DNA of 64,000 bases, taken from Chloranthus sessilifolius (taxonomy: Eukaryota; Streptophyta; Magnoliopsida; Chloranthales; Chloranthaceae). Of the stretch, positions 1 to 64,000 are shown in pieces; within the stretch, counting starts at the first letter, position 1; every line of letters starts with the position of its first letter. The stretch covers positions 44,518,287-44,582,286 of the forward strand of contig CM037590.1 of NCBI GenBank assembly GCA_021018995.1. Direction: 5' to 3'. Position numbers and translations under genes: made by a program. Below the pieces are notes generated by a model. The model searched no databases and was not told where the DNA came from. It saw only the letters and a list, made by a program, of their open reading frames with translations.

Positions 1-74
1 AACTTTAGAATTACAAACGACAGTTATGATTAATACTGTAGTGAATACAAATTTCAGAGTCAACTGTAAATTAC

Positions 75-227
75 CTGGCTCTTAAGATATGGTTGGAGAG
101 TTACGATAAACTGGGATGGATCAGATGATGGTGCACATAGTGTTGGATCCACTACACAAAATGCATGCAGAGCCAGCACGTAAGGAAGTGCACGCACCTC
201 GACTTCCTCATTATTTGTTTCCTCCAC
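75..227 (-). CDS. SCC2: SCC2 exon 17 (last exon in the window)
   Basis: Residues 1064-1114, [17 protein letters not shown] and [12 protein letters not shown]. Acceptor TTTCAG, donor GTAATT at 69-74. The gene continues beyond position 1. Confidence 0.93.
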
Positions 228-3200
228 CTGAAAAGCATTGACTTTCTGACATAAACTTCTGGAATTATTTGTACAAGAAATCATTATGGTTTAGTCAGCA
301 ACATGGTACCTGCAATATTCTTTCTAATAAGAACTTGCACATCACTTCGCAGCGTTTTCGAACGGATGCTAGTAATACCGCATTCATCCCACTGGCTCTG
401 GCTGATTGTGGAAAAAAATCAAGAGCTAAGTTGCGCCTTATGACCGTGACAAGAAGCTGATGGTTAGGCATCTTTCTCAACATCTCAACAACCTGCTCAG
501 TCTTCTTTGCCACTTCCAAAGGTACAGAACTACCATCTCCAACAAACTGAGTTTGCGTACCAGGAGGTTCTTCAAACCAGAACTCATAAAATGTTTTGCA
601 GACAAGATCCTGTTAAATGTCAAATAAAAAATAATAATAATAATAATAATAAACATATAAAAATAAGAAGTGAAAATAAAAGGCAGAAGTGAGTTTCATG
701 CAATCACCGCTTATTTCCTAGCCAGAGACATACAAAGAATCTCACCATAATAGTGACCAAAGTTTAGAATATGGGTCGCAATGGGCAGAGCTTGGGCCGG
801 GTCAACGTAAACCCAAAGCCGGCCTAGCAAACTTGTACTTGGCCCAAGCCTGGCCAAAGCTCGTGACAGGCTTATGATCCCAAGCCCAAGCCTGACCCAG
901 CCAGTTTATTTAAAAATTAGCTATAGATTTACAAAATTAGCCCAATAACACTAGAAAAACTGATATCACAAATACCTAGAAAGAAGTTAGCATATTATAT
1001 CTAATTCCAAAAAGTCTCGAATTTAAAAATAGAAAGTCTGTAGTTCATTAAAGATTTGTTTAAAATATTTCAAGAGAGTTACAAATTTTCAGTTTTCAGA
1101 TACGTATCAGCCAGCTCCAAAACCGATATGCATCGGATGATACATATCGGTTTTGACAATACATTGGTATGTATCGGCCAATACATACCAATATATAGGG
1201 GCCAATACATTCAATTTATCAACCCGGTGACCTCCAGATCTGATACGTATCGGTTTCACCCAGAATTTTGAACCATAATGGCAAGTGAAACCCAATAGTC
1301 AATATGCTTATGATATACGAGAGCCCGGAAGGGGTAGGGGCTTAAGACCAAGCCCGGTCCATTTAAATTTCGGCTTAAAGTGCTAATCCAAGCCTGGTTT
1401 GCGGGCTTTATGGTCAAGGCAGAACCGTCCTAAAATGGGCCAGGTCTAACAGGCCCGGCTGTGCTACCCATCCCATTGCCACCCTTAATTTACAATAGAA
1501 ATGTTAAGCTGTCCCATCAGTTGAAGAGACATGAAGACATTGAAGGTCTACAATGGAGATAACTTGGACAGCCATTTCTAGGATCCAATGTCCCAAAATT
1601 CTACTCATAGCATGTCTAACACTCACTTTGCATCGTGGTTCGAAACGAAAATTCAATGACTCAAAAGTCAGCTGGGTCGAGTAACTAGAAGATTAAAAAA
1701 AAAACTAGAATCAGTCCGACTCGGTGTGTGTGGCTGTGGTACATCTGTTGACTGTTTAAGTAATCACACATTAATTAATTTTATGGTTACAATGAGGAAA
1801 AGAATCATTAACACACCAATAAATGAAACTACTGATGATGCACAACAGCACAAGCTATGCCATCTGCAACCCAGTTAAGTTGTATTTATTTGCATCCCAT
1901 AAATCTTTCAATGCAGTTCATTGATAAATTGCACCTGAATTTCTGAACGTTGCAAATACAATAAAGCTTAAATTTATTTTATTTACAAGCTACAAATCAT
2001 TCAATGCAAGCATGCTTGGGTTGGGTCTGAAGTTCTGGGCTGCAAATAAAGCCACCCGATGACTTTCTACTTTCTAGAGGCCTCCTTATTCAATGCAGCC
2101 CAAATAGCCCACAGCCCGCTTCACTGTAGAAGACTCGAATTCGAAGCCGTGAATCCTTGCCACCAATGGTTGTGTACCAAGCAAGTAGAGATTGCTATGA
2201 AGGTGTGAATCAAGCAAGTAGTTCCAGTAATTTTTGTTTAATTTGTTTGATTGTTTGTTTATATAATGAAATTAGGGATCTGTTTGACTGAATTTGAAGT
2301 CCTAACTGAAGGCCACTCTTTGTTTGTTCTTTGCTTTAGATTCTATTGCTTCTGATCTCAGTTGGGGGCACTAATTCAGATTTCCCGAAAACTCATTGTC
2401 ACAAATCACAAGGGAAGGTCTCTGCTTGGCTTTTCCTCATCGTTAAATGCAAGAAACTCAGCAGAATACATCTGAAGTCTGAACTAAAGTGCTGTTGACC
2501 ACTCTCCTAGTAGAGATTTTCAAGTTTCCTCCCTATCCAAATGATTTTTTTGTTTTTTTCAAAATAAATTGGTGTTCGAGTTAACCTGGTCAAGTTACTC
2601 GAGAGACTCAAAAAATAGTTTTTCATCGAGTTTACTCAAAACTCAGCTGAATCGAGTCGACTCGGTCGAGTTTCTAGTAACTTGACCGAGTTTTTAAACC
2701 AGGGTTTGCGTGATTCACATGAATATACTGGGTAGTTGCTGCATCCAATTCACACATGTAAAACACAGGTACACATGCACAATGTCATCAGTTAAAATCA
2801 TCAGATCATCATTGTTAAAGACTTTACACGAATGCGGTTTTTTTTAAAATAAACCTCATGCAAGGATCTAAACTTTTCAATCATTCATCTAACTGTCCCT
2901 GGTGGCAATCTGCAAAGAGTTATGATCCAAAGCAAGTTGTAGAAAAATGGCAGATGGAGCTCATAGCACTGTGAATATTAGCTCAAAACACAACGAAGGC
3001 ACTCGTAGGATTATATTCAAGGGTCACATGGAAAATGCTTAACCTGATTGGAATTTCTTGAACTGTCTTTTGAGGAGAATGCACTATGCAATTGGTAGAG
3101 ATGAAGGATGTCAGCTTGTATTTAAAAGCATGGTTATCTATTATGGTGAATGGGTCTCCTAAATATTTCTTCCATAATATCTAGCTTTAAAACAAGATAA

Positions 3201-6200
3201 TCCACCGGCTTTCCTTTTTGAGGAAAGACAGTACTCTGATCTCTTCACTCATTCTAAGAGCCCGTATTCCAGTACCATATAGTTAAACATAATGAAACTG
3301 TACTCTTTGGAAAACTTATTGTATTAGCTTCCCAATGAGATTAAAGAGCACGTGATTCCGCCACAAATCGAGGAAGTTATGAGCAAAATACAAACAGAGT
3401 CTAATGTTGGAGGAATCCAAGTGATAGGGAGCATTTTAGTAATTGTTGAAAAAATTAGGTTTAGTTGTTTCTTAATTAGGTGGATGATAAGGATTAGATA
3501 ATGAAGGGTGCCCACTCTGTCTAGGGTTTATTATAATAGATTGTTTAAGTTATTGTAAGGAATATTTTGCAATTACTAAATAAAATGTAGTCCTGGCATG
3601 GACCTTGCCCAACCCTTATCTATTTTCACATAGTTACCTCTTCTCTTTCAGTTCTAGTTTCTCTTGGTTATGAAAAACGTGCAGCATCAAACTCCTCCCT
3701 GTACCTGGTGCAAGCAAATACCATTGAACTTGTTTCGCTCAAAACCACAGCCAACTCCCCTCAAAGATTCCTCTAATTGTCCCAAAAGATACCTAGAGAG
3801 AACCCTTATATATTCTACTACCTAGCTGAGAGAGCCAAAAGGCTCCACCTACAAATATCCAATCAAACATGGCATAATCCACAAAACATCACAAGATCCA
3901 AGAGAACTTCCTGATCATTTGAGAAAATCACAAAGTAACGGGTAAGAAGATATGAGTCGCAGTTTCCTATGCTTAGAGGAAACATGGCACTCAGAATTGA
4001 TCAATAATTTTAAAGCTGATCATCCACCATAACCTTATTAAACAATCATGTCAAACAAAATGTTTAAACGGTGGTCAAACCTGAAAAAACTAGTCATAGG
4101 AAATCACGCAATACTCTTAGAAAAAAGCGCATAACCATAAATGCAATTCTAGCTACCATCAACCATGCTCCTGCTATAAATCAGCATTTCAAATAGATTA
4201 TCATTTTAACACAAATTCAAACCGGTCATAAACCCTTTTTAACGATCATTCAAGTAGATTATCATTTTAAGACTAAGACAGGAACTTCTCACAAAATCAA
4301 GTTCTCCACTTTGTTCTTTGGCATCTCAATTTAAGTTGGAATGTCACAGAAATAACATGACCCATTCCTTTTCTGATAAAAGCACTCACATGGCTTATAC
4401 CCATAATCTTTCATTGTTTAAATAGAAAGGCTATGTTGGTCACTCATTTTTTCCTTGGTCATTTGTCAAAAAAAAATTAGATTTATATTTGTGAGTGCAT
4501 GTGCGTATGACAATACATGAATGGAAAATGTCCTACCTCCCCTACTTAACAATTTTGATCATCGAAGTGAAATTAAATCTTAATGAACCATACTCATCAC
4601 CACCTCAGTGAACTCTACCAATCATAAATATCCAATACTGAAGAAGAAATAAGAAATCTGACATAAAAAAGACTACAGATCTGATAGAGTTTTCTTCCAC
4701 CACGACGATCTATATTGAGAAACCACAAAGGAGAGGTATATCAGTTTAGAAGAATTGGACTTCTTCCTGTTACGTACGAAAATGAATGTGGGTCACATTG
4801 GCTTACAAACATTAGCCCCACCACACTCCATTTCTGGTCCAGAATAGTTCTATATCAGAATCCATAATAACTAAAAGAGACTGACACAGCATAGCTAATA
4901 ACTAAGCAGTGATATAGGAAAAGAAAATCATTTCATGGATTAGGAATAGACCTGTATACTGGATTCTTCATCACTGACACGAGAAATGATCTCAATGCAA
5001 GCACTTGTAGATTCTGAGAAACTGGCATTCGAAATGCACATATCCCGAATAATTTTAATAGCCCGTTTGCGAACGCTCACCCCAGTATCCTTTATTCGCT
5101 CAGCAACCTTTTCAAAATACTACAAAGCAGCAAGAAAATGAGATCTTAACTGAAACCACTATCTCTCCACTGATTAGAATGAGCAAAAGTTTCATATCAG
5201 GTACCTTCAAACCAACATCAGGGTGTGACGCAATATGCCTACCAACAAGTTCCAGAGCAGCTTCTCGTACAGAGATTGCAGAATCACAAAATCTTCCTTC
5301 AACAGCACTTTGAACGCTTTTCTCACACAAAACCTCTGGATCGGCTTCAACTATTACACTAACCTGAACTCCAATTATGTGATCACAAGGAGTTGGTCTC
5401 CAGCTTATGCATCTTTAGATAAATAAATAAAACCAACTGAAGGGATAGGAATGAATGCTTACAGCACGTAAAGCCTTCGCCCTAATTACAGGAGAATTTT
5501 CCCTTAAGCTTACCTGAGACCAGTTATTATAAGTAAGAAGATAAAACTGACATAAAAATTGAAACAGGGAGAAAGCGTCATGATTAATTACCAGAAGCAT
5601 ATACAGAATTTTATCAAATCCTCTTGAAAAAGAATTGTTTTGCCCCAGTGCTAAGGATATCTTTTTGGCCGTGTCCCTTGACAAAAAAGAAGAAATAGAC
5701 CCAAAGTCCCGCACAATTGCTTTTGAGTTCAGTCTAGCAAGGTAGTAAAGGAATTTCTCTTGAGATTTGGGATCATTTTTGTACCAAAGGCAGAGATAAA
5801 ACCTGCATATGATTAACTAGTTTATCAACAGCACCATGCAAATATATAATTATTTTTAAGCTAAGTGTGTAGATGTAAAGTTAACAAACCAGCGAGCAAA
5901 CAGATGTGCGTCATCTGTAGAACTAGCTTCCTGTAAGTAATTCAAAAGCATTTGCTGAACAACTTCCAATCTGGTAATTGAATCAGAAGATTCAGCAATG
6001 CCGTCAGACACACGTTGAGTCTTCTTCCCGTCATCTTTGCAGTGAGATGTGCGGTATGATCGGAGAACAGTGAGTTGTTTTTTACAGAGGCAAAATGGAC
6101 AAGACCACCCACGGGGTAGAACTTCTTGTCCTGTAACTCCAATGCAATCCGTGTGAAAGCATCTTTGACAACCATGACAAACAATCATATATTTCCCACC

Positions 6201-9200
6201 TCTCCCGTCAAGACAAACAGCACAATCATCCTTTGGGTTGCTAGACACACCCGAGTCACCACCAACCAACTCCTGTAAAATCCAAAACCTATCCCTTCTG
6301 AAAAGGACTGTGTCACGTTTCAACCATGCAGCAACTGTTCCAAGAAGGTCAATTGCCATGCAGCGTGCAGATACATCTTTAGATTTCAACCCGGCATTCT
6401 GGAGCAGTAGCACACAAAGGACCTGCAAGGCAAACCTTTAACAAGAAAACTATATCATGCATTTTTATTTTATTTTTTTAGTGAAGAATTCTCACCTCAA
6501 GTATGTGAGCAGAAGCAGGATACTCAGGTATATTTAATGTTGTCAATAAATCCGTAACAAGGTTCTCCATAATCACTTTCAACTCAGAAACATCATGACT
6601 CTTTACGGTGGTAAACCGCTGGAGAATGCTTGACCAGAAATGAGAACAAGCCTCAGTAGCAGCTTCATGGCATTTGCTTGGGTAACCAGCATCAACCGAA
6701 ACCTCTGGAATAGCATTACCAATTACGGTTTGCTTCAATGTTTCAGGAAGATTAGCACTGCACTGAACCATCTGAATCAGCAGCGCAGTTATCATCTGAA
6801 TCTGCCTCTGCTCTTCATCAGGTAGATGGTAAGATCTGAGAGCACGCTTTGTAAATGGTAACTTCAAAAGTAGCTGAAGTGTTTCATCTATCAAAAAACT
6901 CCTATGTTGTGCGTATGAAGAAAATACCTGCACACAATTATAAATGAATTTAACCAAGTTAGCCAGGGGCAATTGACAAAAAAAAAAAAGGCAAGTTGAT
7001 AACAACAAACTAGCAAAATAGAAAAGATGTAATACCCCACAAATCAAATTGATGGCCTTCAGTTGCAAGAGTTCTACATTATCTACCAAGAAAGTGGCAA
7101 AGCTTGTCTTCACCAGTTGTAGAATGCAACTATCTGATAGACGCTCTATTGATAAGAGTTCCTTAAGAAAACCAAGAATAGTGCAAAGTTTCTGAATTAT
7201 GGCATACACGGCTGAAGAAATCCTAACATGGAAAATACATGAAACTTAGATACCTCATTTTAGATTGACGATAAATCTAATCATATTAACAGTAAGTTAT
7301 ACAAAGTTCCAAACAATCAAGTAATAGTGAAAAGCACACTTGTTCCCCCCTGTCTTCTTCACTTTAACAGTCCTGGAACTACGGCGCTTCCTGCCAGCTG
7401 AACTACCATCAACATCAGCCTCGTCATCCTCTTCACCTAATTAAGGGCATACGGAATAATGAACTTAATGCACTGAATCTATTTGTAATACTATAGTTGA
7501 ATATAGACTCACACTTCCAACAACATGCAGACCAATAAGATCAAAGAAGAGACAGAGAGTCTATTTATTCACGCTAACATACACCTATAAGATAAGGTCC
7601 AGTATCATTATCAAGTCAAATATGACTGCAAACATTCTAGAATAAGTAAATGAATGCATCAGCCATACAGAAGGTTGTTTTCCAGTAAGACAAAGATCGT
7701 GTACATTATCAAGTAATCTATCAGACACTTTATTACTATTGAAAATTCTCACCACCAAAGACACCATTTTCCCTGGGTTTATGCAGAGCACGGTAAGATG
7801 GATCACAAGCTGACATGCTGTCCATGATCTGATGCCTTGAGAAGTCCAAAATTCTTTCAATGATCTGATATGGTAACCAGCAGCATAGCATAAATAAAGA
7901 ACAAGAATACCCAATCTTATTAAGACAAAATTGTGGAGAAATGAAGGTGTAGACACCTACTTCTTCTTTATAGAGCTGTTTTGGCATATTATGATTACTC
8001 ATAATAGCTAGAGCCGCATGAGTAGCCTCTAGAGCACAAATAACCATTGTCACAACATCTGAATCAGACTGGAACAAAGAGAACATTTTAGAAAACAGAG
8101 TCTTCTGAGATATTGCAGGGAGAATCCTTATATGAGAAATATAAAAAAATTAAGATAAAGGAATTTTTAGTTATAAATAGTCAGAGGACCATCACAATAA
8201 TTTTACCGAATCTGACACTAACAGAACAAATTTACTATGCATTAAGTACCCAGAAAACTTGTTGGGAACATTGATACTATTATTGTTACTTTATTTATCG
8301 TAGAGAACCCTCCCAAATCAAAACCCAAAAGGTTAATATCCACATCAAGAAAGAGAACAAGTGAACCTCGACATGAGTTCGGTAGGACAGAATTGCACAC
8401 AAGGATAAATGTCTACATAAAAAAGCATATGCAACTACTACAAATATATGGCCACATATTCCCTCCTATTGTGTTTGAAATTTTCATGAGGCACATTGTC
8501 CAAAAATATGATCACTAGAAAGTAGTGTGCAAGATTCCAAAACTTGGTATCGGTGGCCAAGTCAATTAGGATTGATATCAAATCGAATCAGGATGATGTT
8601 GGCCTGTAGAGTCCAAAACTGAAACGAAATCCGATATTTTGATCCTTGGCCTGTAGAGTCTATATCGGATGATGTTGAAACCGAATCAACTAGACGAGTT
8701 TTTGGTAACTTGACAGTGAGGGACCATATGACCAACTTCCCATGAGACCTTAACAAAAGACTGTATCACCAACTCCACCACAAAAAGGTAAAGACATATA
8801 ACATCCAAAAGGTCATCTAAGCCTTTAATATGGTTTGAGAATCTCTCTTGAAATTGATTCCCTCAACAACATTAGACGAGAGAGCAAACAGTGGCACCAA
8901 TGGGGAACCCACCATTCTCGATCTCAATCTTGCAAGTTCACAAGGTGCATAGATTGGCTAATTGTCCAGCTAACCACTTATGTTTTTAATTCTAATTTTG
9001 AGATTCACTCCCGTTAGTGTTAATTAGGTGAAGTAACTAAGACCTGTTGCAGACTACAATAAGTTTGATGCCAATTTCATCCCATCTGGAGAGTTCAACC
9101 TCATTTTTATTAAGATAAACAAATACCGAATTAAGAAAACACTAGCCAAAATCTAACTAGCATAAAGAGTCCAATTATTTTTGCACGAAAAGATGAAGGA

Positions 9201-12200
9201 ATAATTGAAAATTGACATGTTTATTGGTAATGGCAGGTTTTACGATACAACAGATGTAGAATCTATATAACAAATTTGCACTATGACTAAAAACAAAACA
9301 TGAACTCGTCTTTCCAAAGTGACATAACCAAAAACTATTGAAGAACAAAACCTAATTGTCAAATGAAGTGAGAGACCAGAAGAACACATCACATCTTATA
9401 ATAATCATTTTTATCTCTGCCGTTATTCATAATGGTGTTATTGTCGTTCGTGTCATAACCGCTTGGTTGAGTATTATTTTTCTTTTTTTTGGATAGGTTA
9501 GCTGGGATTGAACCTGCAACTTCAAGGTTGAGATCATCGTGCACCTTCCAATGAGCTAATTTTTTTACTTACAGCTATTTACACTTTCGATCTAATTTTT
9601 TTTATTCCAAAGTTGTTACGAAAATGTATTACTTATGGAACCTATTTTAGTGTTTAGTGTCAAATAAGATGGATGATTTTGATTTTCTTTTAAGGTAAAT
9701 AGAATTCATTCAGTAATTTGTGTGGGATTATGTTAGGATTTCCTAAGATCGCTAAATATTTGCATCATGCATTTTGATAAAAGTTTTGAGAATTGATTAA
9801 AGCAATTCATGTTTTTCGGTTTTCAAAAGGAATTTTTTCTCCTACGCCAACTGGGGTTAGCCCTCGCAGGATCATGAGATTTCCCTCTCAAACAACCTTG
9901 CAGAGAAAATGCCTAAAATCCTTATATCCTTTCCACATCAAAAGCGAATCCAAAGCTGAACTTTACAAACTCACAAAAAAAATTATAAACTTGCTTGAGT
10001 AGCATGGTTCAGCCAGACTCCAAGTATCAATTTATAAGAACTAGCAATTGTAACCCTAACTAATGAACCAACAGACTAATAATCGAATATTTTCTTCGCA
10101 AACAAAACCCACATGTGCTTATCAGATTCTTTTTCTTCTTTGATCAAATGTTAGCCAAAACACAGATGTGGTTATTCTGGTTATACTGCAAAATTTTCTT
10201 GGTTTTGTAGATACTGTAGTAATGTTCAGCAATTTTAAGGAGTCATTTTCCCCTCAGCACTACGGCACTACCAATCAAAAAACACTCAACCTACTGCGGA
10301 AAAAAAAAACAAACCCGCATACCTTTGCTTAATGCTCTCCTTTTGTATTCTCTGAGTCTACCTGCCAATAACCCTGGTGGCTGGTACACTTAAACTTCGT
10401 CCTCCATTCCTTATTTCATTGCCTAATTAGACTGTAAAAAGTCACTGTCCTTTGCCATGTAACTTTTCTGCTCAAATCCATAATTACTAGAGCAGCTAAT
10501 AAATTCGGCATGCGAAAAGGAAAAGACTTGAAACACCACAAAAAAAAGAGGACAAATGGGATGGGAATAAGCAATAGGGAATCGCTGATGAATCATGTTG
10601 GAAACACTTGGGAAGGGTGCCATATATAGTGAAATGGAAGTATGCAGGAAGAGATGTGGAAGCTTAAAGCAATGTGAAAGCATAGAGGAAGCAGATTGCA
10701 TGCTATGGGAAACACTTCTAAGGCTGCATTTGGGCTAGCTCTTATAAGAGCAGAAGCAGCTCTCTGCCAGAGCAGATTCACTTAGAACAGTTCCCCATCA
10801 GAGCAAATGGGGTAAGGAGCTGTGTTACCAAACGTGAAAACAGTTCCCCGCTGTAGCCAAAGAGTGAAAGAGCAGCTTTTTGGCTCGAAAGAGCTACCCC
10901 AAACGCAGCCTAAAGAATGCTAGAGTCTTGGTCTTCTTTTTTCCCTCTAGATCATCTATAATAAAGGAAGTAATATCATATGATCACTACAAGGGTGCTT
11001 TTCGAAGGGCTCGTTATGTAGATCTTGGTTCAAAGTTTTCGGGGCATCTCGAGCTATGTGATATTGCAAACCCATCGATCCGTGTAAGGACTTTCGAATC
11101 TTTTTCTGCTATCTATTTCTAAGATTGAATGGAGTTTTGTCAGAGATGAAGTTATATCAATCTTTACCTCGCCTTCCAATACACACCTGATCTCATCTTC
11201 TTGCGTTCCCCGATTTTTGTGTCATCATTTGGTTCGTGGATATTGTACAGATTTCATCAAATAACTCCAAGGATCTTTCGAAACAATGTTCGAGTGGTTT
11301 GGTTGTTGTTTGATGGACTTGTGATTCAACCAATTGGAATCATTTTCATTAAATCAAGTAAGATACAGACTTCAGTTTGATGCCCACAATTAAATCCAAA
11401 TTCACATGTCATTATTCCCATAACTCATAACATTAGCAAGTTCAATTTCAATCTATATCAAGATCAAGTACAATTTCTCCCTATGTCGGGTTCAAATTCA
11501 GAGACAAAATTTATTTATATCAGCTCCAATTATAAACACAATTACTATCTATAACATGCTCAAATTCAAATATAAATCTCACCTATATCTGATTCAAATT
11601 CAAATTTTAAGTTCAATCAATTCTATCAATTGTTCAGTACCCTCTTTAGACTCTCATCAGTACTCAAAGGGTTCAATTTTAATACAATTTTCATCTATAT
11701 CTGCATCAGTGGAATAAGCCAAGTAATGAGCATCATATCAAACCTGTCAGTGGTTCAATACCCTTTTTTAGACTTTTATCAATAGTCAAAGGGTTCAATT
11801 TCAACATCGGGAGTCAATCAGTTCAAATTCAATTATCAGGTCAAGTAATTCCATACAATTTCTAATATCAATCAATGGGTTCAATTCAATGATCACTCAG
11901 ACAGTTTATTTCAATTTTAGCTCTAATCCGACTACTTCTATCAGTTTAGTTTGATAACAATCATTTCAGTTTCATTAAATCCTGGATATCGATTTAACCT
12001 ATTAACCTTTCGAGATATCATTTTAATAACAAAAGTTCAATTCTCATTTCAAATGTCAGATAAATTCTATTTCATTTAGCGATTCGATTCTTAGCTAAAT
12101 CAAGTATCAAATTCGAGTCCAAATACCGGTCCTACCAAATGTCAAGTTTGTATATCAATCCAATCAAATATCAATTCATTTTTTTCGAGAAGTCTTGTGC

Positions 12201-15200
12201 CATTCAGAATTTCAAGTATCTTTACTCCTTAGATCAATTTATGATCTCAAGGTATATCACATTTTAACAATTCAACCAGTCTTCGGATTCAACCTCAATC
12301 TATATCAAAAATCAATACTTCAATCAATTTTTGGGTTCGATTCTAATATACTATGGTTCAACAATTCAATCGAGTTTCGGGTTCAATCAAGGATTAACAA
12401 TCCAATCAGTTGGAATTGTAGAGTCAGTACTTGACTTCTATCAAATTAATCATTATTAACTTTTTGAACCTATATATGTGATAGGATCACTAGCCATAGT
12501 GATTTCCTGAATCAGTTTACACTATACTCAGTGTTGCCATTTCCTAGAGTCCTTTGGGGACTTAATACTTCATAAATAATTCAGTAGGGTTAATATAGGT
12601 TAACCAAAGAATTTCATTGGTTTTCTTATTAACTATCATTTGCAAATATAGGTTAACCAAATAATTTCAATTGGTTTCTTATTAATTATCATTTGAGAGT
12701 AGCAATTTTAGGTTCATTTTACAAGAAACCTTACACCTTAGGTCATTAGAGAAACTAGGGTATCATTAGTAAAATTAATGTAAATGTCATCTCTGGATAT
12801 TTGGATCAACTCACGATCCCTCAAAGGTGTATCTTACAATAAATACTTCAAAGGCCACACTTCCTTGGGGTACTTCCGGTTTTCATACACAATTAAATTG
12901 GTGTTGTGCCAATTTCAACCTTGGGTAGGCAAGTAGTAACTAAGGGTCCCTTTTAATCAAAGTCAACTAGTCAAATTTGATTTAAGTAACCAATCTTACA
13001 ACCAAAGTTTTTCCATCACTTTTAAGTATGCTTACCAATCAAGCATTGGGTTCTTAATTCCAACACCCTTTATAGCCTAGTCATTCTCACAACTTAGCTA
13101 AATTTGACTTTGACTAGGACATAAGTGGAGATGTCTGAAAGTCTTCGAGTGACCTTATTTTATCACACAGATTTAGGTATGTTCAATTAACCTCATGTGT
13201 GGAGGTCTCAGGTTCAAATTTGGACTTTAAGAGAATTGTGCATAAGACACTGGTTTCCATATTTGACCTTTGGGTATAAAAATTTCACAAAGATGGCATA
13301 CATTATCGAAATGACGCGTTCTCAGACCTCGATGGAAGGTGACTCATCAGAGATCGTGCTTGAAGTGGAATCATATTATGACCAAGGTAGTTAAGGCGTT
13401 GTGACGAGGTCATGGCAAAGAGGCTCGCCATGCCATGGTGTGGCCATTTACAATTTTTTTTAAAATATTAATAATTTTATTTTTATTTATTAATCATTAA
13501 TATTTATTTATTTTTTAGTTTTTTACTATCTTTTAATTCAAATGTTTTTTCTAGAGGAAGAAAAAAATTCAACTAATTAATCAAGCAAAACAACAGACCA
13601 AACAATAGCTGAAAAACGTTGACTGCTTCCAATCAGTCAATAGAGATTTTTTTTCTCCCCAATATTTCACCCAATTATCTCGACTGATCCTGAGATCATG
13701 GGCATATTATCCCACGGTCAGTTTTTGACTCCATGTCGCACACATGCTCACAGATTAATTTTTGGGATGAAAAACTGACCATCTGATGAATAATAATATT
13801 CTAATGATCTCAAGATCAATTGTGGGATAGATTGGAACAAAAAATGATCTCGGTTGTCCCCTCAAAGCAATCAACGGGTTCAGCTGTACTTAGTTTTAAG
13901 AATCAAGCCCGACAAAAAAAAAGATTTAAAAAAGCAGACAAAAAAATAATATATATATATATATAGAATAAATTATGAAAAAAAAATAGAAAAACACAAA
14001 GGAAAAAAAACACACAAAAACACACAGAAAAAGGCATACCTAAGCTTGCCGATTGAAGCAATCGATTGCAAAGGAGATTGAGAGTAGATAGCTTGCGATT
14101 TGTGAAGGTGATTCGTCCTAGATGGAGCTTGCGAAGATGCAAATATATAATAAAAAATTAGCCGAGAGAAAAGAACAAAAATAAAAATAAGAAGCTGAGA
14201 GAGAAAGAGACAAGAGAGATAGAGAGAAAGGGCAGAGGCGGGAGAGAAAGGGAGGCGAGAGAGAGAAAGACGAGGAGAAAAATAAATTGCTAACCTTTTT
14301 TCACTGAGAGACTCGTGCTGCGGAGAGGAGCGGAGGAGAGTGTCAAGAGATGAGTGATATCCAAGCCTTAGAATCCCTTTTCATATATAAGATTATAACT
14401 AATAATTATATAGCTTATAATTATTGTTAAGTTATATATATAACTTATAATATATAGCTTATAAGTATTATAACTTATAATTATATAATTTATTAATCCG
14501 TCGCCATTCGCCATGGCACACCTTGACTACCATGACTATGACTTTTTCATGATTAGTCAAACTTGCAAAGGCAATTTGACTCAAATTTATGTTGTTTTCT
14601 CACTACCGAAATCAGACCAGTTTCGAAGATCAGGTTGGAAAGCTAAGGCACACACCGTCATTTTTTGTAGTTGCGGCGATCATTGATTCTTCGCAAATTG
14701 ATCGCACAAAGCAAATTACAGCATCGAGTCGGGCATGGGATCTTATAAATTTCTGCAGATTTCACATCAGCGACGAAGATTGGGTCGGATCTTCCTATCT
14801 ACAGATCGGTTTTGCGTGCATGATATACCCTTGGAAGGGTAACGCACTGTCATTTTTCGTAATGGTAGCAATCGTTGATTCTTCGCTGATTGATCGCACG
14901 AAGCAGATTACAGCGTCGATTCGGCTATGCGATCCTACAGATCATCCATAATATAAGAAGTAATACCATTTGATCACTACAACGGTGCTTTTCGAAGGGC
15001 TCGTTATGCAGATCTTGGTTCAAAGTTTTCAGGGCATCTCGAGCTATGTGACATTGCAAACCCATCGAACCGTGTAAGGACTTTCGAATCTTTTTCTGCT
15101 ATCTATTTCTAAGATTGTATGTAGTTTTGTCAAAGAGGAAGAAATTATATCAATTTTTACCTCGTCTTCGACTACACACCTGATCCCATCTTCTTGTGTT

Positions 15201-18200
15201 CCCCAATTTTTGTGTCATCATTTGGTTCGTGGATATTGTACAGATTTCATCGAATAACTCCAAGGATCTTTTGAAACAATGTTCGAGTGGTTTGTTGTTG
15301 TTTGATGGACTTGTGATGTTTTTTATACCTTGCTATGTTGGTTTTATGGCACATTATCTCTGTTTTCCATTTTATTTAGCTTCTTAGATTAAAATCTGGT
15401 TTGTATACTTAAGTGGTTGCCTTTCCCACTTATTTTTGGATATTAATTTATTTTAAACTCTTTCCCGCCACTGGGCTTCTCTTGTTCCATAGGCAAACTA
15501 AAACTTATGCACCGATTGATCCTTTTGATTCCAATCCCTACCACGAATTACTAGCATCACACTTAATGGAAGAATTTTCTCCCATGGTCTTGAGCCATAA
15601 ATTATAGTTTGGCAGCCATAGAAAATTGGGCCACATTCTTGGGACTGTGATCAAACCTTCTCATCTGATCTCACTTTGTCCCATTGAGCAATTGACAACT
15701 ATACGGTGTTAGGATGGCTGTTTAACTCAATTTCCATGAGATAGTTGCACAATTAAGGGATACATTGAATGCGCATGCAAAGAATAATACTCGGATTAAT
15801 CAATTATTTAGAGAAGTCTCTTGTGACGAGCAAGGAGACCATTCTGTTTCAGAGTATTTTGGCTTTTGAGTACACTGGTGAGGGTTTCAGAATTGTTGCA
15901 TGTGGTTTTGAGCACTAGTAGATCTAGTGTTTTTTTGTGGGAATTCAACCTGAGTTTGAGTAGCTACGTGCAGAGATACTTCTAATTAATCCCTTTCCCT
16001 CTATATCAATCATTTATGCTTATTGTTGATGTAGATTGAGACGTCGTGCTATATTGGCTTTCTCTACCAAGATATCAAACTCGGTATCGGTCCATCTTGG
16101 ATGGATACGCATCAACCGAAACAGATACGGCATAGCCAAAACTGTAACGGCTTTTTTTTTTTTGAAAAATGCAAAAAAAAAAAAATGTATCAGTCAATAT
16201 CGGCCGATACTGACTCATATCGGTTCTCGACGAGACCGATACTTATCACTATCAGTCGAGTTTTGAAACCATGTTCTCTACTCCTGTCGAACACAGAGCT
16301 ATTACTACTTAGGTTTGGGGTAAGGGGAGTCGGCGTGGTCATGGGAAGCGAGGACATGGACGTGGAGGTCATAGCAATGTTGTCAAATCGCTTAAGCCAT
16401 GCTAAGCGATTTGACAACATTTTTCTTAAGCGTAATCACTCAATCGCACAAGTCATGGCTTAATGATTTTGATTTATTTTTTTAATTAAAAAACAGAATA
16501 ATAACATGTATCTAAGTCTAACAACTAAAGTAACACTAACAAAAATTGGGAAATGACTAAATGAGTCAATGTAGGGGGAAAATATACATTCTTATATTTA
16601 TTTAAAAAAAGTGTGTCAAACATACAAAATTATAACTTCAAATTAAAATTATAAATTACAAATTTACAATGATTCCTCTTGCTCACTCCTCACTGAGTCA
16701 TTGGTGTTGATATTAAGTATCGACTATGTACTCTCCACATTGATCTCTAACTCATTGTGGTACATCTCCTCTATCATTACCACCATCATCACTAGCATTG
16801 TCGTCATCATTGAAATCATCACCTTCTACACTCTTCTTTTTCCTCTGTTTCTTTTTCATCTGATCTCACTAATATGGAGTCTCTATCGTCTAGTTGTCTT
16901 ACTTCTTCTATCATTTCATCTTCTTCATCAATATGCATGTCTTGGCTGCTACTACCTCCAACTAATCGCCTCCTTTTAGTGGGTGTTGCACCAAAAGCCG
17001 CTTTTTCAACTTGGGCCCATGTTAAATCTTTCCCAAAGAAGACAGGCTCATCTGGTGTATCAACCATCCATGGATGATCAGGAAGCACATCATCCACACA
17101 GATGGGATCGTAGAATCCTGGTTACTTCCGCCTTTCAAGGAATTGTTTGCATAGGTTCTGCTTGTCCTGCACGACACCAAGCCATTGAGCTTCTTTTGCT
17201 CAAGTCTGTCCCCTTTTTCGTGTGGATTTGTTAGACATGAGGACCGTAGAAATATGTTATTGTTCAATAATTAAAAATTACTAATTTAATTTTTTTTTAA
17301 ATCTCCATAAGAGTTTAAGACTTCAATTACCATCTCGAAAGAGCTCTAATTCCGTCCACATCCGAATGCAGAACAAGACCAAGTATCCTAGTTGTCAGTT
17401 TCTTCGAAGGGGATCCTTTGTTATCGGATGTATCTCATAAGCTGCCCACCAGTCGGCTGAAGATTCAAGCGAATTATTAGAACTAGTAGAGATACATTAA
17501 TTAATTTGAAATTTGAAGACATTTAAAGTTTAAACTTAGAATTTTTGTTTTCCTATGTCAGATAACTGTCTCTTCCAAAAAATCCTCCTGTCTTCTTGTA
17601 TCGAACCAAATGGATAGCTATCCTATCATGTTCGCCTCCATTAGGGACCATCCTCTCTAAGACATCAAGAAAATCAATCATGTGAGTGGGCATCCGCTTC
17701 ATCTCCACCCGGGTGTGGAAAGTACATAAATGGATTAAGAATGAAGGTTGTCGAATATAATGGAGATGCAATTTGGCTTCCCCACCGCTGGTTGATTATA
17801 TCCAATAAGGTTTGATATATTCTCGACTTGAATTGATTATTAGATTTTAATTTTTCGTGGGCGTTCTCCATAAAACTACATATACATATATAACCCATTG
17901 GTGGTTTCTCACCACCATCAACCAATCGTAGCACATCTATGATTGGTTGGACTCACGTAAGGTTTGTACAAGAGGAGTCCAAAATTGGTTTTAGAGCAAT
18001 GTTTGTGCAACCCATTTACTGACAGCCTTCTTTGACCAAGGCCCATTGTTCCAATGGGCCGATGTTACAAAACTTGTAAGTTCCTTCTTTTTCATATAAG
18101 CTTTGGAATGTTAAGAACACGGTTGCAAATCGCGTTACAGCGGGACGTAATAAATTATCTCTATATGGCATTGCGCATTCTTTGAAGTAGAAGCACATAT

Positions 18201-21169
18201 TTGTACATAAACACAACTACCTTCCCAACTTTAAAAATTATTTTAATATGTAGTATACCTATATCCACTATGATTAAGTCTAAACAATGGGACGCACATG
18301 GCATCCAATATAATTGTGGTCGCTTTTCCGTAAGGAGTCAACCAGCGGCTACGTAGAATACCGCATTTTTCATTACAACTTAGACAACGTATTCAGTTCC
18401 TATTTCTTCTATGGTCTTATCTAAGTGTAAATAAATATTCGGTTGTGTGAAAATGGGCCGATGCATCTACCGATTTTATGAACATAATTCTGATAGGACA
18501 ATTTTTCAAGAAGATGTTCAATGTCACCGGATCTATCCGTCCATCCATTGGCCACCAATCTGCAATCGTATATTTTCCATGCTTCCTTATATGTGGCTAA
18601 TATATTTTTGGTCACTCTTACCTCTTCTTTGAGGCATGTTTCCCTAACTTGTCGTAGGATGGAGGTTCAAGTCTAGGTCCAAATTGCCAAAGAGCTGCAA
18701 TCGTCACTTTGAAGCTCTTTAGCATAACGGCATTGAAAGCAATGCCGACTTGGTAGAACCACTTAGCCACATATTGGATTGTGGCGGGTCTATCCTTACT
18801 TTTAAATAAGTTCTCAAGTGTTGTTTAGGCAGGTTCTTTACCCTCCCTTTGATAAACCACGTGATGTGGTCTACACCACCCTTCTACCACGACCATGAGC
18901 TTTTTTCGATGGTGGTTGTGGAGGTCGTCTAGTTTGGGTCGTCGATGGTGTAGATCTATCATCATCATAATCATCATGACTACGTTTCATATAGCCTTTT
19001 TTAAAACAACAACATGATCATGTTTTTTCCTAGAGTGCTTGTCCATGTACTACATGATTCCCTTTCGGATTTTCGAACAAGCTTTATGGCAAGCCCTAGC
19101 ATTTGATCTGGCTCCATGAGTAAGATGTTTATGTCGGCCTACACCACCCGTGCTCTCATAATCGCACAAGGTGCATACTATGATTTGTTTCTCGGTGGGA
19201 CTCGTACACCGTCCAAATTTCCAACCTTGATCACTTGATTTAGGCCTTAGAGGATCTGGATTAGAACAGGTAGACATAATTAATTGATGATAGAAAGTCG
19301 GAAAAGAAAATTAGAGGTTAAAAATCTTGAAACAAAATTAATAAAACTCAAAGCTCCCAAAGGCTTGCTTGATTCAGGTCACTTGAGAGTTGAGAGTTGA
19401 GACTTGAGATTGATAGAAGAGTAGAAGCTTGCTTCACTCTTCAATCTTGATCCTAGAATCCTTTATCTTTCCCTTTGAAGCTTACTTACACACTAACACT
19501 ACTATAGTCAATTATTTACTAATTACAACAACTTTAATACACTAAAAAGGAGGATTACAAAGCATAAAAAATATTAAAGAGCAAAGTAGGAAGATGAGAG
19601 GAGATTGGGAGTCTAGAATGGAGGGTAAAGAGGAAGAATGAGCCAAAATAGTTGCGAGTCCCCCCTCCCCCTTTATAGAGGTTAAGGGGCCTAAAAAAAA
19701 AAGTGCTCCATCGATCATATTTTTGACCGTTGGAGCACTATGCGAAGCCATAAAACAGGGCTTATGTGATCGCATACATGACTGCCTCGCAATCATATCG
19801 TCTACTTCTCCTCCCTAGGTGTGTTAACTTACGCGCTTCAGACCATATGATTGGTGACTCTCGGTTATTCTCTTCCATTATACCACACTCCTCTAATAGG
19901 CCAATATGCTTGGTTGATGGTTCCCTCACTCCCATTTCTAGTAAGGAAAGTGTTCCTCTCTCAATCCCCTTCCAATATTTTGCATGTTCTTCATTTAAAC
20001 ACTAATTTATTATCAACCAACAGGGGGTTGGGACAATGACCAGGACCACACCACAAGAAGGGGAGTTTTATGAGTTTAAATCCCACCCTTGTTGACCACT
20101 TGCAGGGATCTATCCCTAATGAGTGGTGTGTGTGATGTGCGGGTGTTGCACGTACCTGGGGACTTAGTCGGGTTCTCTAAGAGGCCAAATACCCCGTTAT
20201 AAAAAAAAAAAACACTAATTTATTATATATCATATGCATAACCAATCATTGAACTATTTAGTAACCATCTTCCCCACAAATTATATTTTGAAGGACTTGA
20301 TTACAAGGAGGATTTTTGGTATGGGACATGAGAGCGAGGGATTGTATTACATTAGAGTTGATAGACCGATGGCATCATCATCTCACACACATTTTACTTG
20401 CTTCTAGTCGTATTTTAAGTGTATACACATCAAATCTTTGGCATGTTAGCCTATGACATGTCACACTGCAAAATTTATGCTTGTTATTTCCCTCTTTCAA
20501 GGATAATTAATGGTTCTTAACTTCAATGACACAGAGAGTATCAGGAACTTGTTCAGAGAGCTTCGATGCTCATACCTCATCCTCTCACCTAGGTGAGTCG
20601 GGTATCATCAGGTCAGCTCATGCATCATCTTTAAAACAATCCTTGGGGATCACTGAGTCAAGTGCCACTAACCACATGCCTCGTATGCCTACTTTATGTG
20701 ATTCCATTATGCCCATGTCTATTCCATGCAATATTCGAGTTCCTGATGAATCCCTGGTCCTAGTAACGCGACAAGGAGATGCTCATATTTAGGGGTGTAT
20801 TCGGTTCTAATCAGATTCTAAATGTTCAAACCAAACCAAACCATCCAACAGTTGAACCAAACCAACCCGATTCGATTCGGTTTGGTTTGGTCGGTTTTAG
20901 TTTTTCTATAAGTTCTACTTGCACATCAAAAATTTCGCAATTTCTCAACCTGTTTTACACTTTTACTATTTTCATTTTTTCCGGAGTCGTTTTACTTTTC
21001 CTCAAATACACTTTTACTAACTAAACCTTTAGAAATTAGAACCCTAAGTCTCTACTCCCAAATTCAACGTCTTATGAGATTTGAGCCTTAAGGTTGTGAA
21101 ACACTGAATTTGGGCCTAAATTTTGGACCAAAAATTCGATGCCCAATCGTCTACTTGACTCAAGTTGAT

Positions 21170-21248
<79 letters not shown>

Positions 21249-24200
21249 TACAATCGGTTCGGTCGCTTTCAGCTTGGGAAGGCCCGGAACCGAAAACAAA
21301 CCAAACTTTTCAGTTTTTCTTTTTGCCAAACCCAAACCAGACCAAAATCGACAATTCGGTACGGTTTGGTCGGTTGGACCCAAAAAATGCACAGCCCTAT
21401 TCATATTGGTCGTTTATCTCTTGGGAAAGCCCGGAACCGAAAACAAACCAAACTTTTCAGTTTTTCTTTTTGCCAAACCCAAACCAGACCAAAATCGACA
21501 ATTCGGTATGGTTTGGTCGGTTGGACCCAAAAAATGCACAGCCCTATTCATATTGGTCGTTTATCTCTTGGCTCCACACTGGATATCCAAAAGGCGCCAA
21601 CAAGTCTTCTCTGTGTCAGTAAAATTACTAAAACTATAAGTGCAATGTGTAACTTTTGATAAAACTAATAATCAACTAATATAATAGGGTTGTGTTCGGC
21701 ATTGCTCTTTGGGAGAGTAGAAAAGAGCAGTTGCTGCTCTTTGTTATTACAAAGAAATGTGGGGAGAGAAAAGGATCAGAGGAAGATAAAAGGGAGACTG
21801 CACCTTAAAATAGGAAAAACAACACTCTTTAAAAGAGCATGAAAAATCACGCTCTTTTAAAGCAGAATGTTTTACATGTTTCAAAGAGCAAGCTCCCTTT
21901 TATCTTCCTCCAATCCTTCTCTCTCCCACATTTCCTTGCAATAGCAAAGAGCAGTATGTCACGGGGTAACTTTTTCCAACGCCCGTGCGGCGCCTCGCTG
22001 CCGCTACAGCGAGGCCAGCCTAACTCAGATACCAGTTTTCTCACGAAGCATAACCTAACATTGGTTATCACGCCCGTGCAACATCTCGCTGCCGCACACA
22101 ACGAGACCTCATATCCAACCATCACTCTGATACCACCCGCCTAGAGGACGGGAACTCCCGCGTCGTGGTTGCCTTCACTCGAGGCGAACCCATTCGATGC
22201 ATTGTGCCTAATCACAACACGTATGCCAGCACCTCAGTGCCACTTGGCCTGCCTAGCTTTCCCCTGTGCAACGCACTAGTTCTTCACTTCGGACAGTGGC
22301 CTGCATCTCTTCATGCCATCCAAGCCAACCAACGTGTGTGGTCCACGCGACCAGCACACGTGGAGTAGCATGCAACTCTTCATGCTCTCCAAACTAAGCA
22401 TCGTGTGTGGCCTGTACGACCAGCACACTTTTGCTCCAGGCCCTCAGCTAGTGTGCGCCATTGCATTCCACGTAGCCCTTGAGTGCCCCAGTGAGGTCAC
22501 CGATCCATGTGCACCGCGACGCCGGCACGGGGCCACATGGTAACCTCACCCCAGGTGACACATGGCATCATGTTGGCCCGCATTCTTTGCAGCGATGTTC
22601 TAGGCCCACCCCTAACCTAGAAAGCACATGCGCTCGTCCCGCAACGCAAGGCCCTATGTGTGGGAGAATAGCTCCACAGCTCCCTTCCCCCTATATATGG
22701 TCCAAAGACCAACTTAGGCAAAGTAGCAGAAAACCCTCAAACCCCTTGGTTTGTCATACCACCATGGCACACGGCCTCCTGCTCGTGGCACACACCTGCA
22801 AAGGTGGTGTCTTGCCATTAAACATGGCACACGATCCTCTGACCGTGGCACCCAGTGTCATCCTCCAAGCCCACATGGCTTGTGAGGTCACGCATCAGCG
22901 TCCCTTACGACCGTGTCGCGTCCGTGTCGCATCCGCATCGCGACCACGTCACGAGGCCCTCATGGCCTCATGTCCAACATAGCACTGCATCGCGACCATG
23001 TCGCGTCCGTGTCGCATGCCCTCATAGCACCACATCACGTCTAAGTCGTGACTGTGTCTCGTGTCAACTCGACACCATATCGGGTCCGTCATTGCACCCG
23101 GATGCCGCGTGCCCTTGGCACCGCATCACGTGCCCTCTTGGCACCGCATCACTCGTCATATAAACTAGATGTCGCGTGTCCTCTTGACACCACATCGCGT
23201 GCCACCATGGCACCGCCTCATGTGCCTTAGCACTTGGGCGTCACGTGCCCTCTTGGCACCACGTCACGTGCCCCTACGCGGAGCACCGCACTTCATGCCT
23301 TATCACCCGCGTCGGCGTGCTTCTGCGAGCACCGCACTACGTGCCTTATGGCACCAGGACGTCGCGTGCCCTCTTGGCACCACGTCGCGTGCTCATACGC
23401 GGAGCACCGCATTACATGCCCTTTCTAAGCCTTCACGCGTCTAGCCACCATACTAGATCGTAGCTTAGTTCGGGTCACCGTCGCATCATGCATCAGGGAC
23501 TCATCCACGCATCGCAGGGCTACATGCCTCTGCGCCCACGCATGCTACACGGCTAGTTTCCAAGGTCCGCTTGCCTTCTTGCTGGCTAAGTGCCCAGTTC
23601 TAAGGTCGTCATGCCTTCATGCTGGCGCATAGATTAATGAGGCCGTCACAAGTAGCTTGTCACGGAGTTACTCTTTGCGACGTAAACTCTCGTGCGGCAC
23701 CTAGTTCCCTGGACTAGATCAGTCTACTCAAGTCTCAAACCTGTGCGATAACACATTAGGTCAAAAGCTATACGGATTCTCGAATGCAAATAATATTGCG
23801 ATACGCAACAACTAGTAAAGGGGGAGCCCCTCATTGGGGTCGGAACCGCACCGTGCAGGTGGTTGGAGACCACCCCAAACAAGATGACTAGCACACGACG
23901 TAACTAGAGCGACCAAGCAAGGCTCGGATGCACGAACTCAAGCCCACAAGGCTATCGTACGTGTTCGGTAGGGGATCACTTAGGCTAGCGATACGTCACA
24001 TAGCTGATAGGTCATCAATGGCAAGCTACGCGCCTGCCGGCGCGAATGGGCCGTGCGCCCAAATTTTCAGATTTCAGCTAAAAGGTCGGTGCTCAGATAA
24101 AGTGCCCGGCCCAAACCCGAACCCGGCCTGGCCCGTTTAGCTTGAATTTTTTTTTAAAACTACCCTTTAGAAAACTATAAGCCCGGCCTGGCCCGAATAG

Positions 24201-27200
24201 CTAACCGAGCCGGGTTCGAGCTATGGATTTCATAAACTGGTTCAGCCCGACCCGGCCCGATTAGCTATTCGTGCCGGGTGGGTGAAAATCCAGCCTAAAC
24301 GGGCTGGGTGAAAATCCAGCCTAAACCCGGCCCGGCCCGTTGACACCCCTAGTAACTGATAAGATCACTTCTCCATATATATGGTCTAAACACCAACATA
24401 GGCGAAACAACGGGAGAACCTCAAACGCATTGGTTTGACATACTGCCCACCCAACACACAAATATGCCCATGATGCTCCACATCTTCCATCATGCGACCA
24501 TGTCGCAACTGCAATCTGTCACCATGTCGCGTGCCCTTGTGGCCCACGACCGAAGCTCTCGGAGTACCTATGGCGAAGCCCTCATGGCTTGGTGGCGCGC
24601 TTACGATGCCCCAGCTTCAATGTACCAATGCTCCAGCACTAGTGGGACAAGTGGCCCTGCGGCTAACCTAGATGGCTATGCCGCGAGCCCCGATCACAAG
24701 ATGCTCTTTTCTACTCTCCCAAAGAGCAATGTCAAACCCAGCCTAGGGAAAGAACTAAGAAAAGAATACCCACATTAGGGTTTGTGAGAAGAGAGATAGA
24801 GAAGAAGAGGGAGAGAGGAGAGAGAGTACGAATCAAAAGAACTATATTTTTACTCTTGTTTGGGATATGTGATACCAGTGGGGTCTCTTATATAGAGGTT
24901 CCTTTGCACACCCTTTTACAACTTAAGTGACGTGGGACTAAACCAGCACCTCTAGACTCACTAGGCATCAACAAAACACTATCTCCAACACTCCCCCTCG
25001 AATTGAATCTTCCATGATGTAGAAGTCCAACTTGCTCACTAATACCAAAGGTTTTACATCATCAACTCCCCCTTACAACAAATATAGTCTTAACTTGGTA
25101 CCCAAGATTCAACTAGTGGCCATGTGGTACCTACTAAGAACACCTAACGTCTCGGTGCACCTCTGCACTCAAGTGATCATGTGGTACTCTCTATGGTCCA
25201 ACTATAGGGTAGTTTCACCTTTTTTGTAGTGCTACATAGCACTCAAGTGGCCATAGCTCTCCTTATCGTCCATCGTAGCTTACTACATTTTACAACGATT
25301 GTTCTTGGCACCATTTCATGGCTACATAGCTGATATCAAAACCTAAATACAATCTAGGGGTGTTACAAGATACACATAAGCCTTTTATCACACTAGTAGA
25401 CAATTGGGAATTACAACGCACAAGAGTCCATCCATCTAGATCAAATCAACAGCCATCCACATATTACTTGAATATATAGATTTAAGTATAGATTTCTGGG
25501 TAGCTAACAGCACGGGTTTCTAGGCAGCCAGCAGCTCCACGGATCTCAAGATAGCATATAAATGCGAAAATCTCTAACAACAGAAACTACGCACCATTAG
25601 CGTGGAAGTCAAGGCATCGCCATGGCAACGCTATGGCAAATGGCGATGGATTTAGCCATATACACTGAAATGGCGACACTGTTGAAATGGCAGCGCCTTA
25701 TAAAGTAACATAGAAAACTAATATTTTAATAAGTTACATAATAGTAAGTTATACTTTCATAAATTATAAGTTAAAAACCAGAGCCAAAAGTTAAAATAAA
25801 AAAAGGTAATACACTATAAATGTAGTATAAGGTTTATAACAAATTCAAATCATTTAAAAACCCCTTAAGGCCTTTTAAAACCATTTTTTAGAGAGAGAGA
25901 GAGAGGGAGAGGCTACACTTCTCCAAAGTCCACCCAAACTATTGACTCTCTCTTATCCATCACAAACCCTAGACACAGCCCCCATCGCACACAGCGCCGA
26001 AACAAAAAATCTGTGCAGTTTATTTGTGCACAATAAACTGCATAGATTTTTCCAAGCTGTCAGATTCTCTACAATTTTTTGTGCACATGCCACAAATTTT
26101 TAGCTCCCAATTTTCTGCACAAATTGGGTGGTAAAACTTGCACGGGCTACAAATTTTTTTTCACAGGCCACAAATTTGTGGCATGTGACATTTTTTTTCC
26201 AATTTGCTATTTTTGGGATCTGTGGCTTGTTATTTCAACAAAAGATAAATTAAAATTTGCATTGGTATGGTTGTGTACAATTTTTTTTGGCTGTTTTTAA
26301 TGCGCATATATTTTTTGGTTGTTTTTAACATGTATATATTTTTTGGCTATATGCACATCATTTTTTAATGTTTTGGCATTTTTTAATGTATATTGTACTC
26401 ATACTTTCTCATGCTCGGATTTGCGAATTTAGTGAGGTTTCATATTTCATAATTAATATTTGCTCTCTATTTATTGATATTTGTTTATGCCTGATTAATT
26501 TGTTGAATTTTTTTTCGTCCTCTAGAAAAAATATAGAAATTAAAAAATAGTAAAAATCTGAAAAAATAAATATTAATGATTAATAAATAAAAATTAATTT
26601 TTAAAAAAAAAAATAGCAAATGGCATCTCCATGGCATGGCGAGCCTCTTCGCCGTGACCTTGCCACACCGACTTAACTACCTTATCCATTAGTGTCCAAG
26701 AACTCAAAAAGTGACATGAAATCCACTCAAGCATTTCACCAAACACCTATTGGGCATCTTTTTAACACAAGTCTTTTTCCTTTTTTTCTTTCCTCTTCAA
26801 TGGCTGCTACAGCCATCATTCTCTTCTTCTTCTTTCGCTTCTCACAGTATCTTTTCTTTTATTCTTTGCTCATATTTCTTCTTTTTTTTTTCTTCTTCAA
26901 TGGTTGCTACAACCGTCATTTTCTTCTTTTCGCTTCTCACTGTATCTTTTCTTTTATTCTTTGCTCATATTTCTTACTTCATTTTTTCTTCTCCCTTGGC
27001 TGCCACAACAACCTCTTCTTTTGCTTTTTGTTTTTTTGTTCTTTGGCTGTATAACACAGCCCACAATGGCTGCACAACATCCCTTCCATCTTTTCTACAT
27101 CATCTCCTCCTATTCTCCCCCTAAAAAAATAAAAAATACAAGGACCATGTAGGAGAAAGAGAACTCACATAAAAAATTGGATCGGTGGCTACAATAACAG

Positions 27201-30200
27201 TAGATGTGCACCTTGGATGAAGATGAAGGGGATTGTTGGAGAAACTCTAAGCTAGACGCAACGAGCAGAGTGAACCTGCTCTAACACCATGATAGAACTA
27301 ATAATCAACTAATATAATAAGGAAAATAACTAAGAAAATATTACCCTCATTAGGGTTTGTGAGAAGAGAGATAGGGAAGAAGAGGGAGAGAGGAGAGAGG
27401 AGGGAGAGAGGAGAGACAGAGAGTAAGAAACAAAAAGACTACATTTTTACTAATGTTTGGGATATGTGAATCAAGGAAGTGGAGTCTCTTATATAGAGGT
27501 TCCCTCGCACACTCTTTTACAACTTAAGTGAGGTGGGATTAAACTCACACCTCTAGACTCACTAGACACTAACACAACACTATCTCCAACAAATTTTCCC
27601 TTCTCATTGTCTTTTCTAGAACCTGACTACTGGGTGTGTGGAGCGAGGAATTAAATATCGGCCGATACCGATACGTATCGGCGATACGTATTGGTTTTCT
27701 AACCAACCGACATGTATCGGCTCCGATACATATCAGGTATGCCATGTATCAGTAGCATCAACCGGAAGATGAACATGAGTACCAGACTAGCAAAACCAGA
27801 GGATTGAAAGAAGGAAGAGGAGGAAGAGAGGAGGTGCATGCGTTTTGCACATGTATTAACATGTGATGGGTGGCGCAGGTCTCGAGTATTATGACAATTA
27901 AAGGGCGTGACTCTCAAAATCACTAAACGAGGCAACGTGTGGTCCCCGTTTAATATTGCCCAAAGTAAAAAAATCTGAGTCATTAGTTGGATATAAGACA
28001 AGGGTTTCGTGATACGTGTCTGGCAATTGCTGCTTCTTTTAAATCAACTGACAACTAAGCAATCCTACTTCGTAGCGTACCTTAACGAAAATCCAGAAGA
28101 GAATAGATAAGCCCATTGTTTAAAAGGATACCTCTATTTGGAGCTTTGCTCCCACCAAAACTCTTAGGACACCAACCCCGAAAATCACCTTTTGGGATTT
28201 GGGAAAGAAGAGGAAGAAGGTATGGCGGGTTCTCTGATAGGAGTGTAGTGGTTGGGACTGGGGGCTATGGAAAGATAGGACGGGAATGGGGATTGGGGAG
28301 GGGACATGTTGCTTGCGCTATTTGAATCTCTCTCTTTCCTTTTTATCTTTTTTTTTTTAAAAACGACCTATACAACTCGGTATCTGCCGATACGTATCGG
28401 CCGATTAGTATCAGTCCTTCATGGACCGATACCCGAGTTGACACCTTGACTGGGAGGACATTTGGTCGTGGGCATGAAAAGAGGGGACTTTACATACTTG
28501 CAGACCAGCGGACTCTGAGTTCTATTGTCGTTGTTTCTACTACATCTTTGGAGACAGCTCATTTGTGGCATTGCCGCCTTGGACATCTTCCCATTCCTCG
28601 TTTACATATTTATTTTTAATACTGTTTAGTTATTTTGAATACCAAAATTTTCAATGTGAACTATGTAAGTTGTCTAAACATTGCAGAACTACATATCCCA
28701 TTAGCAATACAAGATGTTCCTTTTAAAGTTGTCCATCCTGATGTCTGCTGGCCTTCCCATGTTGTTGGGCTGCATGGTTATCACGATTCTGCCTCCTTTA
28801 TTGATGGGTGTACCCATTACACTAAGTTGTTTCTTATGAGGACCAAAGATGAGGTTAGCTCAATGTTCCCTATATATCACAGATGAGTTGAAACTCAATT
28901 CAATGTAAGTATGAAGATTTTAAGATCTAACAATGAGGGAGAGTATTCGCCCAAATGTCTCCAATCTTATCTTTGCACAGTCGCACTCACGGAATTGAGT
29001 GGCAAACCACTAGCCCTTATACCCCACAACAAACTAATGTCATGGAAAGGAAGATCTGGCACCTTCTCTAGGTTGCCTGATCCCTACTCCTTTATATGCA
29101 TATCCTCGAGTGTTCATGGGGAGAGGTTGTATTCACTGCTTGCTATCTAATAAATAGAATGCCTACACCCGTCATGGAGGGTCACTGCCCTTTCAAAGTG
29201 GTGTTCCAGTAGTCGCCTTTTCTCTTTACCTCCTCATACCTTTCATTGTCTCTGTTTTGCTCATATTACTTCTAGTCATTGATATAAGCTTTCTCCTAAA
29301 TTTGTGCGCTGCATTTTTATTGGATATCATCCCTCACAAAAGCGTATGTGTTATGATCCTTCTTTCGACAATTTTTTTATCACCATGGACCTTACTCTTT
29401 TTAGTCTACCCATTTTTATTCTCCTCAGTACACTCCCCAGGGGGAGAAGCATACAGGGGAAGAGGGCACTAACACTCCATTGCCCCTACCATGTGCAAGA
29501 GGGTGAAGATTATGTTGAGCTAGAAGTTGAAAAACTTGCAAGTGCAAGTGATCCTAAAGTGGAGAAAGAGAGGATTGTTAAGTTTGGGAAAGGCAAATAT
29601 TTGAAAGGAAGAAAAAAAAAAAATGGACATAAGCCATCCCCTATCTCTCAGAACATGCACCAAATGGGACTTCCCGATGCGGGTGAACCCCCATAAGTTT
29701 CTGACCTGGAACTTCCAATTGCTCTCCGTAAGGGTACCAGGCCCCCTGTCAGTAAGTTTGAGTCCTACCATGTTGTTTTAGCTTTGTATTCCAGTTTTCT
29801 CTCAGCTTTAGACTTTGTTCTATTCCCTGCTCTGTTTCTCAAGCTTTGTCTCGGCCAGAATGGAAAGAAGTTGGGTTATAAGAAATGAAAGGTCTGGACC
29901 AAAATCATACCTGAGAGATTACAAAACTTCCAGGAGGGAAGAAACCAGTTGCGTGCAAAATGGGTATATAAAGTATCACCCAGATGGGTCTATTGAGCAT
30001 CGTATCAAAACTCGGTCAATACCAATATATATCATAGAAACATTTGCACTTGTGTCCAAGCTCAAATCCATTCTGATCTATCTCTGGCGGCTCGTAAGGA
30101 CTGGTGACACTGGCCATTGTATCAATGTCAAAAATATGTTCATGCACAGCAACCTCAGAGAAGAGGTATATATGACCTTACCTCCTAGGTTCCTACTTCA

Positions 30201-33200
30201 AAGGGAGAAGAATCAAGTGTGCAGCCTCAAGAAAGAAATCTATGGGTTAAAGTTGTCTCCTCGAGGATGATTTAGATAATTCAGTAATGCAATCATCGAG
30301 TTTGGGTACCAGTGAATCCCCTATGACCATATCCTGTTTGTCTACATTGATGACATCATTGGCATTGGAGATGATAGTGAAGAAATTCTGAAGTTAAAGA
30401 ACTATCTAAACCAAATGTTTGACATCAAGTACTTGAGCCCCCTAAAAGTATTTCCTTGCATCAAAGTGGCAATCTCGGCGGGGTATTGTTCTATCACAAA
30501 GGAAGCATGTGTTGGAGTGCTAAAAGAAGCTGGAATGTTTAAATGCAAGCCCCTATAGATTCTCCTATGGACCAGCATCATAGGACAAATTCTGACGATA
30601 GGGAAGAATTCAAGGATTTGAGTCGATACCAGAGGCTCGTTGGGAAGCTTATATACTTCACTATAACTCAGCCGGGCATTGCGTATGCAGCCACCGTGGT
30701 TAGCCAGCACACGTACTGCTCGCCAACCACACACTTAGATCTTGTTTATAGAATTCTGAGGTACATGAAGTCTACTCCGAGAAGAGGCTTGTGGTATGGA
30801 AACAATATGGACATTTGGATGTGGAAGTTTTTCCAGATATTGTTTGGCTCAGTTCAATCAGTGATAGGTCTCCCACTGGCTATGTTACTTTTCTTGCGAG
30901 AAATATGGTTACCTGAAAAGTAGGAAACAACATGTGATATCCAACTCCGATGTTGAAGCAGAGTATAGGATCATGTCCCCAGAGGCATCTGAAGGGATGT
31001 GCTTACGGATTTATCCCATCAGATCTCGAAATACAAGTTCACCTTCCCATGAGCTTGTATGGTGATAATGAGGCAGCTCTTCACATAGTAGAGAATTCAG
31101 TCTACCATGATAGGACCAAACACATCTAGGTTGACTGCCATTTTATATGAGAAAAAGTTGAATCACAAGAGTTCAATATTCCTCAAGTTGCTTCAGAAGA
31201 CCAACTCGCTGACACCACGATAGTTGGAAGAATTAGGCTGAAAGAAATTATCGTCGACTTGGGCATAATTGACATCTATGCAGCAACTTGGAAACTGTTG
31301 GAATAATTGGTAAGCCATTAGTAGTTGTCTTCCTATGAACTTGTATGGTTATAATGAGGCAGCTCTCCCTGAATCACAAGAGTTTGGTATTCCTCAAGTT
31401 GCTTTAGAAGATCAACTTGTTGAGATTCTCATCAAAGTAGTTGGAAGAATCAAACTGAAAGAAATTATCGTCAAGTTGGGCATAATTGACATCTATGCAC
31501 CATGGTAGTCAAGGCGACGACATGGCATCGCCATGGCGAATGTTGCCGTAAAACGCCATATGGACCTTAATGGCGAGGACTTGATAAATAGCGGCGCCAT
31601 GGCGGCGTTATGACGCCATGGCGTCACCATATACGCTATATATACCAAATTTTATAAGTTATATTATAACTTATTAGTTAATAGTTATTATGTCATAGCA
31701 CTTATATTATAACTAATAAGTTATATTTTATAAGTTATTTAACTTATAAAAGTATAAGTTAAATAAAAGGGTTTAGGGCTATTAGAGACTTAGAGATCTC
31801 TCACTCCTCTCCATCTCTCCCTCTCCCTCTCGCGCTACTCTATGGATCTTCACGCCTTCATATGTACGTCATTTATATTTTTTTTCTGTTTTATTTTGTG
31901 TTTTTCTTTCTATTTTATTTTGTTGATTTCGGTATTTTTCCTTTTACGAGCACGGCTTCATCTTCACGGCAAGGCTTCAGCTTCTTCATCTTCACGGCAC
32001 GACTTCAGCTCCTTCAGCAACTTCGACAGCTTCAGCTCCTTCACGGCACGGCTTCAGCTCCTTCAGCAGCTCGACCTCCTTCACGGTATGCCAGTTTGTA
32101 TTTTTTTTTTCTGTTTTTTTTTTTTTGCTGTTTTTTTATCTCTAATTTTTTTATTTCTGTTTTTATCTCTGCTATTTTTTTATTTTCCGGTTTTTTTCTG
32201 TTTTATTTTCTGGTTTTTTATTCTATTTTTACTTTAAAAACATACCCTATTAAAATGAATACCCTTTAAAAAGCATACCCTATTTTTACTTTCATATTTG
32301 TTTTACTTTAAAAAGCATACCCTATTACTTTCATATTTGTTTTACTTTAAAAAGCATACCTTAAATTTTTTTTCCTCGATTTTTCTTGTGTCTTTTGAGT
32401 TTTGACATGCCATGGTGTACACTTGTAGCTCCCATATTAATACTAATATGAATTCTAAAACAGTATTTTATGGAGGACTCAAGTTCGTCTTCCGTGAGCT
32501 TAAGGAAAGACCCCGGGTGGAAATATGCTCATATTGTGGATGAGAGGAACACAAATACCGTGACATGCAATTTTTGTAAGAAGACTACAAAGGGAGGAAT
32601 AACCCGGCAAAAGCAACATCTTGCTGGGGTAGGAAATAATGCGACAGGATGCCTTAAGTGTCCTCCAGACGTGAGAGAGGAAATGAGACAAGTTTTGGGT
32701 GTGTCAAAAATACAAAAAGTGACCAAGAGAAGGATGGTATGTGACTCGATAGATGAGCATGATGTACTTGGGAGAGTTGTTGAGGAAGATGTGTATACAA
32801 AATTTGTAGATATGGATGTTGAAGAAATACATGGATCGATCGGTTCTAGGAAAAAAGGGCTCTACAAATCCTCGTACAAGAGACCCTATGGATGGGTTTG
32901 TTAATACTATTCCAAATTTGGCAATGGAAGGGAGACAAAAATCTAAACAAACGCCATTGAATGATAGATATAGGAGAGAAGAGAGAGAAAATGTTTGTCA
33001 GTTATTAGGTAGATGGTTTTATCAAGCAAGGATTCCTTTCAATACCGCTCGCTTGAAAAGTTTTGCAACGGCCTTGGAAGCAGTGAGCCAATTTGGTCTT
33101 GGGATGAAGCCCCTATCGAATCATGAGCTAAGAGTGAGCATATTACAGAAGGAGGAGACCTTTACTCATTCTATATTAAAGAAGCATAGAGAGAGTTGGG

Positions 33201-36200
33201 AGAAATATGGGTGCACCCTAATGTCCGATGGTTGGACAGATAAGAGGGGAAGAAATCTCATTAATTTTTTAGTGAATACTCCAAATGGGGCAATGTTTTG
33301 GAATCAATTGATGCATCATCATACATGTTGGATGGTATGGTGGAGAAAATATGGGAGAAACATGTAGTTCAAGTTGTGACAGATAATGCTGCTAATTATG
33401 TGGCAGCAGGAAAAATTTTAATGCAAAAAAATTGTCTTTATTTTGGACTCCGTGTGCTACTCATTGTCTTGATCTTATTCTGGAAGACATTGGGAAGCTA
33501 CCATTGTGAAGAAGTGTATAGACAAAGCCTCCGCATTGACGGTATTTTTATACAATCATAGTTATAACTTAAACATGATGAGAAAGTTTACAAAACAACG
33601 TGATTTGGTGCGGCAAGCCGTGACACGCTTTGCAACCGCGCTCTGCACTCTTCAAAGCATCTATTTACATAAGAAAACTTTGAGAAAAATATTTGTATCC
33701 GAGGAGTGGGTTACACATAGGTTGGCCATCACGGAAAAAGGTCAAAGGGCATGTGATACAGTCTTGAATCCGAAGTTTTGAACCGACATAGAATATGTTT
33801 TGAAAATATCAAGGCCCTTGGTGAAAGTGTTGAGGTTGGTTGATGGGGAAAAATCTGCAATGGGATACCTCTATGAGGCAATGGATGTGGCAAAGACTGC
33901 GATTAAAAAGGTGCTTAAGGATCAGGCTAAGCTATATGAGCCATTTTGGCAATTGATTGATAAGAGATGGGATGATCAAATGCATAGTCCCTTGCATGCT
34001 ACTGGTTACTACTTCAATCTTGTGTTCTATTATAAAAATCCCAATATTGAGATAGATAGATAGGTTAATGAAGGCCGCATTGCTGTCACTGAACGTCTTG
34101 TGTCGGATCCTTAAATGCAAGATGCAATGGTGATGGAACTTGAGAGGTAACAATACTAACAATATAACTTAGTATTAGCTTATTGATTATTTAAATGTGC
34201 TTAAGTTTATCAATCAATCTTTTCTACTTTTCAGTTATGCACATGCGAAAGGGAGCTTGGGTGGGTCAATGACAATAAGACACAGGGAGTTGCTTACTCC
34301 TGTTATGTAAGCAAGTAGCCAACTACAATTGACTTTCTCGCCGATTTCTCCTATTCAACACTTCAATTTTAATATTCAGAGTTAGTAACTGACGTAACTA
34401 TTTCAATATGTGAACAGTTTCATGGTGGAGACAGTATGAAAGTAGTTATAAAAATTTACAATGGTTGGCAATTCGTGTGTTGAGTTTGACATGTAGTTCT
34501 TCTGGCTGCGAGCACAACTGGAGCACTTTTGAGCATGTAAATGACTAACTTATTTATATTAGACGTTGATTTAGTTATCTTAGTATTATTGATTTATAAT
34601 AAATAAATATACTTGTATTATTTATTTTACAAATTCACTCTAAAAGGAGGAATCGATTGGAGCAAAAAAGACTGAACGACTTAGTGTTTGTAAAATATAA
34701 CCAAAAGTTGATGGAAAGACATCAAAATCAAGATATTATTGATCCAATTAGACTCGAATATGATGAAGAAAGTGAGTGGATTACTCCTGAGGAGGACCAT
34801 GTCATTGAGGGAGAAGATTGGCTTGGTCCCATATAGTTGATGCTACTGGTGCATGTGAAACAAGGAGTTTAAGGCCACGAACAAGGTCTCGATTTCAAAG
34901 TGGTCAAACTCAAACTCAAAGAGGAAAACAACCTCTAGTGGAAGAAAATGAAGAAAGTGATGTTGATGCGTCTGAAGGAGAGGAGGACGAGACTTATCTA
35001 GAAAATGATGGAGATAATGAAAATGTTGACCTCACTGACATAGCATTAGGAGCCGCGGACGTCGATATGGATTTCGATGATTGGGATTGAATTATGAACA
35101 GTTTATTTGATTTTTTGTTATATTTGAATAATTGAATTATGATCTAATGTACTTGAACATAATAACACTTATGTTTTTCTTATGTGGTTGTGCTTAAATG
35201 TTTTAATTAATAATTATGGAATTATGGTAGAGTAATTGATGGACATAGATGATGGCACTATTTAATATTTAGGTAGGTAACTAGGTATACTTGATTTTTA
35301 TAATTTTATTGTTAGTTAATTACTTAATTATACTTTTTTCTTGCGACTTTTATGGCTCTATCACGAATTGAGCGATGGGCGTCACTCACTACATACCCGT
35401 ATGTGTACTTTGTCTACTTCATATTTCATAATTCATTTCTTTCAAGATTTCTATATTTGCTTATATTTGATATTTATATGTGCTCATGTTGCAAATTTAT
35501 TGATGTACCATATTTGATTGCTATTTATTGATATTTATTTATGCTTGATTTTCCATAGTTGAATATTTTTTGTCTTTTATTAAAATATAAAAAAATTTAA
35601 AAATAATAAAAAAATTAGAAAAAAGAAATAATAATGATTAATAAATAAAAATAAAAAATTATAAATAAATAAACAAAAATAACAAATAGCCTCGTTATGG
35701 CCTCGCCATGGCCTGGCGAGCCTCTTCGCCATAGCCTCGCCACACCGCCTTAACTACTTTGCTATGCACCATCTTAAGGGAGAATGTCAAAATAGTTGGG
35801 ATATCATTAGTAGTCATTAGGTGTGTTGAAAGTATATTTAAGTGGTTATATTTTCTTTCATATTCCTATTGTACTGATATCTGATGTGATTTTATGCGAA
35901 GTATATAAGCTAACAATGTGAGGATGTGAGGTGAAGAATCTCAACCCTAATTTCTGTACTTTTCTTCTTCATCTCCTTTTTCTTCTTCAATTTAACCCTA
36001 ACCCTAGCATATTACTCTGAAAATCAACTATCCAAAGTCTTGTAGATTATTCATTTCCACGGATATAAGTAGTCTTAGGCATACCCAATAGTGAACGCAT
36101 AATGATTGGAGGTGACTTTAATGGACACATAGAGAGGGTGAGAAATGTATATGAAACGATAATGGATGATATGGTTTTGGTGAAAGTAACGAGATGAGGA

Positions 36201-36234
36201 AGTATCCTTGATTTTGCAGTAGCTTTTGACTTGG

Positions 36235-36289
<55 letters not shown>

Positions 36290-39200
36290 GTTTCAAGAAG
36301 AGAGACAAGCATCTTATAATTTTTAAGAGTGGAACAAATAAAACTTTATAAATTATTTCTTAATAAGGCAAAGAGAGTGCAAATGTGCAAGGATTGCAAG
36401 ATTATCCCAGGAGAGACCCTCACGACACAACATAGATTGATACTTTTTGACATTTTGATCAAGAGTCAAGTGACTAAAAAGATGATAGGATTTGCAAAAA
36501 TAAAATGGTGGGAATCAAAAGGAAACAAAATAAAAGGGAAATGAGTGACCGAGGTGTATGGTGGTGGGAAGGGGATTCAAATGAGATGTGGAAAAAAAGG
36601 TGCAATGCCATAAGCGAGCTGCTAAGGAGGTGCTCGAGGAATCTAAAGGAAGAAAAGGTATACAAAAAGAAACATGGTTGGTGGAATGCATACATCCAAA
36701 AGTCAATTGCCGAAAAGAAGTATTTTAAAGAATGACAAAGAAACAAGAACTACATATGATAATAAAATATATAAGCTCGACTAAAGAGAAGCTACGAAAA
36801 TTGTGAGCAAGGTTACGTATGAAGCATACTACAATTAATATAGTAAACTGAGAACGAAAGGAGAGAGAAATCTATAAACTTACCACGATTAGAGGAAATA
36901 AAACTCAAGATCTCGATCAGGTAAGGTGAATTAGAGACAAAGATCAAAGGGTCTTAGTAAACAAGGATAAAGTAAAAAATAGATGGTAAAAATACTTTAA
37001 AGATCTATTAAACATGAAATATGTGAAGGAAGTAGATCAAGAAGAGGAATCAAATCAAGACATGATCAACGAAATAATGGAAGATGAATAAAAGCAACCT
37101 TACCAAAGATGAAGAAAAGAAAAGCATTAGGACCAGGTGAATTACCTATAGAAGTTTGGATTGTGTTGGGAGAGAATAGACTGAATTGGTTGATTAAATT
37201 ATTCAATAATATATTTAAACGAAAAATAATGCTCGAGGAATGAAGAGAATTGTAGTACCTTTCTATAAGAACAAAGGAGAAATTCAAGATTGTGCATACT
37301 ATCGAGGCATCAAACTAATGAGCCAGACTACAAAACTGTGGGGAGAATAGTACAACGACTAAGACAAGAATCAAATTTATCGGAGAACCAGTTTGGATTT
37401 ATGTCTGAAAGATCAACAACGGAAACTATTTTCCTACATAGGGCAACTTATGGAGAAATTTAGAGAGACAAGGAAAAACCTATATATGGTCTTTGTTGAT
37501 TTGGAGAAGGTTTATGATAGAGTGATGAAATAGACAATCTGGTAGACAATGAGGAAGAATGCAACTTGAACATATAGATTGAGAAGACATGTATGCATGG
37601 ATCAAAATATCGTCCGATACCGATAAGTATCGGACGATACGTATCGGTTTTGGACCTCACCGATACGATACAATAAGTTTTATCGCCCCCCCTGAAAAAA
37701 CTGTCAAATCATCGTTCAATGTATCGTTCGTATCGGACGATAATTTCAAATTATCATCCGATAATTTCAAATTACTGGTTTTGATGTTTTTTTTGTTTTT
37801 TTTTTTTTTTTTTGGGAAAAAATCAGAGAGTATCGTCCGAAACCGATACGTATCGTCCGATACATATCGGTTTTGGGGTTGGACGATACGTATCGAAAAA
37901 ACGAGATTTTGATCCTTGCATGTATGAGAGGGTGATAACTTGTGTAAGAACGACGTGTAGAGAGACGAGTGAGTTCCCTATCGGAGTTGGGCTGCATCAA
38001 GGTTCTGCCTTGATCCCCTATTTGCGGAGGACGTAGTATTAATTACTCAAATAAGGAAAGAAATAATGTAAGCAAGGATTAAAATTCATGACCATACTTT
38101 TTGTATGGTCATGAAGATTTCGACCGAAATTTCGGTCCAAAATTTCGGTTTCGGTCCCCACCAAAACCAAAACGAAATCTGAAATTTTGATCCTTGATGT
38201 TAAGCTGGAATTATGGAGAAAAGCTTTTGAGCCGAGGGGATTGAAAATTTAGCAAAACAAAGATGGAATTCATGGAGAGCGAATCTAGGGATTATGATAG
38301 CCTAGAAAAGAATTTAGTTAAAATAGAAAATCATTTAGGGTCACATTGCCATATAATTCACTATTTAGAAATGTAGTTAAATGGCATATGCGATCATATG
38401 TGATCCCATGGCACATTCGCATATGCATGTAGTTAAAAAAAATCAAAAATAAAAAATTTGAAAAAAAACCCAAAAGGATCCCTTAAAATCCCCAAAATTC
38501 CCCATATTGAAAACTAATATATTTGTGTTAAACTGTGCTCTATTGATTTTGTAGAATGAGAAATAAAAGTATATAACCCATAATTGGAAAGGAAAATATA
38601 AATTCATTGATTTTAAACAAAATCATACCTTGGATGGATGTGGAAAGAGAAAGAGAGAGAAAGAGAGAACTAAAAACTCAAAAAAGAGACCAAAGAGGCA
38701 CAAATCATATCTTGGATGGATATGGTATGGATTAGGAAGAGGAACCCGTTATAGGCTTTGGGGTATAGGCTTTGGGGAGCCCTAAAAACCAAAAACCAAA
38801 AAAAAAAAAAAAAGCTCCAACGGTCATAAATATGACCGTCAATCATGTATGAGAGCACATACAGTGTATGCGATCGCATATGCAACATTATGCGATTGCA
38901 TACACATGTATGCCATCGCATACATGACTGGGTCGCATACGCCATCATGGCATATGAGACAAGAGCTCTTAGAATCGCATATGACAACACTGCTATTTAG
39001 ACTCTACTTTCCAATCAGATGGTGGATTTGAAGAGGACATCGCAAACAGGGTGGAAAAAATGGAGGCAAGCAAGTGGAGTATTGTGTGACCCAAGAGTTT
39101 CACCAAGATTGGAGTGGCGTTTTAATAAGATGGCGGGTAGACTTACCATATTATATGGTGTGGAGTGTTGAACTATCAAAAAGAAACAAGAAGATAGAGT

Positions 39201-42120
39201 GCATGTGGTTCAGATGTGTATGTTGAGATGGATGTATAGGGCATGGCCGAAATTTCAAAATTTCGGCCGAAATGTTTCGGTTTCGAGCATGGCCGAAACA
39301 AAACCAAAATCCAAAATTTTGGTCCAATTTGTATGGGGTCCAAAATTTTGGATTTCGGCCAAAATTTCGGATTTCGATTTCGGACATGCCCGAAACCAAA
39401 ATTCAACCTGAAATTTTGAACCTTGGTGGCACCTATGAAGGACAAATTGTGGAATGTCGTTTGACATAGTTTCAACGTCTTCATCGGAGGCCCGAACTAG
39501 ACCATGTTTGAAAGGTTGAGATGCTACAAGCACAAGAAAGTAGGGGAAGAGGAAGATCAGTGAAGACCTGGAGGGACGCCGTGAGAAGGGATATGAGGAT
39601 TGCGAAGTTACATAGAGCTTAGCCATGCAGAGGTGAGAGGGGAAATAGGACTCCCAAATAGATGGGATGAGGTCGTGGTGATGATGGATATAACTTTTTG
39701 AGGATACTCCATATTTTTCTGATAGGATCATTTCCAGTTTGCCTAACTTAGATCCTAGTTATGTGCTTCCTCTTCCTGTTGATCATTCTCCTATAGGTTC
39801 TACTCCAAAGCACCAGCTACGTTGGCCGTCTTCCTCTTAAGCACACTTATCAGTGCAAGAGCAAGTTGGTACCTCCACCTCAAACCATATGCCAATAGTC
39901 CACTCTGATTTAGATCCTTCAGGTATACCTGCACCATCTTCTCCTTTGATTTCTCCTATAATGGTTCCCTCTTCCTCCATTAGTGATGACCCCTCCATGC
40001 ATATTGCACTTCGTAAAGGTAAAAAGAGTTGAGTCATTGCTCATCTCATTTCTCAATTTGTTTCCTACCAGACTCTCATATTCTTATCGAGCTGCTTTAG
40101 CTATCGCTTCAAATATTCCTATTTGTCACTCTTTCGAGGAAGTTCTTAAACATCCCTCTTGGCCTACTGCAATGGCTGAAGAAATGGTAGCTCCTGAGAA
40201 GAACAAGACATGGAAACTTGTTGATCTCCCATCTGAAATAAGCACACAGTTGGATTGGAGGATGGCACGGTTGAAAGGTATAAGGCATGTTTTGTTACAA
40301 AAGGCTCCACCTAGTTGTCAGGATTGGACTTCACTGCTACTTTTTCTCTTGTGGCCAAACCTACTTATGTTCGAGTGACTATCTCCTTAGTTACGCACCA
40401 TCATTGATCTTTATACTAGTTAGATGTTTACAATGTCTTCTACTATGAGCAATTGGATGAAGAGGTGTACATGGACCACATCATGGCTATCGTCTTCAAG
40501 GGAGTATTCTGAGAAGATATGCCGTCTTCTAAAGTCAATTTATGGATTGATGCAATCTCCTAGAGCTGGTTTCCATAGATTCAGTATTGTTGTCCTTCCT
40601 ATGGGCTTTATTAGGTGCCACTTGGATCACACATGTTTTATACATACTAGAGTGAGAGGCATCAGGGCCGTACTATTGCTATATGTGAATTATATGCACT
40701 TGATATGTTGAACGACATTGGGTGTAGACATGTTAAGTCTCCAATAAATCCCAAACATCATCTTCATGCGGATATAAAAGAGCCTCTTTCAAATCCTTTG
40801 GAGTATCAGTGTCTTATTGGGTGCCATAAATAAAGTACAAATACATGGCCAAACCTCACATTTGTTGTATCTTTTGTTGCCCAATTTATCACTCTCCGCT
40901 GACAATGTGACACCTGACCTTGATTTTGTTTATTGCATACTCTTATATTAAAGCATGTTCTATTTTGATGTTGGGCATTCTTCTCTCAGTTGCTATAGTG
41001 ATGCGGATTAGGCTGAAGCACCCACTAATCATCGCTCTACTTAGCTATTATACATTCCTATTCATGTTAGCTATCTTGTGGTGTGGGAAAGTAACAAATG
41101 AGATGTTGTTTCTCAATCTAGTGGAGTGTCTAAGTAAAGAGCCATGGCATATGGCACATATGAGCTCCTTTGGCTTCGCTCCCTTCTTTCCACGTTGCGA
41201 TCTCTTCTATCCATTATTATGCCTCCAAATTGTGATAATTAGGCTTCCATAGACATGGTTGTTGAGTTCGTTCTTCGTGAAAGAATGAAGCACATAGAAA
41301 TTGGCATTCAATTACCTTCGTGAAAAGGTTCAAGCTGGGATCATCAACACTTCAAAAGTGTCATCTTCAGAACAATTGGCTGATGTATTTACTAAAGCAC
41401 TTCAACCTTTTTCATCTTCAGAGTATTCTTTGTCAAGCTGGGCATGATCAATACTTACGTACCAGCTGAGGGGGAGTACAGGTGTATGTGTGTTATAATT
41501 TTCAGGGTGCGTGCAGATACCCATCATTATAAGGGTATATTTACCATTGTTATTAATACAAACCTAGTAAGGCCCTAAACCCTAAGTCATTTTTTGGCTA
41601 ATTTCCCTCTCTTCTCCTTCCTCTTTAAACCTAACCCTACCTAGCAATCTAACACTAGTGCCAAGTAGAAATATACAAGTACACATAATTCTATCCTAAA
41701 CATACGTTGTTCTTAATTTCTTTACAATTTGAGATTTGTACCATACTAATATACAAGTATGCATGGTACCTCATCTGTATAGGGAAATACTGGTAAATAT
41801 TTGGCAGTACGCATCTCTAAAGGATGGAATTTTGTCCCACAAAGAAATCCCAAATATAAATTCTACAATAATTGAACAAATTATGTTTTACATGCATTTT
41901 ACACACCCCCTAAGTCTTTCCTAGATGTTTCTATAATGGTTTTAAAACACGGAAATTCGACTCGACTCGGAAATCATCTGAGTAGAGTCAACGCGGAAAA
42001 TCGATCCGACTCGAGTTATTTAATATATATAATTATATATGAATATAAAGTGGAAAAAAAAAACCAGATTTTAAGGCCCCTGTGGCTTAAAATCTGGTTT
42101 TTTTCCACTTTATATTCATA

Positions 42121-42192
<72 letters not shown>

Positions 42193-45100
42193 GAATATGT
42201 ATGTCTATTATAAGGCATCTGTGGTTTATTAGGGCACCTGTGGCTTCTAAACTGGAAAAAAAAAACAAAACAAATGATAGGGCATCTATGGCTAATAAAG
42301 TAGGGGGGAAAAAATGAAAACAGATATTAGGGCAAATTTTAGGGCAAAAAAAATAGAAAACAGATTTTAGGGCAATAAAAAAGAAAACAGATTTTAGGGC
42401 AAATTTGAGGGCAGTTGTGGCTTGCTGGTCTTTCTTCATCTTCTTCATCTTCTTTCTTCTTCTTTCGTTCTTCTTCTTCTTTCTTCTTTCTTCTTTCTTC
42501 TTGCGTCTTTCAGATTTCTCGTCGACTTTCTGTAGAGGGTTAGTATATAAAGGGCTAAAATGGGGCAAATGACAAATATGCCGCTCAAATAAATTTAAAC
42601 CCCCCCCCCCAGCCATTAAGTATATTTGCTACTTAAGTGACTCGCCAAGTCGACAAACTCGCCCAAGTTTTCGAGTCGAAGCCCAGATCGAGTGCATATA
42701 CGAGTCGACCTGAAACTGGGTCAAGTCGAGTCGACTCGCTCAAGTTTCGAGTCAACTCGTCTAGTTTTAATACATGGTTTCTATTCCAGTTCTCAATAAG
42801 CTTCTCAAACGTCTTTCACATACTTATCAATACTCTTCAGAAGCGTTCCACAAATGTTTCATGTACCTTTCACAAACATTACAGGAGAGCATTGCAAATG
42901 ATTTTCACAGATAAATATCTCCAAAATGTTAACGCCTAACGATAATTTTTAAAATGAAAATATGTTCCGCTTTTGGAATGGATTTCCACCAATAAGGTTT
43001 CCTGAAATTATGCTTCTAACCATTTATATTCTCTCATTTAATCCTAAACCCTAACTATTGTTAATTCCTTGTCCTAATAAAAAGGTTTTATATCTTAATT
43101 CTCTCTTAACCATTGCCATTTTGTTGAAGATGCAATACCTGTAAGAATGTTGACGATGAAGTAAAAGGGGATTAAGAAGATGCAATTAACTTCAACTGAC
43201 TTAGGAAGCTGTTCCCACTCACGAAAGACAGTTTCAGCAAAACTATCAAAGCCAACATTTTTTCCCAAGATACAAAAAGCATAGTGAAAATAGATTATAA
43301 TAAAATGTCAGGAATCAACTACATGAAAACAGTTTCAGTAATAATAAGGCCGAACACTAACACCAAAATAGAAGAAATCAGTAGCATAAATAGAACATTT
43401 CAAATGTGAAAGGAAATATTACATACTTTAGAACTAATATGAATACTTCAATATAAAAAAGTACTTACATTTTCATTTTCATCAACAGATAGACCTTGCC
43501 TACAGAGAATCTGACGATCTAGAACATTTAGAACTCTTACAAGAATATCTACAGGAACCAAGTGTAGGATTTTCTTTCCACGGATGGACATTACTTCATT
43601 TACAAGCATTTTAATATCTGCAAGAGGCAAAGAAAGCTCCTCTCCTTCACCCTGATCATCAATGGGAATTTCTGCCTTCCCACAGAAGTCCTCCAACGCC
43701 TCACAAAAGCCTCTAATGATGCGATCTAAAAACCAAATGCCTAGACCTTAAGTCACATCATACTTATAAAAAATTAAAATAAAAAAAGAAAACAATAGAT
43801 AATACGAGAATTTAGTGGTTTAACCTTGAACCTCAACAGGATCTGTACCCATCGAGATAGGCACATCATCATTTCCTTTCTTTTTAACTTTGGGTTTTTT
43901 AGAAGGAACAGAACTCACTGTGCCCTACATACCAATTGGTTTCTAGATTAAGGCAACGGAACAAAAATAGACCAAATAGATCCATAATTCTCAAGAATAA
44001 AATGAATACCCCACATTAACTAGCTTCTCATTGAAATGGTCAGGGAAAGGTCCTTCAAACCCTCTTTGTCCTTCACTAATAATGGGTACAGTCTGTTCAA
44101 CGGGCTTCCTCTCAGAAAAAGAACAATTACTCTGCTCCTTGAAAAGACCTGAGAAACTTGAACAATACAATACACGATAAGCACAAAAGCATTACATCAG
44201 TTAAGTTGCCACTATATCTACGGAAGGTAAAAACAAAAGAGCATAGGAGAATCTAAGATACTTAGAAAGGGTAATTTAGGAGTTTGCAATAGAACAAACT
44301 TTGAAGACACCATATTCTAGAGACTCGAGAAACGGTTGATCCTTCTGAGGTGTTACATAATTGAAAATTAAAAAAGTTCACTAGAAGTTAGTTAAAACTA
44401 TTCCTATTGTCCACAATTATAGCAAAATCAGAAAATGAACTACAAGAGAAGAAATTGAAGGATAATCCAAACTACCATATGGATGCATTTTAGGTACTAT
44501 ATAAAGAGCACATTCATCAGTTGTAAGATAAAAAGTACCACAACTGCACAAAAAATATAAGGGAAAAAGGGAGTCCTTAACTATCACATAAATAATAAAT
44601 TAAGTGTTACACCAAAGTTTCATTATCTCACTCTTTAGCACTCACCCGGAAGCTGGAATGAAGGGATCATTCCAACCATGATTGATGAACCCTAGTTGAT
44701 CAACTGGGTTCAAACATAGAGGCCCATAGCGGATCACTTATCACAAACCCTTTGAAAATAAGCACTGGCTGTTTACATGGGCTCTCCACTTCGGCTGGCC
44801 AAAAGATTGTTCCGGAGATCTGCAGATCTTCACCAATAAGCTCATATATATTGCAGGGATGAGTTCTAGGGCCCATGCCAAAGTGACAATTTTATCTTGT
44901 GACCCAGATAGAACAGGACCTTTCATGCCTACTCATATGTCATTGTTGACTACCTTATAAGCACCTAAACAACAATTTGGTTTACAACTTCAATCAGTCA
45001 ACTGGCTTGTGAATGAACATTATGGACCCCATAGCTTCACATCCATCATACCTGACAATATACACCCATACATTCCAAAATTTAAAATGAAACACTGGCA

Positions 45101-48100
45101 ATTTACATGGCCCATCCTTCAGCAAGAGAAAAGTCTGTACAGGACATCTGCAGATCTTCATCAATGAGCTCATCTATCGCTGGGACAACCTCACCCAAGT
45201 GACTAAATCATATTGTAGTTTAAATAGGACCCTTTCATCCCTAGTGCAATTCATTGTTGATTGTACCTTACAAGCACCTAAAAAACAATAAGATTTACTT
45301 CAGTCTGTCAATCGGTTTGTAAATAAAACATTGTGAACCCTGTAGCTTCACATCCAGCATACCTGACAACATACACCAAGAATTCCCTACAGTAGATTCC
45401 AAAAATTTTAAATGAAGTACTGAAAATTGAAATGGACTTTACTTTGGCTGGCAAAATATTTGTTCAGGAGATCTGCAAAGCTTCATTAATGATCGATCCC
45501 ATCTAATCACAGGGATGAGTTCTAGTGCCCATGTCCAAGTGAATATATCCCGTAACCTAAATAGCCCCAGCCCCTTCATCCCTACCCCAATGTCATTGCT
45601 GATTTGTCCATTTGCATGCACCTAAACAACAATTTAATTTACAGACTCAGTCTGTCAACCAGTTAGTGAATAGAATATTATGGAACCAATAGCTTCACAT
45701 ACAGCATGGCTGACAATATACCCCGAGAATTCCCCACAATGCATTCCAAAATCTACTCAGGAATCAAATATTACAAATTCGCGGTCACTCGGTAGACAAA
45801 CAAAAGTGATAGACACAATATGAGGTATCAAAAGAGGGGAGCTAGGAAATCCGACAGGTCAACATGTCAGTATATGATAATGTTGAGAGATTATTGGTAT
45901 GCTAATTCCTATGTGTTTTATTGCAGGCAAGCTTAACCAAATCAACATAAATACATAAAAGCTATCTTATCAGCATATTTATTTATAGTATCCAACCAAT
46001 AGTGGTAATAATAATTAAAAATTTCTCTTGATGGGCATATCAACAATTTTTTTCTAATGTATGCTGTCAAGAGTCTAGACAACTTCCGCATGGAGGATTT
46101 CACATGGATAACTGGCATGAGCAACATGGTGCTGAGGTCCAATGCAGTGTGATCCATCCAAACAATACATTTGGAGTTCACCCACTACTTTCCAAAGTTG
46201 CATGCCCAAGAAATACATTTGGGCGAACTTGGTTTCTATGGATAGTGCCCTTGTGACATGAGCAAGCCTAGACCAAATGGCCTGGGAGGGCTGTGAGACT
46301 GCAGGCCTTGGTGAACACCAAGGCCTTGGTGAATTCCAAGTGGCCTAGGAGGGAGTGTGAGACTGCAGACTGCAGGTCTGCTTGAGCCATTAGGGGGGAT
46401 CAAGGACAGTATCAGGAACATTTAGCATGTAACCACTATGTAAGATGATCGACATATCCATAAGTGTCAATCCCCTTGGACGTATGGTACACCCCTGCAT
46501 AATTGTTTTTTTAACGGTAAAAGCAAAATAATTAAATAGAGAGATAAAAAATGTACATATTTGTGCTTCAGAGAGACACTAGAGCACAACATACACACAT
46601 GAGGGAGAAAAACCTCCCACCACACATGGTCCAACACAGTGGGCAAACGACCAACCCCTGCCCTGATCCCAATCCAACTCCAAGGAAGGGGAAGAAGGAT
46701 AAAGCTCACAACTCGTGCAAAATTTCAGCCATGGTGCCCCACAAATCCCAGAATATGCTTTTCAAGATCTCCCCTATCACTAACTTATCCCCGACCCAAT
46801 CCAAAATACTCTCATTTGCAAACTTCATATCCATGAAAGCATTTCTCAGCAAGCCACAGGATATTATGGCGTTCCTTTCAAGCCAAATGACCCGAATTCC
46901 TGCTACGTGGAGCACATCTCAAAGCATTTTCCAAAACCCTTCATACCATTCCATTCCCGAGTAGCCAACACTTCTGCACAATACTGAGGGAAACACCAAT
47001 TAACCCAACACCAGAAGCCTCCTAGATCAGCCTTTTGGGCAGACTTACAGTGGTTGACCAAATAGCTGGCGTCTTCCCTGCTTTGACCACATAAAGCACA
47101 CCTATTCCGAAAATATACACCCCTTTTATCAGCTGATCGATAGTCAGAACCATTTCCAAAGCCACCGTCCAGCAAAAAAAACCCGATCCTGAAGGGTCCA
47201 CACCGATTCAAAACTTCAGCCCAGATAGCCAATCAAAAAAAAAAACGCCAGCCCGGATATGCTCAAAAAATAGTGATCAACAGGAGTATAGCAGACTGAC
47301 CAAGAAGTCCTCTTTTTTCACTAGTGTCTAGACTAGTCCATCCAACCTACATTGGCTCGGCACACCCTCATTTGGCTCGGCAGACAACTGAGCTAAACAA
47401 TCAATTTCTCTATCCCTCGAATATCTATAGATTTAAATGTCCCAATACCAACCAGCACCCAAACTGCTGACCACTTCCACACCCAGCTCCTCCTGGTCCA
47501 CTGCTAAAATGGGAAGAGGTTTGAACCTTTCACATAAAGGTTCCCTACCCAATCAAATACCCTACCAAAAGCTTAGCCTGTTTCCATCTCCCCATTCAAT
47601 CCAGATACATTCATCAAACCTCTCCTTAATGGAACAAAAGCCGTCCATTAGGCCAATCCTATTCCGTTATTACATGTGTTGATATGCCAACAGTGTTGCT
47701 GCCCATATACTTAGCACTCAAAGCTTGTCCCCGGAACCCCTCCCCTTCATTTTTTATACGCCACAGCCATTTGCCCAAAAAGGCAAGATTAGTCTCCTTA
47801 AGCATCCTTAGACTAACACCTCGTTCATCCTTTGGGAAATGGTAAGCATCCTAGTTTATTAAGTGAAATTTCCCGCATTCCCCATACCGTCCCACAAAAA
47901 GCTCCTCTCAGCTTGCTCAAGCCGAGAAATGACAGCCGTCGAACACCTAAACATAAACATATAAAACAGGGGCAGGTTCAATAGAGTAGCTTTGATTAGC
48001 GTTAGTTTGCCTTCTATCTGTCTATAGCAATTAGCTTCTGTATGGTCAATCTCTTTTCAAATGTTCCCACCAAAGGCTCCCATAAAAACCAATCTGGCTG

Positions 48101-51100
48101 CCCCAAAAATAAAGGCAGTCATACGTATGTGGAGAATAAAGAAATCCTGCAGCCCATAAACTCAACCAAAGCCACAATCTCCCTTTCTTCTAACCTCAAC
48201 CACAATATTGTAGTTTTATACATATCGGCCGTTGCCACAAACAAGCTTCATAGCATCGATGGATAGCCTTAACAGTTAACATACCAGATCTCTTCCTTTG
48301 ACAACCCACAGAGCATCATAGTATCATCTGCATATTCACCCTTCGTCCCAAACAAGCTTAATAGCATCAAAGAGTAGCCTTAACACTCCAGACCTTTTTC
48401 TTCAACAGCCTACATAGCTTCATATACACTTGCATGATGTCCAGCTCATTTAGAGAGTCACAATTATGTATTGCTTTAGAATTTGACGGCACCTGTGTGA
48501 AGGCAAAGACTTACTGGCACAGAGGTGCACACAGTGCACCTACCCAGAGCAGAATATGGGAGCAAGATCGCCTTGGACTCAAAAGACAAAATAGAACTTG
48601 GAACCTCGAGCGGCCATGAGTTGTTGGACTTAGATGGGCCATGAGTATAAAACACAAACTAGAGTGATTTAGTTGGCACTAGAACTCAAAGCCTTAGCGT
48701 CAATGGGCATGGATTGTGTCTCATATGGTTGATATTGCCAGCTATAACATTCACGTGTCAGGGTGTTGCAAGAGTTGTTGGGTGCACATCACTCTTGTAT
48801 ATTAGAGTAGGTTTTGACTACTTTAAAAAGAAGAGGCGTAAACAATACGTAAGATGTCAACTTATCTTGTTGGCAACTTAGCATGGATAGTGCAAATGTG
48901 AACCCCAATGGACAACCTTAATAGTCTTGGTGTGGACCAGAGGAATGTGTTACATTGGTGTTACCCAGTTAGTTTGACTACTATGCTGAATTATGAACCT
49001 GCACAGAATATATCCTCTGTTCGATAGATCCAGCCTTAAAGAAGTGGCAAATTTTAAAGGTTCTAAAACAAAACCAAATGATATAATCAAGCAACTAGTC
49101 TTAAAAATTTGCTTAATTATGGTTGACTAGTTGTTGGACTTTAAGATATTGCGTTAACAATATTTTTTGAGTTCTCCAAAATTTACAAATTTATTTTACT
49201 GCATTTTTTGAGTGTTTAGTTGTCCTAATTTATAGGAGAAGAAAGAAGTAAAGTTGTGAAAGGACAAAGTAGTAGGTTGGGCACTCCACGGAGCAAGTAT
49301 AGGCTTAAGGTTCTTGCCCGATGAGTCAGGTTTGGGCCTCAAATTCAAGCCTACTTAATAACTAAGTCAGGATCAAATGTTCTAATTTTACATTGAGGCC
49401 CGGCAAGTCAAGCCCAACTAGTTTGAACATGATTTATAAATCAGGACTTTAAGATCCATTTAGAAATCAGGACAGTTTAGGGCAAATTTAAATTCAAAAC
49501 ATTTAAAGCCCGACAAATTTGATCACTTGACAGCTCTGACAAGGAGTTTTGATCCTTAGGGTTGTTGATGTATCAGGCCAAGTGGACCTTAAAGCCTAAC
49601 CTTAGGTGATTAATAGGCAGATCTGAATTACCTGCCAGGCTGAAATTGTTACGATCCCGCTTGATCGTAATGCGATAATGAAGGATAAAACACTAATACA
49701 CAAAAAATAACCATAACTATATTAGAAATTAAGAAATAAAGAATTGATTAAAAGATTGAATAGGTCCCGATCCTTTCAAGTGGATCGAACTCCTAGTGAT
49801 CTTTTCGAGTAGATCGAACTCCTTTTTTTTCAACAATCCTTCCTTCTTTCCCTTATTACATCCTTCATACTTATTATAGCTTATAATCCATTACAATATA
49901 ACTCCCCAAGTAGTTACATAACTCACTTACTTGATAACTACTACATTCTATCCATAAAATGATATGGGGTACAATGCATATACACATACAAACATATACA
50001 AGATCTACAACCGTAGGATCGTAAAATTCCTCCACCATTAAAAACAATTTCGCCCAATGTTTATCCTCAAATTGATGGAAGATGTCCTGTCGGAAGTCAT
50101 CAAACCGTTGGTTCATCTTATTCACCTCCTAACCAAATTCGGAATTAGTCGGCATGTCGCCTTCCATGTTAACCGTGCTCTAAACTTATTTTGGGCATCC
50201 ATGAGCTTCTGGGATGCCTCTTTCAAACGATCACTTGATGTCATCTAGAAGAAAGATAGAAATTGCTCTGATCAAATGGCTCTAATACCAAATGTTACGA
50301 TCCCCCTTGACCGTAAAGCGATAATGAAGGATAAAACACTAATAAACAAAATATAACAAAAAGATTAGAAATTAAGAAATAAACAATTGATCAAAAGATT
50401 GCATATGCCACGATCCTTTCGAGTGGATCAAACTCTTAGTGATCTTTTCGAGTAGATCGAACTCTTTTTCTTTCAACAATCCTTCCTCCCCTAATTACAT
50501 CTTTCATACGTATAGCCTACAATCCATTACAATATAACCAGCTAAGTAGTTACATAACCAACTTGATAACAACCGAACTACTACATTTTATCCATAAAAT
50601 GATCTGGTGTACCATGCATATACACATACAAACATGTAGATGATCTACAACCATAGGATCGTAACATTAATCCCGCTTGATCGTAACGCGATAATGAAGG
50701 ATAAAATACTACAACAAAAAAATAACAATATAGAGATGAGAAATTAAGAAACAAATAATTGATTAAAAGATTGAATAGGTCGCGATCCTTTCGAGTGAAT
50801 CAAACTCCTAGTGATCTTTTCAAGTAGATCGAACTCCTTATCTTTCATCAACCATTCCCCCCTTCCCTAATTCTATCCTTCATATTTATAGCCTATAACA
50901 ATATAACAACCCAAGTAATTACATAGCCCACTTGATAACTACCGAACTACTACATTCTATTCATAAAATGATACGATGTACAATGCATATACACATACAA
51001 ACATATATACAATCTAAAACCCTAGGATTGTAACAAAAAATTATAGCCTATTGCAACCAATGAAGGAATTGGTGACTTGGAAGTCATCCTAGCTTGCTAA

Positions 51101-51407
51101 CAACCCTATAGATCCTTGATAGGGCTAATAAAAACTGATATATAAAAAATTTAAAAAAAAAAAAAAAAAATCAATTCAAATCCAACTTTCTCATTATGCT
51201 CAAGAGATCAACTAGTATATAAATATTTTCTATAATGGGGAACCTAAACGTGCCGAATTTGTTTTTAGCATTTCCTAGATGATAAATGTAAATAATCCAC
51301 AAAATATAAATATACAATAATCCACAAAATATTGAAAATCTAAATGCACCTTATATAAGCTTAATTGCTTAATATTACATCTAATCTTATAATGCAATAT
51401 AAAGTAG

Positions 51408-51493
<86 letters not shown>

Positions 51494-54006
51494 AGATTAT
51501 ATCATAGCTCTATATAAGAACTTACAAGCATGGTTTCAGAACTTGGCCAATACCGATACATATCAATTCTTGCCTGATCCATTATCTGTACCAATAATGG
51601 TATCCGTATCAATAGGTAATGGTCATATTGGCCAATACATATTGGTGGTGCAGGATTTCGTATAAGTCGACACGTATCTAGATCGAACGATAGTGCTGAT
51701 ATATACCATCCAACCAGGGGATTCGGTACCCCTTGCTATCAGGGATACATATCGGTGTCCGCAAAATATATGGGCCTAGAGGTTGGCTGATACCACCTCT
51801 GATACTGAACAAAGTTAAAGTGGAACTCAAACGACTCTATCAACAGTAATATTATGTAATATCTATTATGCTTTCAAACTCTCATGTTTTTGGACAACAT
51901 TATGTAATATCTATTATCTTTCGGTCATTGTTCACATATTGAATGTTTAGACTGAATTATTATAATTACGTTTTTAGATGATCACAAAAGTTTAAAATTA
52001 TGGTTGTAACTTTTATTCACGCATGAATAGATATATTTCTGAAAACCAGCTCTGATGTATGCCAAAAAAATCAACAGCTGAGGTCATTTTCTTGTTGAGG
52101 CAACGTATGAACAAGTTTAGAAAAAAAAAAAGAGGAAATTTTTAATATGGTGTTTATCAATTTGATAGCGTGTTGAAATAGATAATATTCTTAGATTTCA
52201 GTATTTCAGGCTTACTATACAATTGAAGGGTTTGAGGACATCTCAAAAAGGATTAAAGCAGGTAGGCAAAGTAGAGAGAGAGAGAGAGACGAGTGACGTG
52301 TTATGTAACCAGTGAGACCCACTTCATGTAAAGGGGCACTCTTATAAACTGGTAGTAAAACATCCATTACCATATGGTACAAAGGATTAGGCTACAGAAA
52401 CCGTGACACAAAGAGTTCATGTGGCTAAGATGCATATGAAGAGGTAGATGTATGGAGTAACAATAAAGATAAAATTAGGAACAAGTATGTAAGAGGATGC
52501 TTAGAGGTGGCCCCAATCTAAGACAAAGAAAGCAACCCAAATAGAGAACAAAGTTACAAAGAAAAAAGCCGCAACCGAGACGTTAGTGAGAAGCTAAAAG
52601 TCACTGACAGCGGGCGAAGCCCAATACAAGAAAAAAGAAAAAATACTAGATTAAAAGAAAGCCCCCCACAAGCACCTAGGTCTAGGAGGGCACCCCAGGG
52701 CCACGGAAAACAACAAGAGCAAAGAAGTCGCTCCATCAGAAAGGTCCTCCCAACAGTCCATAAGATCATTGAAATCCTTCACCATAATCTCTACTATCAA
52801 GGGAACCCCACTTCAACACGAGGTACTCGATATTGTGAATAATGAACAGCACCGTTGTCCGCACCATGAAAACTGCCTTGGACCCACTTAGCTCCCAAGG
52901 GATCCGCCACCTCAGCCCCAACGCCTTTATATGAAAACCAGTAACTGAAATGTGATAAAACTAAAAAAGTATTTAGCTATGTATGAGTGGAGAAATGGGT
53001 CGCAAAGTTGACTCCAAATAGATGGAATAAAACAATGTTGATGATGCTTGCAGTTCTTATTAAAGAACGTCATTTAGATTATTTAGGAGATCCATCAGAA
53101 ACCTTAAGACAATCCTTGTACAAAGGATTGAAATGATACAAGCAAAAAGGAGGATAAAAGAAAGACCAATATAGACTTGGACGGAAGTAGTGAAAAATGA
53201 CATTAAGGATTGTGAAATAACAAAGTTGATCACTAAATTAAATTTAATGGAGAAACAAGACAAACAATATGGGCCCAAACAGATGGGACAAGGAATAATC
53301 ATGTTGCTGACATAGAGAACTGAATTAGTGATCAAAAGTGAATTGTGAAGCAAATTTTAACATCCTACCCCCCCAAAGAACCAGGTATGCTTGACTCTAG
53401 CAAGTAGTTAACCCAAAAGGGATATAGATAAAAAAGTGTTTAGCCCTTAATGAGTGGAGAAATAGGTCTCATATGGAATAAATAAATGATGATGATGATG
53501 CTTATGGCTGGTTAGAGTTGCAATGATCTCCAACAATTAGCCCGAGTTACCCCATTAACATTTTCCTACTTATTCATTTTATGACCTGAAGAGGAAGTAA
53601 CACTACTTGGACATTTAATGGCTAATTAAAAACCTAAAAATTAAGCTTGGCCAGTCCAATTCATTAACAGTTCTAATAAGGAGTCCTGATCTTCAGTCAC
53701 TGATCCCTGATCCTCAATCCTTAATGTTGTCAATGGGTCGGGTAAAGCCTAGCCCAAGCCTGGCCTGTTTATAAATCGGCCCCAGGCCCAACCCAAAATG
53801 GTGTAAAGGCGTCAAGCTTTACAACCTCAGGTCGGGCCACACTTGAGCTTAGCCTGATTGTAAATCAAACATGAATTTTAGGTTTGAAACTAATTTTAGG
53901 CCGAAATCTTTAGCTCAAAAAGGACCATGCAAAGCTCAAGGGCCCAATGGGCCAGCCCAGACGGTTGACAACTCTACTGATCCCTGATAGTGTCAATAAG
54001 AATTCG

Positions 54007-54046
<40 letters not shown>

Positions 54047-56897
54047 CAATTCTAAACAGGCACCTAAATATATCAAAAATTATTTTTTTTCATTCAAAAG
54101 ATGTTGCAAAAAAATTGTATAATAATCCACCAAACATTGTGAATCTAAATGCACCCTATATATGCATAAGCTTGAATGCAATATAATACCATCCAATATA
54201 TGTACTTATTTTAGTTTAGATTATACCATAGCTCAATATAAGAACTTATAAATAAAAGCAAAACTCAAATGACTATCACCATGATAATGTTATGAAATAT
54301 CTCTCATACTTTTGAATCATTGTTTATATGATTAATAATTTTTTAATTTTTTTTTTATCGGTAAAGGCAATATATTAAAAGCCAGCAAGGTGCTGAGAAG
54401 AACAAGTACAAAAACACGATCAAAAGGAAAACAAAACAAAACATTACAAGGCAAATACAAGAGAAAACAACCACTAGGCACCGAGCGCTTGAATCCTATC
54501 CCGGATCCTAGGGGGCATTCTCTCCTAAAGCAGTAACAATTTTCCTATCGACCCAAAAGCACATAAAGTCCCTGATATCCTTGATCACCATCCCTACCGG
54601 CCGGCGTTTATTATCAAACGTTCGCCTATTCCTCTCAAGCCATATGTTCTAACCAACCGCAAAAAAAGCCACTTTCCAGTTGTCCGACTCGGCCCCTCAA
54701 TGTCGACCGACGACCAAGCCAGAAACTGCTAGTAGGAAGAGGACGGGACCACCCAGGGCATACCAAAGGAAGTAAGAATTGCACTCCAGACACTGTGTGC
54801 CATCTTGTAGTGTGCAGCGGTCTCTTCCTCTTGGAGGCACATGCCACAATGGTTGTCTATCTCCTTTCCTCGCCGGATAAGTTGATCAATCGTCAAAATT
54901 TTTCCTTTGAGCAGAGTCCAAGTGAAGAATTTAACTTTTGGAGGGATATTCGTTCTCCACAACTTCGCTCCTTGAAATTTGATTAAGGATCGGGTAGTGA
55001 GCATCCTATAATACAACTTGACGGTGAAATTACCATCTTTACCTGGGACCCAAACCCGCTGGCCTTGACGATGAGGGTATGGTTGCGTATCATAGATAAT
55101 GGACAACAGGTTAGAGAATGACATTATCTCCTCGTTTCTTCGAAGTCTCCGCCTGGTGACATCCCATGCTCTTCCCCTGCCTGAATCTGAAGTGAATTTG
55201 TTGATCAGCCCCTCCTTGCTTGTGGAAATATTGTAGATGTCCTGAAATGTCGATCTGAGCTTTCCTCTCTCCACCCAGGCATCCTCCCAAAATCGGATCC
55301 GAGAGCCACACCCCCAATTGAAGCGGATCCATCTAGCGTAGGAAGGCAAAGTTTGACAGATGCTTTTCCACCAAGCTGATGTGCCTCTATGGGCCGTGAT
55401 GTTAATGCCACAGTTTCCAGCCGATTGCCCATACTTTTCGGCTAGCAATGTTCGCCAAAGACTACAGCTTTCGCTCGCCGAACCAGCACGCCAGAATCAT
55501 TTCCCCAAGAGTGCCACATTTGTATGCCTCAGACTCCGAATACCAAGCCGTCGGGAGCTGGCAAGTCTCCCAGTTCACAAGATGATAGCGTTTGTCAAGA
55601 CCTGAGCCTTCCCAAAAGAAATTTATTTGGATTTGTTCTAGTCGGTAAATCACTCCCTTCGGACAGACAAGCATCGACAAAAAGAATATGGGCAAACTAA
55701 AGAGGACAGATTTGACCAGGAGAAGCCGACCTCCACTACTGAGGAGTTTGCCTTTCCACGATTAATAATCAAATTGCGGATCATTACATGTGTTACAGTT
55801 TGACTAATAATCTTTTATATGGTTGTAACATGCATTAAATTATCAAATGAATTAGCAATCAAAAGTGAACTTAAAGAAAATTGTGTGATCCGACCCCTAA
55901 CAAACTAGGTTTGCTTGACAGTGGTGAACAGCAAACAGCAAACCGCAAACCAAAATGTGATAAAGGTCAAAAAGAATTTATCCCTGAAGTCGTAGTAGGC
56001 GCAATATTCCAAAGTAGGAGTAGAAAGGTAGAAGAAACTTCCTAGTTGCAACAAAGAGCATAAAAGCTATGCTTAGAATTAAGGAAATCACATGAGAAGA
56101 CAACGCAAGAAACGTCTAATTTTACAAAATTGTAATAATAGTCTAAGAAGCTTCTGGTTTACGACTTATGGCTATTGAGAACTCTCATTATCCTTCAAAG
56201 AACACGATAACACCCTCCGTGTATATAGTAAAAAAGGAAATGCCTAATTTTACAGCAGATAACTTCATAAATGGAGTGAAAAAGCAAAAAACCAGTTTAT
56301 TATAACTTATAAATTCTCAATAAAACCATATGGTTACCTCGAACAGAGTACTCAAATGCTTCAGAATTGTACTGAAGTACTTCTCTATAAAGGCGAAGAG
56401 TTTCCGCCTCGGATACATTTGAAGTAGCAGGACTTACGTTGTCTGTAAGATTACTGAAATAACACCTTGAATTAGAGTAAATAAAAGAGTTAAGAAAATA
56501 GACATATATATATATATATATATGATAGCAACAAATTCACCTGCCAGAATTTGTGGCTATAACAAATCACATATATCCATAAATTATGTGTCTTACAAGT
56601 AATCCGCACTCTTATTAACAATTGAAATCAATTGTCTTAACTATTAATTGAAGTAGCTATGAAGAAAACTTACAGGTAAGAAACATCAGTGTCCCTGAGC
56701 AGATCTGCGATCTTCCCGGCCTGCGCAAGGATCTCCATCCGATCAATCGATCGAACGGTAGTAGTCCCATCGAACAGTCGTAGGTCATGTTCGAGAGCGC
56801 CGGAGAATACAGGAAGCGACGGCAAAGGCAAGCAGGGAGCGACCTCCGAATGCGTGGTGTTGGAGAGCCGACACGCCTTCTCGAAGGAGCTCGCCAT
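75..56897 (-). CDS. SCC2: Sister chromatid cohesion protein SCC2 (NIPBL/Nipped-B-like), 5' part, 17 exons, runs off the left edge
   Basis: SCC2 with SCC4 loads the cohesin ring onto chromatin in the nucleus. Exons (complement): 56674-56897, 56338-56453, 44015-44148, 43825-43924, 43469-43725, 7961-8068, 7753-7864, 7340-7436, 7036-7222, 6496-6927, 5890-6422, 5592-5802, 5463-5513, 5205-5363, 4952-5119, 310-609, 75-227. They join with consistent phase into 1114 codons without a stop. The N-terminal block containing [16 protein letters not shown] is typical of plant SCC2. Residues about 656-700 form a C4HC3 PHD finger, which is a plant feature of this family. HEAT-type helical repeats follow. Lysine-rich stretches near residues 170 and 370 may be nuclear localisation signals. 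Plant SCC2 proteins are about 1800 residues long, so roughly 700 residues, including the C-terminal Nipped-B region, lie outside the window. All junctions are GT-AG as read by eye; none was tested against a transcript. Confidence 0.95.
310..609 (-). CDS. SCC2: SCC2 exon 16
   Basis: Residues 964-1063, [17 protein letters not shown] to [16 protein letters not shown]. Acceptor AACAG, donor GTACCA, phase 0, exactly 100 codons. Confidence 0.95.
770..1487. mobile_element. hAT-type MITE, GGCCCG-word family, in SCC2 intron 15
   Basis: The left end (TATGGGTCGCAATGGG) and the inverted right end (TAAGGGTGGCAATGGG) are matching terminal inverted repeats. They are flanked by gtttagaa and atttacaa, a 6/8 decayed 8-bp duplication. 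The ends are filled with GGCCCG/GGGCCGG words, and no coding capacity is seen. A GATACGTATC-type element (about 1085-1290) is nested in the middle. Confidence 0.72.
1085..1290. mobile_element. GATACGTATC-word element, degenerate, nested in the 770-1487 MITE
   Basis: Several GATACGTATCGG-like words are packed into about 200 bp, ending in AGAATTTTGAACCATAATGG, which resembles the right ends of other members. No clean target duplication was recovered. Confidence 0.5.
1488..4951. other. Rest of SCC2 intron 15, mostly no recognisable feature
   Basis: AT-rich intron DNA. Traces of the GAGTCGACTC-word family occur at about 1625-1730 and 2565-2705; the second has a right end near the sequence gagtttttaaaccagg. 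No coding sequence, RNA gene or clear repeat is visible in 2710-4950. Confidence 0.5.
2565..2705. mobile_element. GAGTCGACTC-word MITE remnant
   Basis: About 140 bp dense in TCGAGT/GAGTCGACTC words. It ends with a TTTTTAAACCAGG-like terminus that resembles the right end of the intact member at 41935-42776. The left end is not resolved. Confidence 0.5.
4952..5119 (-). CDS. SCC2: SCC2 exon 15
   Basis: Residues 908-963, [20 protein letters not shown] to [12 protein letters not shown] repeat. Acceptor TTGTAG. The donor GTCTAT is poor, but it is the only in-frame choice that leads into exon 16. Confidence 0.92.
5205..5363 (-). CDS. SCC2: SCC2 exon 14
   Basis: Residues 855-907, [18 protein letters not shown] and [19 protein letters not shown] repeat. 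Acceptor TTCAG, donor GTACCT, phase 0 at both ends. Confidence 0.94.
5463..5513 (-). CDS. SCC2: SCC2 exon 13 (micro-exon)
   Basis: A 51-nt exon, residues 838-854, [17 protein letters not shown], the first helix pair of a HEAT repeat. Acceptor TCTCAG, donor GTAAGC, phase 0 at both ends. Confidence 0.93.
5592..5802 (-). CDS. SCC2: SCC2 exon 12
   Basis: Residues 767-837, [20 protein letters not shown] to [11 protein letters not shown]. Acceptor TGCAG, donor GTAATT, phase 0 at the end. Typical SCC2 sequence leading into the HEAT repeats. Confidence 0.93.
5890..6422 (-). CDS. SCC2: SCC2 exon 11 with PHD finger
   Basis: Residues 590-767, the largest exon in the window. It holds the PHD zinc finger at about 6084-6224: CAVC, VCHGC, FHTDC and WSCPFC give a complete C4HC3 ligand set. 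Animal and fungal Scc2 lack this finger. It is a plant addition presumed to read histone tails. The frame of exon 12 requires the donor at CGCTG/GTTTGT. Confidence 0.95.
6496..6927 (-). CDS. SCC2: SCC2 exon 10
   Basis: Residues 446-589, [20 protein letters not shown] to [10 protein letters not shown], an alpha-helical SCC2 region. Acceptor TGCAG, donor GTGAGA, phase 0 at both ends, 144 codons. Confidence 0.94.
7036..7222 (-). CDS. SCC2: SCC2 exon 9
   Basis: Residues 383-445, [20 protein letters not shown] to KAINLICG. I placed the acceptor at GTTAG before GATTTC because the nearer TTCAG would break the frame. Donor GTATTA, phase 0. Confidence 0.92.
7340..7436 (-). CDS. SCC2: SCC2 exon 8 (acidic then basic segment)
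   Basis: Residues 351-383. An acidic run (EEDDEAD) is followed by the basic [15 protein letters not shown], a probable second nuclear localisation signal. Acceptor AATTAG, donor GTGTGC. A run of six G bases near the 3' end makes this a place to check for an indel, but the phase works as read. Confidence 0.88.
7753..7864 (-). CDS. SCC2: SCC2 exon 7
   Basis: Residues 314-351, including [17 protein letters not shown] and [10 protein letters not shown], diagnostic for plant SCC2. Acceptor TATCAG, donor GTGAGA, one base left over. Confidence 0.94.
7961..8068 (-). CDS. SCC2: SCC2 exon 6
   Basis: Residues 278-313, from [15 protein letters not shown] to [10 protein letters not shown], a highly conserved SCC2 block. 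Acceptor TTCCAG, donor GTAGGT, both in phase 0. It directly follows GLSVDENEN of exon 5 in the family order, so no coding exon appears to be missing across the giant intron. Confidence 0.94.
8069..10721. other. Proximal part of giant SCC2 intron 5, little recognisable content
   Basis: AT-rich, without credible coding sequence. It holds a degenerate GATACGTATC-word patch at about 8545-8690 with a 15-bp repeat (ttggcctgtagagtc) at both 8600 and 8649, and a tRNA-like SINE head at about 9495-9565. The stretches 8700-9490 and 9570-10720 show nothing I recognise. Confidence 0.45.
9495..9565 (-). mobile_element. tRNA-derived SINE head
   Basis: On the minus strand an A-box-like TAGCTCATTGG (9548-9558) is followed about 33 bp later by a B-box GGTTCAATCC (9505-9514), then a short A-rich tail. 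This is the internal RNA polymerase III promoter layout of tRNA-derived SINEs. The acceptor-stem and anticodon pairing of a real tRNA is not there. Confidence 0.55.
10722..10910. mobile_element. Tourist/Harbinger-type MITE, 189 bp
   Basis: The terminal inverted repeats GGCTGCATTTGGG and CCCCAAACGCAGCC are flanked by a 3-bp TAA duplication (10719-10721 and 10911-10913), the PIF/Harbinger signature. The inside is rich in GAGC/GCTC words, and no coding sequence is present. Confidence 0.8.
10951..11335 (+). repeat. ~380-bp direct repeat, copy 1
   Basis: About 90% identical to 14941-15316 in the same orientation, starting at atcatc and ending at gatggacttgtgat. The pair could be old LTRs of an uncoding element, but I see no TG...CA ends, primer-binding site or polypurine tract, so it may equally be a duplicated repeat. 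Confidence 0.7.
11336..13382. repeat. AT-rich degenerate repeat tract between the direct repeats
   Basis: Made of recurring words such as ggttcaattt and tcaaattcaaat, with local tandem copies: a ~119-bp unit at 11636 and 11755, and a ~60-bp unit with ataggttaaccaaa at 12595 and 12648. No coding sequence. Probably the decayed inside of a non-coding element. Confidence 0.5.
13383..14534. mobile_element. Non-autonomous hAT element, GCCATGGC-word family
   Basis: The ends CAAGGTAGTTAAGGCG and (inverted) CATGGTAGTCAAGGTG match the autonomous relic at 31501-35761. The flanks attatgac and actatgac form a 7/8 target duplication. GCCATGG words crowd both ends. The interior shares the ttataacttataa-rich tract of the relic plus GA-rich microsatellite, with no transposase. 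Confidence 0.82.
14658..14938 (+). repeat. Two-copy tandem repeat, 192-bp period
   Basis: An ~89-bp segment (14658-14746) recurs at 14850-14938 with about 85% identity. It lies directly upstream of direct repeat copy 2. The equivalent upstream region of copy 1 is not conserved. Confidence 0.6.
14941..15316 (+). repeat. ~380-bp direct repeat, copy 2
   Basis: Partner of 10951-11335, differing by scattered substitutions and small indels. It ends 100 bp before the first traces of a Copia gag. Confidence 0.7.
15420..16374 (+). pseudogene. Copia retrotransposon A, decayed gag
   Basis: Frameshifted remnants of a UBN2-type Copia gag are readable in several frames, for example a block like [15 protein letters not shown] and a glycine/arginine-rich tail near 16330-16370. 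It is interrupted by a 206-bp hAT MITE at 16068-16273 and cut by the hAT relic that begins at 16375. Protease traces resume at about 19816. Stops and frameshifts rule out function. Confidence 0.55.
16068..16273. mobile_element. GATACGTATC-word hAT MITE, 206 bp, perfect 8-bp TSD
   Basis: Flanked by ttctctac on both sides (16060-16067 and 16274-16281). The ends CAAGATATCAAACTCGG and (inverted) CATGGTTTCAAAACTCG form the terminal repeat, with GATACTG/CGGCCGATAC words inside. The 8-bp duplication and CA...TG ends are hAT hallmarks. Confidence 0.85.
16377..16420. repeat. Perfect-arm terminal palindrome of hAT relic B
   Basis: Arms ATGTTGTCAAATCGCTTA and TAAGCGATTTGACAACAT enclose an 8-bp centre. 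The left terminus of the element is thus mirrored within its first 46 bases. Confidence 0.85.
16819..19277 (-). pseudogene. hAT transposase relic B (BED finger, DUF659, C-terminal dimerisation region)
   Basis: Read on the minus strand in order: a BED-type finger (19277-19050, Cx2C in [11 protein letters not shown], then HKHLTHG), a DUF659 block (18615-18421, [12 protein letters not shown]), the hAT core [20 protein letters not shown] (18216-18016), [16 protein letters not shown] and [15 protein letters not shown] (17934-17760), a C-terminal EQKKLNGLV block (17267-17022) and an acidic tail (17097-16819). Fragments lie in different frames with stops between them, so this is a dead gene. In life the enzyme would cut and paste its element by binding terminal repeats through the BED finger. 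Confidence 0.82.
19816..20515 (+). pseudogene. Copia retrotransposon A, protease to GAG-pre-integrase region
   Basis: Remnants in shifting frames: [14 protein letters not shown] (aspartic protease region), then after the SINE insertion traces like [16 protein letters not shown] and a WH...LGH-type zinc-binding region at about 20440-20515. Integrase core and reverse transcriptase are missing here. The fragment at 39700-41654 could be its displaced 3' half. Confidence 0.6.
20014..20212 (+). mobile_element. SINE, ~199 bp, with 14-bp target duplication and poly(A)
   Basis: The repeat cactaatttattat occurs at 20000-20013 and again at 20213-20226, directly after a 12-A tail. This is the signature of LINE-machinery retroposition. 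The body has a B-box-like GAGTTTAAATCCC and no coding sequence. It split Copia A in its protease-to-integrase spacer. Confidence 0.85.
20790..21399. mobile_element. hAT-type MITE, GGTTTGG/TTCGG-word family, with TA microsatellite
   Basis: The outer ends TAGGGGTGTATTCGG and (inverted) TAGGGCTGTGCATTTTT match the TAGGG...CCCTA hAT terminus. The flanks ctcatatt and ttcatatt are a 7/8 target duplication. Inside lie GGTTTGGTCGG words and a ~70-bp TA run (21173-21245). Confidence 0.82.
21173..21245. repeat. TA microsatellite
   Basis: About 36 uninterrupted TA units inside the MITE. Apparent Ile-Tyr proteins over it are artefacts. Confidence 0.97.
21273..21567 (+). repeat. 147-bp tandem duplication across a MITE end
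   Basis: A unit starting cttgggaa recurs at 21273 and 21420, with the next boundary at 21567. It contains the MITE's right terminus and the flanking Copia sequence ttcatattggtcg, so it arose after insertion. The copies differ at only a few bases. Confidence 0.9.
21956..24703. repeat. GC-rich tandemly repeated block
   Basis: Rich in GCACGTG/CATCGCG words. It has a ~122-bp unit with ctcttggcaccacgtc at about 23248 and 23371, a ~65-bp pair near 22310-22440, and a larger direct repeat of about 1.68 kb (tatatatggtcc at 22694 and tatatatggtct at 24374). An LTR-type primer-site complement (CTCTGATACCA) occurs at 22125. The open frames here are composition artefacts. Probably part of an LTR element of different origin. 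Confidence 0.55.
24008..24351. mobile_element. hAT-type MITE, GGCCCG-word family, 344 bp
   Basis: Ends TAGGTCATCAATGG and (inverted) TAGGGGTGTCAACGGG. Flanks atagctga and gtaactga form a 6/8 duplication. Full of CCCGGCCCG words. Nested in the GC-rich block. Confidence 0.72.
25601..26684. mobile_element. Non-autonomous hAT element, GCCATGGC-word family, 1.08 kb
   Basis: Ends CGTGGAAGTCAAGGC and (inverted) TAAGGTAGTTAAGTCGG. Flanks accattag/tccattag (7/8). GCCATGG and GGCGA words at both ends; the AT-rich right part (aattaatatttgct...) resembles 35420-35690 of the autonomous relic. No transposase. Confidence 0.8.
26760..27010 (+). repeat. Pyrimidine-rich tandem repeat inside the LTR element
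   Basis: Two to three ~105-bp units containing atggctgctaca-like and gtatcttttcttttattctt words, almost pure C/T on the plus strand. The Phe/Ser-rich frames over it are low-complexity artefacts. Confidence 0.65.
27290..27591 (-). repeat. 5' LTR of the minus-strand element
   Basis: 302 bp from tgatagaactaataat to tatctccaaca on the plus strand. It preserves the empty site aatataataaggaaa that is filled in the other LTR, proving the 3.1-kb insertion is secondary. Confidence 0.87.
27637..28448. mobile_element. GATACGTATC-word hAT element, 812 bp
   Basis: Both ends carry GATACGTATCGG words. The flanks actgggtg (27629-27636) and actgggag (28449-28456) are a 7/8 duplication. Removing the element restores a continuous Copia reading of the LTTG...GHEKRG type, supporting the boundaries. 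The interior is unrelated AT- and GA-rich DNA. Confidence 0.78.
31160..31492 (+). repeat. 211-bp tandem duplication of the Copia B RNase H end
   Basis: The segment beginning gaatcacaagag at 31160 recurs at 31371, each copy running to ttgacatctatgca. The second copy is cut by hAT relic A. Confidence 0.8.
31501..35761 (+). mobile_element. hAT transposon relic A, 4.26 kb, perfect 8-bp TSD (GCCATGGC-word family)
   Basis: Flanked by ctatgcac on both sides (31493-31500 and 35762-35769). Ends CATGGTAGTCAAGGCG and (inverted) CAAAGTAGTTAAGGCG. The first and last ~130 bp are crowded with GCCATGGCG and GGCGACG words. A plus-strand transposase relic fills 32470-35090. It inserted into the final codons of the Copia B polyprotein, so excising it restores DIYAPS plus stop. 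Confidence 0.92.
32470..35090 (+). pseudogene. hAT transposase relic A (BED finger, DUF659, hAT C-terminal dimerisation)
   Basis: The ATG at 32470 opens a serine-rich leader, then a BED-type finger ([21 protein letters not shown], about residues 34-54). DUF659 follows ([37 protein letters not shown] with the conserved DNAANY block) and the hAT core ([57 protein letters not shown]). The dimerisation region is at about 34424-34825 ([29 protein letters not shown]), apparently split by an intron, and the tail is acidic. Frame changes near 32840, 33295 and 33450 and stops near 33779, 34062 and 34112 make it non-functional. Confidence 0.9.
35770..36060 (+). repeat. Probable 3' LTR of Copia B
   Basis: After the restored stop codon comes a purine-rich AAGGGAGAA and then TGTCAAAATAGTTGGG, as in Copia polypurine tract to LTR junctions. 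The region has a leader-like AACCCTAACCCTAGC near its end. A matching 5' LTR was not found upstream of 20.5 kb. Confidence 0.5.
36239..36287. repeat. TA microsatellite in the LINE endonuclease region
   Basis: About 24 TA units within the coding relic. Confidence 0.95.
37596..37918. mobile_element. GATACGTATC-word hAT MITE, 323 bp, perfect 8-bp TSD
   Basis: catgtatg flanks both ends (37588-37595 and 37919-37926). Ends CATGGATCAAAATATCG and (inverted) CAAGGATCAAAATCTCG. GATACGTATCGG and CGTCCGATAC words line both arms. It interrupts the LINE reverse transcriptase. Confidence 0.9.
38073..38196. mobile_element. TTTCGGCCGAAA-word MITE, 124 bp
   Basis: Ends CAAGGATTAAAATTCATG and (inverted) CAAGGATCAAAATTTCAG, with GAAATTTCGGTC words between. 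The target flanks aatgtaag/atgttaag match at only 5/8. Interrupts the LINE. Confidence 0.7.
38369..38992. mobile_element. GCGATCGC-word hAT MITE, 624 bp, perfect 8-bp TSD
   Basis: ctatttag at 38361-38368 and 38993-39000. Ends AAATGTAGTTAAATGGCATA and (inverted) CAGTGTTGTCATATGCG. Both arms are made of GCATATGCGATCGCATA-like words, and the centre contains an A-run and gaccgt palindromes. The ends match hAT relic B (16375-19807), which may have supplied the transposase. Confidence 0.9.
39239..39427. mobile_element. TTTCGGCCGAAA-word MITE, ~190 bp
   Basis: Dense in TTTCGGCCGAAAT and CCAAAATTTTGG words. The right end AAATTTTGAACCTTGG is as in related members. It sits in the LINE between a block like VQMCMLRWM and GGTYEGQ. 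The left end and target duplication are unclear. Confidence 0.68.
39700..41482 (+). pseudogene. Copia reverse transcriptase/RNase H relic (fragment C)
   Basis: Frames with IALRKGKK (about 40005), [16 protein letters not shown] and [11 protein letters not shown] (40135-40225), an RT block reading DEEVYMDH and [17 protein letters not shown] (40450-40575), and RNase H/tail traces up to LTRYVPAEGE (about 41460). The integrase half is absent. It starts directly after the LINE and could be the 3' half of Copia A. Many stops and frameshifts. Confidence 0.75.
41483..41654 (+). repeat. Short 3' LTR after Copia fragment C
   Basis: Preceded by the polypurine tract GAGGGGGAG. Starts TGTATGTGTG and ends CTAACA (TG...CA), about 170 bp. 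No partner LTR was found in the window. Confidence 0.6.
42031..42127. repeat. Long near-perfect hairpin inside the 41935 MITE
   Basis: Two ~43-bp arms, starting attatatatgaatataaag and ending with its inverted copy, meet at a ~10-bp centre (ccctgt). They differ only by the length of an A/T run. Transcribed, it would fold into a single long stem. Confidence 0.88.
42130..42187. repeat. TA microsatellite
   Basis: About 29 TA units directly after the hairpin. Confidence 0.95.
42777..43468. other. Distal end of SCC2 intron 5, no feature seen
   Basis: AT-rich unique-looking DNA, with a local run of similar words (ctttcacatac, cttccacaaa) at 42800-42920. It runs up to the exon 5 donor. Confidence 0.4.
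43469..43725 (-). CDS. SCC2: SCC2 exon 5
   Basis: Residues 192-277, [17 protein letters not shown] through [16 protein letters not shown]. Acceptor TTTTTAG, donor GTAAGT, ends in phase 0. The next exon found that continues the family sequence is at 8068, so the following intron is 35.4 kb long. Confidence 0.93.
43825..43924 (-). CDS. SCC2: SCC2 exon 4 (lysine-rich segment)
   Basis: Residues 159-192, with the basic run KKPKVKKKG, a likely nuclear localisation signal. Acceptor TGTAG, donor GTTAAA (weak but in phase). The other two frames at the acceptor hit stops at once. Confidence 0.87.
44015..44148 (-). CDS. SCC2: SCC2 exon 3
   Basis: Residues 114-158, including [11 protein letters not shown] and [10 protein letters not shown]. 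The acceptor is TCTCAG. The frame of exon 4 needs the exon to end in phase 0. This gives the weak donor GTGGGG after LVN, or alternatively GTTAAT two codons earlier, so the 44015 boundary is uncertain by 6 bases. The link to exon 2 across 12 kb rests on phase and on family order. Confidence 0.85.
44149..44739. other. Proximal SCC2 intron 2, no feature seen
   Basis: AT-rich; no coding sequence or repeat recognised. Confidence 0.4.
44740..45760. repeat. Three-copy tandem array, ~330-bp period
   Basis: Units begin near 44749, 45087 and 45411, with shared words such as catctgcagatcttcatcaa, gggatgagttctag and agcttcacatcca. Copies differ by 15-25%, so the array is old. Short frames in the units are not conserved as protein. 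Confidence 0.8.
46503..48433 (-). pseudogene. L1-type LINE relic (RT and zf-RVT), minus strand
   Basis: On the minus strand the catalytic RT motif [11 protein letters not shown] is readable at about 48305-48338, and a zf-RVT block ([20 protein letters not shown]) at about 46990-47110. The 3' end carries the L1-type tail (cggtaaaag...) against a T-run at 46505. A ~116-bp tandem duplication (48233 and 48349) sits over the RT. Frameshifted and non-functional; the 5' boundary is uncertain. Confidence 0.8.
48434..49646. other. Intron 2 DNA with a degenerate GGCCCG-word patch
   Basis: 48434-49240 shows no recognisable element. About 49260-49540 holds scattered GGCCCGGC/AAGCCC words ending in tttgatcacttgacagctct, like a worn-out GGCCCG-family MITE without a clear target duplication. 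Confidence 0.4.
49647..50026 (-). repeat. TRIM LTR 1 (3' LTR on the minus strand)
   Basis: 380 bp, shares long blocks with the other two copies, including gcgataatgaaggataaaa and gatcttttcgagtagatcg. Confidence 0.88.
50293..50666 (-). repeat. TRIM LTR 2 (5' LTR on the minus strand)
   Basis: 374 bp, next to the primer-binding site. Complete TGTTACGATCC...GGATCGTAACA ends. Confidence 0.88.
50667..51035 (-). repeat. TRIM LTR 3, abutting LTR 2
   Basis: Follows LTR 2 with no internal domain between them and a damaged first ~8 bases. Likely a product of unequal recombination or of a second insertion at the LTR edge. Confidence 0.8.
51411..51489. repeat. TA microsatellite
   Basis: About 39 TA units in intron 2. 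Confidence 0.95.
51533..51815. mobile_element. GATACGTATC-word element, ~280 bp
   Basis: Left end CATGGTTTCAGAACTTGG, internal GATACATATC/GGTATCC words. The paralogous sequence at 54255-54275 (agaacttataaataaaagc) lacks the element, so the insertion is real although its target duplication has decayed. Confidence 0.7.
52110..53360 (+). pseudogene. LINE relic 3' part (same type as 36085-39690), split
   Basis: Frame-broken traces of the LINE C-terminus. An RT-like MVFINLIA block at about 52145 and a DVLCNQ...KHPLPYGTK region at 52290-52390 (cf. the ECW/VLCDRR region of intact copies) are followed by [10 protein letters not shown] and, at 53065-53290, [24 protein letters not shown] and PNRWDKE traces. 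About 52510-52935 is a different, GC-richer L1-like piece inserted between the halves. GATGATG tails occur at 53025 and 53490. Confidence 0.6.
53720..53975. mobile_element. GGCCCG-word MITE, degenerate
   Basis: Ends TAATGTTGTCAATGGG and (inverted) TAGAGTTGTCAACCG, filled with GGCCCAGGCCC-like words. Flanks match at only half of the eight positions. Confidence 0.6.
53970..54329. repeat. Paralogue of 51100-51530 plus 51816-51900
   Basis: Both copies run ...ctaaatgcacc(c/t)tatat..., ...atagctc(a/t)atataagaactta..., then ...actcaaa(c/t)gact. A TA run (54009-54043) occurs here as well. This is a ~3-kb-spaced segmental duplication within intron 2. Confidence 0.7.
54340..55759 (-). mobile_element. 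5'-truncated L1-type LINE, 1.42 kb, with target duplication
   Basis: gattaataat stands at 54330-54339 and 55760-55769. On the minus strand the insert ends in a poly(A) tail (T-run at 54340) next to the L1 tail cggtaaaggcaatat. It carries the end of an RT (55462-55695, QINFFWEGS) and a zf-RVT region (54729-55448: [31 protein letters not shown]). Frameshifted near 55450 and 54740. Confidence 0.9.
54635..55695 (-). pseudogene. L1 reverse-transcriptase C-terminus and zf-RVT relic
   Basis: One 239-codon frame (55448-54729) holds [24 protein letters not shown] sequence, [18 protein letters not shown] and the Cx2C...H zinc-binding zf-RVT motif, joined in other frames to an upstream RT end and a downstream WxRR tail. 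Only the last third of the original ORF2 is present. Confidence 0.85.
55770..56337. other. Distal SCC2 intron 2, no coding feature
   Basis: Resembles 53325-53510 (aattagcaatcaaaagtgaa against aattagtgatcaaaagtgaa), part of the same segmental duplication; otherwise unremarkable up to exon 2. Confidence 0.45.
56338..56453 (-). CDS. SCC2: SCC2 exon 2
   Basis: Residues 75-114, acceptor TTTCAG, donor GTAACC. It encodes [17 protein letters not shown], a conserved SCC2 block. One base is left over and is completed by exon 3, 12.2 kb away. Intron 1 is only 220 bp and carries a short TA microsatellite. Confidence 0.92.
56674..56897 (-). CDS. SCC2: SCC2 exon 1 (start codon)
   Basis: Residues 1-75. 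The ATG at 56897 sits in a good context (ATCC ATG GCG). It opens the conserved plant SCC2 N-terminus, including [16 protein letters not shown] and [13 protein letters not shown], the region that contacts SCC4 in other species. The donor is GTAAGT. The exon ends after two bases of a leucine codon, which the first base of exon 2 completes. Confidence 0.94.
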
Positions 56898-57110
56898 GGA
56901 TCAGATGGTGTGGAGATTTCCACGGTAACATCGGATGGTAATCATTGATTGAAAATTAGGGTTTAGTGAAAGAGAAGGGTTAGAGAGAGGGGGGGGAGAT
57001 GAGACGACAGAGGGATTTGGGGGAAAATGGCGGGGAATGGGTCTATTTCTGAGGGTCTGCCCGTTTGCCCAGACAGTATGTGATTTTATAGTGGATTAGA
57101 AGTTGAAAAA
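56898..57110 (-). promoter_or_regulatory. SCC2 promoter and 5' leader
   Basis: A TATA-like box (TATAAAAT on the minus strand) lies at 57083-57090, which would place the start site near 57055 and give a leader of about 160 nt. The leader is rich in C and T (Y-patch type) and carries a telo-box, AAACCCTAA, at 56956-56964. Telo-boxes are common just downstream of start sites of plant genes active in dividing cells. GGCGGGGAA at 57029-57037 is one mismatch from an E2F site, which would suit an S-phase gene. No upstream ATG in a good context was seen. Start site and factor binding are inferred. Confidence 0.55.
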
Positions 57111-57347
57111 GAGTCCAACCAACTTCAGTACCAAAATATCCCCTCGATTTTAATATAATTACAAAAATGATTAGCTCTTTGCTTTGGCTTCTCAGGGAAG
57201 TACACAATGTGGTGAACTGGTGAGGTGGAGTGTCTTGTGAAATGACTTAAATACCCTTATGCGGTATCAATGTAAGGAATAATAATTAATAAGTGCTGTC
57301 AAAAGTTTGACGCAGAGGATTGAAGGCCGCCAATTTTCATAAGAGTT

Positions 57348-57590
57348 GCTGTGTTTGGCAACGTTCCCAGTGCAATCCCATCGGCAGCCATTCTCAACTA
57401 TGGTGGGGCGTTGAGCGGCCCAGGAGCGTGTTTCGTAAACGCTGCAAGGAGCAGACGGGGAGCAGCAGGGAGTGGATTTGCTCTAAATAACCGCTCCCTT
57501 AGGGGAGTGGGTTGGTCCCATCCCTTGCAGGGTGCGCCGGTGCGGGTTGGGCGTAGGCACCCTCCACATGGGAGTGTTGGCAAACACAGC
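57348..57590. mobile_element. GC-rich MITE, 243 bp, upstream of SCC2
   Basis: Terminal inverted repeats GCTGTGTTTGGCAACGTTCCC and (inverted right end) GCTGTGTTTGCCAACACTCCC. GC-rich interior, no coding capacity. Target duplication not resolved, so superfamily unknown (Harbinger or hAT possible). Confidence 0.75.
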
Positions 57591-57724
57591 TTGGTCTCCT
57601 TATAAAGATAGTAAGGTTATCTACAAATGTTAAAGATGATGTGTCATGTTCAGTTTAACTTGAATGAATTGGGAAAGATCATAAAAAAAAAAAAAAATTG
57701 GCAAAATTTTGGAGATTATAAATG

Positions 57725-57860
57725 TAGCAACAAATTACAGATTAAATTGTAACCCAGTTGGTATCCTCTCCCTGTGGTGCTTGAAGTTGGGGGTTCTAAA
57801 TTTTACTTTTACTTTCTCCTTTATATTAATAAGGTGAGTTTAGAGAAGTGTTCCTCTTGA
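57725..57860 (+). mobile_element. tRNA-derived SINE head, degenerate
   Basis: AGTTGGTATCC (A-box-like, 57757 on) and GGGTTCTAAATTTT (B-box-like, about 57790-57803) stand at the usual spacing in a taacccagttgg...gcttgaagttggggg context typical of plant SINEs. The 3' end is not defined. Confidence 0.55.
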
Positions 57861-58114
57861 GCTGCTTATACTCACTGCGAAATGTAAGGCACATTCAGGT
57901 TGTAAAAAATACTAACTTATTAAAAAGATACATATTAACTTATTAAATATGCTTATGGTATTATTAAAAAAAAAATTAAATGCTTATGGCATTATTAAAA
58001 AATTAAAAAAATAATAGCAACAAATTATTAAGAGGTATAAAGATACATGTTAACTTATTAAAGATAAAAATGATATATTTAGGTAATAAAATAAGCATTT
58101 TACATAGTCGGCAT

Positions 58115-58655
58115 CATAGTGACAAATTTCGCCGAAATTCGGCAAAATTTCGTGAAAAATGCCGCAGTTGGGGTCAAACGAAAATTTCGAAGAAATTTCG
58201 ATACTTTTCGAAAATTTCAGAAATTTCGGTTTTTTCAGCGAAATTCGGTAAATTTCGAAAAAAAAATTAATTATTATTTATCATTAGTAATTTACTAATA
58301 AATGGTTGTCCCCACACGGTCACTAGTCACCACACAGCTTTAGACTCCTTAAGGGTAAGTTGCCTACTATATATAGGTGGCTTTGAGTATCCAAATTTCT
58401 ACATCCACCGATGTGGAACTAAAGGTAAGTTAAAAAAATTACACTTTTTCTATATGTCGTATTGCCATCTACTTTATAGTTTAGCTTCAATGCTTGGCAC
58501 AGTTGCTTTTATGGTTTAGCTTCAGTGTTTAGCATAGTTGCTTAAACATATTATTTTATATATTTTTGATCCCCGAAACTTTCCCGAAATTATTTCGAAA
58601 TGTACCGAAAGGACCTCCCACCGAAAAATTATCGAAAATGAAATTTGGCACCATG
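58115..58655. mobile_element. TTTCGGCCGAAA-word hAT MITE, 541 bp, perfect 8-bp TSD
   Basis: gtcggcat at 58107-58114 and 58656-58663. Ends CATAGTGACAAATTTCG and (inverted) CATGGTGCCAAATTTCA. Both arms are built of AAATTTCGGCGAAATT-like words; the centre is unrelated. Confidence 0.9.
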
Positions 58656-58663
58656 GTCGGCAT

Positions 58664-59388
58664 GCATTAATAATTTATAATCCTAAAAAATAATATAAAG
58701 CATACATCATGCATCAAAATAATAAATATTCAAAAAAATCATCAAATTTGAAAAAAATCAATAAATATTAGGAGAACCATCTAATCAAACATATATTCGG
58801 CAAAAAGATGGCATACCACCTATTTGGAGAAAAAAATTAAACTTTAATTAATTCAAAGAACTTAAGTCAAAAGATAAGAGGGAGGAACTACTTGGGCGCA
58901 AGATTTGTATTGCAGCATATAGATTGAAAAGAAAGACTTGATAATTTTGGGACCTTTGCCACATGGAACACCATCTAAGCCTATTGTGTTTCAAATTTTA
59001 AATTTTAATTACTTGCAAGTGCATAACTTGGATTGTAGCGTAACTTGTGCAAAAACGAGGTCGAACTCACCGAGACTTATGGCATAGAAAAATTAGGGTA
59101 AAGTAATTTAATTAAATATTAATCTAATCAAGAAAAATGGATTAACAAAAACTAATATACTTTGCTTTGAAAATTTTAAAAATAAAAAACTAAAACTAAT
59201 GTACGCTAGCATTAAACTAAAACTATAGATGAATCCACACATATTGATTCACAGTATGTTATGCAACATGAAACTTGAAATTTTGGGATAAACACAACAT
59301 AATAATCTATAAATCAATCTTACTATTATAAAAAATATAATCATCAAAGCCGTATTCATGCAATCGTACAATGGTATACTCTACTATA
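58664..59388. other. AT-rich intergenic DNA, no feature seen
   Basis: Low-complexity AT-rich sequence. Nothing supports a gene. Confidence 0.4.
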
Positions 59389-59396
59389 CTTCAGAT

Positions 59397-59659
59397 CATA
59401 GTGACAAATTTCGTTTTCGACAACATTTCAGTTCATTTCGAAAAAATTTTGATAAAAATTCGAAAAGTTTCGGGAAAATTTCAAGGAGAATAAAAAATAT
59501 TTTTTTTTCTAATTATTTAAAAAATGATAAAACTTAGAAAAGATTTATTAATTTCACCGAAATTAATGAAATTTCAGCGATTTCGAAGAAATCATCGAAA
59601 TTTCGCTCTACCCCTGTTTTAGTAAATTTCGAAGAATTTCAGAGAAATTTGTCACTATG
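59397..59659. mobile_element. TTTCGGCCGAAA-word hAT MITE, 263 bp, perfect TIR and TSD
   Basis: cttcagat at 59389-59396 and 59660-59667. The terminal repeat CATAGTGACAAATTTC is identical at both ends. It shares its left terminus with the 58115 member, so the two are the same family. It looks the least decayed of the set. Confidence 0.93.
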
Positions 59660-59667
59660 CTTCAGAT

Positions 59668-61856
59668 ACCTAATTTTAATATCCAACAATATTATCCAAG
59701 CAAATGATTAACAAAAAAGATTATCGTCAATCATGAAAAAATATGATTGAACTCATATCCAAAATACATCTTCATTAATTAGAAATAGGCGGCAAGAGCA
59801 TTGGACGTTTAAAATAACAATTTCTTTAAAAAATTAAGAGTTCACGTGCACAAAAAACTGCTACATCAATGAAGTTTCATCAACAACCATATCCAAAAGA
59901 TCTAGCCTCTCGTGAGTGAAGGGATGAGATGATGGATGATAGTTATTCAATGAGGAAAATGATAAAAAGATGGAGAGAGAAAAATAGTGTTGGTGGCAAA
60001 TATGAGTATATATTTGCAACCCAAAAATACGTGTACACTCCCTCCTCTATTTTTATCTAAATATTTTCTTTTATTCTCCACCAAAACTTTACCTAAACAT
60101 TGTTCTATTTTTCACCATATCTCCAATAACTTGTGAAACTAAAAATGAAAAAAAAAAAAATCTAAATATGAGGATAAAATATTTGATAATTATATTCTCA
60201 GAAAAGCCGTCTGATTTGAGCATATGATGAAAAGATCTTATATAAAAAATTAACACTTAACGCAATCTATATCATTTGATTGAATACATTCAACCATTGA
60301 ATCAAATGGAATTTGACTATGTTAAATCAAATGATAGAGGATCGTGTTTTGTTCTAATCTTTGGCCCCAAATAACTTTACATTATGAACTTAAATCATAC
60401 TGCTTAGAAAGTGTTTCACATGCCAAGGATCCCAAAAGTTTTAAGTCTTATCTTTTAAATCTTGTGCATTGCTACAAATCTTGTTTACCGTTAAAATCTT
60501 TTGTACATGTTATTAGTGATGCAAAACTCTGAAGGACTACTTCGGGAGTTGCTCTTTCCAAAAAGGAATTAAGTGTCCAAATTAACCGCCAATCATTTAG
60601 TAGTTAGAAAGTATATTCTATCGAAACAATATTTTATTATTTCTATTTAATTTTTTATAAAACATGGACATGGACAACAAAATTATAATAAACTATTGAT
60701 CTTACATTGTTAAAAAATATTCAACAAGTTAATAGAGGTCTCATTTTGTACCAATCTTTGGAGTCAAAGAAAACTCCATCATGATATTCAAATCAGATGG
60801 CTTAGACGGTGTTCCACGATCACACGACTTATTCCACGTGACACATATCCCAAAAATAAGTAGGATTGTGAAAGTTTTAACTCCCTATATTTAATCTAAA
60901 TCATATATAAGCATAGATCGAAATATGAAAATATTGGTTTGGGGATGTATGATGGCGGCAAAGAAGGGAATTTTATACCTATAATTATTTTTTTAGATGT
61001 CAAGATAACGTGAAAAAGGTGATGATGTCTCAAAATGTTTTTTAAGTCTTAAATGTACGATGTTAGATTTAATATATACATTAACTCATTTGAAGCATGG
61101 ATGATGATATTTGATTCGCTTTGATGAGATATCTTCATTTACTCAGCATTTTATATTTAACAAGTTTTGGATAATTCATTATCTAATGTAATTGCCATAT
61201 AAATCTCGTTGAAATTACCCTTATTCATTCAATGGGATTAAAGATGAATGATAAATTAATCATATATACTAAAATTATGTAATTTCACACATAGGATACT
61301 GAGATTCTCTTTATGAAATTTTGTAAACCACCAGAGAGGGCTGCTATTTATAGGCAATATGAGAGGAAGTAGCCAATAGATGGATGTAAAGTGTGAGTTC
61401 AAGAAGATGGCTCGGATGTGAGAGGTGTCACTCATCATATCGGAGAGGTTCTAGAGGCTTCTAATGTTTTAGGTGAGTTAAGTTGATTTACTTTAGGGTT
61501 CTTGGATACATTTAGGTTCACAATAAGATTATAAGGTAGGTTTTTAGAAAAATGAGTTTCGGACACGACTAAGAGTGCAACTGGTAAAAGATGAGAGGAT
61601 GACCAAAAGGCAAATATGGGCTCCAAAAGCGATTGAGGTTAAATTAGGGAAGGTAAGAATCTAACATGGAGGCTCCAACTAAAATGTACCAAAAGGGCAT
61701 AATTGCTCCTGGCAAGCGACAAGCCATGCAGACGTAGTGTGCATGCATGAATGGCTTGGCCCCTCTTCCAAGTCCAACTTAGGGTCCAGATCCCTTTCTA
61801 TAGATATTTAATTTTGGACTCGTTGGGAGGTTGGGGTAAGTCTTCAAGGTTCAGAA
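59668..61856. other. Intergenic DNA, nothing recognised
   Basis: AT-rich; short frames are not convincing. A TATA-like TATAAATAGC on the minus strand near 61350 might belong to an LTR, but no partner was found. Confidence 0.4.
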
Positions 61857-62155
61857 ATATATGATCCTATGGTTTCTAGGAGTGGGAAGGTGTACAGGTT
61901 GAATGCAGCGTCGGACGCTTAAATCGCGACAAACTGGAGCAATCAAGCCTATATGTCGAGAGTATCGAGCCAAAATAGGATGTCCAATTTTTTTGGACCG
62001 CCAATGACGCTTGCTTATATGATGGAAGTCGGAGAAAGACCATGTCACCCCTATTGAATTTATGTTCGGTCCACTATTAGTGTTTTCGTTGCTGCATATA
62101 GCTTTGAGCTACTTGTAAATTCTCCTTTAGTGGAGTTTGAAGGAGGGCACTTTAG
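61857..62155 (-). pseudogene. Gypsy retrotransposon integrase C-terminus / chromo-domain-proximal fragment
   Basis: Minus-strand remnants LKENLQVAQSYMQQR and GDMVFLRLPSYKQASLA are hallmark sequence downstream of the Ty3/Gypsy integrase core. Broken frames follow, resembling FGPYRVL...AYRLDLP...IHPVFH. A short, dead fragment directly left of the Pack-MULE's target duplication. Confidence 0.75.
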
Positions 62156-62164
62156 TTAATTTTT

Positions 62165-62974
62165 GGGAAATTTACATAAACAGGATTGGGGTAAAAAAGT
62201 TTTTCACTATTATACTGAAATCAAAAGTTTTTCATAATCAAGACACACCGTATTTTAGGGTCCTCAAAATCCGTGAAATATATTTTTTAGTGATTAGTGA
62301 AATGACCTTGCTACCCTGCTTTATAAAGCTCTTCTTACACATAATCGTGTGCTCTCCGATCACAGGCTTCTCAGGAGAGCTTTTCTTCGTATCTCTTTCT
62401 TTTCTCCGATTTCTTCTTCTTTTATTACTACTAGGGTTTCACCAACTTCTTAAATCAAAAGAGGTTTGCGTTGCTCGATATCTAAACTTTGACTTCTAGA
62501 CGACTTAAACGTAGCGTATAAAGGTACCACTAAAGGCAGCGCCATTAAAACAAGAAGCACAGCAGCGAAAACCTTAGAGACAACTTGCCCATGCCTCCTT
62601 GAAACGTCAAAAGCCAAGAGATAAACGGCTATAACAACCGCGACGACATTAAAGACGGCAAAGTATCTTGATCGTTGGCCTCTTGGTCCGTGTTGGCGGC
62701 CGTGTCGACCTCACGAAGGAAGATAGCTGTGGCTCAAGATCTTGCTCTCTGATCGAGTTATCCAAGCAAAAGCATTGCTGAATTTAGCCTCTTAAATGAA
62801 AAGGGTAAAATCGACCTTTCATTCTTACAGGACAGCTCACATGTGCTAAACTTTTGACCTTTTTCAAATTTTTGCACCAAGAAAATCTGTGCAGTCTTAA
62901 TTATGAGAAACTTTCCCTTATAGTATAATGGTGAGAAACTTTATCAATATAAGTCCTTTTTTTAAAAAGTGCAC
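62165..62974. mobile_element. Pack-MULE, 810 bp, perfect 9-bp TSD
   Basis: ttaattttt at 62156-62164 and 62975-62983, the length typical of Mutator elements. Long terminal inverted repeats (~95 bp, moderately diverged) share AGTTTTTCACTATTATACT on the left and AGTTTCTCACCATTATACT inverted on the right. No transposase; instead the interior carries host-gene sequence: the end of a nodulin-like transporter (minus) and a leader-like stretch with tataaagc and actagggtttcacc (plus, 62318-62440). Confidence 0.85.
62447..62670 (-). pseudogene. Captured 3' end of a nodulin-like (MFS-type) transporter gene
   Basis: A continuous ~73-codon frame to a stop at about 62447: YFAVFNVVAVVIAVYLLAFD, a charged loop (SRRHGQVVSK) and VFAAVLLVLMALPLVVPLY, then a short hydrophilic tail ending RKPLLI. 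Two hydrophobic segments around this loop match the nodulin-like domain of plant transporters related to NUCLEAR FUSION DEFECTIVE 4. Upstream the frame is lost near 62675. No start codon, so a captured fragment rather than a gene. Confidence 0.72.
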
Positions 62975-62983
62975 TTAATTTTT

Positions 62984-63944
62984 TCCCCTGTCTCACATTC
63001 TTTAACAAATTATTTGATTTCTCGCTTCAATGTGGAAGTTGGATATATGTTTTAATGACCACAGATTTGCCGACGCTTGGAGAAGAGTACCACTGAAGAT
63101 GTCAAAAATAGTAGAGAGATGAAGACAACATAGCGTAACATAGGGACCTCACATGTGTAGCCTGCTACAGTGTCTCAGTCATCTAGGATATAATTTTTTA
63201 ATAAAGGGTTCGTTGTCCCAATATTCCATCTTGTGGTGATGCTCCTGAGTGGACGATTAAAGATCCTCAAATTGGCATGAAAGTGCATCAGTGGCCATAT
63301 TTTATTCACCATATTGTACTTTGCCTCATTTTTTATACCCATTTTTGTTGTTCAGATGTTGAGGTGCTGTTGGACAGGGTACTTCAGGGCAATGATTGGT
63401 CTAAATATTGAAGTAGCATCCGATGAAGTAGTGATGCTAACTGTAAATCCCAGCTTCCACCAATTCGTCAAAAACCAATTGGTGTTAGGGAAAGCCTTAA
63501 CTTTGTACTTAAACTTCTGTTTGTGACAGTCAGTCCAATGTTGGTGATTAGTCTGCAAAGCTATTAGAGTGGATTGCTTGATTTGTTGGAAATAATTGGA
63601 AGAATGAAAACAAGAATTAAAGGAGATAGAATTAAGGATAAAACTTAGAGGCACGTTAAGATAAACGATTTCTCTAAAGATTATTTGCCTCCTTCCAATT
63701 AGAATCATGACAACAACAAAGGAAAATAGCCAACACGTTTCAGGGATACAACCAAGCTCAAGCCTCTGTAATTCCTTTTTGTTTGCACTCACAAAAGAGA
63801 ATTCTTATCTTATTGTGTCTATTTCTTGTCTCTGAAAAAGATAAATAGATTTTTTTAAATAGACAATGAAAGGTTGCTTATGTTAAATATTTTGTCACAA
63901 TCACGATCAAATCTAGAAGTGCTCTAATATGCCAAGTAAAATAA
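62984..63944. other. Intergenic DNA, nothing recognised
   Basis: No feature I can support; short frames around 63314-63792 have no recognisable motif. Confidence 0.35.
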
Positions 63945-64000
63945 GTGGTTCGGATGGACGGACGTCCGTGAATGGACTCACGGACGTCCGTGGTCACGGA
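63945..64000. mobile_element. CGGACGTCCG palindromic-word array at the window edge
   Basis: Two CGGACGTCCGTG words and the half-words ggatggacgg and tcacgga fall in the last 55 bases. The pattern is like the word-filled ends of the hAT families above but with a new word; the other end would lie outside the window. Confidence 0.5.

What the first reader, a model, noticed from the sequence alone, without database searches (positions are those of the whole stretch)
770..59659. One hAT architecture, many private palindromes: at least seven element families distinguished by the word that fills their ends
Elements with 8-bp target duplications share a layout (CA...TG or TAGGG...CCCTA ends, word-filled arms, unrelated core), but each family uses a different word: GATACGTATC (16068, 37596, 27637), TTTCGGCCGAAA (58115, 59397), GAGTCGACTC (41935), GCCATGGC (31501, 13383, 25601), GCGATCGC (38369), GGCCCG (770, 24008), GGTTTGG/TTCGG (20790). 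Six of the target duplications are perfect 8/8 direct readings. In the five palindromic families the word centre is a different 4-bp palindrome (ACGT, GGCC, TCGA, CATG, GATC). The inference is that element families diversify by switching the subterminal site read by their BED-finger transposase, giving parallel non-cross-mobilising families.
Basis: partly seen in the sequence, partly recalled or inferred. Interest (0 to 1): 0.85.

Follow-up and report, generated by a model that had tools for sequence, protein, structure and literature searches.

The report
Plant hAT transposons with lineage-specific end-words
What is apparently a plant genome carries several related families of cut-and-paste jumping genes that share the same kind of tips but fill the DNA just inside them with a family-typical short word, most likely the docking site for each family's own enzyme; the principle is known, and here many such families sit side by side.

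Summary
The window lies in an unnamed 2.17-Gb genome, apparently a plant's. Its elements are hAT transposons: 8-bp target duplications (13 of 20 listed elements perfect), shared tips (YANGG, AA at positions 11-12), arms packed with one short word rare in other families and in background. Corrections: the unit is a short motif (CCGATA, CGAAAT, ACTCGA, ATGGCG, TGCGAT) in both orientations, the palindromes being head-to-head pairs; TTTCGGCCGAAA occurs once, not in the elements cited; 31501 is a complete 4.26-kb element with a decayed BED/DUF659 transposase. A second decayed transposase (19.2-17.7 kb, minus strand) goes with the TGCGAT word. Twelve genome hATC loci tie word to lineage: CCGAGC (3 of 4), GCCCGA (3 of 4, the fourth AACCCG), AACCGA (2 of 2), two single-locus lineages. 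In six complete elements 61 of 64 word copies lie in the outer 300 bp. Against strict privacy: AACCGA serves two distant lineages; one tip occurs with two words; palindromic arrays also occur where no hAT ends were recognised. Transposases of the CCGATA, CGAAAT and ACTCGA families were not found. Family-specific subterminal repeats are published (Ac, Tag1, Tol2, Hermes, Herves): a rich example of a known kind.

The parts
37596..37918 (.). Family A element (word CCGATAC; palindrome CCGATACGTATCGG), ends CATGGATCAAAAT / CAAGGATCAAAAT
   Evidence: TSD CATGTATG 8/8; CGATAC 14 vs 0.05 expected
16068..16273 (.). Family A element, ends CAAGATATCAAAC / CATGGTTTCAAAAC
   Evidence: TSD TTCTCTAC 8/8
27637..28448 (.). 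Family A word arms; ends uncertain
   Evidence: CGATAC 9, CCGATA 9; best TSD 7/8 goes with poor TIRs
1080..1285 (.). Family A words nested in the element at 770
   Evidence: no convincing TSD
58115..58655 (.). Family B element (word CGAAAT in both orientations), ends CATAGTGACAAATTTC / CATGGTGCCAAATTTC
   Evidence: TSD GTCGGCAT 8/8; ATTTCG 11 vs 0.14
59397..59659 (.). Family B element, ends agree 16 of 16
   Evidence: TSD CTTCAGAT 8/8
39247..39430 (.). CCGAAA word array with the window's only TTTCGGCCGAAA; A-like inner end (TTTTGAACCTTGG)
   Evidence: no TSD (best 5/8 among the three placements listed)
41935..42776 (.). Family C element (word ACTCGA / CGAGTC), ends AATGGTTTTAAAAC / CATGTATTAAAAC
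   Evidence: TSD GTTTCTAT 8/8; CGAGTC 9 vs 0.10
2570..2710 (.). Family C word array (ACTCGA 5)
   Evidence: no TSD (best 4/8)
31501..35761 (+). Family D complete element, 4261 bp, word ATGGCG, with decayed hAT transposase
   Evidence: TSD CTATGCAC 8/8; 10 of 11 word copies in the outer 300 bp, none in 500 bp on either side
32452..32904 (+). zf-BED part of the family D transposase (GGITRQKQHLAG)
   Evidence: PF02892, 27.8 bits, over cut-off
32810..33367 (+). DUF659 part of the family D transposase
   Evidence: PF04937, 66 bits
34414..34833 (+). C-terminal region of the family D transposase, in pieces
   Evidence: read by eye as hATC-like (SSSGCEHNWS); not Pfam-tested
13383..14534 (.). Family D short element
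   Evidence: TSD A[TC]TATGAC 7/8; 73% over 243 bp to the end of 31501
25602..26685 (.). Family D short element, exact ends uncertain
   Evidence: TSD CCATTAG[CT] 7/8; 76% over 252 bp to the end of 31501
38369..38992 (.). Family E element (word TGCGAT / ATCGCA)
   Evidence: TSD CTATTTAG 8/8; CGCATA 8 vs 0.07
16375..19791 (-). Decayed DUF659-type hAT element related to family E; TIR-like CAATGTTGTCAAATCGC at 16375, BED-like 19232-19062, DUF659-like 18845-18526, E-like arm 19693-19791
   Evidence: tblastn with the D transposase, E 7.9e-5 and 1.0e-14; 72% over 85 bp to the E arm 38802-38880, E 1.2e-7 with permissive scoring; no TSD found; Pfam named no family in the BED-like ORF
770..1487 (.). TAGGG-type element; leading words CCAAGC, AGCCTG, CCGGGC
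   Evidence: TSD 6/8; ends agree 14 of 16
24009..24352 (.). TAGGG-type element, CCCGGC/CCGGCC words, left end eroded
   Evidence: TSD TA[GA]CTGAT 7/8
20790..21399 (.). TAGGG-type element, AACCGA/CAAACC words
   Evidence: TSD [CT]TCATATT 7/8; AACCGA 6 vs 0.11

Best explanation
These are parallel hAT transposon families, mostly short non-autonomous ones, in one (apparently plant) genome. SHOWN: 8-bp target duplications; tips sharing YANGG and AA at positions 11-12; arms filled with a family-typical unit in both orientations; in complete elements the unit is almost confined to the outer 300 bp; loci of the same BED/hATC transposase lineage mostly carry the same unit. INFERRED: the unit is the subterminal repeat bound by the N-terminal BED finger of the family's transposase. 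Head-to-head pairs (the palindromes) would be bound cooperatively by two BED domains, as in Hermes; the conserved tip would be handled by the conserved catalytic core. Short copies keep tip and words and are moved in trans, so families with different words would be mobilised largely separately.
For: TSDs 13 of 20 perfect and tip conservation over 10 families; near-diagonal element-by-word table for A-E; word copies in the outer 300 bp of all copies in the element: D 10 of 11, L025 15 of 15, L028 13 of 13, L035 11 of 11, L030 7 of 7, L032 5 of 7, none in the flanks held (up to 500 bp each side; L025 left 385, L028 right 36, L035 left 25); 12 hATC loci: 5 complete elements (L025, L028, L030, L032, L035) with TSD 7-8 of 8, 6 more with a word array on one or both sides but no resolved ends, 1 miss (L036); same lineage, same word: L025/L033/L034 CCGAGC, L026/L028/L035 GCCCGA, L027/L029 AACCGA; window transposases D and E with their own words. 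Hermes: two BEDs bind a quasi-palindrome of two STRs cooperatively, base contacts from Q64, S66, N67, R70 and main chain (PMC10368747, passages). My by-eye alignment on the zinc ligands puts different residues there in each lineage: G/T/T/R (L025, L033: CCGAGC), G/S/H/R (L026, L028, L035: GCCCGA), G/G/T/N (L029: AACCGA), D/S/S/G (L031, helix broken by a stop: ACCGAA), R/T/T/G (L032: ATCCGG), G/T/R/Q (window D: ATGGCG).
Against: Transposases of families A, B and C were not found; the PF04937 search did not complete. No binding data. AACCGA is used by two lineages 32-38% identical in hATC (L027/L029 and L031). L030 has the recognition helix of the GCCCGA lineage but its commonest word is AACCCG; L036 has no CCGAGC array; L034, of the CCGAGC lineage, reads SGRTITLKRH. 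The tip CAAGGATCAAAAT occurs with CCGATA words and, in L004, with CCGAAA words. Palindromic or CG-word arrays occur where no hAT ends were recognised (L016, L018, L007, L022, L011, L014). Words were chosen post hoc from the arms; CG words also head 45 of the 66 clusters of a blind scan, hAT or not, so the CG core is not special to hATs by this measure.
Confidence: 0.85

Rival explanations
1. The words are not protein sites but local expansions: short palindromic CG words multiply by slippage or gene conversion in any repeat, and hAT arms are only one place where they are kept.
For: Palindromic or CG-rich arrays (TCGATTAATCGA, GGCGTATATAATATATACGCC, AAGCGT/CGCTTC, CAATCGATTG) occur in random stretches where no hAT ends were recognised; three of these stretches also hold retrotransposon ORFs (L007, L022, L011).
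Against: In six complete hAT elements 61 of 64 word copies lie within 300 bp of the tips and none in the flanks held; in 5 of the 6 copies lie at both ends in the bins and in L032 4 left, 1 right; words differ by family and mostly recur with the same transposase lineage.
Confidence: 0.1
2. The words are inherited by descent: each family descends from one founder, and a shared word only marks common ancestry, without selection for transposase binding. Not exclusive of the best explanation.
For: Short D elements share 243-252 bp of arm with the complete D element; lineage and word would agree under pure descent too.
Against: Units sit in both orientations and at varied spacings within an arm, which one founder sequence does not explain without repeated gain of the unit; conservation of units against spacers was not measured.
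Confidence: 0.25
3. The words serve host silencing: CG-containing palindromes attract or sense DNA methylation, and the transposase relation is secondary.
For: Each of families A-G has a CG-containing unit among its leading words, while 11.2% of background 6-mers contain CG; non-hAT arrays have CG words too.
Against: The score favours rare CG-containing words; some leading words lack CG (CATGGC, CAAACC, CCAAGC at 770); it does not explain lineage-typical words or confinement to the arms.
Confidence: 0.08

Closest known systems
Maize Ac/Ds (PMC3260210, passages seen)
   Same: 8-bp duplications, short TIR, AAACGG hexamers in the subterminal arms bound cooperatively by the transposase, Ds1/Ds2 with filler cores
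   Different: One word (AAACGG); here many words in one genome, several arranged as head-to-head pairs
Hermes of the house fly (PMC10368747, passages seen; host recalled)
   Same: BED finger reads short subterminal repeats; two BEDs bind a quasi-palindrome cooperatively
   Different: Hermes has two palindromic pairs in its left end and an AAGT core; here arms hold several pairs, and the leading units mostly have a CG
Herves of Anopheles (PMC3143072, abstract and discussion seen)
   Same: CGATTCAT-type motif at both ends; its authors conclude that hAT transposases bind regions that differ in sequence, ensuring specificity
   Different: Single element, insect; binding shown by experiment
CGG-binding proteins domesticated from hATs (PMC8097297, first of three text parts seen)
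   Same: hAT BED/Hermes DNA-binding domains have diverse specificities, usually with CGG or CGC; motifs of four hAT proteins match their own subterminal regions
   Different: Proteins tested on arrays, from animals and a fungus in the part I saw; no plant families there

Membership tests
hAT superfamily | 8-bp target site duplication | tested here: met
   13 of 20 listed elements 8/8, 6 at 7/8, 1 at 6/8. Left out of that list: 24009 and 25602 (7/8 but ends out of register), 27637 (unclear), the arrays at 1080, 2570, 39247 and L003 (no convincing TSD), the decayed element at 16375-19791, and the loci without resolved ends
hAT superfamily | Short TIR starting with Y-A and G at position 5 (YARNG-like; consensus recalled) | tested here: met
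   A2 1.00, G4 0.81, G5 0.93, A11 0.90, A12 0.80 over 10 families, 40 ends (A at position 2 was required in the blind scans, not for the window elements placed by TSD)
hAT superfamily | Transposase with hATC dimerisation region and RNase-H-like fold | tested here: met
   L025 ORF: PF05699 91.5 bits, PF14372 81.6 bits; the other 11 loci by PF05699 only; window D: PF02892 and PF04937. Families A, B, C: no transposase seen
hAT superfamily | N-terminal BED zinc finger | tested here: met
   PF02892 in L033, L029 and window D; the L035 ORF and the window 19053-19262 ORF gave no Pfam family though they align to BEDs; no BED was seen in L027 or L036
Ac-like subterminal-repeat recognition | Transposase binds its own subterminal repeat | not testable with these tools
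   needs DAP-seq or EMSA
Parallel non-cross-mobilising families | No trans-mobilisation between families | not testable with these tools
   needs an excision assay
Parallel non-cross-mobilising families | One word per transposase lineage and one lineage per word | tested here: inconclusive
   word per lineage mostly holds; AACCGA is shared by two lineages

The most novel reading that the evidence does not exclude
Tip and word are separate modules that recombine: hAT families in this genome keep a catalytic-core tip (YANGG, AA at 11-12) and exchange the subterminal word, under a shared rule that the word is a CG core with a few variable neighbours read by the variable positions of the BED helix, often as head-to-head pairs for two BEDs. 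One genome would then hold a readable BED recognition code and a record of specificity switches.
Probability: 0.3. Interest if true: 0.7.

Novelty: new member of a known kind. Interest (0 to 1): 0.45.

Why it matters
Subterminal words are thought to decide which transposase can move which short element. A genome with thousands of hATC candidates (4130 in the first look, 150 scored) and word-marked short elements would allow a BED-to-word code to be read by comparison and tested by DAP-seq, help assign non-autonomous elements to their mobilising transposase, and show how transposon families become isolated from one another.

Tried and rejected
Tried without result: the PF04937 (DUF659) search of the own genome, repeated many times and never answered, so the transposases of families A, B and C stay unidentified; phmmer of an N-terminal transposase piece against PDB (0 matches at E up to 1); protein search with the D BED ORF (14 candidates, none at E <= 0.001); literature search for TCGATTAATCGA (one unrelated paper listed); Rfam on the window (0 matches at gathering threshold). 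Rejected: 27637 as a clean element (no TSD with good TIRs); the L034 candidate 722-5076 (TIR unlike its lineage) and the AT-repeat candidates in L031 and L033. Counted as a miss: L036, an hATC fragment of the CCGAGC lineage with no such array. L001 and L002 were fetched because they hold the A word, so they are no blind sample; L001 gave two A elements with perfect TSDs, L002 none in the scan. Searches behind the statement that I found no paper on palindromic word families of plant hATs: (listings; only the papers named in the report were opened).

Full report
WHAT WAS CHECKED. The window is 64 kb of a 2.17-Gb genome in 32 contigs. No tool named the organism; that it is a plant is my inference from genome size and repeat content. 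I read the coordinates named in the finding, located ends and target duplications, counted words against the rest of the window and against 200 kb of other stretches, and then went to the genome for transposases.

THE ELEMENTS ARE REAL. Seven window elements have perfect 8-bp duplications (16068, 31501, 37596, 38369, 41935, 58115, 59397). Others have 7 of 8 (13383, 20790, 24009, 25602) or 6 of 8 (770); 27637 is unclear. Of 20 elements listed in the window and fetched loci, 13 are 8/8, 6 are 7/8 and 1 is 6/8; left out of that list were 24009, 25602, 27637, the arrays at 1080, 2570, 39247 and L003, the decayed element at 16375-19791 and the loci without resolved ends. Copies elsewhere repeat the pattern: family A in L001 (twice, GGGCCCAC and GCCCCAAG, both 8/8; this locus was fetched by its word) and L009 (7/8), family B in L036 (7/8). 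The blind scan gave 13 hits in register, 9 of them family elements, against 8, 2 and 2 with shifted flanks, so the scan alone is not clean; word content and shared tips carry the case.

THE WORDS. Leading units are CCGATA/CGATAC (A), CGAAAT/ATTTCG (B), ACTCGA/CGAGTC (C), ATGGCG/CATGGC (D), TGCGAT/CGCATA (E), CCCGGC/CCGGCC (F, at 24009; the leading words at 770 are CCAAGC and AGCCTG) and AACCGA/CAAACC (G). In the table of 23 elements by 8 units, the six A elements have 3-10 copies of CCGATA and at most 1 of any other A-E unit, three B elements have 7-11 of CGAAAT, C has 7 of ACTCGA, D elements 3-10 of ATGGCG, E 6 of TGCGAT; random genome has 0.10-0.30 per 500 bp. Exceptions in that table: A elements carry up to 3 AACCGA; L004 has one CGAAAT (its word is CCGAAA); L025 also has 3 GCCCGA and 2 AACCGA; 770, L030 and L032 score low on the listed units. 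The unit is not itself a palindrome: it occurs in both orientations, and favoured head-to-head spacings make the palindromes (CCGATACGTATCGG 4 times, GCCATGGC 6 times, TTTCGAAA 4 times, small numbers).

TRANSPOSASES IN THE WINDOW. Element 31501-35761 is complete: TSD CTATGCAC 8/8, ATGGCG units at both ends, and between them a decayed transposase with zf-BED (27.8 bits) and DUF659 (66 bits). A second decayed relative lies on the minus strand, with tblastn matches from 19232 to 17710. Upstream of it, 19693-19791 matches the arm of the E element at 38369 (72% over 85 bp, E 1.2e-7 with permissive scoring, including the GATCGCATA word), and an E-like tip CAATGTTGTCAAATCGC lies at 16375; no duplication was found for it, and Pfam named nothing in its BED-like ORF.

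THE GENOME TEST. The hATC search had 4130 first-look candidates and scored 150. I could read 12 of these 150, chosen by hand. Five give complete elements by blind scan: L025 (4600 bp, 8/8, CCGAGC), L028 (4766 bp, 8/8, GCCCGA), L030 (3920 bp, 7/8, AACCCG), L032 (4122 bp, 8/8, ATCCGG) and L035 (4870 bp, 7/8, GCCCGA). Six more have word arrays but no resolved ends: L026 (GCCCGA, one side), L027 and L029 (AACCGA, one side), L031 (ACCGAA/AACCGA, both sides), L033 (CCGAGC one side, AGCTCG the other) and L034 (CCGAGC, one side). L036 is a miss. By hATC identity, L025/L033/L034/L036 form one lineage (84-90%), L026/L028/L035 another (88-89%) with L030 beside it (77-79%), L027/L029 a third (90%), L031 and L032 singletons. 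Word follows lineage in 3 of 4, 3 of 4 (the fourth has AACCCG) and 2 of 2. With dominant words from a fixed list of 8 units, 7 of 13 same-lineage pairs agree, permutation p = 0.015. That list came from the same data and lacks AACCCG and ATCCGG: it gives L030 a tie and L032 the word AACCGA, whose four copies lie at 285-410, outside the element that starts at 529. In the six complete elements (these five and 31501) word copies in the outer 300 bp are 10 of 11, 15 of 15, 13 of 13, 11 of 11, 7 of 7 and, for L032, 5 of 7: 61 of 64 together, with none in the flanks held (up to 500 bp; only 385 bp left of L025, 36 right of L028, 25 left of L035). The words had been picked from these arms.

TIPS. Over ten families weighted equally (40 ends), A2, G4, G5, A11 and A12 are conserved (1.00, 0.81, 0.93, 0.90, 0.80) while the rest varies more. 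The CA-ended families D and E go with DUF659-type transposases; the TAGGG-ended complete elements with hATC transposases, PF14372 being tested in L025 only. That A, B and C belong to the DUF659 side is inference from their tips.

AGAINST A STRICT READING. AACCGA serves both the L027/L029 lineage and L031, 32-38% identical in hATC. L004 2524-2720 (TSD 8/8) has the tip of family A and the CCGAAA word of the B kind. Arrays of other words occur where no hAT ends were recognised: TCGATTAATCGA in L016 (13 copies), L018 (21) and L026 (10), GGCGTATATA[AT]TATATACGCC in L007 (3) and L022 (2), AAGCGT/CGCTTC in L011, CAATCGATTG in L014. Of the ORFs sent to Pfam, one each of L007, L022 and L011 carry retrotransposon domains and two of L018 nothing; L016 had no ORF of 150 residues, that of L014 and further ORFs of the others were not sent. 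So the finding's own refutation clause is met in part: palindromic arrays are not exclusive to hATs. A CG core is not special either: 45 of 66 blind clusters are headed by a CG word, 31 of 48 outside the window.

MECHANISM. Hermes gives the model: two BED domains bind a quasi-palindrome of two subterminal repeats cooperatively, with base contacts from Q64, S66, N67 and R70 (PMC10368747, passages). Aligned by eye on the zinc ligands, the lineages here differ at these positions, as they do elsewhere in the domain. This is consistent with covariation but, with six lineages, no test of it.

KNOWN OR NEW. That hAT transposases bind regions differing in sequence and so stay specific is stated for Herves (PMC3143072, abstract and discussion), whose discussion also names the Ac, Tol2 and Tag1 repeats; Ac uses AAACGG, with Ds filler cores (PMC3260210, passages); hAT-derived DNA-binding domains mostly prefer CGG or CGC, and motifs of four hAT proteins match their own subterminal regions (PMC8097297, part 1 of 3). 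What this genome adds is many such families side by side, repeated head-to-head pairs, and one or two hints that tips and words recombine. I found no paper on that; the library lacks most subscription journals.

Noticed in passing
window 21273-21571: A 147-bp tandem duplication (98% matches) covers the right end of the element at 20790, so that end is present twice.
   Followed up: no
L016:2050-2640, L018:100-560 and 3150-3900, L026:5000-5600: Dense TCGATTAATCGA arrays (13, 21 and 10 copies), with similar flanking sequence in L016 and L018 by eye, in repeats without recognised hAT ends.
   Followed up: partly
L007:5919-6048, L022:8255-8323: Palindromes GGCGTATATA[AT]TATATACGCC, 3 copies in L007 and 2 plus variants in L022, in stretches that also hold retrotransposon ORFs.
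   Followed up: partly
L004:2524-2720: An element with a perfect TSD whose tip is that of family A and whose word is CCGAAA as in family B: a candidate tip/word recombinant.
   Followed up: partly
window 42023-42135: A 97% inverted repeat with a 37-nt loop inside the core of the family C element.
   Followed up: no
window 21688-24743: Inverted 42-bp arms 3 kb apart (90%; GGTTGTGTTCGGCATTGCTCTTTGGGAGAG), possibly another transposon around 21.7-24.7 kb.
   Followed up: no
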